Shown piece by piece: positions 1-45,610 of a stretch of DNA of 45,610 nt. Position 1 is the stretch's first letter. The number at the start of each line of letters is the position of its first letter. The notes under the pieces were generated by a model that saw only the letters and a list, made by a program, of their open reading frames with translations, was not told the origin of the DNA and did not search any database. The stretch comes from Pseudomonadota bacterium (GTDB lineage Bacteria > Pseudomonadota > Gammaproteobacteria > Burkholderiales > Burkholderiaceae_C), in contig JAKBBK010000016.1 of assembly GCA_021808525.1 (NCBI GenBank), forward strand, positions 1-45,610, written 5' to 3'. A program made the position numbers and the translations under genes.

Positions 1-190
1 CATAGCGATATAAGTAAAGAATTCAATACATCCAGTTACTGATAGATCTCAATTTGAAGATATTCGTGTAATCCGGTACGAAATTTGGCGCAATTCGGCC
101 ATGCGCCGCACACATTCGGCCATTTAGATCTGAATCATGCACATATCCTTGGCGAATTGACCAAATAAACCAAAGCCCACGGAGCCCACG

Positions 191-1117
191 ATGGACAATG
201 AGCAGTTGCTGTTCATGGCCGAGAACCTGCTCGGCCCCCTGAGCACCCTGGAAATGCTCGCCGAGGCCGACGAGCAGTACGAGAACCGGCTGTTGTTCAT
301 GAACGCGGCCGCACGCGAGCTGTTCGCGCAACGCCGCGCCGAACTCAATGCCCATTTGCACGGCGCCGACGTGGCCGATTCGGCCGGCAGGAGCATTCAT
401 CAATTCCATCGCAATGCTTCGGTGCAGAAGGGGATTTTCCGGGATCTGATGGAGGGCCGGCGTTCGAGCTACGTGGTGAGCCTGGCGCTGGGCAAATCCC
501 GCTATCGCATCAGCGTGTATCCGGTGCGCACACCCGACGGCCGCCTCGTGGCCTTCCACGCCAGCTGGCTGGACATCACCGCGCGCACCGCGGTGGAGCA
601 GTTGTCCAGGACCCTGCTCGAGGCCTCGGAGAGCCTGCAGGGCGAAATGCAGACCAGCTTGCGCGGCCTGGAACAGACGGTCGGCGTCCTGCACACCCTG
701 CAGGATCTGGCGCAAAAGAGCACGCAAAGCGTCGAGTCCCTGGGCTCGGCGGCCAAGAGCATCGGCGGCATTGTCCAGACCATCCGGGAAATCGCCGCGC
801 AGACCAATCTGCTGGCGCTCAACGCGGCCATCGAGGCGGCGCGGGCGGGAGACCACGGCCGGGGCTTCGCGGTGGTGGCCGACGAGGTCCGCAACCTCGC
901 CTTGCGCGTGCAGGACGCGACCTCGCGGGTGCAGCAGCATGTGGAGGCGATCGGCAGCGAGGTCGACGGCATCACCTCGCATACCGACAAGGGGCGGCAC
1001 ACCACGCGCGAGGCGGTGGGCACCATCCAGTCCGTCTCGGCACAGTTCCAGGGCGTGGGCCGGCTCTCGGAGGATCTGCTGGGCACGGCCAGGAACCTCG
1101 AGGAAGCCATGGCCTGA
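191..1117 (+). CDS. soluble PAS/methyl-accepting chemotaxis-like signal transducer
   Basis: A 308-residue cytoplasmic chemoreceptor-like protein. Residues about 25-130 look like a PAS-type sensor: they contain an NRLLFMNAAARELF stretch and end in a typical PAS-exit sequence, LDITART. The rest is a helical signalling domain. It contains the highly conserved receptor hairpin tip at residues 204-237, including QTNLLALNAAIEAARAG and GRGFAVVADEVRNLA, which in the family contacts CheA and CheW. No transmembrane segment or periplasmic domain is present, and the coiled coil is short (usual receptors exceed 500 residues), so it probably reads an internal cue. The ATG at 191 has a GGAG ribosome site at 180-183. 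The AT-rich 190 bases upstream hold no gene I can support. It is followed 31 bp later by a cyclic-di-GMP phosphodiesterase gene, so the two may share a transcript. The family is secure; the ligand is unknown. Confidence 0.85.
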   Translation: MDNEQLLFMAENLLGPLSTLEMLAEADEQYENRLLFMNAAARELFAQRRAELNAHLHGADVADSAGRSIHQFHRNASVQKGIFRDLMEGRRSSYVVSLALGKSRYRISVYPVRTPDGRLVAFHASWLDITARTAVEQLSRTLLEASESLQGEMQTSLRGLEQTVGVLHTLQDLAQKSTQSVESLGSAAKSIGGIVQTIREIAAQTNLLALNAAIEAARAGDHGRGFAVVADEVRNLALRVQDATSRVQQHVEAIGSEVDGITSHTDKGRHTTREAVGTIQSVSAQFQGVGRLSEDLLGTARNLEEAMA

Positions 1118-1148
1118 GCGCCGACCCGCCCTTCTTCCTCCCCTTCCC

Positions 1149-3230
1149 ATGGCCCCGGCGCAAGCGTCCCCCGAGGAGATCTACGGCCCGAGCGTCGCCC
1201 CGCTGCTGCTCGCGCTGCAGCGTCCCGCCGCGGCGGTGACCCAGACCTTCGCGCAGCGCTTCTACGGATCGCTGATGCAGGCCGGCGAGACCCGCTCCGT
1301 GCTGGACCTGCTGGGACGCGCCGAGTTCGGGCGCCTGCAGTCGGCGCAGACCCGGCATCTGCTGATGCTGCTCGATCCCCTGCTCGATGCCCAGTCCCAC
1401 CGCGCCCAGGCGCAATCGGTGGGCCGGGTGCATGCGCTGGTCGGCGTGGACATGATGTGGCTGATCGACGCCTACAAGCTGTACCAGCAGACCCTGCACG
1501 ATGCGCTGCAGGACCTGCCCAGGCTGGAGCAGGTGCACTTGCAGCATGTGCTGGACCGCCGGCTGCTGCTCGACCTGCAGGCGCAAAGCGCCGGCTACCA
1601 GCAGGTCGAGGAGGAGTTGTCGCGGGCGCTGGCCAGCATCCAGCAGGCGGCCATGATGGCGCGCAGCACCATCGACCTGTACCAGGGCGTGCTCAAGGCA
1701 CTGTGCGGTCTCGATGGCGTGCTCGCCGCGAACGTCGCCAGGCTGGGCACGCGCGGCCTGCTGGAGATCGAGGCCCTCGACGGAGCGCTGGCGCAGGCCC
1801 ATGCCGACGCGATCCGCGCCGGCGAGGCCCCGCCCATCCGCATCACGCGCGACGCGCCGGACGCGGGCGAGATCGAGGGCGTGGCCGCCCGCGCATGGCG
1901 TTCGGCCCAGGTCACGGCCAGTGACGCCTACCAGCTCGACCCGCAGGCGGAGCCCTGGCATGCGCTGGGCATGCGCCTGGGCTTTCGCTCCAGCGTGGCG
2001 ATCCCCCTGCTCGACGAGACCGGGCAGACCTTCGCCTTGCTCAGCGTCTACAGCCGCTGGCCCGGCTTTTTCCGCGCCCGAGGCCGGCACCTGTTCCTGC
2101 AGCATGTGCAACAGACCATCGGCCTGGCCGCGCTGCGCCATGGGCAGGGCCATGTCATCGCCCACGCCCTGCGCCAGCGCTACAGGGCCCTGGTCACGGC
2201 CCGCCGCATGGCCCTGCTGTACCAACCCATCATCGACCTGAAGACCGGGGCGCTGCGCAAGGTGGAGGCCCTGGGACGGCTGGTCGAGAAGGACGGCTCG
2301 CTGGTCAGCCCGGGCGAATTCCTGCCGACCCTGGGCAACCAGGACCTGTTGCGCCTGTTCGAGTTCGGCATGGAACAGGCCTGCCGGGACCTGGCGGACT
2401 GGCATGCGGCCGGCATGCGCTTTTCGGTATCCCTGAACCTGCCGCCCCAGGGCGTGGGCGACCCCGCCTTCCACGAGGCCCTGCTGCACACCCTTCGGCA
2501 GGCGTGCATCGACAGTCGCATGCTCGAACTGGAGATCCTGGAATCGCAGGAATTCAAGCCGGCCGCCGACCGGGATCAGTTCCTGCGCGAACTCAAGATG
2601 CTGGGCATCCGCCTGGTCCAGGACGACCTCGGATCCGGGCACAGCTCCCTGCTGCGCATGGACAGCATGCCTTTCGACGAAGTGAAGATCGACCAGGGCC
2701 TGGTGCGACGCGCCGCGCAAAGACATCCCCATCGCGCCTTCGGCTTCATCTATTACCTGACCCAGCTGGCCCACGAGCTGGGCGCCTCCGTCACCGTGGA
2801 GGGCCTGGAGAACCCGGGCCTGATCGAGGCGGCGGCCGTCATGGGGGCGGATTGCGGACAGGGCTTCGGCATTGCCCGTCCCATGCCGGCCGGCGAGGTC
2901 GCGGCCTGGGCGCGCACCGTGCACGAGCCCGCGAATCCCCTCCATCCCCGCACGCCCTGGGGAGCGCTGGCCGGCTACCTGCTGTGGGATCGCCAGCTCA
3001 AGGCGCTGGACCCCTGGCCCGAGATGGTCGAGGATTTCGTGCGCGCGCCCTGCCGGGTGCAGAGCTACATCGAAAGCCAGGACCCCGACAACGCCGAGTT
3101 GCAGCGCCTGCTCGACAAGAACCACGCGGTGGCGCTGCGCGGCTCCTCCGGGCGCATGTACCGGCTCACGCGGCGCGACGTCATCCAGGCCCTGGCCGAG
3201 CTGGGCCGGCGCGCCGCGCCGGGCAACTAG
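1149..3230 (+). CDS. globin-coupled GAF-EAL cyclic-di-GMP phosphodiesterase
   Basis: A 693-residue three-part signalling protein. Residues 1-160 resemble the sensor globin of globin-coupled cyclases: FAQRFYG near 34-40 and SVGRVHALVGV near 90-100. His95 is at the place expected for the proximal haem ligand. Residues about 170-345 are GAF-like. Residues about 350-590 are an EAL domain with EAL at 373-375 followed by GR, plus SLNLPP, LEILES, QDDLGSGHSS, EVKIDQ, EGLE and GQGFGIARP. The metal-binding and catalytic residues therefore appear intact and hydrolysis of cyclic-di-GMP to pGpG is likely. No GGDEF domain is present. A 100-residue C-terminal tail has no assignment. The start at 1149 is the first ATG after the preceding gene and agrees with where globin homology begins, although no clear ribosome site precedes it. 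A haem-bound O2 or NO input is an inference. Confidence 0.85.
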   Translation: MAPAQASPEEIYGPSVAPLLLALQRPAAAVTQTFAQRFYGSLMQAGETRSVLDLLGRAEFGRLQSAQTRHLLMLLDPLLDAQSHRAQAQSVGRVHALVGVDMMWLIDAYKLYQQTLHDALQDLPRLEQVHLQHVLDRRLLLDLQAQSAGYQQVEEELSRALASIQQAAMMARSTIDLYQGVLKALCGLDGVLAANVARLGTRGLLEIEALDGALAQAHADAIRAGEAPPIRITRDAPDAGEIEGVAARAWRSAQVTASDAYQLDPQAEPWHALGMRLGFRSSVAIPLLDETGQTFALLSVYSRWPGFFRARGRHLFLQHVQQTIGLAALRHGQGHVIAHALRQRYRALVTARRMALLYQPIIDLKTGALRKVEALGRLVEKDGSLVSPGEFLPTLGNQDLLRLFEFGMEQACRDLADWHAAGMRFSVSLNLPPQGVGDPAFHEALLHTLRQACIDSRMLELEILESQEFKPAADRDQFLRELKMLGIRLVQDDLGSGHSSLLRMDSMPFDEVKIDQGLVRRAAQRHPHRAFGFIYYLTQLAHELGASVTVEGLENPGLIEAAAVMGADCGQGFGIARPMPAGEVAAWARTVHEPANPLHPRTPWGALAGYLLWDRQLKALDPWPEMVEDFVRAPCRVQSYIESQDPDNAELQRLLDKNHAVALRGSSGRMYRLTRRDVIQALAELGRRAAPGN

Positions 3231-4960
3231 GGTCCTGGCCCGCTGCGGCCTCGCGCCAGCAGCGCCAGGAGTTCGCGCAAGGCCGCGTTGCCGCGCAACT
3301 GCGACAGGTCCAGCGCGGTGCTGACCGGATACAGAGCGCCGAGATCCAGCCCCACGCCCACGCCCATCACCTCGGCCTCGCCGCCTTCGCGCAGGCGCGC
3401 CACCACCTCCACCAGGTGCTGCTCGAGGTAGCCGGGAGGGTTGGCGTTGCCGCTGGCCGTGTCCATCGGGCAACCATCCGAGATCACCAGCAGCAGGCGT
3501 CGCCGGTGCCCCAGGCCCTGCATGCGCGCGCTGGCCCACTGCACGGCTTCCCCGTCGATCCCCTCGCGGTACAGCTCGGGCTTGAGCAGCGCGGCGATGC
3601 CGGCGCGCGAGCGCCGCCAGGAGGATTCGCGCGCCTTGAACACCAGGTGCAGGACTTCGTTGAGCCGCCCGGGCCGCGGGGGCTGACCGGCGCGCAGCCA
3701 CTCGCGACGCGCCCTGCCGCCGTTCCAGGCGCCGGTCGTGAAGCCCAGGATCTCGTGCTCCACCCCGGCCAGGTCCAGGGCCCGCGAGAACACGTCGACC
3801 AGCAGCGCCAGCGACTCGGCATGCTGGCGCATCGAGCCCGAGCAGTCGATGAGAAAACTGAGCATGCAATCGGCCAGAGGCTGCTCGGGCTGCTCCAGGA
3901 ACAATCTGCGCTCGGCCGGCGAGGCGATCAACTGGGTCAGTCGCCTTCCGTCGATGCGCCCCTGCTCGTGCCCGCCCTCCCAGCCGTCCGGCTGGGTGCG
4001 CGCCAGCAAGGCACGCAATTGCGCACCCAGGCGCCCGACGTGGATGCCGCTGGCGGCCACGCTCCGATCCAGGCGCTCTCGCAGCTCGCGCAACAGCTCG
4101 GGGCGCACCAGGGAGGCCGCGGCCAGCTCGCGGTCCCAGGCGCGGCTGAACACGCGGTAGGCCGGGGCCTCGCCGGCCCCGGCGTTTCGGCTGGAGGCGG
4201 CCGCGGGCAAGGCCTCGCCGTCGCCGCCCTCGGGCTCCAGCAGCAGCTCGAATCCGTTGCGGCTTTCGCGCGCGTCGCCTTCCTCGGACGACTCGCCCGC
4301 CCCCGCCTGCTCCCGCGCCTGGCGGGCGCGCTCACCGACCCGCGCGGCCAGGGCCAGCGCGACCCGCGCGTAGGCAGCCTGGTCCTCGCGCAGTCCGGAC
4401 AGCTCGCGCAGGGCCGGCCCCAGCACCTCGGCCATGTCGAAACGCGTGCCCTCGATGAGATCGGCGATGGGCTCGGGAAGTTCCTCGCCGTAGATGCGTG
4501 CGCGGGCCACCTGGGCCACCGCGAACAACAGGATGCCCAGCGTGCCCTCCGTCAGTCCGGAGGCGACGAACTCCTCCGACCAGGCGCGGAAACGGTGCTC
4601 CAGGTTGCGGCGCAGGCCCAGCTGTACCGCCGGCGCCAGGGACTCGACGCGAAACTGCTCCAGCATGTCGAACACCATGCGCTCGACGGCATCGGCCGGC
4701 TGCAGTCGGCGGTGCAGTTCGGCGTCGGAGCGCGACACGCGCAGGGCCAGGCCGTCGGCGGCGCCACGCAGGGAGCCCAGGTCCGCCTGCCCGAACACCG
4801 GGTAGAGATGGGCGGCGAAACGCGGCAGGCGCTGGGTTCCGCGCCACAGGCGCCCGCCGCGCCATTGCAGCTGCGGCTGCCCCGCCACGGCACGCAGCGC
4901 CGCGCCGCACAGGTCTTCCAGGCGGCGCTGCTGGCGCGCCCGTGCGCGTTCGTCGTCCAT
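3227..4960 (-). CDS. cobT: CobT-like cobaltochelatase-type VWA protein
   Basis: A 577-residue protein of the CobT family, the von Willebrand-factor-A partner of CobS in the aerobic cobaltochelatase CobNST. The family-typical YRVFSRAWDRELAAASL segment lies mid-protein. The C-terminal VWA domain has a complete MIDAS start, DCSGSM with Asp372, followed by EILGFTTGAWNGG and VISDGCPMDT. The linker between N-terminal and VWA parts is acidic and shorter than in classical CobT. It lies 18 bp after the CobS-like ATPase, so they are almost certainly co-transcribed. Its last 4 bases overlap the end of the convergent EAL gene. No cobN or other cobalamin-synthesis gene is in the window, so the substrate chelatase is elsewhere, or the pair acts as a MoxR/VWA-type metal-insertion or remodelling chaperone. 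The family call is good; the cobalt role is not proven. Confidence 0.8.
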   Translation of the reverse strand: MDDERARARQQRRLEDLCGAALRAVAGQPQLQWRGGRLWRGTQRLPRFAAHLYPVFGQADLGSLRGAADGLALRVSRSDAELHRRLQPADAVERMVFDMLEQFRVESLAPAVQLGLRRNLEHRFRAWSEEFVASGLTEGTLGILLFAVAQVARARIYGEELPEPIADLIEGTRFDMAEVLGPALRELSGLREDQAAYARVALALAARVGERARQAREQAGAGESSEEGDARESRNGFELLLEPEGGDGEALPAAASSRNAGAGEAPAYRVFSRAWDRELAAASLVRPELLRELRERLDRSVAASGIHVGRLGAQLRALLARTQPDGWEGGHEQGRIDGRRLTQLIASPAERRLFLEQPEQPLADCMLSFLIDCSGSMRQHAESLALLVDVFSRALDLAGVEHEILGFTTGAWNGGRARREWLRAGQPPRPGRLNEVLHLVFKARESSWRRSRAGIAALLKPELYREGIDGEAVQWASARMQGLGHRRRLLLVISDGCPMDTASGNANPPGYLEQHLVEVVARLREGGEAEVMGVGVGLDLGALYPVSTALDLSQLRGNAALRELLALLARGRSGPGP

Positions 4961-4978
4961 GCCCGTGGGAATCCGGAC

Positions 4979-5953
4979 TCAGGCCGCCGCGGCGGCGGCC
5001 CCGGCGTCGAGTTCCTCGCCGAAGCAGCGCTGGTAGTACTCCGCCACCAGCGCGCGTTCGGCCTCGTCGCACTTGTTGAGAAAGGACAGCCGGAACGCCA
5101 GCGCCGGATCGCGGAAGATCTCGCAGTTCTCGGCCCAGGTGATCACGGTGCGCGGGGACATCAACGTGGACACGTCGCCGGCCGCGAAGCCCCGGCGCGT
5201 GAGCTCGGCCACCGCCACCATGCGCGCCACCAGCTCGCGCCCCGCCGGCGTGTCCTTGCCGGGTACCCGCGCCAGCACGATGGCGATTTCCTCGGGCGCC
5301 GGCAGGTAGTTGAGCGAGGCGACGATGTCCCAGCGGTCCATCTGCGCGTGGTTCAGGCGTTGCACCCCCTGGTACATGCCGTTGAGGTTGCCCAGGCCGA
5401 CCGTGTTGGCGGTGGCGAACAGGCGAAAGTGCGGGTGCGGGCTGAGCACGCGGTTCTGGTCGGTGAGCGTGAACTTGCCGTCGCGCTCGAGGATGCGCTG
5501 GATGACGAACATCACGTCCGGGCGCCCCGCGTCGTATTCGTCGAACACCAGCGCCACCGGACGCTGCAGCGCCCAGGGCACGATGCCCTCCTGGAATTCG
5601 GTGACCTGCGCGCCGTCGCGCAGCACCACCGCGTCCTTGCCCACCAGATCCAGGCGGCTGATGTGCGCGTCCAGATTCACCCGCACGCAGGGCCAGTTCA
5701 GGCGCGCGGCGACCTGCTCGATGTGGGTGGACTTCCCGGTGCCATGCAGACCCTGCACCAGCACGCGCCGGTTGCGCCGGAAGCCGGCCAGCAGCGCCAG
5801 GGTCACGTCCGGATGGAAGCGGTAGGCCTCGTCCACCTCGGGCACGTGGTCGTCACGCTCGGCGAAGGCCGGCACCTGGAGGTCGGAGTCGATGCCGAAG
5901 GTTTCGCGCACTCCGAGCATGCGCTCGGGCCGCAGGTCGTTCAGGTCGGTCAT
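4979..5953 (-). CDS. cobS: CobS-like AAA+ ATPase (MoxR/cobaltochelatase type)
   Basis: A 324-residue AAA+ ATPase. Walker A is GLHGTGKS at residues 68-75 and Walker B is VALVFDEYD at 133-141. The sensor region is LFATANTVG, followed by [18 protein letters not shown], all as in CobS. The N-terminal region matches CobS proteins and the length is that of the family (about 330). In the aerobic pathway CobS and CobT form an ATP-driven chaperone that helps CobN insert Co2+ into hydrogenobyrinic acid a,c-diamide. The start at 5953 was chosen because family similarity begins there; upstream sequence in the same frame has shadow composition. It lies 32 bp after an IclR regulator gene on the same strand and 18 bp before the CobT-like gene, which suggests a three-gene transcript. 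Confidence 0.82.
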
Positions 5954-5985
5954 GGCGGATCGGGAGGGGGATGGGCAGGGGGTTC

Positions 5986-6807
5986 TCAGGCTCGCTGCGC
6001 GCGAGGCATGGCATCGGCTTCGATGCGCGCCAGCGCCTCGGCCGCCCGACGCAGGGCCGGCAACACCTGCGGCGCACGCTCGGCGCTCAGGCGCATCACC
6101 GGCGCCTGCACCGCCACGCACAGATTGGAAAGACGCCCGGGCTCGGCCGGCACGGGGACGGCCACGCACAACAGTCCGGGCAGGAATTCCTCCCGGTCCA
6201 GCGCGTAGCCCTGCTCGCGCACCTGCTCGAGCTCCTGCTCGAGGGCGCCCGGATCGGTGATGGTGGCGCCGGTGTAGGCGTCCAGCGGCACATGCCCCAG
6301 GAGGCGCCGGCGTTGCGCGGGTTTCATCTGCGCCAGCATCAACTTGCCGCTGGCCGAGCAATGCACCGGGACCCGCGAGCCCGGATGCAGGTAGAAGCGC
6401 AGCGGGGCCGCGGTCTCGACGCGATCCAGGTACACCACCTCGCTGCCCGCCAGCGCCGTGATGTTGCAGCTCTCGCCGAGCTCCTGCACCACCGAGCGCA
6501 GCACCATGCGGCGCGCCCCGTTGAAGCTGTCGTTGAGCATGAGCTGCTCGGCCAGCCTGCGCAGGCGCAGCCCGGCCGTGTAGTGGCGCGCGTCGCCCTG
6601 ACGCTGCAGCAGCGCGGCCTGCTCGAGCTGGGCCAGCAGCCGGTGCACGGTGGGCTTGGGCAGGCCCAGCTCCGCGGCCATCGACTGCAGGGTGAACGGC
6701 TGGTCGCGCTCGGCCACCGCCTCCAGCAGTCCGAAGAGTCGGGCCAGCGGCGTGTCGGCGGCGCCGGCCGCGCCTTGCAGGGGGGCTGGAGTCTCGAGGG
6801 TTTTCAT
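5986..6807 (-). CDS. IclR-family transcriptional regulator, divergent from xsc
   Basis: A 273-residue IclR protein. An N-terminal winged helix-turn-helix covers about residues 22-85, with [25 protein letters not shown] as the helix-turn-helix core. An effector-binding domain follows, with family marks [28 protein letters not shown] and [20 protein letters not shown]. It is divergently oriented from xsc across 185 bp that hold a clear sigma-70 promoter for xsc and a 7-bp inverted repeat, so it most likely controls xsc-pta and itself. IclR proteins can activate or repress, and the direction is not visible here. The cobS/cobT-like pair follows it on the same strand. The effector is unknown; a C2 sulfonate or a sulfoacetaldehyde-derived metabolite is an inference from context. 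Confidence 0.88.
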
Positions 6808-6837
6808 GAACCTTGGGTCTCGTGGAGCACGGGTTGT

Positions 6838-6871
6838 GATTTCGATTTTTGAAACATCATATACCGAAATC
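6838..6871. promoter_or_regulatory. inverted repeat, candidate IclR operator
   Basis: GATTTCG at 6838-6844 and CGAAATC at 6865-6871 are perfect 7-bp inverted arms separated by 20 bp. The site ends 12 bp upstream of the xsc -35 hexamer. It also spans the TATGAT or TATATG hexamers that could serve the IclR gene on the minus strand. This placement fits activation of xsc with autorepression. The arms are short, so the assignment is a hypothesis. Confidence 0.45.
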
Positions 6872-6883
6872 CGGAATTCTCTG

Positions 6884-6912
6884 TTGACGCAGGCAGAGGC
6901 CGAACCTATAGT
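6884..6912 (+). promoter_or_regulatory. sigma-70 promoter of xsc-pta
   Basis: TTGACG at 6884-6889 and TATAGT at 6907-6912 are separated by exactly 17 bp. They match the consensus at 5 of 6 positions each. The predicted start of transcription near 6919 leaves a leader of about 74 bases before the xsc ATG at 6993. It supports the choice of 6993 over an in-frame ATG at 6930. Confidence 0.7.
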
Positions 6913-6992
6913 TCGCTCACCTCAATGGAATGCAGCGTCTCGTTTTTTGCAATTTCTGCGCTGCTCCCTGTTCCCACCGGAGACTTCCCGTC

Positions 6993-8813
6993 ATGAGCCA
7001 GACCCCTCCCGCCGACACCCGCAAAGTCGTCACCGGCGTGCAAAAGATGACCCCTTCCGAAGCCTTTGTCGAAACCCTGGTGGCCAACGGGGTGACGGAC
7101 ATCTTCGGCATCATGGGCTCGGCCTTCATGGATGCGATGGACATCTTCGCCCCGGCCGGCATCCGGCTGATTCCCGTGGTGCACGAGCAGGGCGCCGCGC
7201 ACATGGCCGACGGCTATGCCCGGGTCAGCGGCCGCCACGGCGTGGTGATCGGCCAGAACGGCCCCGGCATCAGCAACTGCGTCACCGCCATCGCCGCCGC
7301 CTACTGGGCGCACAGCCCGGTGGTGATCGTCACCCCCGAGACCGGCACCATGGGCATCGGCCTGGGAGGCTTCCAGGAAGCCAACCAGTTGCCGATGTTC
7401 CAGGAGTTCACGAAGTACCAGGCCCACGTGGTGAACCCCAAGCGCATGGCCGAGTTCACCGCCCGCTGCTTCGACCGCGCGATCAGCGAAATGGGCCCGA
7501 CCCAGCTGAACATTCCGCGGGACTATTTCTACGGCGAGATCCAGTGCGAGATCCCGCGCCCCATGCGCGTGGAGCGTGGCGCCGGCGGCGAGCAGAGCCT
7601 GAACGACGCGGCCGAACTGCTGGCCCAGGCCCGGTTTCCGGTGATCCTGGCCGGTGGCGGCGTGGTCATGGGCGATGCGGTGGAGGAGTGCCGGCAACTG
7701 GCCGAACGCCTGGGCGCGCCGGTGGTCACCGGCTACCTGCGCAACGACGCCTTCCCCGCCAGCCATCCGCTGTGGGCGGGCCCGCTGGGCTACCAGGGTT
7801 CCAAGGCGGCCATGAAACTCATCGCGCAGGCCGACGTGGTGGTGGCGCTGGGCTCGCGCATGGGCCCCTTCGGCACCCTGCCGCAGCATGGCATGGACTA
7901 TTGGCCGAAGAACGCCAAGATCATCCAGGTCGAGGCCGACCACACCAACCTGGGCCTGGTGAAAAAGATCACCGTGGGCATCTGCGGCGACGCCAAGGCC
8001 GCCGCCAGGGCCATCACCCAGCGCCTGCAGGGTCGCAGCCTGGCCTGCGACGCCAGCAAGGCGCAGCGCGCCGAAACCATCCGCTCGGAAAAGGCCGCCT
8101 GGGAGAAGGAACTCGACGGCTGGACCCACGAGCGCGATGCCTACAGCCTGGACATGATCGAGGAAGCCCGCCAGGAGAAGCCCTTCAGCGGCGGCGAGTA
8201 CCTGCATCCGCGCCAGGTGCTTCGCGAGCTGGAAAAAGCCATGCCGGCGCGCGCCATGGTGTCCACCGACATCGGAAACATCAACTCGGTGGCCAACAGC
8301 TACCTGCGTTTCGAGGAGCCGCGCAGCTTTTTCGCGCCCATGAGCTTCGGCAACTGCGGCTACGCCCTGCCGACCATCATCGGGGCCAAGCTGGCGGCGC
8401 CCGATCGCCCGGCCATCGCCTACGCCGGTGACGGCGCCTGGGGCATGAGCATGGTCGAAATCATGACCTGCGTGCGTCACGACATCCCGGTGACCGCGGT
8501 GGTGTTCCACAACCGCCAATGGGGCGCGGAGAAGAAGAACCAGGTGGACTTCTACAACCGCCGCTTCGTGGCGGGCGAACTGGAAAGCGAGAGCTTCGCC
8601 GGCATCGCGCGCGCCATGGGCTCGGAAGCCATCGTGGTCGACCGCATCGAGGACGTGGGCGCGGCCCTGCAGCGCGCGGTGGACATGCAGATGAACCAGC
8701 GCAAGACCTGCGTGATCGAGATCATGTGCACCCGCGAGCTGGGCGACCCCTTCCGGCGCGATGCCTTGAGCAAGCCGGTGCGCTTGCTCGACAAGTACAA
8801 GGACTACGTGTGA
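6993..8813 (+). CDS. xsc: sulfoacetaldehyde acetyltransferase (Xsc)
   Basis: A 606-residue thiamine-diphosphate enzyme of the acetolactate-synthase superfamily. Xsc converts sulfoacetaldehyde plus phosphate to acetyl phosphate plus sulfite, the desulfonation step shared by taurine, isethionate and sulfoacetate catabolism. Glu65 in HEQGAAHMADGYAR is the cofactor-activating residue. The C-terminal cofactor motif starts with GDG at 479-481 and ends at Asn507 in NRQWGAEKKNQVDFY, a stretch I associate specifically with Xsc. The length is normal for the family. The ATG at 6993 has a GGAGA site at 6979-6983, nine bases upstream. The gene overlaps pta by four bases. Identification is strong because pta and two feeder pathways flank it. 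No sulfite-oxidising gene is nearby. Confidence 0.95.
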   Translation: MSQTPPADTRKVVTGVQKMTPSEAFVETLVANGVTDIFGIMGSAFMDAMDIFAPAGIRLIPVVHEQGAAHMADGYARVSGRHGVVIGQNGPGISNCVTAIAAAYWAHSPVVIVTPETGTMGIGLGGFQEANQLPMFQEFTKYQAHVVNPKRMAEFTARCFDRAISEMGPTQLNIPRDYFYGEIQCEIPRPMRVERGAGGEQSLNDAAELLAQARFPVILAGGGVVMGDAVEECRQLAERLGAPVVTGYLRNDAFPASHPLWAGPLGYQGSKAAMKLIAQADVVVALGSRMGPFGTLPQHGMDYWPKNAKIIQVEADHTNLGLVKKITVGICGDAKAAARAITQRLQGRSLACDASKAQRAETIRSEKAAWEKELDGWTHERDAYSLDMIEEARQEKPFSGGEYLHPRQVLRELEKAMPARAMVSTDIGNINSVANSYLRFEEPRSFFAPMSFGNCGYALPTIIGAKLAAPDRPAIAYAGDGAWGMSMVEIMTCVRHDIPVTAVVFHNRQWGAEKKNQVDFYNRRFVAGELESESFAGIARAMGSEAIVVDRIEDVGAALQRAVDMQMNQRKTCVIEIMCTRELGDPFRRDALSKPVRLLDKYKDYV

Positions 8814-9751
8814 ACACGCAGGAGTTCCCGCGCCTGCAGCAGCTGATCGAACGCGCGCGTGTCCTCGCCTCGCGCGAGAGCGCGCGCATCGGGCTGGTGC
8901 ACCCCTGCGACGCGCTGGCCGTGCAGGCGGCGCGAAGCATGGTCGAGCAGGGAGTCGCCCAGCCCGTGCTGGTGGGCAACCGGCGCCTCATCGAGGCCGC
9001 CGCCGAGCAGGCCGGCGTGGACGCGCAGGACTTCGAGATCGTGGAGACCGAAGCCGCCGCGTCCGCCGCCGCGGCGCGTGCCGTCGAGCTTGCGCGCGAC
9101 GGCACGCTGCGCGCGCTGATGAAGGGTTCGCTGCACACCGACGAGCTGATGTCCGCGGTGGTGCACCGGGACAAGGGCCTGCGCACCCCTAGGCGCATCA
9201 GCCACGCCTTCGTGTTCGACTTGCCCCGCTACCACAAGCTGCTGGCACTGGCCGATTGCGTGGTGAACATCACTCCCGACCTCAAGTCCAAGCTCGATAT
9301 CGTCGGCAACGCACTGGACCTGCTGCGGCGCATCGGCGTGCAGCAGCCCTCCGCGGCCGTCGTGGCCGCGGTGGAAACGGTGAACCCGGCGATCGCGGCC
9401 ACCCTGGACGCGCAGGAACTGGTGCGCCTGGGACGCGAGGGGCGCTGGGGCGATGCCGGCATCGAAGGCCCGCTGGGGTTCGACAATGCCTTTTCCGCCC
9501 AGGCGGCTCGCACCAAGCACATCGAGTCCGGGCACGCCGGCGACTTCGACCTCATGCTCGTGCCCGACCTCAACGCGGGCAACATGCTGTACAAGAGCTT
9601 TGTCTACGTGGGCGGGGGCGAATGCGCCGGGCTGGTGCTGGGCGCGCGGGTGCCCATCGTGCTGACCTCGCGCGCGGACTCGCTCACCGCCCGGGTCGCC
9701 TCCGTCGCGCTGGCGGCGATCGCCAGCGGCGAGCAGGCCGCCGCATCCTGA
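8810..9751 (+). CDS. pta: phosphate acetyltransferase of the sulfonate pathway
   Basis: A 313-residue phosphate acetyl/butyryltransferase domain protein without the N-terminal P-loop part of long Pta enzymes. It would convert the acetyl phosphate made by Xsc to acetyl-CoA for central metabolism. Family marks include GLVHPCDALAVQAARSMVEQG, VLVGNRRLI, ALMKGSLHTDELM, ITPDLKSKLDIVGNA and VPDLNAGNMLYKSFVYVGGGECAG. Translation most likely begins at the GTG at 8810, which overlaps the xsc stop codon as GTGA, a classic coupling arrangement. It ends convergent to tctA with 31 bp between. Confidence 0.93.
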   Translation: MNTQEFPRLQQLIERARVLASRESARIGLVHPCDALAVQAARSMVEQGVAQPVLVGNRRLIEAAAEQAGVDAQDFEIVETEAAASAAAARAVELARDGTLRALMKGSLHTDELMSAVVHRDKGLRTPRRISHAFVFDLPRYHKLLALADCVVNITPDLKSKLDIVGNALDLLRRIGVQQPSAAVVAAVETVNPAIAATLDAQELVRLGREGRWGDAGIEGPLGFDNAFSAQAARTKHIESGHAGDFDLMLVPDLNAGNMLYKSFVYVGGGECAGLVLGARVPIVLTSRADSLTARVASVALAAIASGEQAAAS

Positions 9752-9782
9752 GCCTGGCCCGGCGGGGCCCCGCGCCTCTTGC

Positions 9783-11336
9783 TCAGCCCCGCGTGCCGGA
9801 GGTGGCGCCCGCGATGGCCGGCCGGCGCCCGCGCCGGCGCAGCCAGTGCAGGAACTCGCGCATGACGGGGTAGAACACCGCGAAGGCGGACATGGCCAGC
9901 AGCGTGCCGCTCAGCGGCTCGGTGAAGGCCGCCGTCCAGTTCTCGTGGTGCACGACCATGCTGCGCATGAAGTTGGTCTCGCCGATGGGCCCCAGGATCG
10001 CGCCAAGCACCATCGGCGAGATCGGGAACCGATACTTCTCGAACAGATAGCCCAGCACGCCGAAGATGAGAATCATCCAGACGTCCGACATGGAGTTGCG
10101 GTCGGCATAGGCTCCCACCAGGCAGAACAGCACCACGATGGCATTGAGCAGGTACTGGGGAATCAGCAGCACGCGCACGACCAGGCGGATCCAGAAGAAT
10201 CCGATCAGGCACATGCCGATCACCGCCACGAACATGGACGCCAGGATGGTGTAGACCGTCACCCGCGACGCCGGATCCGACAGCAGCATCGGCCCGGGCT
10301 GCACCCCGTGCAGCAGGAAGGCGGCCAGGATCACGGCCGTGGCCGCGCTGCCGGGAATGCCCAGCGTGAGCATGGGAATCAGGTGCCCGGCCACGGAGGC
10401 GGTGGAGCCGATCTGCGGGGCCACGATGCCGCTGGGATGGCCCGTGCCCAGCTTGGCGCGCTCTCGGCCGTACTGCTTCTCGACCCCGTAGCAGATGAAG
10501 GAGGTGATGGTCGCGCCGGCACCCGGAACCACGCCCAGCAGCGTGCCCAGCGCGCTGCTGCGCAGGATCGCGCCGCGAACCCCCCAGATCTCGCGCAGGC
10601 TGGGAAAGCTGGTCTGCACCTTGACCTTGGCGTCGGCCCCGGAGCCCTTGATGGCCAGGCCCTGCCCGATGCGCTTGAACACCTCGCCCAGGCCGTACAT
10701 GCCCACCAGCACGGCCACCAGTTGCACCCCGTCGCCCAGGATGGGCACTCCGAAGGTGTAGCGGCTGACGCCGTAGATGCTGTCGACCCCGATGCAGGCC
10801 ACGAGCAGGCCCAGGCACAGGCTCACGAAGGCCTTGACCAGGGACTTGCCGGCCAGCGACACCACGGTGGTGAGCCCGAACACGATGGCCGCGAAATAGT
10901 CCTCGGAATTGAACTTCAGCGCCACGTCGGTGAGCGGCTGGGTCAGCGCGACCATCACCGCGGAGGACACCAGGCCACCGATCAGCGCGGCCACCAGGGC
11001 CCAGCCCAGGGGCTTGGCCGCGCCCTCGCGCTTGCCCATGGTGTAGCCGTCCCACAGCAGCGGCACGTCGTTGGGCTCGCCGGGAATGCGGTAGAGGATG
11101 GTGGTGAAACAACCCCCGTAGGTGCCCGAGAAGTAGATCGAGGTCAGCAGGATCACCGCCGGCTCGATCTGCATCTTGTAGGTGAAGGGCAAGGCCAGGA
11201 TCACGCCCATGACGAAGCCCAGGCCCGGCATGATGGACACCAGCATGCCCACCAGGATGCCCACGACCAGCATGAGCAGGTCGTAGGGCTGGAACACATG
11301 CATCAGCCCGAGGGCCAGATCGTGCAGAACGTTCAT
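9783..11336 (-). CDS. tctA: tripartite tricarboxylate transporter large membrane subunit (TctA)
   Basis: A 517-residue inner-membrane protein with about a dozen hydrophobic segments, the size and pattern of TctA. Typical features are VGILVGMLVSIMPGLG near the N-terminus, SGTYGGCFTTILYRIPGEP, GVVPGAGATITSFICYGVEKQ and MLTLGIPGSAATAVILAAF. With TctB and the binding protein TctC it forms a secondary, ion-driven uptake system for small carboxylates. Its ATG shares one base with the tctB stop codon, so translation is coupled. In this operon, behind a CoA ligase for a sulfonated acid, sulfoacetate is the most economical substrate guess; a tricarboxylate or other carboxylate cannot be excluded. Confidence 0.92.
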   Translation of the reverse strand: MNVLHDLALGLMHVFQPYDLLMLVVGILVGMLVSIMPGLGFVMGVILALPFTYKMQIEPAVILLTSIYFSGTYGGCFTTILYRIPGEPNDVPLLWDGYTMGKREGAAKPLGWALVAALIGGLVSSAVMVALTQPLTDVALKFNSEDYFAAIVFGLTTVVSLAGKSLVKAFVSLCLGLLVACIGVDSIYGVSRYTFGVPILGDGVQLVAVLVGMYGLGEVFKRIGQGLAIKGSGADAKVKVQTSFPSLREIWGVRGAILRSSALGTLLGVVPGAGATITSFICYGVEKQYGRERAKLGTGHPSGIVAPQIGSTASVAGHLIPMLTLGIPGSAATAVILAAFLLHGVQPGPMLLSDPASRVTVYTILASMFVAVIGMCLIGFFWIRLVVRVLLIPQYLLNAIVVLFCLVGAYADRNSMSDVWMILIFGVLGYLFEKYRFPISPMVLGAILGPIGETNFMRSMVVHHENWTAAFTEPLSGTLLAMSAFAVFYPVMREFLHWLRRRGRRPAIAGATSGTRG

Positions 11337-11866
11337 CAATGGATCCCCAGCAGCTTGAACACCAGCAGCGAGACCTGCATGAAAGGGCCCGTGCCCAACG
11401 GAAGCGACACGTAGACCACCTTCATGAAAATCAGCGTGAACACCCCCGACAGGATCAGCGCCGTCGGCCCCAGCCAGGCCCAGCGGCGCATGCCGCCGAT
11501 GAGCAGCAAGGCCGCCGCGAACAACACGGTGGCGATGAAAAAGCCCAGGTAGGGCATCGAGCCCACGTACAGCCCCGTGGCCGCCACGCCGACCCACACC
11601 AGGTAGGGGTGGGTCTCGGGTGGGGATACCAGCGCCTCGTCGACCGGCTCTTGCTCCTGCACCCCGCCGGGCGCGAAGGCAGCGCCCAGCAGGCCGATCA
11701 GCGAGACGCCCGCAAGCAGCACGCAGATCATCTTCGGCCACAGATCGGGGCCCGGCATGCGCGCGCTCGTCAGGATCGGAAACCGGTCGGCCTGCCGGTA
11801 CAGGAACACGGCCAGCGCGAGGGTGATCAGGTAGGGGATCACGCGCTTGAGCATGCTGGTGGACAT
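11336..11866 (-). CDS. tctB: tripartite tricarboxylate transporter small membrane subunit (TctB)
   Basis: A 176-residue membrane protein with four hydrophobic helices, the usual TctB architecture: one near residues 8-20, one near 45-65, and two in the C-terminal half separated by a short loop. Sequence similarity in this family is low, and the call rests on topology, length and position between tctC and tctA. The ATG at 11866 is preceded by a strong GGGAGAGG ribosome site. A second in-frame ATG lies four codons later, but the ribosome site favours the first. A 12-bp perfect hairpin lies between tctC and this gene. Confidence 0.85.
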   Translation of the reverse strand: MSTSMLKRVIPYLITLALAVFLYRQADRFPILTSARMPGPDLWPKMICVLLAGVSLIGLLGAAFAPGGVQEQEPVDEALVSPPETHPYLVWVGVAATGLYVGSMPYLGFFIATVLFAAALLLIGGMRRWAWLGPTALILSGVFTLIFMKVVYVSLPLGTGPFMQVSLLVFKLLGIH

Positions 11867-11894
11867 CGCCTCTCCCTGGCAATCGATCCGCTGT

Positions 11895-11921
11895 CCGGGC
11901 CGCGCCGGCGGCGCGGCCCGG
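11895..11921 (-). other. strong intercistronic hairpin between tctC and tctB
   Basis: A 12-bp perfect stem (11895-11906 pairing with 11910-11921) closes a three-base loop. The first base of the stem lies six bases after the tctC stop. No T-run follows, so it is more likely a 3' stabiliser of the binding-protein message, or a partial terminator, than a full terminator. It would raise tctC output over tctBA. Confidence 0.6.
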
Positions 11922-11927
11922 GCGGTT

Positions 11928-12920
11928 TCACTTCGAGATCTGGATGGTGTGCTCGGCCTGGCGCAGCCAGCCGGCCATGAAGGCATCGGCGTTCTGCATG
12001 GGCACATAGCTGTCCGGATCGGCGTATTGCTGGTTCAGGTAGGCCTTGAACTCGGGGGTCTGGGCAACCTTCGCCAGCGCATCCGCCAGCTTTTTCACGC
12101 GATCAGGCGGCGTGCCGGCCTTGACCACGATGGCCCGGAACTGGGGCAGGGTCACGTCCAGCCCCAGCTGGCCCGAGACCGGCACCTTCTCGAAGGCGGG
12201 AATCGGCACCGGCTTGGGATAGAAGAACAGCACGGGACGGAACTTGCCCGAATCGAAGTAGCTGCGCACGTCGCCGGTCTGCTCGTACACGATGTCGGCG
12301 TTGCCGCCGAGGATCGAGCTGTAGCGCTGGCCGGGCTTCGCGAAGGGCACCGACTCCAGCTTGATGCCCAGCTTGTGGGCCAGGTAGCGGGTGGTGATGT
12401 CGTCGGCGCTGCCGAAGCCCGTCACCGCGACCGTGAGAGTCTTTTTCCTGGCGGCGTTCTCCACGTCCTGCCAGGTCTTCCACGGGCCCTTGGCGTTGAC
12501 CCAGTAGCCCGAGGGCTGCTGGATCATGATGGCCAGCGGAATGATCTGGTTGAGCTTGAAGGGCGGGTTCTTGCTCGACAGCAGCGCGAAGGTATCGCCG
12601 ATCAGCACGGCCACGTTGTAGCCATCGGCCGGGGAGGTCAGCAGCTTGGTCATGCCCACCACGCCGTCGGCGCCGGGCACGTTGATCACGGGCAGCGACA
12701 CGCCGAGCTGCTTTTCCATGATCTTCGACGAGGTGCGGGCCAGCAGGTCCGCGCCTCCGCCTGGCCCCCAGGGCACGATGAAGTTGATCGGGTGGTCCGG
12801 ATAGGCGGCATGCGCCAGCGGCAGCGCGGCCGCCAGGCCCAGGGCGAAGGCCGCCTTGCGCAGGCGCCCCGCCCACGACGCGCGTGGCGTCCGACTGGCT
12901 TGGCTCGATGGTTGAATCAT
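11928..12920 (-). CDS. tctC: Bug/TctC-family periplasmic binding protein
   Basis: A 330-residue extracytoplasmic solute receptor of the tripartite tricarboxylate transporter (Bug) family, strongly expanded in Burkholderiales. A signal peptide is visible: arginine/lysine-rich start, hydrophobic FALGLAAALPLAHA, and a likely cleavage before AYPDHPINFIVPW. The mature start with YPDHPINFIVPWGPGGGADLLAR is the family hallmark. The usual carboxylate-contacting loops follow (GADGVVGMTKLLTSPADGYN and TGFGSADDITTRYLAHKLG). An AGGAGA ribosome site precedes the ATG. It lies 93 bp downstream of the sulfoacetate-CoA-ligase-like gene and upstream of tctBA on the same strand. Ligand inference: sulfoacetate or a related C2 sulfonate, from position only. 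Confidence 0.9.
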   Translation of the reverse strand: MIQPSSQASRTPRASWAGRLRKAAFALGLAAALPLAHAAYPDHPINFIVPWGPGGGADLLARTSSKIMEKQLGVSLPVINVPGADGVVGMTKLLTSPADGYNVAVLIGDTFALLSSKNPPFKLNQIIPLAIMIQQPSGYWVNAKGPWKTWQDVENAARKKTLTVAVTGFGSADDITTRYLAHKLGIKLESVPFAKPGQRYSSILGGNADIVYEQTGDVRSYFDSGKFRPVLFFYPKPVPIPAFEKVPVSGQLGLDVTLPQFRAIVVKAGTPPDRVKKLADALAKVAQTPEFKAYLNQQYADPDSYVPMQNADAFMAGWLRQAEHTIQISK

Positions 12921-12964
12921 GGTCTGTCTCCTGTTGGCTTTTGTATCAGGGTACTTCCAGATGC

Positions 12965-12992
12965 GTCGTCGGGTGATACCCCCAACGACGAC
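12965..12992. other. inverted repeat in the sauT-tctC gap
   Basis: GTCGTCG at 12965-12971 pairs with CGACGAC at 12986-12992, and a small inner stem around GATA lies inside. It sits between the stop of the CoA-ligase gene and the binding-protein gene and could modulate read-through from sauT into tctCBA. No T-run follows it. Confidence 0.35.
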
Positions 12993-13013
12993 CGGCGCCG
13001 GCCCGGCTCGGGA

Positions 13014-14615
13014 TCAGGCGGGGTGCAGGCGTAGCGAGCGACGCACTGCCTCCGCCGGAAGTTCGGTGAGTTTGAGACGCTGGATCTTTCCCGAGGGTCC
13101 CCGCGGGAGGTCGTCGACGATATGGCAGGTCCTCGGCATCTTGTACCGACCCAGGTGCTGCAGACAGTGCTCGCGCAGTTCCTGCTCCTGCAATTGCGCC
13201 CCGGGCCGCAGCACGAGGTAGGCCTCGATGTTCTGGCCGTAGTTGCTGTCCTTCACGCCCACCGCCGCGGCTTCCAGCACCGAGGCGTGCTTGAGCAGGG
13301 CCTCGTCGATTTCGCGCGGCGCGATGTTCTCGCCGCCCTTGATGATCAATTCCTTCGCCCGCCCCGTGATGAAGTAGTAGCCGTCGGGGTCGCGGTAGCC
13401 GAGGTCGCCGGTGCGGAACCAGCCATCCGCCGTGAAGGCCTTGGCGGTCTCCTCGGGATTCTTCAGGTAGCCGCGCATCACGTTGCCGCCGCGCAGCTGG
13501 ATCTCGCCCACGGCTCCGTCGCCCAGCACGGCGCCATCGGCACCGACCACGCGGGCCTCGGTACCCGAGGGCCGGCCGATGCTGCCGATCTTGCGCAGCT
13601 CGCGTTGCACGGGGTTGCTGAACGAGGGAGCCGCGGTCTCGGTCAGACCCATGGTCTCGATGATGTCCACGCCGAAGCGCGCCTCGAAGGCTCGGTGGTG
13701 CTCGGGTGGCAAGGCCGCCGATGCCGAGCGGCAGAAGCGGATGCCCGCGAGCTCGCGCGGTCCGAGCTCGGGCGGCGCGGACTGGATCAGGTAGGCGATG
13801 ATGGTGGGCACCGCGTTCACCCAGGTGCAGCGGAACCCCAGCGCGTCGCGCCAGAAGCTGGTGGCGGAGAAGCGCGCCGGCATGGCCAGCGAACCGCCAT
13901 GGGTCAGGGGCGTGACCAGATTCACCACCAGGGCATTGATGTGATACAGAGGCAGCGGCGCCAGGCCGCGGTCGGTGGGGCCCAGGCGGTGTTCGCGGCT
14001 GATGTTCACGCCGTTGGCGCACAGATTGCCGTGGCTGAGCAGCACCCCCTTGGGCGTGCCGGTGGTGCCGGAGGTGTACATGAGCAGCGCCGCGTCCTCG
14101 AGCTCCGGCTGACGCGCCGGCTGGCGCGCCACGCCGCGCTTGCGCTCGAGCCAGTCGGCGCCGTCGAGCACCTCGATGTGGGGTGGGCGCGGCATGCGCG
14201 CCGCCAGGCCGCGCAGGAGCTGCTCGTGCTCGGCCACGGTCACGACCAGGCGGGTTTCGCTGTGTTCCAGGATGTAGGCCAGCTGCGTGGGCTGCGACAG
14301 CAGATTGATGGGGTTGATCACCATCCCCTGGTACATCGTGGCCAGGATCAGCATCGCCGCCTCCAGCCCATTGGGCAGGAACAGCGAGACCACGTCCCCC
14401 TGCCCCAGGCCGTGAGACGCGAAAAACGAGCCCAGCTCCGCGCACACGCGCTGCAGCTCGGCGAAATCGAGTTCGCGCCCGCTGTCCGTGGCCACGAAGT
14501 AGGTGGCTCCCGGGTCGCGCAGGGCGTTCAGGTCCACCAGGGCCTGGATGCTGCAAGGCTCGCCGCCCTCGGCGGGCAGCAGCATGGGTGCGAAGGGGCT
14601 CTCGGGACGGTTCAT
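13014..14615 (-). CDS. sauT: AMP-forming acyl-CoA ligase, probable sulfoacetate-CoA ligase (SauT-like)
   Basis: A 533-residue adenylate-forming (ANL superfamily) enzyme. The P-loop YTSGTTGTPKG lies at residues 180-190. TMGLTETAAP is the A5 motif and GWFRTGDLGYRDPDGYYFITGR covers A7-A8. The catalytic Lys510 in RGPSGKIQR makes the adenylate. The enzyme therefore joins an acid to CoA using ATP. The assignment to sulfoacetate rests on context: a divergent IclR gene and a CoA-acylating aldehyde dehydrogenase, plus xsc-pta, together reproduce the SauT-SauS-Xsc-Pta route known from Cupriavidus necator H16. Without that context it would only be a medium-chain or aryl acyl-CoA synthetase. The ATG at 14615 fits the family start but has a poor ribosome site. 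tctCBA follow on the same strand. Confidence 0.72.
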   Translation of the reverse strand: MNRPESPFAPMLLPAEGGEPCSIQALVDLNALRDPGATYFVATDSGRELDFAELQRVCAELGSFFASHGLGQGDVVSLFLPNGLEAAMLILATMYQGMVINPINLLSQPTQLAYILEHSETRLVVTVAEHEQLLRGLAARMPRPPHIEVLDGADWLERKRGVARQPARQPELEDAALLMYTSGTTGTPKGVLLSHGNLCANGVNISREHRLGPTDRGLAPLPLYHINALVVNLVTPLTHGGSLAMPARFSATSFWRDALGFRCTWVNAVPTIIAYLIQSAPPELGPRELAGIRFCRSASAALPPEHHRAFEARFGVDIIETMGLTETAAPSFSNPVQRELRKIGSIGRPSGTEARVVGADGAVLGDGAVGEIQLRGGNVMRGYLKNPEETAKAFTADGWFRTGDLGYRDPDGYYFITGRAKELIIKGGENIAPREIDEALLKHASVLEAAAVGVKDSNYGQNIEAYLVLRPGAQLQEQELREHCLQHLGRYKMPRTCHIVDDLPRGPSGKIQRLKLTELPAEAVRRSLRLHPA

Positions 14616-14783
14616 GGCAGGTGGAGTCTCGGACACATCGCGTGGCGCCCGCGAGGGGCGTGTCGGCAATTTAGGGAAAAAATGCCCACAAACAGTCCCG
14701 TTTTCTACATTTCCGATATATCCACCCTGTGTCGATCGATTTTTCCATTTTTCGGGACGTTTCCAGTCCGTTTTCCGCGCGTG

Positions 14784-14799
14784 GAACTGGATACAGTTC
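14784..14799. promoter_or_regulatory. 16-bp palindrome between sauT and the IclR gene, candidate operator
   Basis: GAACTG at 14784-14789 and CAGTTC at 14794-14799 are perfect inverted arms around GATA. An outer weaker repeat (TCCAGT at 14762-14767 and ACTGGA at 14786-14791) overlaps it. A TACAGT hexamer at 14792-14797, usable as a -10 for the IclR gene, is inside the palindrome, as expected for an autoregulated repressor site. The 264-bp region is markedly AT-richer than its neighbours and contains GATATATC at 14715-14722. Confidence 0.5.
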
Positions 14800-14879
14800 A
14801 GTCCGTGGGCCCCGCGTCCGCCTTGCGCTTCCGTCTTTCGCAGCCCGAACCACCGCCAGCCGTGTCCAGCCGAACAGCC

Positions 14880-15692
14880 ATGACCTCGAACCAGTCCAAC
14901 GCCGCGGCGGTGCGCGCCTTTCGCGTGCTCGAGCTGCTCAGCACCGCCGAATCCATGAGCCTGATGCAGATCTCCGAGGGCCTGCAGCTGCCCAAGCAGA
15001 CCGTGCATCGCATCCTCAAGACCCTGAGCGCCGCGCAGCTGGTGGTGCGCAACCTCGACGGCCAGGGCTACGAATGCGGGCCGAGGGTGCGCCAGATGAG
15101 CGTTTCGGCCCTGATGCACACGGGCCCGGCGACGGCGCGCCGCGCGGTGTTGCGCAAGCTCGGTGAGCGCCTGGGCGAGACGGTGAACCTGACGGCGCTG
15201 GACGGCGATCTGATCGTCTACCTGGATCGGGTCGAGACCGACTCCCCGCTGCGCATGCACCTGCAACCCGGCTCCCATGTCCCCCTGCACTGCACCTCCA
15301 GCGGCAAGCTTCTGCTCAGCCTGCAGCCGGCGGCCATGCGCAACCGCATCGTCGACTCGCTGCCGCTGCGCAAGATGACCGAGCACACCATCACCGACGC
15401 GGCGAGCCTGCGCCAGGAACTCAGCGACACGCGCCGCCGGCGCATCGGCATGAACGACCAGGAGTTCATCCAGGGCATGGTGTCCATCGCCGTGCCGGTC
15501 ATGCGCGACGCCTACAGGGCATGGGGCGCCGTCGCCGTGCAGGCACCCCTGGCCCGCTACGACATCGAGGCGCTGCTGCGCCATGTGCCGGCCATGCGCG
15601 AGGCGGCGGACGCCATCGCCGAGTTGGTGCCCCCGTCGTCGCGCAAGCCGCGTTCGCGGGCGCAGGAGGAGGCGGTCGACGCGACCGCCTGA
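14880..15692 (+). CDS. IclR-family regulator of the sulfoacetate genes (SauR-like)
   Basis: A 270-residue IclR protein, a second and distinct copy in the block. The DNA-binding region is within residues 8-65 (MSLMQISEGLQLPKQTVHRILKTL). The effector domain carries [37 protein letters not shown] and MNDQEFIQGMVSIAVPV. It resembles the IclR protein at 5986-6807 over the ligand loop, so both may sense related sulfonates. It is divergent from the SauT-like gene and only 69 bp upstream of the SauS-like gene in the same direction, so it is the natural local regulator of both. The ATG at 14880 lies 81 bp after a 16-bp palindrome. Confidence 0.85.
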   Translation: MTSNQSNAAAVRAFRVLELLSTAESMSLMQISEGLQLPKQTVHRILKTLSAAQLVVRNLDGQGYECGPRVRQMSVSALMHTGPATARRAVLRKLGERLGETVNLTALDGDLIVYLDRVETDSPLRMHLQPGSHVPLHCTSSGKLLLSLQPAAMRNRIVDSLPLRKMTEHTITDAASLRQELSDTRRRRIGMNDQEFIQGMVSIAVPVMRDAYRAWGAVAVQAPLARYDIEALLRHVPAMREAADAIAELVPPSSRKPRSRAQEEAVDATA

Positions 15693-15761
15693 AGGCCTGC
15701 ACAGCCCCTTTGGACCGCGGCGCCCGCGCGCCCCCTTCACCCCCGCATCGAGGATTGCAGC

Positions 15762-17195
15762 ATGGACATGAAGACTTCCCCACCCTCCGAACTCGACGGC
15801 GTGCGTCGCCAGGTGGCCGACTGCGTGGCGCGGGCCCGAGCCGCGCAACGCGTGTACGAGAGCTACGGCCAGGAACAGGTCGACGAGGTGGTGCTGGCCG
15901 CCGGCTGGGCCATCATGGAGCCCGCCCGCAACCGCGCGCTGGCCGAACTCGCGGTGGCCGACACCGGCCTGGGCAATGTCGAGGACAAGGTGATCAAGAA
16001 TCACCGCAAGACCCTGGGACTGCTGCGCGACCTGCGCGGCCGCAAGTCCGTGGGCGTGATCTCCGAGGACAAGGCCAAGGGAGTGATCGAGATCGCCCGC
16101 CCGGTGGGCGTGGTCGGCGCGGTGACCCCGTCGACCAACCCGGGAGCCACCCCGGCCAACAAGATCATCAATGCCCTCAAGGGGCGCAACGCGGTGATCC
16201 TGGCGCCCTCGCCCAAGGGCTACGGCACCAGCACCCTGCTGCTGCGCTACATCGCCGAGGAACTCGACCGCGTGGGCGCGCCACGCGACCTGGTGCAGCA
16301 ACTTCCGGCCCCCGTGAACAAGGCGGCCACGCAGGAGCTGATGCGCCAGGTGGACCTGGTGGTGGTGACCGGCTCGCAGAACAACGTGCGCGCCGCCTAC
16401 GAAAGCGGCACCCCGGCCATCGGCGTGGGCGCGGGCAACGTGGCCGTGATCGTCGACGAGACCGCCGAACCGGAACAGGCGGCGGAAAAGATCCGGCGCT
16501 CCAAGACCTTCGACAACGCCACCAGCTGTTCCTCCGAGAACAGCGTGGTGATCGTCGAGGCGGTGTACCAGCGCATGCTCGATGCGCTGCGCGCGCAAGG
16601 CGGCGTGCTGCTGGACGCGACCCAGAAGCAGCGCCTGCAGGACACCATGTGGCCCGGGGGCAAGCTGTCGCCGGCGGTGACCGCCAAGGCCGCGCCGGTC
16701 ATCGCCGCGCTGGCCGGGCTGCGCGGCGAGTCCTTCGAGCAGGCGCGCTTTCTCATGGTCGAGGAAAGCGGCACCGGCGAAGGACACCCCTTTTCCGGCG
16801 AGAAGCTGTCCCCCGTGCTGACGGTGTACCGCGCGCGGGACTTCGAGCACGCGCAGGACATCGTGCGTGCCATCTACTCCTACGAAGGAGCAGGCCACTC
16901 CATCGGGCTGCACTCGCAACTGCCGCAGCGCGCGCTGAGCATGGGCCTGTCCATGCCGGCCTGCCGCATCATCGTCAACCAGGCCCATTGCTTCGCCACC
17001 GGCGGCAGCTTCGACAACGGACTTCCCTTCTCGCTGTCCATGGGCTGCGGCACCTGGGGACGCAACAGCATTTCCGATAATCTGAACTACCGGCATTTCC
17101 TCAACATCACGCGCGTGGCCACGCCCTGCGCGCCGGACGAACCCAGCATGGACGACATGTTCGGCGAGTACCGCCGACGACATGGCCTGCGCTGA
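15762..17195 (+). CDS. sauS: CoA-acylating aldehyde dehydrogenase, probable sulfoacetaldehyde dehydrogenase (SauS-like)
   Basis: A 477-residue aldehyde dehydrogenase of the acylating (EutE/AdhE-like) class. The nucleophile is Cys256 in DNATSCSSENSVVIVE. The substrate-binding end carries SMGCGTWGRNSISDNLNYRHFLNITRV, the pattern of CoA-dependent enzymes. NAD(P) contacts lie around VVGAVTPSTNPGATPANKIINALKGRN written in two parts, residues about 118-147. In the sulfoacetate route SauS reduces sulfoacetyl-CoA to sulfoacetaldehyde, the substrate of Xsc. Position beside a CoA ligase and xsc makes this the best fit; acetaldehyde or succinate-semialdehyde activity is possible. GAGG precedes the ATG by about 8 bases. 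It follows the IclR gene and is followed after 36 bp by tauR, so an IclR-sauS-tauR transcript is likely. Confidence 0.8.
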   Translation: MDMKTSPPSELDGVRRQVADCVARARAAQRVYESYGQEQVDEVVLAAGWAIMEPARNRALAELAVADTGLGNVEDKVIKNHRKTLGLLRDLRGRKSVGVISEDKAKGVIEIARPVGVVGAVTPSTNPGATPANKIINALKGRNAVILAPSPKGYGTSTLLLRYIAEELDRVGAPRDLVQQLPAPVNKAATQELMRQVDLVVVTGSQNNVRAAYESGTPAIGVGAGNVAVIVDETAEPEQAAEKIRRSKTFDNATSCSSENSVVIVEAVYQRMLDALRAQGGVLLDATQKQRLQDTMWPGGKLSPAVTAKAAPVIAALAGLRGESFEQARFLMVEESGTGEGHPFSGEKLSPVLTVYRARDFEHAQDIVRAIYSYEGAGHSIGLHSQLPQRALSMGLSMPACRIIVNQAHCFATGGSFDNGLPFSLSMGCGTWGRNSISDNLNYRHFLNITRVATPCAPDEPSMDDMFGEYRRRHGLR

Positions 17196-17231
17196 TCCCC
17201 CAGCCGCGGCGCTCGCGCGCCGCCCCCGCCG

Positions 17232-18725
17232 ATGAACCACCGCAGCCATACCCTGCTCTGGAAACAATTGCTGCAGCGAAGCGCGCGCGGCAACCTGAGC
17301 CTGCAGGGGCAGATTCGCGAAATGCTGGTCTCGGCGATCCTGGACGGCCTGGTCGAGCCCGGGACCCCGGTGCCCTCGGGGCGCGAGCTGGCCGAACAAC
17401 TCGGGGTGGCGCGCAACACCGTGGTGCTGGCCTACAAGCAACTCGCCGACGAGGGCTACCTGCTGTCGCGCCAGCGCAGCGGGCATTTCGTGAACGCGCA
17501 ATTCGTGGCCGGGCTGCGCGCGCGCGACCCCGATGCCGCGGGTGCGGGCGCGGCCATGGCCCCCATCGACTGGGAAGGCCGCATGCGCCTTCAGCCCACG
17601 CGCCAGCGAAGCATCCACAAGCCGGCCGACTGGCAGAAATTCCCCTACCCCTTCCTGTACGGGCAGTTCGACGCCTCGCTGTTTCCCACCGCCAACTGGC
17701 GTGAATGCTGCCTCAAGGCGCTGTCCGTGCTCGACATCCGCGACTGGGCGCCCGACCACATCAACCGCGACGACGAGACCCTGGTGCAGCAGATCCGCAC
17801 CCGCGTGCTGCCGCGGCGCGGGGTATGGGCGCAGGCCGAGGAAATCGTGGTCACGGTGGGGGCCCAGCATGCCCTGTACATGGTGGCCGACCTGCTGCTG
17901 GGCGAGCACAGCACCCTGGCGCTGGAAAACCCCGGCTACCCCGACGCGCGCAACATCTTCGCCGCGCGCACCTCGCGCCTGCTGCCCATCGACGTCGATG
18001 CCGACGGCCTTCCGGTGGACCATCGACTCGGCCAGGCCGACTACCTGTACGTCACGCCCAGCCACCAGTGCCCCACGGGCGTGACCATGCCGCTGGAGCG
18101 CAGGCGCCAGCTGCTGCAATGGGCCGATCGCAACGACCTGATCATCATCGAGGATGATTTCGAGAGCGAGAACCGCTACGGCGACGAACCCATTCCCGCG
18201 CTCAAGAGCCTGGATCACAGCCATCGCGTGATCTACATCGGCAGCCTGTCGAAAAGCTGGGCACCCGGGCTGCGCCTGGGCTACATCGTCGCCCCCGCCC
18301 CCCTGGCGCTGGAGTTGCGCGCGCTGCGCCGCCTGATGCTTCGCCATCCCTCGGCCTTCGTGCAGCGCGCCTTCGCGCTGTTCCTGTCCCTGGGCCACCA
18401 CGACGCCCAGCTCCGGCGCATCGCCATGGCCCAGCAGCAGCGCAGCCAGGCCGTGCTGCGGGCGCTGGCCGAGCACCTGCCGCAATGCGAAGTCACCCCG
18501 GTGATCGGCGGCGGCTCATGCTGGCTGCGCCTGCCCGACGGCATCGACACCACCGAGCTGGCGCGCCGCGCCGCAGAGCAAGGCGTGCTGCTGGAACCCG
18601 GCGACGTGTTCTTCTTCCAGCAACCCGCCCCCGGATCCTTCCTGCGCCTGGGCTGGCAATCGATCCCCGACAAGGCCATCGAACCCGGAATCGCCCTGCT
18701 GGGCAAGACTCTACAAAGCCTGTAA
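17232..18725 (+). CDS. tauR: MocR-type (GntR/aminotransferase fusion) regulator, probable TauR
   Basis: A 497-residue fusion regulator. Residues about 20-85 are a GntR winged helix: LSLQGQIREMLVSAILDGL, then PSGRELAEQLGVARNTVVLAYKQL. Residues about 115-495 are a fold-type-I aminotransferase-like domain. Its pyridoxal-phosphate lysine is preserved (Lys341 in SLSKSWAPGLRLG), and so are VTPSHQCPTGVTM and IIEDDFESENRY. MocR regulators with taurine genes are called TauR; in Rhodobacter capsulatus TauR activates tau genes with taurine as inducer. This copy sits inside the sulfonate block, near tauABC and tauXY, whose divergent control region holds paired CTGG-type direct repeats. The start at 17232 is the first ATG after sauS and matches the family length. 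The regulator class is certain; the TauR name depends on context. Confidence 0.8.
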   Translation: MNHRSHTLLWKQLLQRSARGNLSLQGQIREMLVSAILDGLVEPGTPVPSGRELAEQLGVARNTVVLAYKQLADEGYLLSRQRSGHFVNAQFVAGLRARDPDAAGAGAAMAPIDWEGRMRLQPTRQRSIHKPADWQKFPYPFLYGQFDASLFPTANWRECCLKALSVLDIRDWAPDHINRDDETLVQQIRTRVLPRRGVWAQAEEIVVTVGAQHALYMVADLLLGEHSTLALENPGYPDARNIFAARTSRLLPIDVDADGLPVDHRLGQADYLYVTPSHQCPTGVTMPLERRRQLLQWADRNDLIIIEDDFESENRYGDEPIPALKSLDHSHRVIYIGSLSKSWAPGLRLGYIVAPAPLALELRALRRLMLRHPSAFVQRAFALFLSLGHHDAQLRRIAMAQQQRSQAVLRALAEHLPQCEVTPVIGGGSCWLRLPDGIDTTELARRAAEQGVLLEPGDVFFFQQPAPGSFLRLGWQSIPDKAIEPGIALLGKTLQSL

Positions 18726-18760
18726 GCCCCCCAGGGGCCGCCGCAGGCGATTCCGCATCC

Positions 18761-18908
18761 CGCCTGAAAGCCCCCCGACAAGCGCGCCCCGCCCCGCTGC
18801 CAAGCCCCCGCCCGCCTGAAAGCCCCCCGACAAGCGCGCTACGCCCCAATGCCAAGCCCCCGCCCGCCTGAAAGCCCCCCGACAAGCGCGCTACGCCCCA
18901 ATGCCAAG
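18761..18908. repeat. 52-bp tandem repeat, 2.85 copies
   Basis: Copies begin at 18761, 18813 and 18865, each opening with CGCCTGAAAGCCCCCCGAC. Copies 2 and 3 are essentially identical, while copy 1 differs in the middle. The repeat fills most of the 276-bp gap between convergent tauR and tauB. There are no unique spacers, so it is not a CRISPR. I see no coding capacity I would defend in 18726-19001. Confidence 0.85.
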
Positions 18909-18944
18909 AGCACCCCCGCCGCAGGGCCGCCCCCAGGCGGGGTG

Positions 18945-18963
18945 CGTCCCCCTCGGGGGGACG
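18945..18963. terminator. GC-rich hairpin between convergent tauR and tauB
   Basis: CGTCCCCC at 18945-18952 pairs perfectly with GGGGGACG at 18956-18963 around a three-base loop. It stands between two genes whose 3' ends face each other, so a bidirectional terminator is plausible, although no T-run is present. Flanking sequence is extremely G/C-rich and contains further self-complementary tracts. Confidence 0.5.
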
Positions 18964-19001
18964 GAGCGGGGGTCGCCCCCCGCGACGGAGGGGGCCCACC
19001 A

Positions 19002-19739
19002 TCAATGCGCCAGAATGCCCATGGCCTGCTTTTTCAGCTCCAGGAACTGGGGCTCGAAGCTGGTCTCGGGCCTGCGCGGGCGCTCGAGCTCGATGGGCAC
19101 GTCCAGCGCCACCCGGCCCGGGCGCGCGGACAGCACCACCAGGCGCGTGCCCAGGAAGATCGCCTCGTCGATGTCGTGGGTGATGAACACGATGGTGCAC
19201 TGCAGCTTCTCCCACAACGAGGTGAGGAAGGACTGCATGGAGGCCCGGGTCTGCGCGTCCAGCGCACCGAAGGGCTCGTCCATGAGCAGGACCTTGGGTT
19301 TCATCACCAGCGCGCGGGCGATCGCCACGCGCTGCTGCATGCCCCCCGACAACTCATAGGGCTTGTGGCGCGCGAAGGCCTCCAGGCCGATGATGCGCAG
19401 GATCTCCGAACTCTCGCGCCGGCGCTGCGCGCGCGCCATGCCCTGCAGCTCGAGCCCGAACTCGATGTTGTCCTGCACGTTCAGCCAGGGGTACAGGCCC
19501 GCCTGCTGGAACACCACCACGCGGTCCGCCCCCGGCCGGCTCTTGACCTCGCCGTCGATGTAGATGGCCCCGCGCGACGGCGTGGTGAGCCCGGCCAGCA
19601 GGTGCAAGAGCGTGGTCTTGCCGCAGCCCGAGGATCCGAGCACGGTGACGAATTCACCGCCCTGGAACTGCAGGTTGATGTTCTCCAGCGCGGTGGTCGC
19701 GCCGAAGGTCTTGTACAGGGAATCGATGACGATGTTCAC
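19002..19739 (-). CDS. tauB: taurine ABC transporter ATPase (TauB)
   Basis: A 245-residue ABC ATPase of the nitrate/sulfonate/taurine (TauB/SsuB) branch. Walker A is GSSGCGKTT at 35-43, the Q-loop FQQAGLYPW is near 77-85, the signature LSGGMQQR is at 130-137, and Walker B VLLMDEP is at 150-156. The His-loop is ITHDIDEA. It powers uptake through the permease at 20879-21730. It is the last gene of the tauX-tauC-tauA-tauB series on the minus strand. The substrate taurine is inferred from the adjoining dehydrogenase genes; the branch also covers alkanesulfonates and nitrate. Confidence 0.87.
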   Translation of the reverse strand: MNIVIDSLYKTFGATTALENINLQFQGGEFVTVLGSSGCGKTTLLHLLAGLTTPSRGAIYIDGEVKSRPGADRVVVFQQAGLYPWLNVQDNIEFGLELQGMARAQRRRESSEILRIIGLEAFARHKPYELSGGMQQRVAIARALVMKPKVLLMDEPFGALDAQTRASMQSFLTSLWEKLQCTIVFITHDIDEAIFLGTRLVVLSARPGRVALDVPIELERPRRPETSFEPQFLELKKQAMGILAH

Positions 19740-19752
19740 GTGCCTGTCCTCG

Positions 19753-19776
19753 GCGGGGCGGCTGGCGCCGCCCCGC
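19753..19776 (-). other. strong intercistronic hairpin between tauA and tauB
   Basis: A 10-bp perfect GC stem (19753-19762 with 19767-19776) around a TGGC loop lies between the binding-protein and ATPase genes. It starts 15 bases after the tauA stop and has no T-run. Like the hairpin after tctC it may stabilise or limit read-through to keep binding protein in excess. Confidence 0.6.
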
Positions 19777-19791
19777 GCCTGAAGCGCTGGT

Positions 19792-20802
19792 TCAATGCCC
19801 GGAGTACTGCGGGGCGACGTTGTCGGCGAAACTCGCCGGCACCTGCTGGATGCGCCCGATCTGCTGCAGCACCTTGGCCGTGTTCACCAGAGTCATGTAG
19901 GTGGCCGAGGTCTTCACCCCCGCTCCCTCGCCCATGCCCTTGGAGGAATGCTGGTCGGCCCCGGAGAACAACTCGTAGCCGGCCAGTTCCTTGCGCGCCA
20001 CGGGCACCGTGACCCCGGTCTCGCGGGCCATGTCGGCGATGGCCTTCTCGGGGTCCTTGCGGGTCATCTGGTAGCCCTGGTCCATGGCCGCGACGAAGCC
20101 GCGGGTCAGCGCCGGGTGGGCGGCCGCCCACTTGGAGTCGGCGATGCACACGTTGTAGCTCGACGCCGTGCGCGGCAGGTCGCCGTCGGTCTTGAGCACC
20201 TGGCCCCCGGCCGCCTGCAGCGCGCTGAACACCGGATCCCAGACGATGGCCGCGTCGATCGCGCCCGTCACCCAGGAGGTGCGCATCTGCGGCGGCGCCA
20301 TGTTGATCTGGGTGACCGAGTCATAGGGCACGTGCGCCTCCTGCAGAAAGGTCGCCAGTTCGAAGGAGGACTGGGATCCGGCGACGATGGCGATCTTCTT
20401 GCCCTTCAGGCCGGCCACCGTGGTGATGTGGCTGGCGGGCTTGACCACGATGCCGGCTGCCGTCGTGTAGCGCTCCTGGTTGTACACGATGGCCATCGGC
20501 AGGCCCTGCGCGATCGCGGTGACCAGCGGCGGAACGCCCAGGCCGCACATGAAGGTCAGGCTGTTCGAGGCCAGCGCGCTCATCGCCGCCGGCCCGGAAC
20601 TGAACAGCTTGTACTCCACCTTGGCGTGCATGTTCTTCTCGAACAGGTGCTGGGCCATCGACACCATGTAGGGGTCGGCGCCGTTGTTCTCGTAGCCGAT
20701 GATCACCTCCGGCGTGTCGGCGGCCGAGGCCGCTACCGGAACCAGGCCTGCCGCCAGGGTGCAGGCGGCGAGCGCGCCGCGCATCCAGGATCGCTTGTTC
20801 AT
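19792..20802 (-). CDS. tauA: taurine/sulfonate ABC transporter periplasmic binding protein (TauA)
   Basis: A 336-residue NMT1/SsuA-like binding protein. A signal peptide covers about residues 1-27 (basic MNKRSWMRG, hydrophobic core, cleavage near ASAADTPEV). The mature protein starts with EVIIGYENNGADPYMVS. It includes the family's SGPAAMSALASNSLTFMCGLGVPPLVTAIAQG and KGKKIAIVAGSQSSFELATFL blocks. An AGGAGAGAG ribosome site precedes the ATG. It delivers the sulfonate to TauC. The ligand is assumed to be taurine because tauX, tauC and divergent tauY surround it. A strong hairpin follows the gene. Confidence 0.87.
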   Translation of the reverse strand: MNKRSWMRGALAACTLAAGLVPVAASAADTPEVIIGYENNGADPYMVSMAQHLFEKNMHAKVEYKLFSSGPAAMSALASNSLTFMCGLGVPPLVTAIAQGLPMAIVYNQERYTTAAGIVVKPASHITTVAGLKGKKIAIVAGSQSSFELATFLQEAHVPYDSVTQINMAPPQMRTSWVTGAIDAAIVWDPVFSALQAAGGQVLKTDGDLPRTASSYNVCIADSKWAAAHPALTRGFVAAMDQGYQMTRKDPEKAIADMARETGVTVPVARKELAGYELFSGADQHSSKGMGEGAGVKTSATYMTLVNTAKVLQQIGRIQQVPASFADNVAPQYSGH

Positions 20803-20878
20803 GTGCTCTCTCCTGCGTTGGGGGGGGGGATGGACTCGAAGCCCTGCGGGCCTTGGATGAATGGGGGTGACGAGAACT

Positions 20879-21730
20879 TCAGTTGTGGCCGCGCCAGGGC
20901 ACGACCAGGCTTTCGATCTTGCGGATCACCAGTTCCATGGCGTAGCCGATGAGCCCGATGATCACGATGCCGACGATGACGATGCTCACCTGCAGCGCCT
21001 GCCCGGCGAACTGCACCAGCCAGCCCAGCCCGCTGCTGGCGGCGATCAGCTCGGCCGCGACCAGGCAGGTCCAGGCCACGCCGATGCCCACGCGCATGGC
21101 GGTGAAGATCTCGGGCAGCGCCGACGGCAGGATCACCTTGCGGAAGATCTGCGCGTTGCTCGCGCCCAGGGTGCGCGCCACCGACACCCGCAACGGCGGC
21201 GTGCTCTTCACCCCGGAGATGGTGCCGATGATGATCACGGGAATCGTGCCCACCAGGATCAGGATGGCCTTGGGAAGCTCGCCGATGCCGAACCACACGA
21301 CCAGCAGCGGGATATAGGCCAGCGGCGGCACCGGACGCACGAACTGCAGCAGCGGGTCGACGATGTCGAACACCACCTTGTTGCGCGACATCAGCAGCCC
21401 CACCGGAACCCCGATGACGATGGCGCCGACAAAGCCCACCAGGATGCGAAAGCAGCTGATGCCGATGTCGGCGCTCAGGGACTGTCCGCCATAGCCCTGG
21501 CGCAGGATGGACACGAAGGCCTGCCACACCGCCACCGGCGAGGGCAGAGCGAAGGGCGGGAACACGCCGGCCACGGCCACCAGTTGCCACACCACCAGCG
21601 CGCCCAGCAGCACGAGCACGGTGATCCACTGCGGGGCGAGCCGCAGGCGCGATTTGCGTGCCGGGCGGGCGGAGGGAGGGGGCGCGGAAACATTCATGTT
21701 CTGGCCTCGCTGTTCAGGGATCGCGCTCAT
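20879..21730 (-). CDS. tauC: taurine ABC transporter permease (TauC)
   Basis: A 283-residue inner-membrane permease of the BPD_transp_1 superfamily with about six hydrophobic segments. The cytoplasmic EAA loop that contacts the ATPase is VARTLGASNAQIFRKVILP, followed by SALPEIFTAMRVGIGVAW. The N-terminal 33 residues are cytoplasmic and proline/arginine rich. The ATG at 21730 has a near-perfect GGAGG eight bases upstream; a second in-frame ATG at 21697 has none, which decides the start. It is 14 bp after tauX and 76 bp before tauA. Confidence 0.88.
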   Translation of the reverse strand: MSAIPEQRGQNMNVSAPPPSARPARKSRLRLAPQWITVLVLLGALVVWQLVAVAGVFPPFALPSPVAVWQAFVSILRQGYGGQSLSADIGISCFRILVGFVGAIVIGVPVGLLMSRNKVVFDIVDPLLQFVRPVPPLAYIPLLVVWFGIGELPKAILILVGTIPVIIIGTISGVKSTPPLRVSVARTLGASNAQIFRKVILPSALPEIFTAMRVGIGVAWTCLVAAELIAASSGLGWLVQFAGQALQVSIVIVGIVIIGLIGYAMELVIRKIESLVVPWRGHN

Positions 21731-21744
21731 CGAAGGTACCTCCG

Positions 21745-22122
21745 TCAGCGAGCCGGGATACGTTCCTTGCGGAACGCGTTCTTCACCGCGATGCGGCCGT
21801 CGGCGAAGGTGAACACGTCGACCATGCGGGCCTCGATGCGCAGGCCGTCGGCGCGGGTGCCGCGAAAGGTCGATTCGGTGACCCCACGGTCGCCGCAGAC
21901 GAAATGCACCGGGTCCAGCCAGGCGGCGTCGGGAAAGGTCGTCCAGGCCAGCTCGAATCCGGCCCGCACCTCGTCGCGTCCGTGGAAACTGCGTCCGAGC
22001 ACATCCGGGCCGCCCACCGCGTGGAATACGCAATGCTCCGCCATGAAACTCATCAAACGCTCGAGATCATGGGCATTCCATGCGTCTGAAAATGCCTGGA
22101 GAGTATCTACGGTGGGATTCAT
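21745..22122 (-). CDS. tauX: NTF2/SnoaL-like protein, probable taurine dehydrogenase small subunit (TauX)
   Basis: A 125-residue single-domain protein of the NTF2-like fold: FSDAWNAHDLERLMSFMAEHCVFHAVGGP, then a SFHGRDEVRAGF loop and a C-terminal beta sheet ending VDVFTFADGRIAVKNAFRKER. Many NTF2-like proteins are small enzymes or subunits. Here it is the first gene of the tau transport operon and is divergent from the FAD gene at 22504. That matches the small/large subunit split of TauXY, the cytochrome-c-linked taurine dehydrogenase that makes sulfoacetaldehyde and ammonia. From memory, TauX homologues are annotated as NTF2-like, but I could not check. The fold call is strong and the TauX name moderate. 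Confidence 0.65.
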   Translation of the reverse strand: MNPTVDTLQAFSDAWNAHDLERLMSFMAEHCVFHAVGGPDVLGRSFHGRDEVRAGFELAWTTFPDAAWLDPVHFVCGDRGVTESTFRGTRADGLRIEARMVDVFTFADGRIAVKNAFRKERIPAR

Positions 22123-22163
22123 GGTCGACGGCCTGGACGTTTCTCGATGTCTGCGGTTTTTTC

Positions 22164-22169
22164 AATATA
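22164..22169 (-). promoter_or_regulatory. -10 element of the tauX-tauCAB operon
   Basis: TATATT on the minus strand, 5/6 to consensus. No recognisable -35 lies 17 bp upstream; instead the CTGG-type repeat pair lies there. This is the signature of an activator-dependent promoter. The expected start of transcription is near 22157, leaving about 35 bases of leader. Confidence 0.5.
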
Positions 22170-22190
22170 GTGAGGGCCCGAGTCGACTGT

Positions 22191-22223
22191 GTAGATCCAG
22201 TTCGTCGCTTTTGATTGGTCCAG
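22191..22223 (-). promoter_or_regulatory. candidate TauR direct repeats for tauX-tauCAB
   Basis: Read on the minus strand, CTGGACCAAT (22223 to 22214) and CTGGATCTAC (22200 to 22191) repeat with a 23-bp period. They point toward tauX, and the proximal copy begins 31 bp before the TATATT -10. As I recall, the Rhodobacter capsulatus TauR site is a direct repeat of CTGGAC-type boxes, which these resemble. Confidence 0.6.
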
Positions 22224-22267
22224 ATTCCTGAGCGGCCCGCCACTCGGCGAAGCCCCCGGATCCAGGC

Positions 22268-22314
22268 TGAAAATCAAGGGTTTTCACTCATCTGGAAAAC
22301 CCGCACGGTTTTCC
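22268..22314. promoter_or_regulatory. alternating inverted half-site array at the centre of the tauX/tauY region
   Basis: GGAAAACC (22294-22301) and GGTTTTCC (22307-22314) are perfect 8-bp arms around CGCAC. GGGTTTTC (22278-22285) also pairs with GAAAACCC (22295-22302), and TGAAAA (22268-22273) with TTTTCA (22281-22286). Four GAAAA/TTTTC half-sites alternate in direction at steps of 12, 14 and 14 bp. The rightmost palindrome is centred at 22304, and the midpoint of the two divergent -10 elements is 22306. Confidence 0.55.
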
Positions 22315-22389
22315 GGCCGCCCCCTGTTGCATGGCGATTGTGCAGTGCGCAAAGCCGCGCTCGATTATCTCGGCTGCGCTGGTCGGGAT

Positions 22390-22422
22390 CTGGACCACCA
22401 TTTTGGTGCGATCTGGCTCCAT
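22390..22422 (+). promoter_or_regulatory. candidate TauR direct repeats for tauY
   Basis: CTGGACCACC at 22390-22399 and CTGGCTCCAT at 22413-22422 repeat with the same 23-bp period as the minus-strand pair, now pointing toward tauY. The proximal copy begins 30 bp before the TATCAT -10. The proximal copy keeps only CTGG of the CTGGAC core, so it is weaker. Confidence 0.55.
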
Positions 22423-22442
22423 GAGCTTTCAATATCGCCCCC

Positions 22443-22448
22443 TATCAT
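22443..22448 (+). promoter_or_regulatory. -10 element of tauY
   Basis: TATCAT, 5/6 to consensus, without a -35. The implied transcription start near 22455 falls after the in-frame ATG at 22447, which supports 22504 as the tauY start. Confidence 0.5.
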
Positions 22449-22503
22449 GGTTCGCAAACCCTGCTCCTTCGGGTGCCTCCTTGAATCCTCGGGTACGAAT
22501 CCC

Positions 22504-23931
22504 ATGAATGTCTCCGCTGAATCCGAAACCCCTTCCCCGCTGCGCCCCTACGACCCCCGCTACGACCCCCTGGTGCATGCGACGCCGGGGCACGGCCACG
22601 GCTATGCGCCGACCTACTGGGTGGGAACGGCCGGCGCGCCTCCGGACGACGACGGTCCCGTGCGGGGCGACCTCGACGTGGACGTCGCCGTGGTCGGCTC
22701 GGGTTTCACGGGCCTGTCCACCGCCTTGTTCCTGGCACGCGAGCACGGGATCCGCGCCACCGTGCTGGAGGCCAACCAGGCCGCCTGGGGCTGCACCAGC
22801 CGCAACGGCGGCCAGGGCCAGAACGCCAGCGGCCGCCTGTACCGCTCGCAGTGGCTCGCGCGCTGGGGGCGCGAGGTCGCCCTGCGCCTGGACCGGGAGA
22901 TCCGCGAGGGCTTCGACACCTTCAAGTCGCTGGTGGCCGAATTCCCCGAATGCGAGCCCCAGCCCGGCGGACACCTGTACATCGCGCATCGCGACAAGAA
23001 GATGGACTTCCTGCGCGACGAGGCGCAGGTGATGCGCGAGGTCTTCGGCTACGACACCCGCATGCTCAGCCGCGAGCAGGTGCACGAGCGCTACGTGCGC
23101 GACGCGGAGTGCAGCGGCGCGATGCACGAACCCGACGGCATCGGCGTGCATCCGCTCAAGCTGGCTTTCGCCTACCAGCGCAGCGCGCGCGCCCTGGGCG
23201 TGCGCATCCATACCTCCAGCCCGGTCACGCGCTTCGAGGGCTCGAAGGGCCGCTACCTGCTGCACACCCCGGGCGGCATCGTGCGCGCGCGCGCCGTGGC
23301 CTTCGCCACGGGCGGCTACACCAGCAATGCCCTGCATCCACGCCTGCGCAACAAGATCCTGCCCATCCTGTCCAACTCGCTGGTCACGCGCGTGCTGCGC
23401 GACGACGAGATCGAGGCCACGGGATTTCGCACCCACGAGGTGATCACCGATACGCGCACGCTGCGCTTTTACTATCGCCTCCTGCCCGACCGTCGCGTGC
23501 AGATCGGCAGCCGAAGCTCCATCACCGGGGCCGACGCCCCCCATCCCAGGCACCTGCAACTGCTGATCGATGGCCTGCACCGCAAGTTCCCGGCCCTGCG
23601 CGGGATCGACATCGACTACTCCTGGTGGGGATGGGTGGACGTGAGCCATGACATGATGCCGCGCATCACCCAGCCCGACCCCTCCGAACAGGTGTTCTAC
23701 GCGCTGGGCTACGGAGGCAACGGCGTGTCCTTCTCGGCCCATGCCGGGCGCCGCATGGCCCAGCGCGTGGCCGGCAAGGCCCCGCCCGTGCTGGACCTGC
23801 CGATCTACGCCGGCGAGCTCGAATACCCCAACGCCTTCGACCTCGTGCGCTCGCCCCTGCTCGCGCCCATGCGCAGGCTGGGCCAGCGCCTGCTGTACCG
23901 CTGGTACTTCCTGCGCGACGAACGCCTCTGA
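22504..23931 (+). CDS. tauY: FAD-dependent oxidoreductase, probable taurine dehydrogenase large subunit (TauY)
   Basis: A 475-residue protein of the D-amino-acid-oxidase/glycine-oxidase fold. The FAD-binding GSGFTG at 65-70 is followed by LSTALFLAREHG. The flavin contact region is AAWGCTSRNGGQGQNASG. The C-terminal FAD motif is YALGYGGNGVSFSAHAGRRMA. The N-terminal YDPRYDPLV...GYAPTYWVGTAG block is what I associate with TauY. TauY with TauX oxidatively deaminates taurine to sulfoacetaldehyde, feeding Xsc. No transmembrane segment is seen. The divergent tauX-tauCAB operon supports the role. Alternatives are oxidation of N-methyltaurine or another amine by a related enzyme. An upstream in-frame ATG (22447) is rejected because it would precede the predicted transcription start. 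Confidence 0.75.
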   Translation: MNVSAESETPSPLRPYDPRYDPLVHATPGHGHGYAPTYWVGTAGAPPDDDGPVRGDLDVDVAVVGSGFTGLSTALFLAREHGIRATVLEANQAAWGCTSRNGGQGQNASGRLYRSQWLARWGREVALRLDREIREGFDTFKSLVAEFPECEPQPGGHLYIAHRDKKMDFLRDEAQVMREVFGYDTRMLSREQVHERYVRDAECSGAMHEPDGIGVHPLKLAFAYQRSARALGVRIHTSSPVTRFEGSKGRYLLHTPGGIVRARAVAFATGGYTSNALHPRLRNKILPILSNSLVTRVLRDDEIEATGFRTHEVITDTRTLRFYYRLLPDRRVQIGSRSSITGADAPHPRHLQLLIDGLHRKFPALRGIDIDYSWWGWVDVSHDMMPRITQPDPSEQVFYALGYGGNGVSFSAHAGRRMAQRVAGKAPPVLDLPIYAGELEYPNAFDLVRSPLLAPMRRLGQRLLYRWYFLRDERL

Positions 23932-23952
23932 GCCCTGCGCCCCGGCACCGGC

Positions 23953-25299
23953 TCAGGCTCGGCGCGCATCCTCGCGGGACACACCCCGCATGAGCATCAC
24001 GGAGACCAGGCTGACCAGCGCCACCAGCACCATGTAGCCGGCCACCAGCCAGGGCTTGCCATGGCCCACGCCGATCAGCGCGGTGGCGATCAGCGGCGTC
24101 AGGCCGCTGGCGAAGATGCCGGAGAACTGGTAGGCGAAGGACACCCCGGTGTAGCGCACATGGGCGTCGAACTGGCTGGCGAACAGCGAGGACTCGGGGC
24201 CGTAGACCATCGGGTAGCCCAGCGAGAAGGGCACGATCAGCCCCAGCAGCACGACCCCGTAGTTGTGGGCGCCCCAGGTGTGCATGACCCAGAAGGACAG
24301 CACCGAGGCCACGGCGATGAACACGGCTCCGATGGCGAAGATGCGCCGCAGGCCGAAACGGTCGGCCGCCCAGCCCGACAGCACGATGAAGGGCAGCATC
24401 AGGGCCGAGGAGATGATCACCGCGTTGAGCGCGTCGCCGCGGCTCAGGCCCAGGGAGTGGGTGATGTAGTAGATGCTGAACACCCCGAAGGTGTTGAAGC
24501 AGGCGCCTTCGACATAGCGCGCGCCCAGGGTCAGCAGGACCTCGCGCTTGAAGTCGCGGAACATCACCGCCACCGGCACCGGCACGATGCGCTTTTCCCG
24601 CTGGGCGCGCTCGAAGTCGGGGGTCTCCATGATCTTCAGGCGCACGTACAGGCCGATGGCCACGAGCAGGCCGCTCATGAAAAAGGCCACGCGCCAGCCC
24701 CAGGAGATGAAGGAGGAGTCCGGCAGCAGGTTCAGCACGGCCACCACCGCGGCGCTGCTCATCAGGCCCAGGGGCACCCCCAGCTGGGGCCAGCTTCCGT
24801 ACAGCGCGCGCTTGCCGGGGCTGGCGTGCTCGATGGTCATGAGCACCGCGCCGCCCCACTCGCCGCCGATGCCGATGCCCTGCAGCACCCGCAGCACCAG
24901 CAGCAGCAGCGGCGCGGCCACGCCCACCGCGGCGGTGGTCGGCAGCGCGCCGATCAGGAAGGTCGAGCCCCCCATGATCAGCATGGTCAGCACCAGGATG
25001 GTCTTGCGCCCGATGCGGTCCCCGAAGTGGCCGAAGATGATGCCGCCGATGGGCCGAGACAGAAAGCCCACCGCGAAGGTGGTGTAGGCGGCGATGGTGC
25101 CGATCACCGGCGACAGATTGGGGAAGAACAGGCGGTTGAGCACCAGCGGCGTGAGCACGCCGTACAGGAAGAAGTCGTACCACTCGATGGTCGTTCCCAG
25201 GGTGCTGGCGAAGACGATCAGGGCCTTGCTGGTGCTCGGCGCGGCGACGCCCGGGGCCGCCCCGGAATCGGGCATGGCCCGCGATGGTGATGCGCTCAT
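23953..25299 (-). CDS. MFS transporter of the metabolite:H+ symporter (MHS) family
   Basis: A 448-residue twelve-helix carrier. The opening TLGTTIEWYDFFLYG, the loop 2-3 signature FGHFGDRIGRK and the mid-region IGIGGEWGGAVLM are typical of MHS proteins (ShiA, KgtP, ProP relatives), which move organic acids or zwitterions with protons. It closes the sulfonate block, convergent to tauY with 21 bp between. The sulfoacetate carrier SauU of Cupriavidus is also an MFS protein, so this may be an alternative sulfonate importer, but the substrate cannot be read from sequence. GAGGAGA precedes the ATG. Its promoter and flanking repeats are listed separately. Confidence 0.85.
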   Translation of the reverse strand: MSASPSRAMPDSGAAPGVAAPSTSKALIVFASTLGTTIEWYDFFLYGVLTPLVLNRLFFPNLSPVIGTIAAYTTFAVGFLSRPIGGIIFGHFGDRIGRKTILVLTMLIMGGSTFLIGALPTTAAVGVAAPLLLLVLRVLQGIGIGGEWGGAVLMTIEHASPGKRALYGSWPQLGVPLGLMSSAAVVAVLNLLPDSSFISWGWRVAFFMSGLLVAIGLYVRLKIMETPDFERAQREKRIVPVPVAVMFRDFKREVLLTLGARYVEGACFNTFGVFSIYYITHSLGLSRGDALNAVIISSALMLPFIVLSGWAADRFGLRRIFAIGAVFIAVASVLSFWVMHTWGAHNYGVVLLGLIVPFSLGYPMVYGPESSLFASQFDAHVRYTGVSFAYQFSGIFASGLTPLIATALIGVGHGKPWLVAGYMVLVALVSLVSVMLMRGVSREDARRA

Positions 25300-25412
25300 G
25301 GTGTCTCCTCGACGAATGGGCTGTTCGGCAGCGCCAGGGCGCGCCGGCAGGGCGACCGTGGCTCGACACGGAACCCGCGGGCTGCTGGCCGGCGTGATTG
25401 TTCTTAAAAAAT

Positions 25413-25428
25413 GGGACGTTTTGTTCCG
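25413..25428. promoter_or_regulatory. imperfect repeat at the MFS transcription start
   Basis: GGGAC and GTTCC are near-inverted arms around GTTTT at 25413-25427, with a following G. The site lies at and just downstream of the predicted MFS transcription start, a place typical of repressors. The nine bases GGGACGTTT recur at 14754-14762 in the sauT/IclR gap. Confidence 0.3.
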
Positions 25429-25436
25429 TCGAGATC

Positions 25437-25465
25437 ACTATATGCGTGGCCGCTTCGGATCACAA
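25437..25465 (-). promoter_or_regulatory. promoter of the MFS gene
   Basis: On the minus strand TTGTGA (25465-25460) and TATAGT (25442-25437) are 17 bp apart. Transcription would begin near 25430, about 130 bases before the ATG at 25299. Confidence 0.55.
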
Positions 25466-25477
25466 CGTTCCGCATAT
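25440..25477. promoter_or_regulatory. inverted repeat flanking the MFS promoter
   Basis: ATATGCG at 25440-25446 and CGCATAT at 25471-25477 are perfect inverted arms. One overlaps the -10 and the other lies just upstream of the -35, so a bound dimer could occlude the promoter. The rest of 25478-25593 before the LolC gene shows nothing I can name. Confidence 0.4.
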
Positions 25478-25593
25478 CAGGATTTGCCCTAGCAAGGCCT
25501 GCCGCGCCGCCGGGGTCCCGAGCGGGATCCCGGTCAAGATCCGGGGCCCTGGCGGGCGCGGAAGGGCAGCCGACGCGCATACACTGCCAGCCC

Positions 25594-26916
25594 ATGTCCG
25601 CCCCGCCCGCCCCTGCCGATTCGCCCATGCCCCCGACGCCCGCCACGCCCGCGCCTTCGAGCTGGCCCTTCGAGCTGCTGATCGGCTGGCGCTACACCCG
25701 GGCGGGCCGGCGCACCCGGCACAACGGATTCATCTCCTTCATCTCCTTCATCTCGGTGGCGGGTATCGCCCTGGGGGTGGCCGCGCTGATCGTGGTGATC
25801 TCGGTCATGAACGGTTTCCAGGAGCAGGTGCGCGACCGCATGCTCGGCGTGATCCCCCATGTGCAGGTGCTCAGCGCCGACGGCGGCTCCCTGGGGCCGG
25901 ACTGGCAGGCGCTGGCCGCGCGCCTGCGCCGTGACCCGCAGGTCACCGGCATCGCCCCGGTGGTGCAGGGCCAGGCGCTGCTGGCGCAGGGCAATTCGTT
26001 GTTCGGCGTGCTGGCCTGGGGCGTCGAGCCCAGGCTGGAGCCGCAGGTGTCGAGCATCGCCTCGCACATGGTGGCCGGCTCGCTGGACGCGCTGCGCCCC
26101 GGGGAGTTCGGCGTGGTGCTGGGCGAGGACCTGGCGCAACGCCTGGGCGTGGGCGTGGGCGACCTGGTGACCATGGTGGTGCCCAGCGGCTCGCTGACCC
26201 CGGCGGGCATGATCCCGCGCCTGCGCAGCCTGCGCGTGGTCGGGGTGTTCCGCATCGGCCATTACGAGTACGACTCCAGTCTGGCCCTGCTGGACCTGCG
26301 CGACGCCTCGCGCCTGTTCCTCACCCAGGGCCCCACCGGGCTGCGCCTGCAGACCCGCTCCATCGACGACGCGCCGGCGGTGGCCCAGCAGCTGCAGGCC
26401 ATGCTCCCCCCCAACCTGGTGGCTCAACCCTGGACCGAGCAGAACCGCACCTGGTTCGAGGCGGTGGTGATCGAGAAACGCATGATGTTCATCATCCTGG
26501 CGATGATCGTCGCGGTGGCGGCCTTCAACCTCGTGTCCACGCTGGTGATGACAGTGACCGACAAGCAGTCCGACATCGCGATCCTGCGCACCCAGGGCGC
26601 GAGCCCCCGCTCGATCATGGGCATCTTCGTGGTCCAGGGGGCCGTCACCGGGGTGTTCGGCGTGCTCTCCGGCGTGGCCCTGGGCCTGCTCATCGCCTTC
26701 AACGTCGACCCCATCGTGTCTTTCCTGGAATGGCTGTTCCACACCCAGTTCCTGCCCAGCAGCGTGTACCTGATCCACACCATGCCCAGCGACCCACGCC
26801 TGGGCGACGTGCTCAGCATCACCCTGATCGCGCTGGGCCTGAGCCTGCTGGCCACGCTGTACCCGAGCTGGCGGGCCTCGCGCGTGCAACCCGCGGCCGC
26901 GCTGCGCTACGAATGA
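25594..26916 (+). CDS. lolC: LolC/LolE-family lipoprotein-release permease
   Basis: A 440-residue permease of the LolCE/MacB type. An N-terminal helix within FISFISVAGIALGVAALIVVIS is followed by a large periplasmic domain of about 220 residues. Three helices of the FtsX domain follow (FIILAMIVAVAAFNLVSTLVM, and two in the last 130 residues). The mechanism-associated EQNRTWFEAVVIEKRMMFIIL stretch is typical of LolC/E. Such subunits, with the ATPase LolD, extract lipoproteins from the inner membrane for LolA. LolD normally follows directly; here it does not. The proline/alanine-rich first 27 residues make the exact start uncertain: 25594 is the first good ATG, and 25627 is a possible alternative. 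Confidence 0.85.
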   Translation: MSAPPAPADSPMPPTPATPAPSSWPFELLIGWRYTRAGRRTRHNGFISFISFISVAGIALGVAALIVVISVMNGFQEQVRDRMLGVIPHVQVLSADGGSLGPDWQALAARLRRDPQVTGIAPVVQGQALLAQGNSLFGVLAWGVEPRLEPQVSSIASHMVAGSLDALRPGEFGVVLGEDLAQRLGVGVGDLVTMVVPSGSLTPAGMIPRLRSLRVVGVFRIGHYEYDSSLALLDLRDASRLFLTQGPTGLRLQTRSIDDAPAVAQQLQAMLPPNLVAQPWTEQNRTWFEAVVIEKRMMFIILAMIVAVAAFNLVSTLVMTVTDKQSDIAILRTQGASPRSIMGIFVVQGAVTGVFGVLSGVALGLLIAFNVDPIVSFLEWLFHTQFLPSSVYLIHTMPSDPRLGDVLSITLIALGLSLLATLYPSWRASRVQPAAALRYE

Positions 26917-26959
26917 AACCCGCGCCGCGAGCGCCCCTGACCGAGCCGAAGGACCGACG

Positions 26960-27544
26960 ATGAGCGAGCAAGGCGTCCACGCCCACGCCCCCCACGAGGA
27001 AATGCTGCACCATGCCACCCAGGCACACCCCTCGCGCCTGAACCAGTGGGTCGCGGTATTCACCGCCGTGCTGGCCGCGCTGGGCGCGCTGGTGAGCTAC
27101 CAGGGCTCGGTGCTCATGGAGGAGGTGCTGCTGAACAAGAACGAGGCGGTGCTCGAGAAGGCCCACGCGACCGACCAGTGGAATTACTACCAGGCCGTGA
27201 GCACCAAGCAGCACCTGATGGAGCTCTCGCGCGATCTGGCGCCCCCCGAGCGCCGCGCGGCCATCGAGGCGAAGATCGCCAAGTACGTGGCCCAGAAGGA
27301 CGAGATCGCGAAAAAGGCCCGCGAACTCGACGCGGCCTCGGCCCACGCCAACGAGCACTCCACCCGGCTCAGCCGCCCGCATGCGGCGATCCTGCGCGCC
27401 ATCATCGCCTTGCAGATCGCCATCTCCCTGGCCTCGATCACGGCGCTGACCGGCAAGCGCTGGCTGTTCGGCATCGCCGGGTTCAGCGCCCTGGTCGGGG
27501 TCGGGCTGTGGATCGCGGCCCTGGGCTGGAAGGTCCTGGCATGA
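26960..27544 (+). CDS. DUF4337-family membrane protein
   Basis: A 194-residue protein of a family known only as DUF4337. A hydrophilic histidine-rich N-terminus is followed by a membrane helix near residues 30-47 (WVAVFTAVLAALGALVSY). A long charged helix then includes the conserved NKNEAVLEKAHATDQWNYYQA segment, and two hydrophobic helices sit at the C-terminus (residues about 145-192). No catalytic motif is seen, so the function is unknown. It overlaps the PAP2 gene by four bases (ATGA) and is 43 bp after lolC, so the three may be co-expressed. Confidence 0.8.
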   Translation: MSEQGVHAHAPHEEMLHHATQAHPSRLNQWVAVFTAVLAALGALVSYQGSVLMEEVLLNKNEAVLEKAHATDQWNYYQAVSTKQHLMELSRDLAPPERRAAIEAKIAKYVAQKDEIAKKARELDAASAHANEHSTRLSRPHAAILRAIIALQIAISLASITALTGKRWLFGIAGFSALVGVGLWIAALGWKVLA

Positions 27545-28113
27545 CGGGCCCCTGGTGGTACGCCTGGGGCGGGCTCAACCAGCGCCTGTTCCTGGACATC
27601 AACCACGCCGGATCGGGCTGGCTGTGGAACCACCTCGCCGCCTGGGGCACGGTGGCGGGCGACCACCTGTACTACCCCCTGTGGGCCGCGCTGGCGCTGG
27701 CGCTGGCGCACAAGCGACCCAATCTGCTGGGCCAGCGCGCGGTGCTGTGCTTCCTGGTCGCCTACCTGTTCGACTGGTTGTTCGTGGCCTCGATCAAGCC
27801 GTGGCTGAACTTCCCGCGCCCCCCGCTGGCGCTGGGCATGGCGGCGGTGCACGTGATCGGCCGCCCCGAGCTGTTCCACAGTTTCCCGTCGGGCCACAGC
27901 GCCTTCGCCTTCACCGCCATGGCCAGCCTGCTGCCCGGCGCGCACTGGGCGCTGCGCGGCCTGCTGGTGGTCTATGCCTTCTGGGTGGCCTGGTCGCGCA
28001 TGGCGGTGGGCGCGCATTTCCCCGCCGACGTGCTGGGCGGCGCGCTGATCGGGCTGTTCTCGGCCTGGCTGGCCAGCCAGGTGCTGGACTGGACCGGCTA
28101 CGGCCGGCGCTGA
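27541..28113 (+). CDS. PAP2-superfamily membrane phosphatase
   Basis: A 190-residue multi-helix membrane protein with all three PAP2 motifs. Motif 1 runs from Lys86 to Arg93-Pro94 in KPWLNFPRP. Motif 2 is PSGHS at 116-120. Motif 3 is SRMAVGAHFPAD at 152-163, with the catalytic His159 and Asp163. It would dephosphorylate a lipid phosphate such as phosphatidate or undecaprenyl pyrophosphate on the periplasmic face. The ATG overlaps the stop codon of the DUF4337 gene. It ends convergent to the AidB-like gene across a hairpin. Confidence 0.88.
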   Translation: MTGPWWYAWGGLNQRLFLDINHAGSGWLWNHLAAWGTVAGDHLYYPLWAALALALAHKRPNLLGQRAVLCFLVAYLFDWLFVASIKPWLNFPRPPLALGMAAVHVIGRPELFHSFPSGHSAFAFTAMASLLPGAHWALRGLLVVYAFWVAWSRMAVGAHFPADVLGGALIGLFSAWLASQVLDWTGYGRR

Positions 28114-28120
28114 GCCGCCC

Positions 28121-28137
28121 GCCGGCGCGGCGCCGGC
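28121..28137. terminator. hairpin between convergent PAP2 and AidB-like genes
   Basis: GCCGGCG at 28121-28127 pairs with CGCCGGC at 28131-28137 around a CGG loop. It fills the 24-bp gap between two facing 3' ends. There is no T-run, so termination is plausible but unproven. Confidence 0.45.
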
Positions 28138-29781
28138 TCAATCCACCGGCCATGCGCGGCGCAGCAGGGCCTCGGCGTGGGCGACGGGCACGCCGACTCC
28201 GAACACCCGGCCTCCCGCCCCGCGCAGGCGCGTGTCGACGAAGGCGTCGGCCACCGCCTGGGGCGCATGCGCGCCCAGCAGCGCGGCCTGCACCAGCAGC
28301 ACCAGCTGCTGCGCGAGCTGGCGCGCCAGCGAGGCGTCGTGCAATGCCTGGGCGCACAACAGGTCGAAGTCCCGCAGGCACTGCCGCGGCAGCGCGCCGG
28401 AGCTCCCCAGCCACTCGCGCAGTGCTGCCGCGGCCTGCGGCTCGACCCGCAGGCCGCGCAGCACGTCCAGCGCGACCACGTTGCCACTGCCCTCCCAGAT
28501 GGAGTTCACCGGAGCCTCGCGCAGCAGGCGCGGCAGGACCGACTCCTCCACGTAGCCGTTGCCTCCCAGCACTTCCATGCACTCGGCCAGCGCCTGCACC
28601 GTGCGCTTGCACACCCAGAACTTGGCGGCAGGCGTCAGGATGCGCTGCAGCGCCGCGGCCAGCGGGTCCGCTTCGGCACCCTCGAAGGCGGCGGCCAGGC
28701 GCATGGCCAGCGCGGTGGCCGCCTCGCTTTCCAGCATCAGGTCGACCAGCACCGCCTGCATCGCGGGATGGGCCTGCAGCACCTGGCCGAAGGCGCGGCG
28801 CCTCCTGGCGTGATGCAAGGCAGCCACCAGGCCCGCGCGCAGCAACGCCGCCGAGCCCAGCACGTTGTCCATGCGCGTGTGGTGGGCCATGCGCAGCAGC
28901 GTGGCGATGCCGCGCCCGGGCTCGCCGATCATCAGGCCCCAGGCATCCTCGAACTCGACTTCCGCGCTGGCGTTGGAGCGGTTGCCCAGCTTGTCCTTGA
29001 GCCTGCGCAGGCGCAGGCCGTTACGCCGGCCCTCGGGCGTCCAGCGCGGCACGTAAAAGCAGCTCGGGGCGGCCTGCGCCTCGCGCGCCAGCACCAGGTG
29101 CGCATCCGACTGTGGCACCGAGAAGAACCACTTGTGCCCGCGCAGCGCGTAGGCGCGCCCGCGCCCGGGGGCCTCCAGCGCCTGCGCCTGGGTGCTCAGG
29201 CCACGCAGGTCCGATCCGCCCTGCTTCTCGGTCAGGCCCATGCCGACCAGCATGCCGCGCTTGGCCTGCAGCGGCGCGTCGGCCGGGTCGTACTCGGCGC
29301 TCAGCAGCGGCTCCCGCAGCGCCTGCCACAGCTGCGGCTCGGCGCGCAGCAAGGGCACCGCGGCGAAGGTCATGGTCGTGGGACACAGGGTGCCCGCCTC
29401 CACCTGCCCCTGCAGCATGAAGGCCGCCGCGCGCGCCACGAAGGCCCCGGGGCGCGCCTGCAGCCAGGGCGAGCAATGCAGGCCGCGGCGCCAGATGCCT
29501 CGCATGAGCTCATGCCAGGCCGGGTGGAACTCCACGCGGTCCACGCGCCGCCCCTGGGCATCGTAGGCCCGCAGCTCGGGCGGATGGGCATTGGCCTGGC
29601 GCGCCAGTTCGGCCTGGCCGGCCTGCCCCAGCTCGGCGCCGATGCCGTGCAGCGCGTCGTCGGCCCAGGCGGCCCCTTCGCGCAGCACCGCCTCGCGCAG
29701 CGCCTCGTCGGCATCGAACAGATTGTGCTCGGGCACGGGGTCGACGACGTTGTCGACCTCGTGGGTGGTCCAGTCCTGCAT
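28138..29781 (-). CDS. aidB: AidB-type acyl-CoA dehydrogenase
   Basis: A 547-residue flavoprotein of the acyl-CoA dehydrogenase superfamily, close to AidB in length and layout. The N-terminal VVDPVPEHNLFDADEALREAV is AidB-like. The flavin-binding core includes MGLTEKQGGSDLRG and GHKWFFSVPQSDAHLVLA. A C-terminal extension follows AECMEVLGGNGYVEES and NSIWEGSGNVVALDVLRGL. In Escherichia coli AidB belongs to the Ada-controlled alkylation response and binds DNA; in Burkholderiales many copies are annotated as isovaleryl-CoA dehydrogenase. I cannot choose between a DNA-protection and a metabolic role. A good promoter lies 70 bp upstream of the ATG. Confidence 0.85.
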   Translation of the reverse strand: MQDWTTHEVDNVVDPVPEHNLFDADEALREAVLREGAAWADDALHGIGAELGQAGQAELARQANAHPPELRAYDAQGRRVDRVEFHPAWHELMRGIWRRGLHCSPWLQARPGAFVARAAAFMLQGQVEAGTLCPTTMTFAAVPLLRAEPQLWQALREPLLSAEYDPADAPLQAKRGMLVGMGLTEKQGGSDLRGLSTQAQALEAPGRGRAYALRGHKWFFSVPQSDAHLVLAREAQAAPSCFYVPRWTPEGRRNGLRLRRLKDKLGNRSNASAEVEFEDAWGLMIGEPGRGIATLLRMAHHTRMDNVLGSAALLRAGLVAALHHARRRRAFGQVLQAHPAMQAVLVDLMLESEAATALAMRLAAAFEGAEADPLAAALQRILTPAAKFWVCKRTVQALAECMEVLGGNGYVEESVLPRLLREAPVNSIWEGSGNVVALDVLRGLRVEPQAAAALREWLGSSGALPRQCLRDFDLLCAQALHDASLARQLAQQLVLLVQAALLGAHAPQAVADAFVDTRLRGAGGRVFGVGVPVAHAEALLRRAWPVD

Positions 29782-29850
29782 CGTGCTGGGGCGGGGGCCC
29801 GACGCCGGCGACCCCGCGGATCCGACGGCAATGGCCGTGGTTGTGTTCGC

Positions 29851-29879
29851 GTTATAGCCCTGCCCATGCGGCCGGGCAA
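29851..29879 (-). promoter_or_regulatory. sigma-70 promoter of the AidB-like gene
   Basis: On the minus strand TTGCCC (29879-29874) and TATAAC (29856-29851) are exactly 17 bp apart. The implied leader is about 63 bases. No Ada-type box was recognised around it. Confidence 0.6.
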
Positions 29880-30080
29880 GCACGCGGCCAAGTACCATAC
29901 GCGGGATCGGGCCCCGGCCCGCCCTCCGCATGGACCCCCATTGCCCCTGTCGCCCCCCTTCGAGCCAGCGTTGCGCACCGTGATTTCGCCGCCCCGCCCC
30001 GAACCCTCCCAAGCCCCGCGGGGAACGCCCCGCCAGCAGCCCGCCCCCTCGCACGCCGCCGGCGTACCGGCCTGCCGCCC

Positions 30081-30887
30081 ATGACGGCGCGCAAGCCCTC
30101 GCTGTTCGACCTGCGCGCCGGCGCCGTCGAGGCCTTGCAGCTCAGCCCGCGCAGCGCCGACCTGGATGCGCTGCTCGAGGCGCTGGACCAGCACCTGGGC
30201 GCCTCGCCCGAGTTTTTCCGCGGCGAGGCCCTGGTCATCGACCTGCGCCGCCTGCCGCAGGCTCAGGCACTGGACGTGGACGCGCTGGCCGACTGGCTGG
30301 CCGGGCGAGGGCTGCGACCGCTGGGCGTGCTGGTGGGCACCGAGCCGGCTCCGTCCACCCGCCTGCCCCTGCTGCACGCCCAGGAGCGGCGCCCGACCGA
30401 GACCACGCCCCAGGCGGGCGCGTCCACCCAGGCCAGCCCCTCCACCCAGGCCAGCCCCTCCACCCAGGCCAGCCCCTCCGCCCAGGCCCAGGCCCCCACC
30501 CAGGCCGACCTGGCCGCGCAGGCCCCGGCCGCGTCGGCCGCGCCCTCGGGAGGGTCGACCCTGCTGGTCGAGCGTCCGCTGCGCTCGGGCCAGCGCGTGT
30601 ACTGCGCGGGCGACGTCATCGTGCTCGACGCGGTCAGCCACGGTGCGGAAATCATCGCCGGGGGCAACATCCACGTCTACGCGGCGCTGCGCGGGCGCGC
30701 CCTGGCCGGCGCGCACGGCGACGCCAGCGCGCGCATCTTCTGCAGCTGCCTGGAGCCCGAACTCGTGGCCATCGCCGGGGTGTATCGCACCGCCGAGCAG
30801 CCGCTACCTCCGGACATCGCCGGCAAGAGCGCGCAGGTGCTGCTCGACGGCGAGACGCTTCGCTTCGAGCCGCTGCGCGGGCGCTGA
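30081..30887 (+). CDS. minC: septum-site inhibitor MinC
   Basis: A 268-residue division inhibitor. The N-terminal FtsZ-binding domain covers residues 1-100 ([16 protein letters not shown], then [11 protein letters not shown] and [10 protein letters not shown]). The C-terminal beta-helix domain covers about 160-265 ([64 protein letters not shown]) and binds MinD. Between them is a 60-residue alanine/proline/glutamine-rich linker containing a perfect STQASP repeat. It is followed by minD and minE in the usual order. The 299 bp upstream, shared with the AidB-like gene, contain that gene's promoter but no clear one for minC. Confidence 0.95.
30423..30476 (+). repeat. 18-bp tandem repeat in the minC linker
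   Basis: Three perfect copies of an 18-bp unit begin at 30423, 30441 and 30459, followed by a degenerate fourth. Each unit encodes STQASP in frame (residues 115-132). Slippage would change the linker by six residues at a time without a frameshift. Confidence 0.9.
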
Positions 30888-30958
30888 GCCCCGCGCCCGC
30901 TCCGCACCATCCCTCGTTCCCATCCCCAGCAGCCCCAACCCATTCGCATTCCGTCACC

Positions 30959-31771
30959 ATGGCAAAAATCATCGTCGTCACCTCGGGCAAAGGCGGAGTC
31001 GGCAAGACCACCACCAGCGCGGCCTTCGCCTCGGGCCTGGCCCTCCGCGGCCACAAGACCGCGGTCATCGATTTCGACGTCGGCCTGCGCAACCTGGACC
31101 TGATCATGGGCTGCGAGCGGCGCGTGGTGTACGACTTCATCAACGTGATCCAGGGCGAGGCCAATCTGAACCAGGCGCTGATCAAGGACAAGCTCTGCGA
31201 CCAGCTCTACGTGCTGCCGGCATCCCAGACCCGGGACAAGGACGCGCTCACCAAGGAAGGCGTGCAGAAGGTGCTGGAGGACCTGGACGCGATGGGCTTC
31301 ACCTACATCGTCTGCGACAGCCCGGCGGGCATCGAGAGCGGCGCGCTGCTGGCCATGCATTTCGCCGACGAGGCGCTGATCGTCACCAACCCCGAGGTCT
31401 CGTCGGTGCGCGATTCGGACCGCATCCTGGGCATCCTGGGTTCCAAGACCCGCCGCGCCATCGAGGGGGGCGAGCCGATCCGCGAGCACCTGCTGATCAC
31501 CCGCTACAACCCGCGGCGCGTGGCCGACGGCGAGATGCTGTCCATCGACGACATCCAGGAGATCCTTCGCCTGAAACTCATCGGCGTGGTGCCGGAGAGC
31601 GAGGCCGTGCTGCAGGCCTCGAACCAGGGCACGCCGGCCATCCACCTGGAGGGCTCCGACGTGGCCGGCGCCTACCAGGACGTGATCGCCCGCTTCCTCG
31701 GCGAGGAGCGCCCGCTGCGCTTCACCGAGTACCAGAAGCCCGGCCTGTTCAAGCGCCTGTTCGGCCGGTGA
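30959..31771 (+). CDS. minD: septum-site-determining ATPase MinD
   Basis: A 270-residue deviant Walker-A ATPase. KGGVGKT lies at residues 11-17 in [45 protein letters not shown] and [14 protein letters not shown] are diagnostic of MinD. The C-terminal amphipathic membrane-targeting helix is the last ten residues ([10 protein letters not shown]). It carries MinC to the membrane and, with MinE, oscillates to keep the division ring at midcell. It is 71 bp after minC and 14 bp before minE. Confidence 0.97.
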
Positions 31772-31785
31772 GCAGGAGAATGCCC

Positions 31786-32037
31786 ATGTCCATCCTGTCC
31801 TTCCTGCTGGGCGAGAAGAAGAAGACGGCGAGCATCGCCAAGGAACGCCTGCAGATCATCCTCGCGCACGAGCGCGCCTCCGGCGCCCCGGCGGACTACC
31901 TCCCGGCGCTGCAGCGCGACCTGATGGAGGTGATCTCGCGCTACGTGCGCATCGACCCGAACGACATCCAGGTCAAGCTCGAACGCCACGAGTCGCTGGA
32001 AGTGCTGGAAGTGAAGATCGAGATCCAGCAGTCCTGA
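31786..32037 (+). CDS. minE: cell-division topological factor MinE
   Basis: An 83-residue MinE. The N-terminal [30 protein letters not shown] contains the membrane and MinD-stimulating segment. The C-terminal part ([32 protein letters not shown]) is the dimerisation domain. Two ATGs compete (31780 and 31786). The AGGAGA at 31774-31779 abuts the first and is six bases from the second, so 31786 is chosen, which also gives the family's MSIL start. The gene ends 6 bp from the convergent rfbD. Confidence 0.95.
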
Positions 32038-32043
32038 GCGTGC

Positions 32044-32994
32044 TCAGCCGCGGGCGCGGCCCTCGGGGCCGAGCCCGTAGGCTTCGTCGAGCATGCGCTC
32101 GACCTGCGGCTGCCAGGGCGGCAGCCACACCCCCAGCCAGTTTTTCAGGGCCTCGCAGTCCAGGCGGGAATTGGCCGGCCGCGGCGCCGCGGCCGGGTAG
32201 TCGGCGCTGGCGATGGGCTGCACCTGCGCGGCGTCGCAGCGCAGGCGCATGCCGCGCTGCGCGACGTGGCTGAGCACGTGGCAGGCGTAGCCGTGCCAGC
32301 TCGTGCAGCCGCTGCTGCTCAGGTGGTACAGCCCCGTGTTGGCGCGCACCAGGTCCGGCTCGCGCAACATGCGATGCAGCGCCAGCGCGCTGAGGTCGGC
32401 GATGAGTTCCGCGGAGGTCGGCGCCCCCACCTGGTCGGCCACCACGCGCAGGCTTTCGCGTTCGCTGCCCAGGCGCACCATGGTTTTCGCGAAATTGCCG
32501 CCACGCGCCGCGAACACCCAGGACGTGCGCAGGATCAGGTGCCTGCAGGCACTGGCGCGTATGGCCTGCTCGCCCTCGAGCTTGCTGCGTCCGTACACGC
32601 CCAGCGGGCGCGTGGGATCGTCTTCGCGCCACGGGCGCGTGCCGCTGCCGTCGAACACGTAGTCGGTCGAGTAGTGCAGCAGCCAGGCGCCGCTGGCCGC
32701 GGCATAGTCGGCCAGCAACGCGGGGCCCTCGGCATTCACGCGGTGGGCGAGCTCGGGCTCGCCCTGCGCCCGGTCCACCGCCGTGTAGGCGGCGGCGTTG
32801 ACCACCACGTCCGGACGCAGGCGATCCAGCAGGGCGCGCATGGCTCGCGCGTCGCCCAGATCGGCCTGCGCGCGCGCCATGGGCAGCAGCTCCCCCAGGG
32901 GCAGCAGGGCACGACGCAATTCCCAGCCCAGCTGTCCGTCGGCGCCCAGCAGCAGGATGCGCGGGCCTCGGGTCGCGGACGACGGCCCGCTCAC
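32044..32994 (-). CDS. rfbD: dTDP-4-dehydrorhamnose reductase
   Basis: A 316-residue short-chain dehydrogenase of the RmlD type, the last step of dTDP-L-rhamnose synthesis. The nucleotide motif is ILLLGADGQLG near the N-terminus. VDRAQGEPELAHRVNAEGPALLA and LLHYSTDYVFDGSG are RmlD signatures. The catalytic YGRSK follows, then LRTSWVFAARGGNFAKTM. The start is a GTG at 32994 overlapping the rfbB stop as GTGA; no suitable ATG lies near. Rhamnose goes to O-antigen or exopolysaccharide. rfbA and rfbC, often adjacent, do not follow. Confidence 0.92.
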   Translation of the reverse strand: MSGPSSATRGPRILLLGADGQLGWELRRALLPLGELLPMARAQADLGDARAMRALLDRLRPDVVVNAAAYTAVDRAQGEPELAHRVNAEGPALLADYAAASGAWLLHYSTDYVFDGSGTRPWREDDPTRPLGVYGRSKLEGEQAIRASACRHLILRTSWVFAARGGNFAKTMVRLGSERESLRVVADQVGAPTSAELIADLSALALHRMLREPDLVRANTGLYHLSSSGCTSWHGYACHVLSHVAQRGMRLRCDAAQVQPIASADYPAAAPRPANSRLDCEALKNWLGVWLPPWQPQVERMLDEAYGLGPEGRARG

Positions 32995-34037
32995 CGCAGG
33001 CTCGCTTCGCGGTAGCTCCCACTGAGCACATGCTCGACCCAGGCCTCGTGGTCCAGGTACCAGCGCACGGTGCGCTCCAGGCCGCTGGCGAAGTCCACCT
33101 GCGGGGTCCAGCCCAGCTCGCGCTGGAGCCGGGAGCCGTCGATGGCGTAGCGCCGGTCGTGCCCGGGGCGATCGGTCACGAAGGTGATCTGCCGCGCGTA
33201 GCCCAGGCCGTCGGCGCGCGGTCGCAGCAGGTCCAGCAAGGCGCACAGCTGGCGCACCAGGTCGATGTTGCGTACCTCGTTGCGCCCACCCACGTTGTAG
33301 CTGCGTCCGACTTCGCCGCGCGCCAGCACCAGCTCGATGGCCCGGCAGTGATCCTCCACGTACAGCCAGTCGCGCACGTTGGAGCCGTCGCCATACACGG
33401 GCAGGGGCTTGCCCGCCAGTGCATGGTGGATCATCAGGGGGATGAGCTTTTCCGGGAACTGATACGGCCCGTAGTTGTTGGAGCAGTTGGTGGTGAGCAC
33501 CAGCAGCCCGTAGGTATGGTGCCAGGCCCGCACCAGGTGGTCGCTGGCCGCCTTGCTGGCGGCGTAGGGGCTGTTGGGGGCATAGGCCGTGGTTTCCTGG
33601 AAAGGCGGGTCCTGCGGCCCCAGCGAACCGTAGACCTCGTCGGTGGACACGTGCAGGAAACGAAAGCCGGCCGCCTGCGGACCCTGCAGGCCCGCGTGGT
33701 AGGCGCGCGCAGCCTCCAGCAGCTCGAAAGTGCCCTGGACATTGGTGCGGATGAAGGCACCGGGGCCGTCGATGGAACGGTCCACATGGCTTTCCGCGGC
33801 GAAATGCACCAGCGCGCGTGGTTGATGCCTGTGCAGCAATTCGCGCACCGCGGCGCCGTCGCAGATGTCCACGCGCTCGAAGCCCAGGCGCGCGTCGGCG
33901 CGCAGATCGGCGAGGCTTTCCAGATTGCCGGCATAGGTCAGCGCGTCCAGCACCAGCAGGGGCTCGTCGTTGCGACGCAGCCAGGAATGCACGAAATTGG
34001 CGCCGATGAAGCCGGCGCCTCCGGTGACGAAGATCAT
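32991..34037 (-). CDS. rfbB: dTDP-glucose 4,6-dehydratase
   Basis: A 348-residue extended short-chain dehydrogenase. The N-terminal NAD motif is MIFVTGGAGFIGANFVHSW. FAAESHVDRSIDGP and HVSTDEVYGSLG (catalytic Thr-Asp-Glu) mark the RmlB family. YAASK supplies the catalytic Tyr and Lys, followed by TTNCSNNYGPYQFPEKLIPL. It converts dTDP-glucose to dTDP-4-keto-6-deoxyglucose. Translation is coupled to rfbD through a four-base overlap. The 206 bp to divergent pgi contain TAGAAT at 34132-34137 that might be a pgi -10, with no convincing -35. Confidence 0.95.
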   Translation of the reverse strand: MIFVTGGAGFIGANFVHSWLRRNDEPLLVLDALTYAGNLESLADLRADARLGFERVDICDGAAVRELLHRHQPRALVHFAAESHVDRSIDGPGAFIRTNVQGTFELLEAARAYHAGLQGPQAAGFRFLHVSTDEVYGSLGPQDPPFQETTAYAPNSPYAASKAASDHLVRAWHHTYGLLVLTTNCSNNYGPYQFPEKLIPLMIHHALAGKPLPVYGDGSNVRDWLYVEDHCRAIELVLARGEVGRSYNVGGRNEVRNIDLVRQLCALLDLLRPRADGLGYARQITFVTDRPGHDRRYAIDGSRLQRELGWTPQVDFASGLERTVRWYLDHEAWVEHVLSGSYREASLR

Positions 34038-34243
34038 GGGTGGGGGTCCGGTGCGAACTGCGGCGGCTTGCCGCGCGACGCATTCTAGGAGCCGGCGCGG
34101 GGACGTCCGCCGGAAAACCCTGCGGACCCGGTAGAATCCCCAGGTTTGGCGCGGGGGTACCACGCACGCCACCGGGGGAGCAAGCATGCCGCCGGTGCAA
34201 CCCGCCCTCCCGAACCGCCCGGCGCGCCGGGCCGACGCCCGAC

Positions 34244-35752
34244 ATGCCCGCAAGCACCTCCATCGACACCTCAGGGCTGCGCCTGGAGTTCACGCGCCAC
34301 GGCGCCCAGGCCCTTGCCACGGCTCGCACCACCCTGGCCACGCTGCCGCAGCAACCCGGCGAGCTGGTCTCCAGCAGCGTACTCAACGGCAGCGAGGGTC
34401 GTCCGGCCTGGCACATGCTTTCCCGCCTGGGCGCCCAGGGCCGCGACGCACCGGCCGCGGCGGCCGCCGCCTTCCTGCAGGCCGAACACGAGCGCATGGT
34501 CGAATGGGCCGAGAAACTGATCGGCTCCTCCGAACAGCCACTGGACATCATCCACCTCGGCGCCGGAGGCTCGGAGACCCCGATGCTGGCGCTGCACACC
34601 GCGCTGGCGGTACTGCGGCAGCCGCGTTGCCGCGTGCACTGGGTGGCCAACCTCGACGGCTCGACCCTGGAAGCCGCGCTGCAGGCCAGCGACCCCAGGC
34701 GCACCTGGGTGCTGGTCAACAGCAAGTCCTTCCGCACCCAGGAGGTCATGCGCAACGCGGAGTCGGTGGTGCAATGGCTGCAGTCCCACCTGGGCGCGGA
34801 GCAGGCCCGCGCCCGCCTGGTCGCGCTGACCGCCAACGCCGAGGCCGCCTACCAGCGATTCGGCATGCCCATGAGCCAGGTGTTCCGCTCGCTGCCCGAG
34901 ATCGGCGGGCGCTTCTCCCTGTGGAGCGCCCATGGCATGGCCCTGTTGCTGGCCTTCGGGGCCGAAGCGGTGGCCGAACTGCATGCCGGCGCGCTGGACA
35001 TGGACCGCCATTTCCTCGAGACCCCGCTGGTCTCCAGCGCCCCGGGCCTGCTGGCCGGCCTGTCGCATGCCTATCGGGTGCGTTTCGGCCTGCCGCTGCT
35101 GTCCATCGGGCTGTACGGCGACGCCTTCGCCCACATGCCGCTGTACCTGCAGCAGTTGCTCATGGAGTCGCTGGGCAAGTCCACCTCGGCCGACGGGCTG
35201 CAGCCGGTGGCGGTCAGCGGGCCGGCGGTGATCAGCGGCGTGGGCACGCCGGTGCAGCACACCTACTTCCAGCTGCTGCACCAGGCGGCGGTGCCGGTGT
35301 TCCACGAGATCGTCGCCGTGGCCAGGCCCTGGCACGCGCGCCACGCCGAGCACCTGGCGCTGCTGTCCAATGCCCTCGGCCAGGCCGATGCGCTGTGGAA
35401 CGGCAAGGACGCCTCCAGCTGGCAGCGCGAATTGATGCAACAGGGCATGCCGGCGGCCGAGGCGCTGCGCGCGGCCCACCACCGCGCCTGCCCGGGCGGA
35501 CGCCCGTCGACCTTCATCTGGATTCACGAACTGCGGCCGCACCAGTTGGGCGCCCTGCTCGCGCTGTACGAACACCGCACCGTGGTCGAAGGCTGGCTGT
35601 ATGGCATCAACCCCTTCGACCAATGGGGCGTGGAGCTCGGCAAGACCCTGGCCACGCGCATCGAACAGGCCCTGCTGACCCGCGACGCCCAGGGCCTGAG
35701 CGACGAGACCACCGCATCCATCGACTACCTTCGCCAACAACTCGCCTCATGA
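34244..35752 (+). CDS. pgi: glucose-6-phosphate isomerase, with a substituted active-site glutamate
   Basis: A 502-residue short-form phosphoglucose isomerase that interconverts glucose-6-phosphate and fructose-6-phosphate. LGAGGSETP and [11 protein letters not shown] are the sugar-phosphate loops. [18 protein letters not shown] and [14 protein letters not shown] are the two family signatures, including the catalytic Lys. The His of FQLLHQ is present. The segment [15 protein letters not shown] aligns without gaps to the E. coli GPIIWGEPGTNGQH region, and places Gly332 where the catalytic-base Glu normally lies; the following Asn and Gly are also changed. It is about 45 residues shorter than E. 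coli Pgi, mainly at the N-terminus. The ATG at 34244 is the first after the 206-bp gap. lysS overlaps its stop. Confidence 0.88.
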
Positions 35753-37278
35753 CCAAGCCATCCGCCGAAGCGCCCGACGCGAGCGCGCCCAGCAGCCCAG
35801 CGAACGCCTCGGCCCTGCTGGGCGAGCGTCGCGCCAAGCTGGCCGCGCTGCGCGCCCAGGGCAGCGCCTACCCCAACGACTTCAAGCCCGACGCCCGCGC
35901 GGCCTCGCTGCATGCCGACTACGACCCGGTTCCCGGCGACGAGTTGCCGGCGCTGGCGCGCCAGGTCTCGGTGGCCGGGCGCCTGATGCTCAAGCGCGTG
36001 ATGGGCAAGGCCAGCTTCGGCACCTTGCAGGACGCCAGCGGACGCATCCAGATCTACGTCACCAACGACCATACCGGCGAGGCCGGTCACGCCGCCTTCA
36101 AGCACTTCGACCTCGGCGACATCGTGGCCTGCCGGGGCACCCTGTTCAAGACCCGCAGCGGCGAACTGACCGTGCAGGCCACCGAACTGCGCCTGCTGGC
36201 CAAGAACCTGCACCCCCTGCCGGACAAGTTCCACGGCCTGGAGGACGTGGAGACGCGCTACCGCCAGCGCTACGTGGACCTGCTGGTCACGCCCGAGTCG
36301 CGCCAGCGCTTCGTGGACCGCGGGCGCATCGTCTCGGCGCTGCGCGTGGAAATGGAGCAGGCCGGCTTCGTCGAGGTGGAAACCCCGATGCTGCACCCCA
36401 TTCCCGGCGGCGCCAACGCCAAGCCCTTCATCACCCACCACAATGCGCTGGACCAGGAGATGTTCCTGCGCATCGCCCCCGAGCTGTACCTCAAGCGCCT
36501 GGTGGTCGGAGGCTTCGAGCGGGTGTTCGAGATCAACCGCAACTTCCGCAACGAGGGCATCTCGGTACGCCACAACCCCGAGTTCACGATGATGGAGTTC
36601 TATTGCGCCTACTGGAACCACCAGGACGTGATGGACTACACCGAGGGCCTGCTGCGCCAGGCCGCGATCCGCGCCCGCGGGGCGGCGCGCTTCCAGTACC
36701 AGGGGCGCGAGATCGATTTCGACTCCGGCTTCGCGCGCCTGAGCGTGCGCGAGGCCGTGGCGCTGCATGCCGGGCTGGACGCACGGGCGCTGGACGACCC
36801 GCGGGCCCTGCGCGACGTGCTGCAGCGAGCCGGCGAACCCGCCCCCGCCCACTGGGGCGTGCCGGAACTGCAGTTCGGCGTGTTCGAGGCCGTGGTCGAG
36901 GAAAGGCTCTGGCAGCCCACCTTCATCGTCGACTACCCCGTGGAGGTCTCGCCGCTGGCACGCGCCAGCGACTCCGACCCCGGCGTCGCCGAGCGCTTCG
37001 AGTTGTTCATCGCCGGACGCGAGATCGCCAACGGCTTTTCCGAGCTCAACGACCCGGAAGACCAGGCGGCGCGCTTCGCCGCGCAGGTGGCGAACAAGGA
37101 TGCCGGCGACGAGGAAGCCATGTACTTCGACGCCGACTACATCCGCGCGCTCGAGGTGGGCATGCCCCCCGCCGGCGGCTGCGGCATCGGCATCGACCGC
37201 CTGGTCATGCTGCTGACCGACGCGCCCAGCATCCGCGACGTGATCCTGTTCCCGGCGCTGCGCCGCTCGGCCGGATGA
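35749..37278 (+). CDS. lysS: lysyl-tRNA synthetase, class II
   Basis: A 509-residue class-II enzyme. The N-terminal OB-fold covers about 65-165 ([32 protein letters not shown]). The catalytic domain has motif 1 near [21 protein letters not shown]. Motif 2 is [20 protein letters not shown], and motif 3 is [26 protein letters not shown]. It charges tRNA-Lys. The ATG at 35749 overlaps the pgi stop (ATGA), and the following gene overlaps in the same way, so pgi, lysS and the spermidine-synthase-like gene are translationally linked. The length and motifs are standard. Confidence 0.97.
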
Positions 37279-38036
37279 TGCGACGGCGACGCCGGCCGGA
37301 CGAGCCCTTCCTGTGCCAGGAGCGCGGCGAGGTGTCGCTGCACTTCGGCATGTCGGCCCTGCAGAGTCGCATGCGCAGCGCCGAGCCCAACCGCCTGGTG
37401 CTCGACTACACCCGGGCCATGATGGCCTTCGTGCTGCTGCAGCCCCAGCCGGAACATGTGGTGATGATCGGCCTGGGCGGAGGCTCCCTGGCCAAGTACT
37501 GCCATGCCCATCTGCCGGGCTCGCGCTTCACGGCGGTGGAGATCAACCCCGAGGTGATCGCCATGCGCGGCGCCTTCGCCGTGCCGCCCGACGACCAGCG
37601 CTTCGCCGTGGTGCAGGCCGACGGGGCGCTGTGGATCCGCGAGCACGAACAGTCCTGCGACGTACTGCTGCTCGACGGCTTCGACTCCGCCGGTCTGCCC
37701 GAATCCCTGTCCAGCCAGGCGTTCTACGACGCCTGCGCGCGCGCGCTGCGCCCCGGCGGAGTGCTGGTGTCCAATCTGTGGGCCCCGGAATTCCGGCGCG
37801 ACGAAGCCATCCGCCGCATGCGCGCGGCCTTCGACTCCGGCGTGGCCGCGATGAGCGCCGAGCAGGGCGAGAACACCATCGCCTTCGCGCGCCGCGCGGC
37901 CGGCTGGCCCTCGCGGGAACGATTGTTCCAGCGCGCCCGCGAGCTCGAGGAGCAGCACGCGCTGGACCTGCAGGCCGCGGCGCGCCGCCTGGCCATGGCC
38001 CTGGCCGGTGCGCCGGTCGACACGGATTCTTGCTGA
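37275..38036 (+). CDS. spermidine-synthase-like methyltransferase-fold protein
   Basis: A 253-residue protein with the Rossmann core of spermidine synthase and class-I methyltransferases. [14 protein letters not shown] is the nucleotide-loop motif, [14 protein letters not shown] the acidic end of strand 2, and [26 protein letters not shown] the active-site-like strand 4. True spermidine synthases are longer and have a conserved gatekeeping loop that I do not see clearly. Many Proteobacteria have such short SpeE homologues of unknown substrate, so I leave it unnamed. The start overlaps the lysS stop codon; ATGs at 37275 and 37278 are both possible. Confidence 0.8.
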
Positions 38037-38146
38037 AACCCCTGGTTTCCTGCGGGAAAGGCCTGCACGCAGGCTTCTCGGCGCGCTACAGTGCCGCAAG
38101 GCCTCGCGGCGCGCACGCCGAGGCCGGGCCCTGCCGGACCTTTCCG

Positions 38147-38626
38147 ATGAGCACCCTGTTGCATGTAGTCTTCTGGCGCCACGCCGAGGCCGAGGAATCC
38201 GCCCCCGGCGGCGACGACCTGCGCCGCGCGTTGACCCGCGAGGGCCGGCGCGACGCCAGCGCGATGGCCGCCTGGATCAAGGCCCATGTGCCCAAGCCCT
38301 GGACCGTGTGCTGCAGCCCCGCGCTGCGCAGCCGGCAGACCGCGCTGGCCCTGGCCGACTACCCGGTCGAGCGCCCCGAGCTGGCGCCCGAGCGCTCCGT
38401 CGAGGACATCCTGGGGGTGGTCGAATCCTGCCGCGAGGACGGTCATGCGCTGGTGCTGTGCGGGCACCAGCCTGCCCTGGGCAGCGCGGCGCTGCGCTGG
38501 CTGTGCGAGGCGCAGGCCCCCTTCACCCTGCGCAAGGGCGGGCTCATGTGGGTGTGCGAACGCGAGCGCGCGGGCCAGCCGGCACGCGTGCTGCGAGCCT
38601 GCGTCAGCCCCGACCTGCTCGACTGA
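38147..38626 (+). CDS. sixA: phosphohistidine phosphatase SixA
   Basis: A 159-residue histidine-phosphatase-superfamily protein. The N-terminal Arg11-His12 of WRHAEA supplies the phosphate-accepting histidine, and His107 in LCGHQPALG is the second catalytic histidine. CSPALRSRQTA is the usual middle motif. SixA removes phosphate from histidine of phosphotransfer proteins (ArcB or a nitrogen-PTS protein in E. coli). The 110 bp upstream hold two small stem-loops, 38035-38049 and 38061-38074. The latter may end the lysS transcript. Confidence 0.87.
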   Translation: MSTLLHVVFWRHAEAEESAPGGDDLRRALTREGRRDASAMAAWIKAHVPKPWTVCCSPALRSRQTALALADYPVERPELAPERSVEDILGVVESCREDGHALVLCGHQPALGSAALRWLCEAQAPFTLRKGGLMWVCERERAGQPARVLRACVSPDLLD

Positions 38627-38655
38627 GCCCCCCGCGCCCGGCCCTCGCGCCCGAG

Positions 38656-38671
38656 GCGCCACGCGTGGCGC
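38656..38671. other. 16-bp perfect palindrome before the Pho box
   Basis: GCGCCACG followed immediately by CGTGGCGC. It lies 29 bp after the sixA stop and three bases before the first Pho repeat. It could be the sixA terminator stem or an operator. Confidence 0.5.
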
Positions 38672-38674
38672 GCG

Positions 38675-38714
38675 CTGTCATCGTGGCGTCACCGTTCGGT
38701 CACGGGATCGACAT
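38675..38714 (+). promoter_or_regulatory. candidate Pho box (four PhoB half-sites) upstream of olsB
   Basis: CTGTCAT (38675-38681), GCGTCAC (38686-38692), CGGTCAC (38697-38703) and the weaker TCGACAT (38708-38714) repeat with an exact 11-bp period, the spacing of PhoB half-sites. The first matches the E. coli CTGTCAT half-site perfectly. Confidence 0.7.
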
Positions 38715-38724
38715 GTGGCTCTCG

Positions 38725-38730
38725 TATCGT
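38725..38730 (+). promoter_or_regulatory. -10 element of olsB
   Basis: TATCGT lies exactly 10 bp after the last Pho repeat. That is the same gap as between the Pho box and -10 of E. coli phoA, as I remember that promoter. No -35 is present, as expected when PhoB replaces it. Confidence 0.5.
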
Positions 38731-38759
38731 GTTGCAACATCTGACACGAGGAGCATGGC

Positions 38760-39542
38760 ATGTTCGATCACGACCCCGCGGATACCGCCCGCCAGGGCCG
38801 GCTGCTGAGCGGCGCGGCCAGCGCACGCGGCAAGCTGCGCATCTCCTGGGCGCGCCACGAGGACGAAGTGCGGGAAGCCCAGAGACTGCGCTGGAAGATC
38901 TTCGTCGAGGAACTCGGCGCCCGCGCGAGCAGCCCCGAGCCCGGATACGACATCGACATCTTCGACCCCTATTGCGACCACCTGCTGGCGCGCGACGACG
39001 ACGACCGCCTGGTGGGCACCTACCGCGTACTGCCCCCGCATCAGGCCAAGCGCATCGGCGGCCTGTACTCGGAAACCGAGTTCGACCTCACGCGCCTTCT
39101 GCACCTGCGCCCGCGCCTGCTCGAGCTCGGCCGCGCCTGCGTGCACCGCGACCATCGCAGCGGCGGCGTCATCCTGGCCCTGTGGGCGGGACTGGCCGAC
39201 TACATGCGACGTCAGGAGCTGCAGGCCATGATCGGCTGCTCCAGCGTGTCCATGCGCGATGGCGGGCACTACGCCGCCAGCCTCTGGGCGCGCCTGCGAG
39301 CCACCCACCTGGCGCCGGCCGAGGACCAGGTGCAGCCACGGCTCGCGCTGCCGGTGGACAGCCTGCGCCAGGACCTGCCCACCGAGCCCCCCGCGCTGCT
39401 CAAGGGCTACCTGCGCGTGGGCGCGCGGGTCTGCGGGGCCCCGGCCTGGGATCCCGACTTCAACACCGCGGACTTCCCGCTGCTGATGCGCCTGGACGCC
39501 GTGCAGCAGCGCTACGCGCGGCATTTCCTCGGCAACGCCTGA
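38760..39542 (+). CDS. olsB: ornithine-lipid synthase N-acyltransferase OlsB
   Basis: A 260-residue GNAT-fold acyltransferase. The N-terminal ISWARHEDEVREAQRLRWKIFVEELGA and DPYCDHLLARDDDDRLVGTYRVLPPHQAKRIGG are typical of OlsB. LLELGRACVHRDHRSGGVILALW follows in the acyl-binding core, and IGCSSVSMRDGGHYAASLWARL after it. OlsB transfers a 3-hydroxyacyl group from ACP to ornithine, the first step of phosphorus-free ornithine lipid. The ATG is preceded by AGGAG (38748-38752). A four-repeat Pho box lies upstream and phoB is in the same block, which fits membrane lipid replacement under phosphate starvation. OlsA is not in the window. Confidence 0.87.
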   Translation: MFDHDPADTARQGRLLSGAASARGKLRISWARHEDEVREAQRLRWKIFVEELGARASSPEPGYDIDIFDPYCDHLLARDDDDRLVGTYRVLPPHQAKRIGGLYSETEFDLTRLLHLRPRLLELGRACVHRDHRSGGVILALWAGLADYMRRQELQAMIGCSSVSMRDGGHYAASLWARLRATHLAPAEDQVQPRLALPVDSLRQDLPTEPPALLKGYLRVGARVCGAPAWDPDFNTADFPLLMRLDAVQQRYARHFLGNA

Positions 39543-39564
39543 GAGCGCCCCGAGGCCGGCCGCC

Positions 39565-41094
39565 TCAGACGCTCACCTGGGCCTGGAGCTGCAACTGCAG
39601 GTCCAGGCCCACGCGCTGCCACTCGGAGACTTCCTGCTCCAGGCTGTACTGGGTGAGCGGCGAGGCGCGCAGCCAGCGCGCGGCGGCCTCGATGCGCGTG
39701 CCGGAAACCCCCTGCGGCCCGGCCACCAGGCGCAGGCCTCCGTCGAGCTCCACGTCGCGCCGGTTGCGCGCCAGCAGCACGGCCAGGCGCAGGGCCAGCA
39801 GCGCGCGCAGGTCGACGGGTGGCCCGGTGAGGGCACCCAGCTTTTTCAGCTTGCCTCCATGGCACAGCAGCATCTCGGCCATCGCCGCCTGCTCGCTGCG
39901 CGAGAACCCCGGCATGTCCGCGTTGCCGACGATGTAGGCCGAATGCTTGTGGTAGGCGCTGTGGGAAATGGACAGCCCCACCTCGTGCAGCTGCGCCGCC
40001 CAGCGCAGCGCCTGGCGGCGCTCGGCCGAAGCCCCGGGATCGAGCTGCTCCAGCAATCGCAACGCCAGCTGCTCCACGCGCGCCGACTGGCGCGCGTCGA
40101 CCCCGTAGCGCTGCGTGAACTGCTGCACCGTGAGCTCGCGCATGTCCTGCTGCTGCTCGCGCCCCAGCAGGTCGTACAGCACGCCCAGGCGCAAGCCGGC
40201 GTCGGTGGCCTCCATGTCCTTCAGGCCCAGTTCCTCGAACACCGCCAGCATGATGGCCAGGCCGCCGGCGGCCACCGGCAGGCGGTCGGGCTTGAGCCCG
40301 GGCATGCGCAAGGTGCTCAGGTCCTCGGCCTGCACGTAGATCTTGCGCAGGCGGCGCAGCCCGGCACGGGTGATGCCCAGGCTGGCGCCGGCATCGTTGA
40401 GCTGGCTGCCCACGAGAATGTCCGCCAGCGCGCGTGCCGTGCCGCTGGAGCCCACCGCGGAGGCCCAGCCCGTCTTGCGGAAGTCGCGCGCGATGATCTG
40501 GATCTCGCGCCGCGCCGCCAGCTCGGCGGACTTCATGCGCTGCTCGTCGACCCGCCCTGCGGGGAAGAACTCGCGGGTCATGGACACGCAGCCGATGTAC
40601 AGGGACTCCATCATGCGCGGCTCCAGGCCGGAGCCGATGATGAATTCGGTGGAACCGCCGCCGATGTCCACCACCAGGCGGTGCCCCGCCGAGGGGGTCA
40701 CCGAATGGGCCGCGCCGATGTAGACCAGGCGCGCTTCCTCGCGCCCCGCGATCACCTCGATGGGGAAACCCAGCGCCTGCTGCGCGCGCTCCAGGAAGGC
40801 CGGGGCGTTCTTGGCCACGCGCACCGCGTTGGTGGCCACCGCGCGCACCCGCTCGGGGTGGAACTGGCGCAGGCGCTCGCCGAAACGACGCAGCGTGGCC
40901 AGCGCCCGCTGCTGGCTTTCCTCGGTCAGGCTCTTGTTCTCGTCCAGGCCCGCGCCCAGGCGCACCGGCTCGCGCAGGGAATCCAGGGGATAGATCTGCG
41001 CGCCGTGGGGACTTTCGGCGGCCTTGCCCACCAGCATCCGAAAGCTGTTGGAGCCTAGGTCGACGGCGGCGAGGTGCTGGACTTTCAGGGACAT
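39565..41094 (-). CDS. ppx: exopolyphosphatase / guanosine pentaphosphate phosphatase
   Basis: A 509-residue Ppx/GppA protein. The ASKHA-fold N-terminal half has LAAVDLGSNSFRMLVG, AVATNAVRVAKN, the catalytic-Glu loop VIAGREEARLVYIG, and VDIGGGSTEFI, all canonical. The C-terminal half (about 310-509) is HD-like (RWAAQLHEVGLSISHSAYHKHSAYIV, then the helical tail). It hydrolyses terminal phosphate from polyphosphate and possibly pppGpp. It is divergent from ppk across 122 bp. The ATG at 41094 was preferred to one eight codons upstream because family similarity starts at MSLKVQHLAAVD. Confidence 0.93.
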   Translation of the reverse strand: MSLKVQHLAAVDLGSNSFRMLVGKAAESPHGAQIYPLDSLREPVRLGAGLDENKSLTEESQQRALATLRRFGERLRQFHPERVRAVATNAVRVAKNAPAFLERAQQALGFPIEVIAGREEARLVYIGAAHSVTPSAGHRLVVDIGGGSTEFIIGSGLEPRMMESLYIGCVSMTREFFPAGRVDEQRMKSAELAARREIQIIARDFRKTGWASAVGSSGTARALADILVGSQLNDAGASLGITRAGLRRLRKIYVQAEDLSTLRMPGLKPDRLPVAAGGLAIMLAVFEELGLKDMEATDAGLRLGVLYDLLGREQQQDMRELTVQQFTQRYGVDARQSARVEQLALRLLEQLDPGASAERRQALRWAAQLHEVGLSISHSAYHKHSAYIVGNADMPGFSRSEQAAMAEMLLCHGGKLKKLGALTGPPVDLRALLALRLAVLLARNRRDVELDGGLRLVAGPQGVSGTRIEAAARWLRASPLTQYSLEQEVSEWQRVGLDLQLQLQAQVSV

Positions 41095-41116
41095 GGCGCA
41101 AGTTGAACACGGCCGC

Positions 41117-41151
41117 ATGACACGCCCTTGACGATGTCATGTAGATTTCAC
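41117..41151. promoter_or_regulatory. candidate Pho boxes between ppx and ppk
   Basis: Plus strand, toward ppk: ATGTCAT (41134-41140) and ATTTCAC (41145-41151), 11-bp period, with GATCGT at 41162-41167 exactly ten bases later. Minus strand, toward ppx: TCGTCAA (41134-41128) and GTGTCAT (41123-41117), also 11-bp period but weaker. Each pair departs from consensus at several positions. Confidence 0.4.
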
Positions 41152-41216
41152 GGGAATGTGGGATCGTAAGCCTTTCGCGCCTCCGCACGCGGCAGTTTCC
41201 CGTTTCCGAATCTTCC

Positions 41217-43307
41217 ATGGCCAAGCCAGCGCCTTCACCCCTGATCAACCGAGAAATCGGCATCCTGGCCTTCAACCGCCGGGTGCTGGCCCAGGCACAG
41301 GATCCGGCCATCCCGCCGCTGGAGCGCCTGCGCTACCTGTGCATCGTCGCGTCGAACCTGGACGAATTCTTCGAGACCCGCGTGGCGCAGCTGCAGGATG
41401 TGCTGGAGCATGAGCCGGCGGCCCTGACGCCCGACGGGCTGCCGGTGGCCGAGGCGCTGCGCCTGATCGCCGACGAGGCGCACGCGCTGGTGGCCGAGAA
41501 ATACCGGCTGCTGCAGCAGTCCATCTACCCCATGCTGCACGACGTGGGCGTGCGCTTCGTCACCAGCGGCGAATGGTCCCAGCGCCAGGAGCGCTGGGCC
41601 CGCGCCTACTTCGAGCGCGAGGTGCTGCCGGTGCTCACGCCCATCGGGCTCGACCCGGCGCACCCCTTTCCCAAGGTGCTCAACAAGAGCCTGAATTTCG
41701 CCGTCATGCTCGAAGGCACGGACGCCTTCGGGCGCAATGTGGACCTGGGCATCATCCAGGCGCCCAGGGCCCTGCCGCGGGTGCTGGAACTGCCCGGCGA
41801 ACTGGTGGAAGACGACAAGCTGCACAGTTTCGTGCTGCTGTCCTCGCTGATGCAGGCCTACGCCGGACACCTGTTCCCGGGCCTGAAGGTGCTGGGCGTG
41901 CACCAGTTCCGCGTCACCCGCAACAGCGAGCTGTTCGTGGACGACGACGAGATCACCAATCTGCGCACCGCCCTGCAGGGCGAGCTGCGCGCGCGCCACT
42001 ACGGCGACGCCGTGCGCCTGGAGGTCAACGCCGCCTGCCCGCAGCCCCTGCTCGAGCGCCTGATGCGCGAGAACGGCCTGAACGCACGCGACTGTTTCCG
42101 CGTGGACGGCCCGGTCAATCTGGCGCGCCTGCAGGCGATCATCGACATGCTGCCCCAGTCGCGCCTGACCTACCCGCCCCATCTGCCGGCTCCCCTGCCC
42201 GGCTGGCCGGGCGCCGAGCCCGAGCTGTTCGAGCACATCCGCGCCGGCGACGTGCTGCTGCACCACCCCTACGACAGCTTCGCCCCGGTGGTGGACCTGG
42301 TGCGCACCGCCGCGCGCGACCCGCAGGTGCTGGCCATCAAGCAGACCATCTACCGTGCCGGCCACACCTCCGAGCTGATGGAGGCGCTGATCGAGGCCGC
42401 GCGCAACGGCAAGGAAGTCACCGTGGTGCTGGAGCTGATGGCCCGCCTGGACGAGGAGACCAACATCAACTGGGCGGCGCGCCTGGAGGCCGAGGGCGCG
42501 CACGTGGTCTACGGCGTGGTGGGCTTCAAGTGCCACGCCAAGATGCTCATGGTGGTGCGCCGCGAGCGCGTGGGGCGCCGCGCCGGGCAGTTGCGGCGCT
42601 ACGTGCACCTGGGCACCGGCAACTACCACACCCGCACCGCGCGCCTGTACACCGATTTCGGGCTCATGACCGCCGACGAGGCCATCTGCGCCGACGTCAA
42701 CCAGGTATTCCTGGAAATCACCGGATCTTCCAAGTTCGCTCCGCTGCGCCGCCTGTGGCAATCGCCCTTTTCGCTGCTGGACAAGCTGATCCGCGCCATC
42801 CGCCACGAGGCCCGGCTGGCTCGCGCGGGCAAGACGGCGCGCATCTGGGCGAGGGTGAACGCCCTGGTCGAGCCCACGGTGATCGGCGAGCTGTACAAGG
42901 CCGCGCGCGCCGGCGTGGAAATCCGCCTGCTGGTGCGCGGACCTTGCATGCTGCGCCCCGGGATCGCCGGCCTGTCGGAAAACATCCGCGTGCGCTCGGT
43001 GATCGGACGCTTCCTGGAGCACTCGCGGGTGTTCTATTTCCACAACGACGGCGCCGAGGATGTCTGGATCTCCTCGGCCGACTGGATGGAGCGCAACCTG
43101 TTCCGCCGGGTCGAGATCGCCGCGCCCATCCTCGACCCCGAGGCCAAGGCCAAGGTGATCCGCGAGGGCCTGCGCGTGCACTGGATCAACCCCGGCAACG
43201 CCTGGGACATGGACGGCGCCGGCAACTGGCGCCGCGCCCGCGGCTGGCACAGCGGGCGCAGCAGCCACCAGGTGCTGATCGATTCGCGCAACCCCGAGGC
43301 CGGCTGA
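41217..43307 (+). CDS. ppk: polyphosphate kinase 1
   Basis: A 696-residue Ppk1. The N-terminal INREIGILAFNRRVLAQAQD and RYLCIVASNLDEFFETR are family-typical. His440 in KCHAKM is the phosphate-accepting residue. His602 in HSRVFYFHNDGAEDVWISSADWM is the second catalytic histidine. YVHLGTGNYHTRTARLYTDFGL is also present. It makes polyphosphate from ATP. The pair with ppx is the usual arrangement, here divergent. It ends convergent to phoR, with a GC-rich gap of 35 bp. Confidence 0.97.
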   Translation: MAKPAPSPLINREIGILAFNRRVLAQAQDPAIPPLERLRYLCIVASNLDEFFETRVAQLQDVLEHEPAALTPDGLPVAEALRLIADEAHALVAEKYRLLQQSIYPMLHDVGVRFVTSGEWSQRQERWARAYFEREVLPVLTPIGLDPAHPFPKVLNKSLNFAVMLEGTDAFGRNVDLGIIQAPRALPRVLELPGELVEDDKLHSFVLLSSLMQAYAGHLFPGLKVLGVHQFRVTRNSELFVDDDEITNLRTALQGELRARHYGDAVRLEVNAACPQPLLERLMRENGLNARDCFRVDGPVNLARLQAIIDMLPQSRLTYPPHLPAPLPGWPGAEPELFEHIRAGDVLLHHPYDSFAPVVDLVRTAARDPQVLAIKQTIYRAGHTSELMEALIEAARNGKEVTVVLELMARLDEETNINWAARLEAEGAHVVYGVVGFKCHAKMLMVVRRERVGRRAGQLRRYVHLGTGNYHTRTARLYTDFGLMTADEAICADVNQVFLEITGSSKFAPLRRLWQSPFSLLDKLIRAIRHEARLARAGKTARIWARVNALVEPTVIGELYKAARAGVEIRLLVRGPCMLRPGIAGLSENIRVRSVIGRFLEHSRVFYFHNDGAEDVWISSADWMERNLFRRVEIAAPILDPEAKAKVIREGLRVHWINPGNAWDMDGAGNWRRARGWHSGRSSHQVLIDSRNPEAG

Positions 43308-43342
43308 GCAGCCGCCGGGGCCAGCGGCGCGGGCCCGCCGGC

Positions 43343-44692
43343 TCAGCCCTGCGCGACGGCCGCTTCCTGCGGCGCCACCGGCTGCGGCAGCACCACGCGC
43401 TGCGCGGGGAAGCGGGCGCTGAAGGTGCTGCCCTCGCCCAGCTGGCTGGAAATGCGCAGTTCCGCCTGGTGGCGCAACAGCGCGTGCTTGACGATGGCCA
43501 GGCCCAGCCCGGTGCCGCCCGACTCGCGCGAACGCCCGCGGTCCACGCGGTAGAAGCGCTCGGTCAGGCGCGGGATGTGCTCGGAGGCGATGCCGATGCC
43601 GTTGTCGCTGACACTGAACTCGCCCACCGCATCGCCCAGCCCGGTGTCGAGCACGCGCCAGCGGATCTGGATCAGCCCGCCATCGGGGGTGTAGCGCACG
43701 GCATTGCTCACCAGGTTGCCGAAGGCGCTGGAGAGTTCGCCGCCGGCGCCGCGCAGCTTGCTCAGGTCGGCCTCGGCCTCGATGCGGTGGCGCCCGCCCG
43801 ACAGCGCCCGCGCATCGGCGGCCAGGCGCGCCACCATATTGGGCATGTCCAGCAGTTCCTCCGCGGGCTGGTGCGGGTCGCCTTCCAGGTGGGCCAGGGT
43901 CAGCAGGTCCTCCACCAGGTGGCGCATGCGGTCGCTTTGCTGCTGCATCAGCGCCAGTACCCTCTCGCGCTCCTCGGCGGAGAAATCCAGGCTGCGCAGG
44001 GTCTCGACGAAACCCGCGATCACCGTCAGGGGTGTCTTGATCTCGTGCGAGACGTTGGCCACGAAGTCGCGGCGCATCGCCTCGGTGCGCTCGATCTGGG
44101 TGACGTCGCGCGACAGCAGCAGGCGGTCTCCCTCGCCGTAGGGAATCACCTGCACGCTCAGCAGCAGGGTGCCGTGGCTGCCGCTGCGGCGCATCAGCAG
44201 GGGCTCGGAGAACTGGCGCCCCGCCAGGTAGGCGACGAACTCCGGGTTGCGGATCAGGTGCACCGCGTGCTGGCGCATGTCGCGCCTCGGGTCGAGCCCG
44301 AAATGCCCCGCGGCGGTGGCGTTGCACCAGTCGATCTGGCCCTGCTCGTCGATCAGCATCACCCCGTTGGGGGAGGCCTGCAGCGCCTCGATGAACCGTG
44401 CCAGCTTGGTCTCCTCGCGTTGCACGCGGCTTTGCCACAGGCGCAACTGGCGCGCGCTGCGGTAGAACACCTCGCCCCAGGCGCCGAAGGAGGCCGGGAT
44501 GCTGTCGCGCTGGGGAAAGCGCAGCCAGGACAGCAGCCGGGTGCGGGCCAGGGTATCGAAGCCCACCACGCCCAGCGCGATGGCGCAAGCCAGCGCCAGG
44601 CCCGCGGTCTCGCCCAGCCAGTGCGCCACCAGGGCGCCCGCCAGCACCATCGCGGCCACGATCGCCGCCAGGCGGAGAATCACCGAACGCAT
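43343..44692 (-). CDS. phoR: phosphate-regulon sensor histidine kinase PhoR
   Basis: A 449-residue kinase. Two membrane helices near residues 5-50 have almost no periplasmic loop, as in PhoR. A PAS domain follows (about 98-200: RFIEALQASPNGVMLIDEQGQIDWCNATA). The phosphoacceptor is His216 in VANVSHEIKTPLTVI. The ATPase has the N box (AFGNLVSNAVRYTPDGG), G1 (VSDNGIGI) and G2 (GGTGLGLAIVKHALLRH). It phosphorylates PhoB when phosphate is scarce, gated by PhoU and the Pst transporter. It lies 16 bp after phoB in the same direction. Confidence 0.95.
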   Translation of the reverse strand: MRSVILRLAAIVAAMVLAGALVAHWLGETAGLALACAIALGVVGFDTLARTRLLSWLRFPQRDSIPASFGAWGEVFYRSARQLRLWQSRVQREETKLARFIEALQASPNGVMLIDEQGQIDWCNATAAGHFGLDPRRDMRQHAVHLIRNPEFVAYLAGRQFSEPLLMRRSGSHGTLLLSVQVIPYGEGDRLLLSRDVTQIERTEAMRRDFVANVSHEIKTPLTVIAGFVETLRSLDFSAEERERVLALMQQQSDRMRHLVEDLLTLAHLEGDPHQPAEELLDMPNMVARLAADARALSGGRHRIEAEADLSKLRGAGGELSSAFGNLVSNAVRYTPDGGLIQIRWRVLDTGLGDAVGEFSVSDNGIGIASEHIPRLTERFYRVDRGRSRESGGTGLGLAIVKHALLRHQAELRISSQLGEGSTFSARFPAQRVVLPQPVAPQEAAVAQG

Positions 44693-44708
44693 GGGCGGGG
44701 CCCGCTGC

Positions 44709-45431
44709 TCAGCCGCCGGCAGTGGCGCCCTGGCGCTGCGTGAACCGGTAGCCCGCTCCACGCACCGTCTCGACCAGCTCGGAGCAGTTCGCCGGCGCCA
44801 GCGCCTCGCGCAGGCGCTTGATGTGCACGTCCACGGTGCGTTCCTCGATGAACACGTGGTCGCCCCACACCTTGTCGAGCAGCGCGCCGCGGCTGTGCAC
44901 GCGCTCCGGATGGGTCATCATGAAGTGCAGCAGCTTGAACTCGGTGGGCCCCAGGCGCAGCTCCTTTTCCGCGCCGTCGGGCCCGGTGCAGGTGACGCGG
45001 CGGGTGCCCGGATCGACGGCCAGCGCGCCCGCGCGCACCGGCTCGTCGGTGAGTTGCGGCGAACGCCGGCGCAGCACCGCGCGGATGCGCGCCAGCAGTT
45101 CCTTGGGCGAGAAGGGCTTGGTGATGTAGTCGTCGGCGCCCGCGTCGAGCCCGGCGATGGTGTCGGTCTCCTCGCTGCGCGCGGTCAGCAGGATCATCGG
45201 GATGCCCCGCGTGCGCGCTCCCTGGCGCAGTTCGCGCAGCAGGGCCACGCCGGACATGCCCGGGAGCATCCAGTCCACCAGCATCACGTCGGGGAGCACG
45301 TCGCGAATCAGGCGCAAGGCTTCCTCGGCGCTGCCGGCCACGATGGGACAATGCCCGGCGTGGCGCAGGTTCACCGCGAGCAATTCGGCAATCGCGGGTT
45401 CGTCTTCGACAATCAGGATGTTGCTGGGCAT
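44709..45431 (-). CDS. phoB: phosphate-regulon response regulator PhoB
   Basis: A 240-residue OmpR/PhoB-type regulator. The receiver has the acidic pair in ILIVEDEPAI, phosphoacceptor Asp53 in LVDWMLPGMSG, and Lys in YITKPFSPKELLAR. The C-terminal winged helix (LRLGPTEFKLLHFMMTHPERVHSRGALLDKVWG, then RTVDVHIKRLREAL) binds Pho boxes. It is between phoU and phoR. Candidate binding sites occur upstream of olsB and between ppx and ppk in this window. Confidence 0.96.
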   Translation of the reverse strand: MPSNILIVEDEPAIAELLAVNLRHAGHCPIVAGSAEEALRLIRDVLPDVMLVDWMLPGMSGVALLRELRQGARTRGIPMILLTARSEETDTIAGLDAGADDYITKPFSPKELLARIRAVLRRRSPQLTDEPVRAGALAVDPGTRRVTCTGPDGAEKELRLGPTEFKLLHFMMTHPERVHSRGALLDKVWGDHVFIEERTVDVHIKRLREALAPANCSELVETVRGAGYRFTQRQGATAGG

Positions 45432-45460
45432 GGGTTGGACTCGGGCCTGCGACTGCCTGT

Positions 45461-45482
45461 CCCGCGACGCGCGTGTCGCGGG
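45461..45482 (-). other. hairpin between phoU and phoB
   Basis: CCCGCGAC at 45461-45468 pairs perfectly with GTCGCGGG at 45475-45482 around GCGCGT. It begins one base after the phoU stop codon and has no T-run. It could attenuate or stabilise the message between phoU and phoB. Confidence 0.5.
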
Positions 45483-45483
45483 T

Positions 45484-45610
45484 TCAGAGGGTTCCCGCCA
45501 CCTCGTTGAAGGCTTCCTTGTTGTGTCGCACGTCGGTGCCGCGCACCACGTAGATCACGAACTCGGCGATGTTCTTGGCGTGGTCGCCGATGCGCTCGAT
45601 GGCCTTGGCG
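45484..45610 (-). CDS. phoU: phosphate transport regulator PhoU, 3' end only
   Basis: The last 41 codons and stop of a gene running off the window. The encoded [17 protein letters not shown] and [14 protein letters not shown] are the conserved C-terminal helix of PhoU, the coiled-coil metal-binding protein that links Pst transport to PhoR and keeps the regulon off in phosphate excess. The order phoU-phoB-phoR on the minus strand suggests a pst operon just outside the window. Confidence 0.9.

Follow-up and report, generated by a model that had tools for sequence, protein, structure and literature searches.

A three-module putative C2-sulfonate island with a CobST pair, other than the cobaltochelatase, as the probable helper of one Xsc lineage

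Introduction

Cupriavidus necator H16 is reported to use a sauST(U) route for sulfoacetate, which PMC12625764 cites. Maturation pairs composed of a MoxR-type ATPase and a VWA protein (CbbQO, NorQD and CoxDE) are known, and to our knowledge no such machine has previously been described for a thiamine-diphosphate carbon-sulfur lyase. The locus analyzed here lies in a stretch of 45,610 nt (hereafter, the window). It has in common with C. necator H16 an AMP-forming ligase, SauS, Xsc and Pta, but it carries TctABC and an MHS carrier rather than SauU alone, and a taurine module is joined to it.

Excerpts of PMC12625764 already use the term 'hybrid' cluster for sauST combined with a tripartite transporter, and name SauXYZ of Bilophila wadsworthia as a transporter of that kind. 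As in the island of the window, sauS, sauT and TctABC stand together in the 'hybrid' clusters; the symbionts that carry them also have taurine pathways, which the excerpts do not place in the same locus. The R. sphaeroides (Cereibacter) 2.4.1 cluster, with the order MocR-TRAP-NTF2-FAD-xsc-exporter-pta, shares MocR, TauX, TauY, xsc and pta with the island, but it has a TRAP importer and an Xsc that is 47% identical, and neither cobST nor sauST was found in the 24 kb read. Its FAD/NTF2 pair is TauXY according to the literature, excerpts of PMC5320631 included; the same excerpts give CTGGAC-type repeats as the known TauR motif.

Results

Within positions 5986-25299 of the window, xsc-pta is accompanied by sauS and TctCBA with an AMP-forming ligase, by a taurine module made up of MocR, TauCAB, TauX and TauY, by an MHS carrier and by three regulators (Table 1). 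Every gene listed in the preliminary description of this DNA is present. Its three regulators are present as IclR2, MocR and IclR1, except that IclR1 ends at 6807 and hence outside the start then claimed, 6838. Gene order is kept in nine same-genus genomes, up to contig ends. One of the nine, G009 (G numbers are our handles for compared genomes), has an additional ligase copy, and in Thiomonas sp. FB-6 the order is the same from iclR1 through macB. G005, a tenth same-genus genome, lacks exactly the taurine module. The synteny in same-genus genomes rules out a chance assembly or an artefact.

Table 1. Features of the island and of the adjoining iclR1-cobS-cobT genes, by position in the window.
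Feature	Position	Strand	Evidence
cobT-like VWA/MIDAS protein, xsc-associated type, DCSGSM motif	3227..4960	-	PF11775/PF06213; own clade
cobS-like AAA+ ATPase, Walker A/B intact	4979..5953	-	PF12556/PF07728; alignment; start taken from the sequence
IclR1 regulator, likely first of iclR1-cobS-cobT	5986..6807	-	PF01614/PF09339; 32-nt gap to cobS
Conserved GAAACATCATATACCG block and TTGACG-17-TATAGT promoter-like hexamers toward xsc	6851..6912	.	alignment
xsc, sulfoacetaldehyde acetyltransferase	6993..8813	+	TIGR03457, 1056 bits vs cut-off 676; start taken from the sequence
pta, phosphate acetyltransferase (PTA/PTB family)	8804..9751, start approximate	+	PF01515; NCBIfam matches
tctA	9783..11288, start approximate	-	PF01970, 427 bits
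tctB	11336..11860, start approximate	-	PF07331
tctC, substrate-binding protein	11928..12920	-	PF03401
sauT-like AMP-forming acyl-CoA ligase	13014..14615	-	PF00501, 270 bits; sauS partner in other genomes
IclR2 regulator, between divergent sauT and sauS	14880..15692	+	PF01614
sauS, acylating sulfoacetaldehyde dehydrogenase	15762..17195	+	NF047625, 785 bits vs cut-off 600
MocR-type regulator, TauR candidate	17232..18725	+	PF00392+PF00155; 44% to R. sphaeroides cluster MocR
tauB, ABC ATPase	19002..19739	-	profile matches, below taurine equivalog cut-off
tauA, periplasmic binding protein	19792..20802	-	TIGR01728/TIGR01729, both under cut-off
tauC, permease	20879..21697	-	NF007545, 223 bits, under cut-off 342
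tauX candidate, NTF2/SnoaL-like subunit	21745..22122	-	PF12680; 45% to R. sphaeroides counterpart
Two tandem CTGGAC-like repeat pairs, putative TauR-type sites	22194..22419	.	divergent tauX/tauY promoters; spacing about 23 nt
tauY candidate, FAD-dependent (DAO family) subunit	22504..23931	+	PF01266, 212 bits; 58% to R. sphaeroides counterpart
MHS-family MFS carrier	23953..25299	-	TIGR00883, 373 bits, cut-off 443

Xsc scores above the cut-off of its curated model, and it is the only Xsc in the genome; the next TPP enzyme there is 32% identical. The proposal that taurine and sulfoacetate routes end in this one Xsc agrees with the gene content: on paper, both routes appear complete as far as sulfoacetaldehyde. 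The block and the hexamers that face xsc are kept in eight aligned genomes, with TTGACT as the FB-6 variant of the first hexamer. As had been anticipated, sulfite disposal is encoded away from the island, by a SorA-like sulfite dehydrogenase (542 bits, below the cut-off of 600) and a SoxC sulfite dehydrogenase (610 bits, above the cut-off of 420). Xsc would split sulfoacetaldehyde into acetyl phosphate and sulfite, Pta would then make acetyl-CoA, and the sulfite would be oxidised by the SorA-like and/or Sox enzyme from elsewhere in the genome.

SauS exceeds the cut-off of its curated sulfoacetaldehyde model. For the ligase, none of the 25 NCBIfam matches listed reaches its cut-off and all are general acyl-CoA ligase matches; its adjacency to sauS makes it a candidate SauT. 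SauS-SauT accompanied by a tripartite transporter was also found on Ruegeria and Sulfitobacter plasmids, and in the order-level genomes G088, G156, G362, G388 and G411. TctABC would import sulfoacetate, the ligase would make sulfoacetyl-CoA, and SauS would reduce the latter to sulfoacetaldehyde; IclR2, sited between sauT-tctCBA and sauS, would be a separate regulator of this module. The preliminary description had put forward a contiguous taurine-sulfoacetate locus with a tripartite transporter as possibly new. That novelty is weak, given the published clusters of sauST with tripartite transporters and other compound islands. Taurine and sulfoacetate genes are likewise joined in one island in Paraburkholderia phymatum STM815, in Caballeronia sp. 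NK8 and in G088; of these three, G088 alone has TctCBA.

In the taurine module, tauX-C-A-B is a minus-strand unit with tauX at its head, and tauY, on the plus strand, runs divergently from it, which rules out tauXY as a single operon here. The FAD and NTF2 proteins are homologous to the pair beside xsc in R. sphaeroides 2.4.1. TauABC fall under the NCBIfam taurine equivalog cut-offs (bits/cut-off: TauA 120/304, TauB 262/357, TauC 223/342), and TauA is 25-31% identical to TauA of the compared order-level xsc clusters and 78% to that of P. phymatum; the three proteins are parts of an ABC importer of the taurine/sulfonate type, with taurine as the putative substrate. Speaking against TauR, the MocR protein passes the NCBIfam PdxR equivalog model (361 over 320). 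The CTGGAC-like repeat pairs are kept in seven aligned genomes, the tauX-side pair being imperfect in G009. A scan of the window for the full CTGGACYTAA motif with up to two mismatches was near background (38 vs 22 expected), and the aligned intergenic stretches alone were informative about these putative TauR sites. TauABC would import taurine, TauXY would oxidise it to sulfoacetaldehyde, and the MocR protein (TauR) would control the divergent tauX-C-A-B and tauY promoters.

The ligase-SauS-TctABC set might instead handle a short acid other than sulfoacetate, and the FAD/NTF2 pair an amine other than taurine. The general, sub-cut-off matches of SauT leave room for this, as does the best curated model of the FAD protein, an aminophosphonate oxidoreductase that it matches far under the cut-off (136 vs 633). 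Nevertheless, SauS passes a sulfoacetaldehyde model, and in unrelated genomes xsc is repeatedly accompanied by sauST and the FAD/NTF2 pair, so that we consider such other substrates unlikely.

The iclR1-cobS-cobT genes (3227-6807), divergent from xsc and adjoining it, lie just outside the interval of the preliminary description (6838-25477), which missed this operon. A Walker A/B ATPase and a MIDAS protein encoded side by side have the layout of an AAA+/VWA (MoxR-like) pair. As in the known MoxR-VWA pairs, both are encoded beside one enzyme; unlike those, the island pair is CobST-related and its putative target is a TPP enzyme. The two proteins are homologues of the CobS (AAA+) and CobT (VWA) subunits of the CobNST cobaltochelatase, and a related pair of Caballeronia NK8 is annotated 'cobalt chelatase'. 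It could then be argued that the metabolic island is as described above, and that cobST is an ordinary cobaltochelatase pair and a chance neighbour of xsc. CobS is indeed 62-69% identical to CobS of Sphingomonas, Sinorhizobium, Cereibacter, Pandoraea and others, and CobN is matched in 6 of the 15 tested genomes carrying this CobS. However, CobN (PF02514) was unmatched in 9 of the 15, among them G000 (about 90% complete) and the single-contig G117. Both proteins are under their NCBIfam cobaltochelatase cut-offs (CobS, TIGR01650, 518 bits vs 558.55; CobT, TIGR01651, 276 bits vs 759), CobT forms a separate clade at 100% in the CobT tree, and the pair goes with a single xsc clade, although its arrangement varies. 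On these grounds a canonical cobaltochelatase was rejected: the island pair is not the cobaltochelatase, and a chance vicinity is improbable. The CobT of G469, canonical by score, groups in the tree with G200 inside the xsc-type clade and has a long branch. The CobS match of G153 spans 142 residues only and was left out of the classification.

Of 14 order-level loci with an xsc of at least 80% identity (window included), 10 have cobST no more than 6 kb from xsc; over the stretches read, none of the 37 remaining xsc loci does. Two further loci of the same clade have cobST 24 and 31 kb from xsc. Of 25 same-genus genomes, 11 have xsc and exactly those 11 have cobS, and all seven plasmid records with a CobS of at least 76% have an xsc of at least 82% within 6 kb. 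More distant Xsc, e.g., that of R. sphaeroides, are without CobST beside them. The order and orientation of cobST relative to xsc changed repeatedly and the linkage was retained. The class-level prediction of an xsc next to every xsc-type CobT held in the distant genome G564, which has the order xsc-pta-cobS-cobT, but not visibly in G685 and G469, where an xsc of the same identity is on another contig than cobST. CobST is missing beside xsc in three members of the clade (Rhodococcus DK17, G166 and G352), with no CobS match anywhere in the genomes of G166 and G352; therefore, it is not strictly needed.

The cobST-xsc link might also reflect shared horizontal transfer or common regulation, the target being another one (TauXY, a metal-dependent enzyme or stress). 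Just two changes on the Xsc tree explain the linkage, in a count that excludes Thiomonas FB-6, whose locus ends inside iclR1. In G338, cobST and an IclR gene stand near tauXY, with cobST separated from tauXY by about 5 kb and from xsc by 24 kb, and the CobST pair of Pandoraea oxalativorans adjoins urease genes. Harder to reconcile with another target are the linkage to xsc held through repeated rearrangement, and two loci with xsc and cobST in which tauXY was unmatched, within 20 kb in G564 and in 18 kb on each side in Cupriavidus campinensis. We regard a different target as possible, although clearly short of probable.

An Xsc insert at about residues 393-401 (606-aa numbering) is a mark of the clade. 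It was rejected as a CobST-specific feature: it is whole in two CobST-less members and partial in Rhodococcus, and because such members carry it, it fails to explain a dependence on CobST. Five Xsc positions, invariant in 26 linked rows, are changed in the sister genomes G166 and G352 but unchanged in Rhodococcus; coming from one lineage, they were judged too weak. Distance correlations were dropped as evidence, since CobST is not set apart from the FAD protein by them (20 rows: Xsc-CobT r = 0.66, Xsc-CobS 0.53, CobS-CobT 0.82; 15 rows: Xsc-FAD 0.56, Xsc-CobT 0.63).

Discussion

Taken together, we consider it probable that the locus is a three-module C2-sulfonate island, and that its CobST pair, which is not the cobaltochelatase, is a likely helper of this Xsc lineage. 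The island would be a catabolic unit of taurine, sulfoacetate and outlet modules, each under separate regulation, with iclR1-cobS-cobT counted in the outlet along with xsc and pta. CobST would serve this Xsc lineage as an AAA+/MIDAS remodelling machine, either activase or cofactor chaperone. The more specific reading, that CobS-CobT split from the cobaltochelatase lineage and now serves one Xsc clade exclusively, as its AAA+/MIDAS activase or cofactor chaperone, is tentative, its chances being somewhat less than even.

In the organism, one desulfonating enzyme may be the hub for two environmental sulfonates, and the sox genes of the genome could also draw energy from the released sulfite. We rank the CobST-like pair above this metabolic hub in importance. 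Calls of B12 capability made from cobST could err where this CobST type occurs with no CobN match in the genome, and with this pair one could test whether a chelatase motor has been put to new use in servicing a central carbon-sulfur lyase.

Gene content of the island

The window is contig C127 (45,610 bases) of a 3.2-Mb genome in 144 contigs that is ∼90% complete. The closest of the 43 named loci found by the SauS search belonged to Thiomonas sp. (n = 2, including FB-6, whose SauS is 91% identical) or to a Proteobacteria MAG. All of the gene content named in the preliminary description was present, with SauS and Xsc above curated equivalog cut-offs. Neither SauT nor TauABC passed such a model, and therefore their substrates are assigned from context. 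In the whole window no tRNA was found and no Rfam family matched at gathering score. A 52-nt unit occurs three times in tandem in the convergent mocR/tauB gap (18759-18932).

Genes of the sulfonate island in the window
Gene	Position	Strand	Remark
cobT	3227-4960	minus	
cobS	4979-5953	minus	
iclR1	5986-6807	minus	
xsc	6993-8813	plus	curated equivalog model passed
pta	8804-9751	plus	
tctA, tctB, tctC	9783-12920	minus	
AMP-forming ligase (SauT)	13014-14615	minus	precedes tctCBA
iclR2	14880-15692	plus	
sauS	15762-17195	plus	curated equivalog model passed
mocR	17232-18725	plus	
tauB, tauA, tauC, tauX	19002-22122	minus	
tauY	22504-23931	plus	
MHS carrier	23953-25299	minus	

The NTF2 and FAD pair is presumably TauXY. 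On a plasmid of R. sphaeroides 2.4.1, MocR, three TRAP genes, NTF2, FAD, xsc, an exporter and pta are consecutive; identity to the window's proteins is 44% for MocR, 45% for NTF2, 58% for FAD and 47% for Xsc. The TRAP genes of that cluster contrast with the TauABC-type ABC importer of the window; the P. pantotrophus cluster resembles that of R. sphaeroides, but carries ABC-importer genes. In PMC5320631, TauXY is the name given to the NTF2/FAD pair, and the TauR consensus is CTGGACYTAA, arranged as direct repeats. Two tandem CTGGAC-like pairs, with a spacing of ∼23 nt, are conserved in the divergent tauX/tauY region of seven same-genus genomes, G009 having an imperfect version of one pair. Against a TauR identity, the window's MocR passes the NCBIfam PdxR model (361 over 320). 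The full TauR consensus was counted 38 times over the window versus 22 expected, which is little above chance.

Sulfite disposal, which had been placed outside the island, is indeed encoded on other contigs: one protein is SorA-like, scoring 542 bits against a curated cut-off of 600, and the other is SoxC (610 bits; cut-off 420), whose gene adjoins soxY and a SoxA/TsdA-type cytochrome gene.

Conservation and modularity

The gene order from cobT to macB is kept in five of the six same-genus genomes with long contigs (G002, G008, G009, G018 and G022); G009 carries a second sauT-like ligase, with the two ligase genes in tandem (L026, 1749-6747). Four genomes with shorter contigs (G004, G014, G020 and G024) agree up to the contig ends. 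Counting the window's own genome, 10 of the 25 same-genus genomes gave a TauY match and 11 an Xsc match. In the sixth long-contig genome, G005, the MHS gene adjoins sauS, and mocR, tauBAC, tauX and tauY are absent while the remainder is retained. G005 has naturally lost the taurine module alone, which shows that neither the sulfoacetate module nor the outlet requires its presence. In G033 and G323 the stretches read contain xsc and taurine genes but no sauS. In a same-genus genome that is 82% complete (L051, G006:C93), tauY and the MHS carrier persist, and no close xsc was found.

The 399 order-level genomes held 52 xsc places; 51 surroundings were read, the window included, and the 52nd lies inside one of these stretches. 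tauY was accompanied by sauS in 2/51 loci, the window and G088, a lower bound because BLAST-bit thresholds were used and loci are cut by contig ends. G088 has tauY, sauS, TctCBA and TauABC within ∼20 kb. Compound loci were also seen in Caballeronia sp. NK8 (xsc, cobST, FAD, NTF2, sauS and sauT) and in P. phymatum STM815 (two xsc copies with cobST between them, sauST, FAD, NTF2 and MocR). In the latter (L195/L043) the xsc copies are near-identical, and the TauBAC beside the first is 78-85% identical to that of the window, the TauABC of other taurine clusters being far more distant. Compound taurine-sulfoacetate islands thus recur within the genus and in G088, Caballeronia and P. phymatum; of the last three, G088 alone has TctCBA.

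sauS-sauT adjoins TctABC on plasmids of Ruegeria sp. THAF33 and Sulfitobacter alexandrii. The combination of sauST with a tripartite transporter is already known, because PMC12625764 reports it as a "hybrid" type and assigns SauXYZ of Bilophila wadsworthia to the same transporter family. Given these hybrids and G088, the novelty suggested for contiguous taurine and sulfoacetate routes with such a transporter is weak. No paper on a compound taurine-sulfoacetate locus appeared among the literature matches listed. On a Rhodococcus sp. DK17 plasmid (L196, 1899-17875), sauS adjoins genes for a CoA-binding protein and a succinate-CoA-ligase-beta-like protein, possibly of SauCD type; the stretch also holds transhydrogenase genes, TauE, an xsc of the window's clade and phosphotransacetylase, and cobST is absent from it.

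Linkage of cobST to xsc

The iclR1, cobS and cobT genes share a strand, are separated by 32 and 18 nt, and diverge from xsc. An alignment of eight genomes shows that the 185 nt between iclR1 and xsc contain a conserved GAAACATCATATACCG block and TTGAC(G/T)-17-TATAGT. Among the 14 order-level loci with xsc of at least 80% identity, cobS-cobT lies within 6 kb in 10 (the window and nine others) and at 24 and 31 kb in G338 and G182; G166 and G352 gave no CobS match in the genome. In the latter two (L118 and L122) we observed, in this order, xsc, pta, a PF03601 exporter-like gene and tauY, followed in G166 by a TRAP-type binding protein, and detected neither cobST nor tauX. In the stretches read around the other 37 order-level xsc loci, some on short contigs, cobS-cobT was found in none.

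The reverse search recovered CobS at E ≤ 1e-60 in 15 of the 399 genomes, 12 of which have an xsc of the same clade on the CobS contig (exceptions G107, G153 and G193). Fisher's test gave 1e-18 when genomes were the unit and 2e-11 when genera were (with the mixed genus g10 scored as having both), values that overstate the surprise because the genomes are related. Within the genus, xsc and cobS occur in the identical 11/25 genomes, which is nearly one observation since the locus is linked. All seven plasmid records with CobS of at least 76% identity, one of them from Photobacterium (Vibrionales), have xsc of at least 82% within 6 kb. Ten plasmid records have xsc at this level, and the three from Rhodococcus are not among the 17 with CobS above 60%.

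A class-level CobT search, out of sample, matched 17/369 genomes. By tree, G564, G685 and G469 are new xsc-type genomes, each with xsc at 80-81%. In G564 the four genes are co-oriented as xsc-pta-cobS-cobT (with a 4-nt overlap of pta and cobS according to the ORF caller), a molybdopterin/DmsC oxidoreductase set lies nearby, and tauXY had no match within 20 kb. In G685 xsc lies at a contig edge, and the 19-kb stretch read at cobST has none; in G469 the two are on separate contigs. No xsc match was seen in the 14 stretches that carry canonical CobT; elsewhere in these genomes xsc is at 46-48% identity or absent, except for G685, which holds both CobT types.

CobST as a separate lineage

The xsc-associated CobST pair is most probably not a chelatase. 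In the phylogeny of Xsc, one clade gathers 30 rows (100% SH-aLRT), and the CobST label needs two changes on this tree. The CobS and CobT of the 26 xsc-linked rows each form one clade (100%), and with the 17 class-level stretches added, the CobT tree splits at 100% into 29 xsc-type and 22 canonical rows. The MIDAS reads DCSGSM in 28/29 of the former (exception G564) versus 1/22 of the latter (G468). Xsc-type rows carry a weak version of the acidic stretch that characterizes canonical CobT, but it is also low in several canonical rows. The CobS Walker motifs are intact in the alignment. CobN (PF02514) was present in 7/20 genomes tested and had no match in 9/15 of those with this CobS, including the single-contig G117 and the near-complete G033 and G338; its absence from the window's genome weighs less because that genome is incomplete. 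The cobST genes of Sphingomonas, Cereibacter, Sinorhizobium and Rhizobium neighbor DnaJ/J-domain and BolA genes. On a Pandoraea oxalativorans plasmid (L203, 3377-10835) CobS-CobT lies directly behind ureG of a urease cluster, a further CobST pair beside a non-B12 enzyme.

A possible role of CobST

Our literature search found nothing, among the matches listed, tying CobS/CobT, cobaltochelatase or MoxR to sulfoacetaldehyde or taurine; one methanogen genome paper among them contains all three subjects without a tie. Passages of PMC6829993 and PMC2864759 make no such connection, and the main text of PMC5320631, a TauR regulon study, does not contain cobS. Across 18 cobST-bearing loci, xsc was present in 17, partly by selection because both cobST and xsc served as criteria for picking the loci (the missing Caballeronia case is cut by the stretch edge), an IclR regulator in 18 (paralogues pooled), and tauY and tauX in 14 each. 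Most simply, the target of CobST would be Xsc. MoxR-VWA pairs carry out ATP-driven remodelling through a MIDAS adaptor. By analogy with these pairs, CobST would likewise act by ATP-driven remodelling, with its MIDAS protein as the adaptor.
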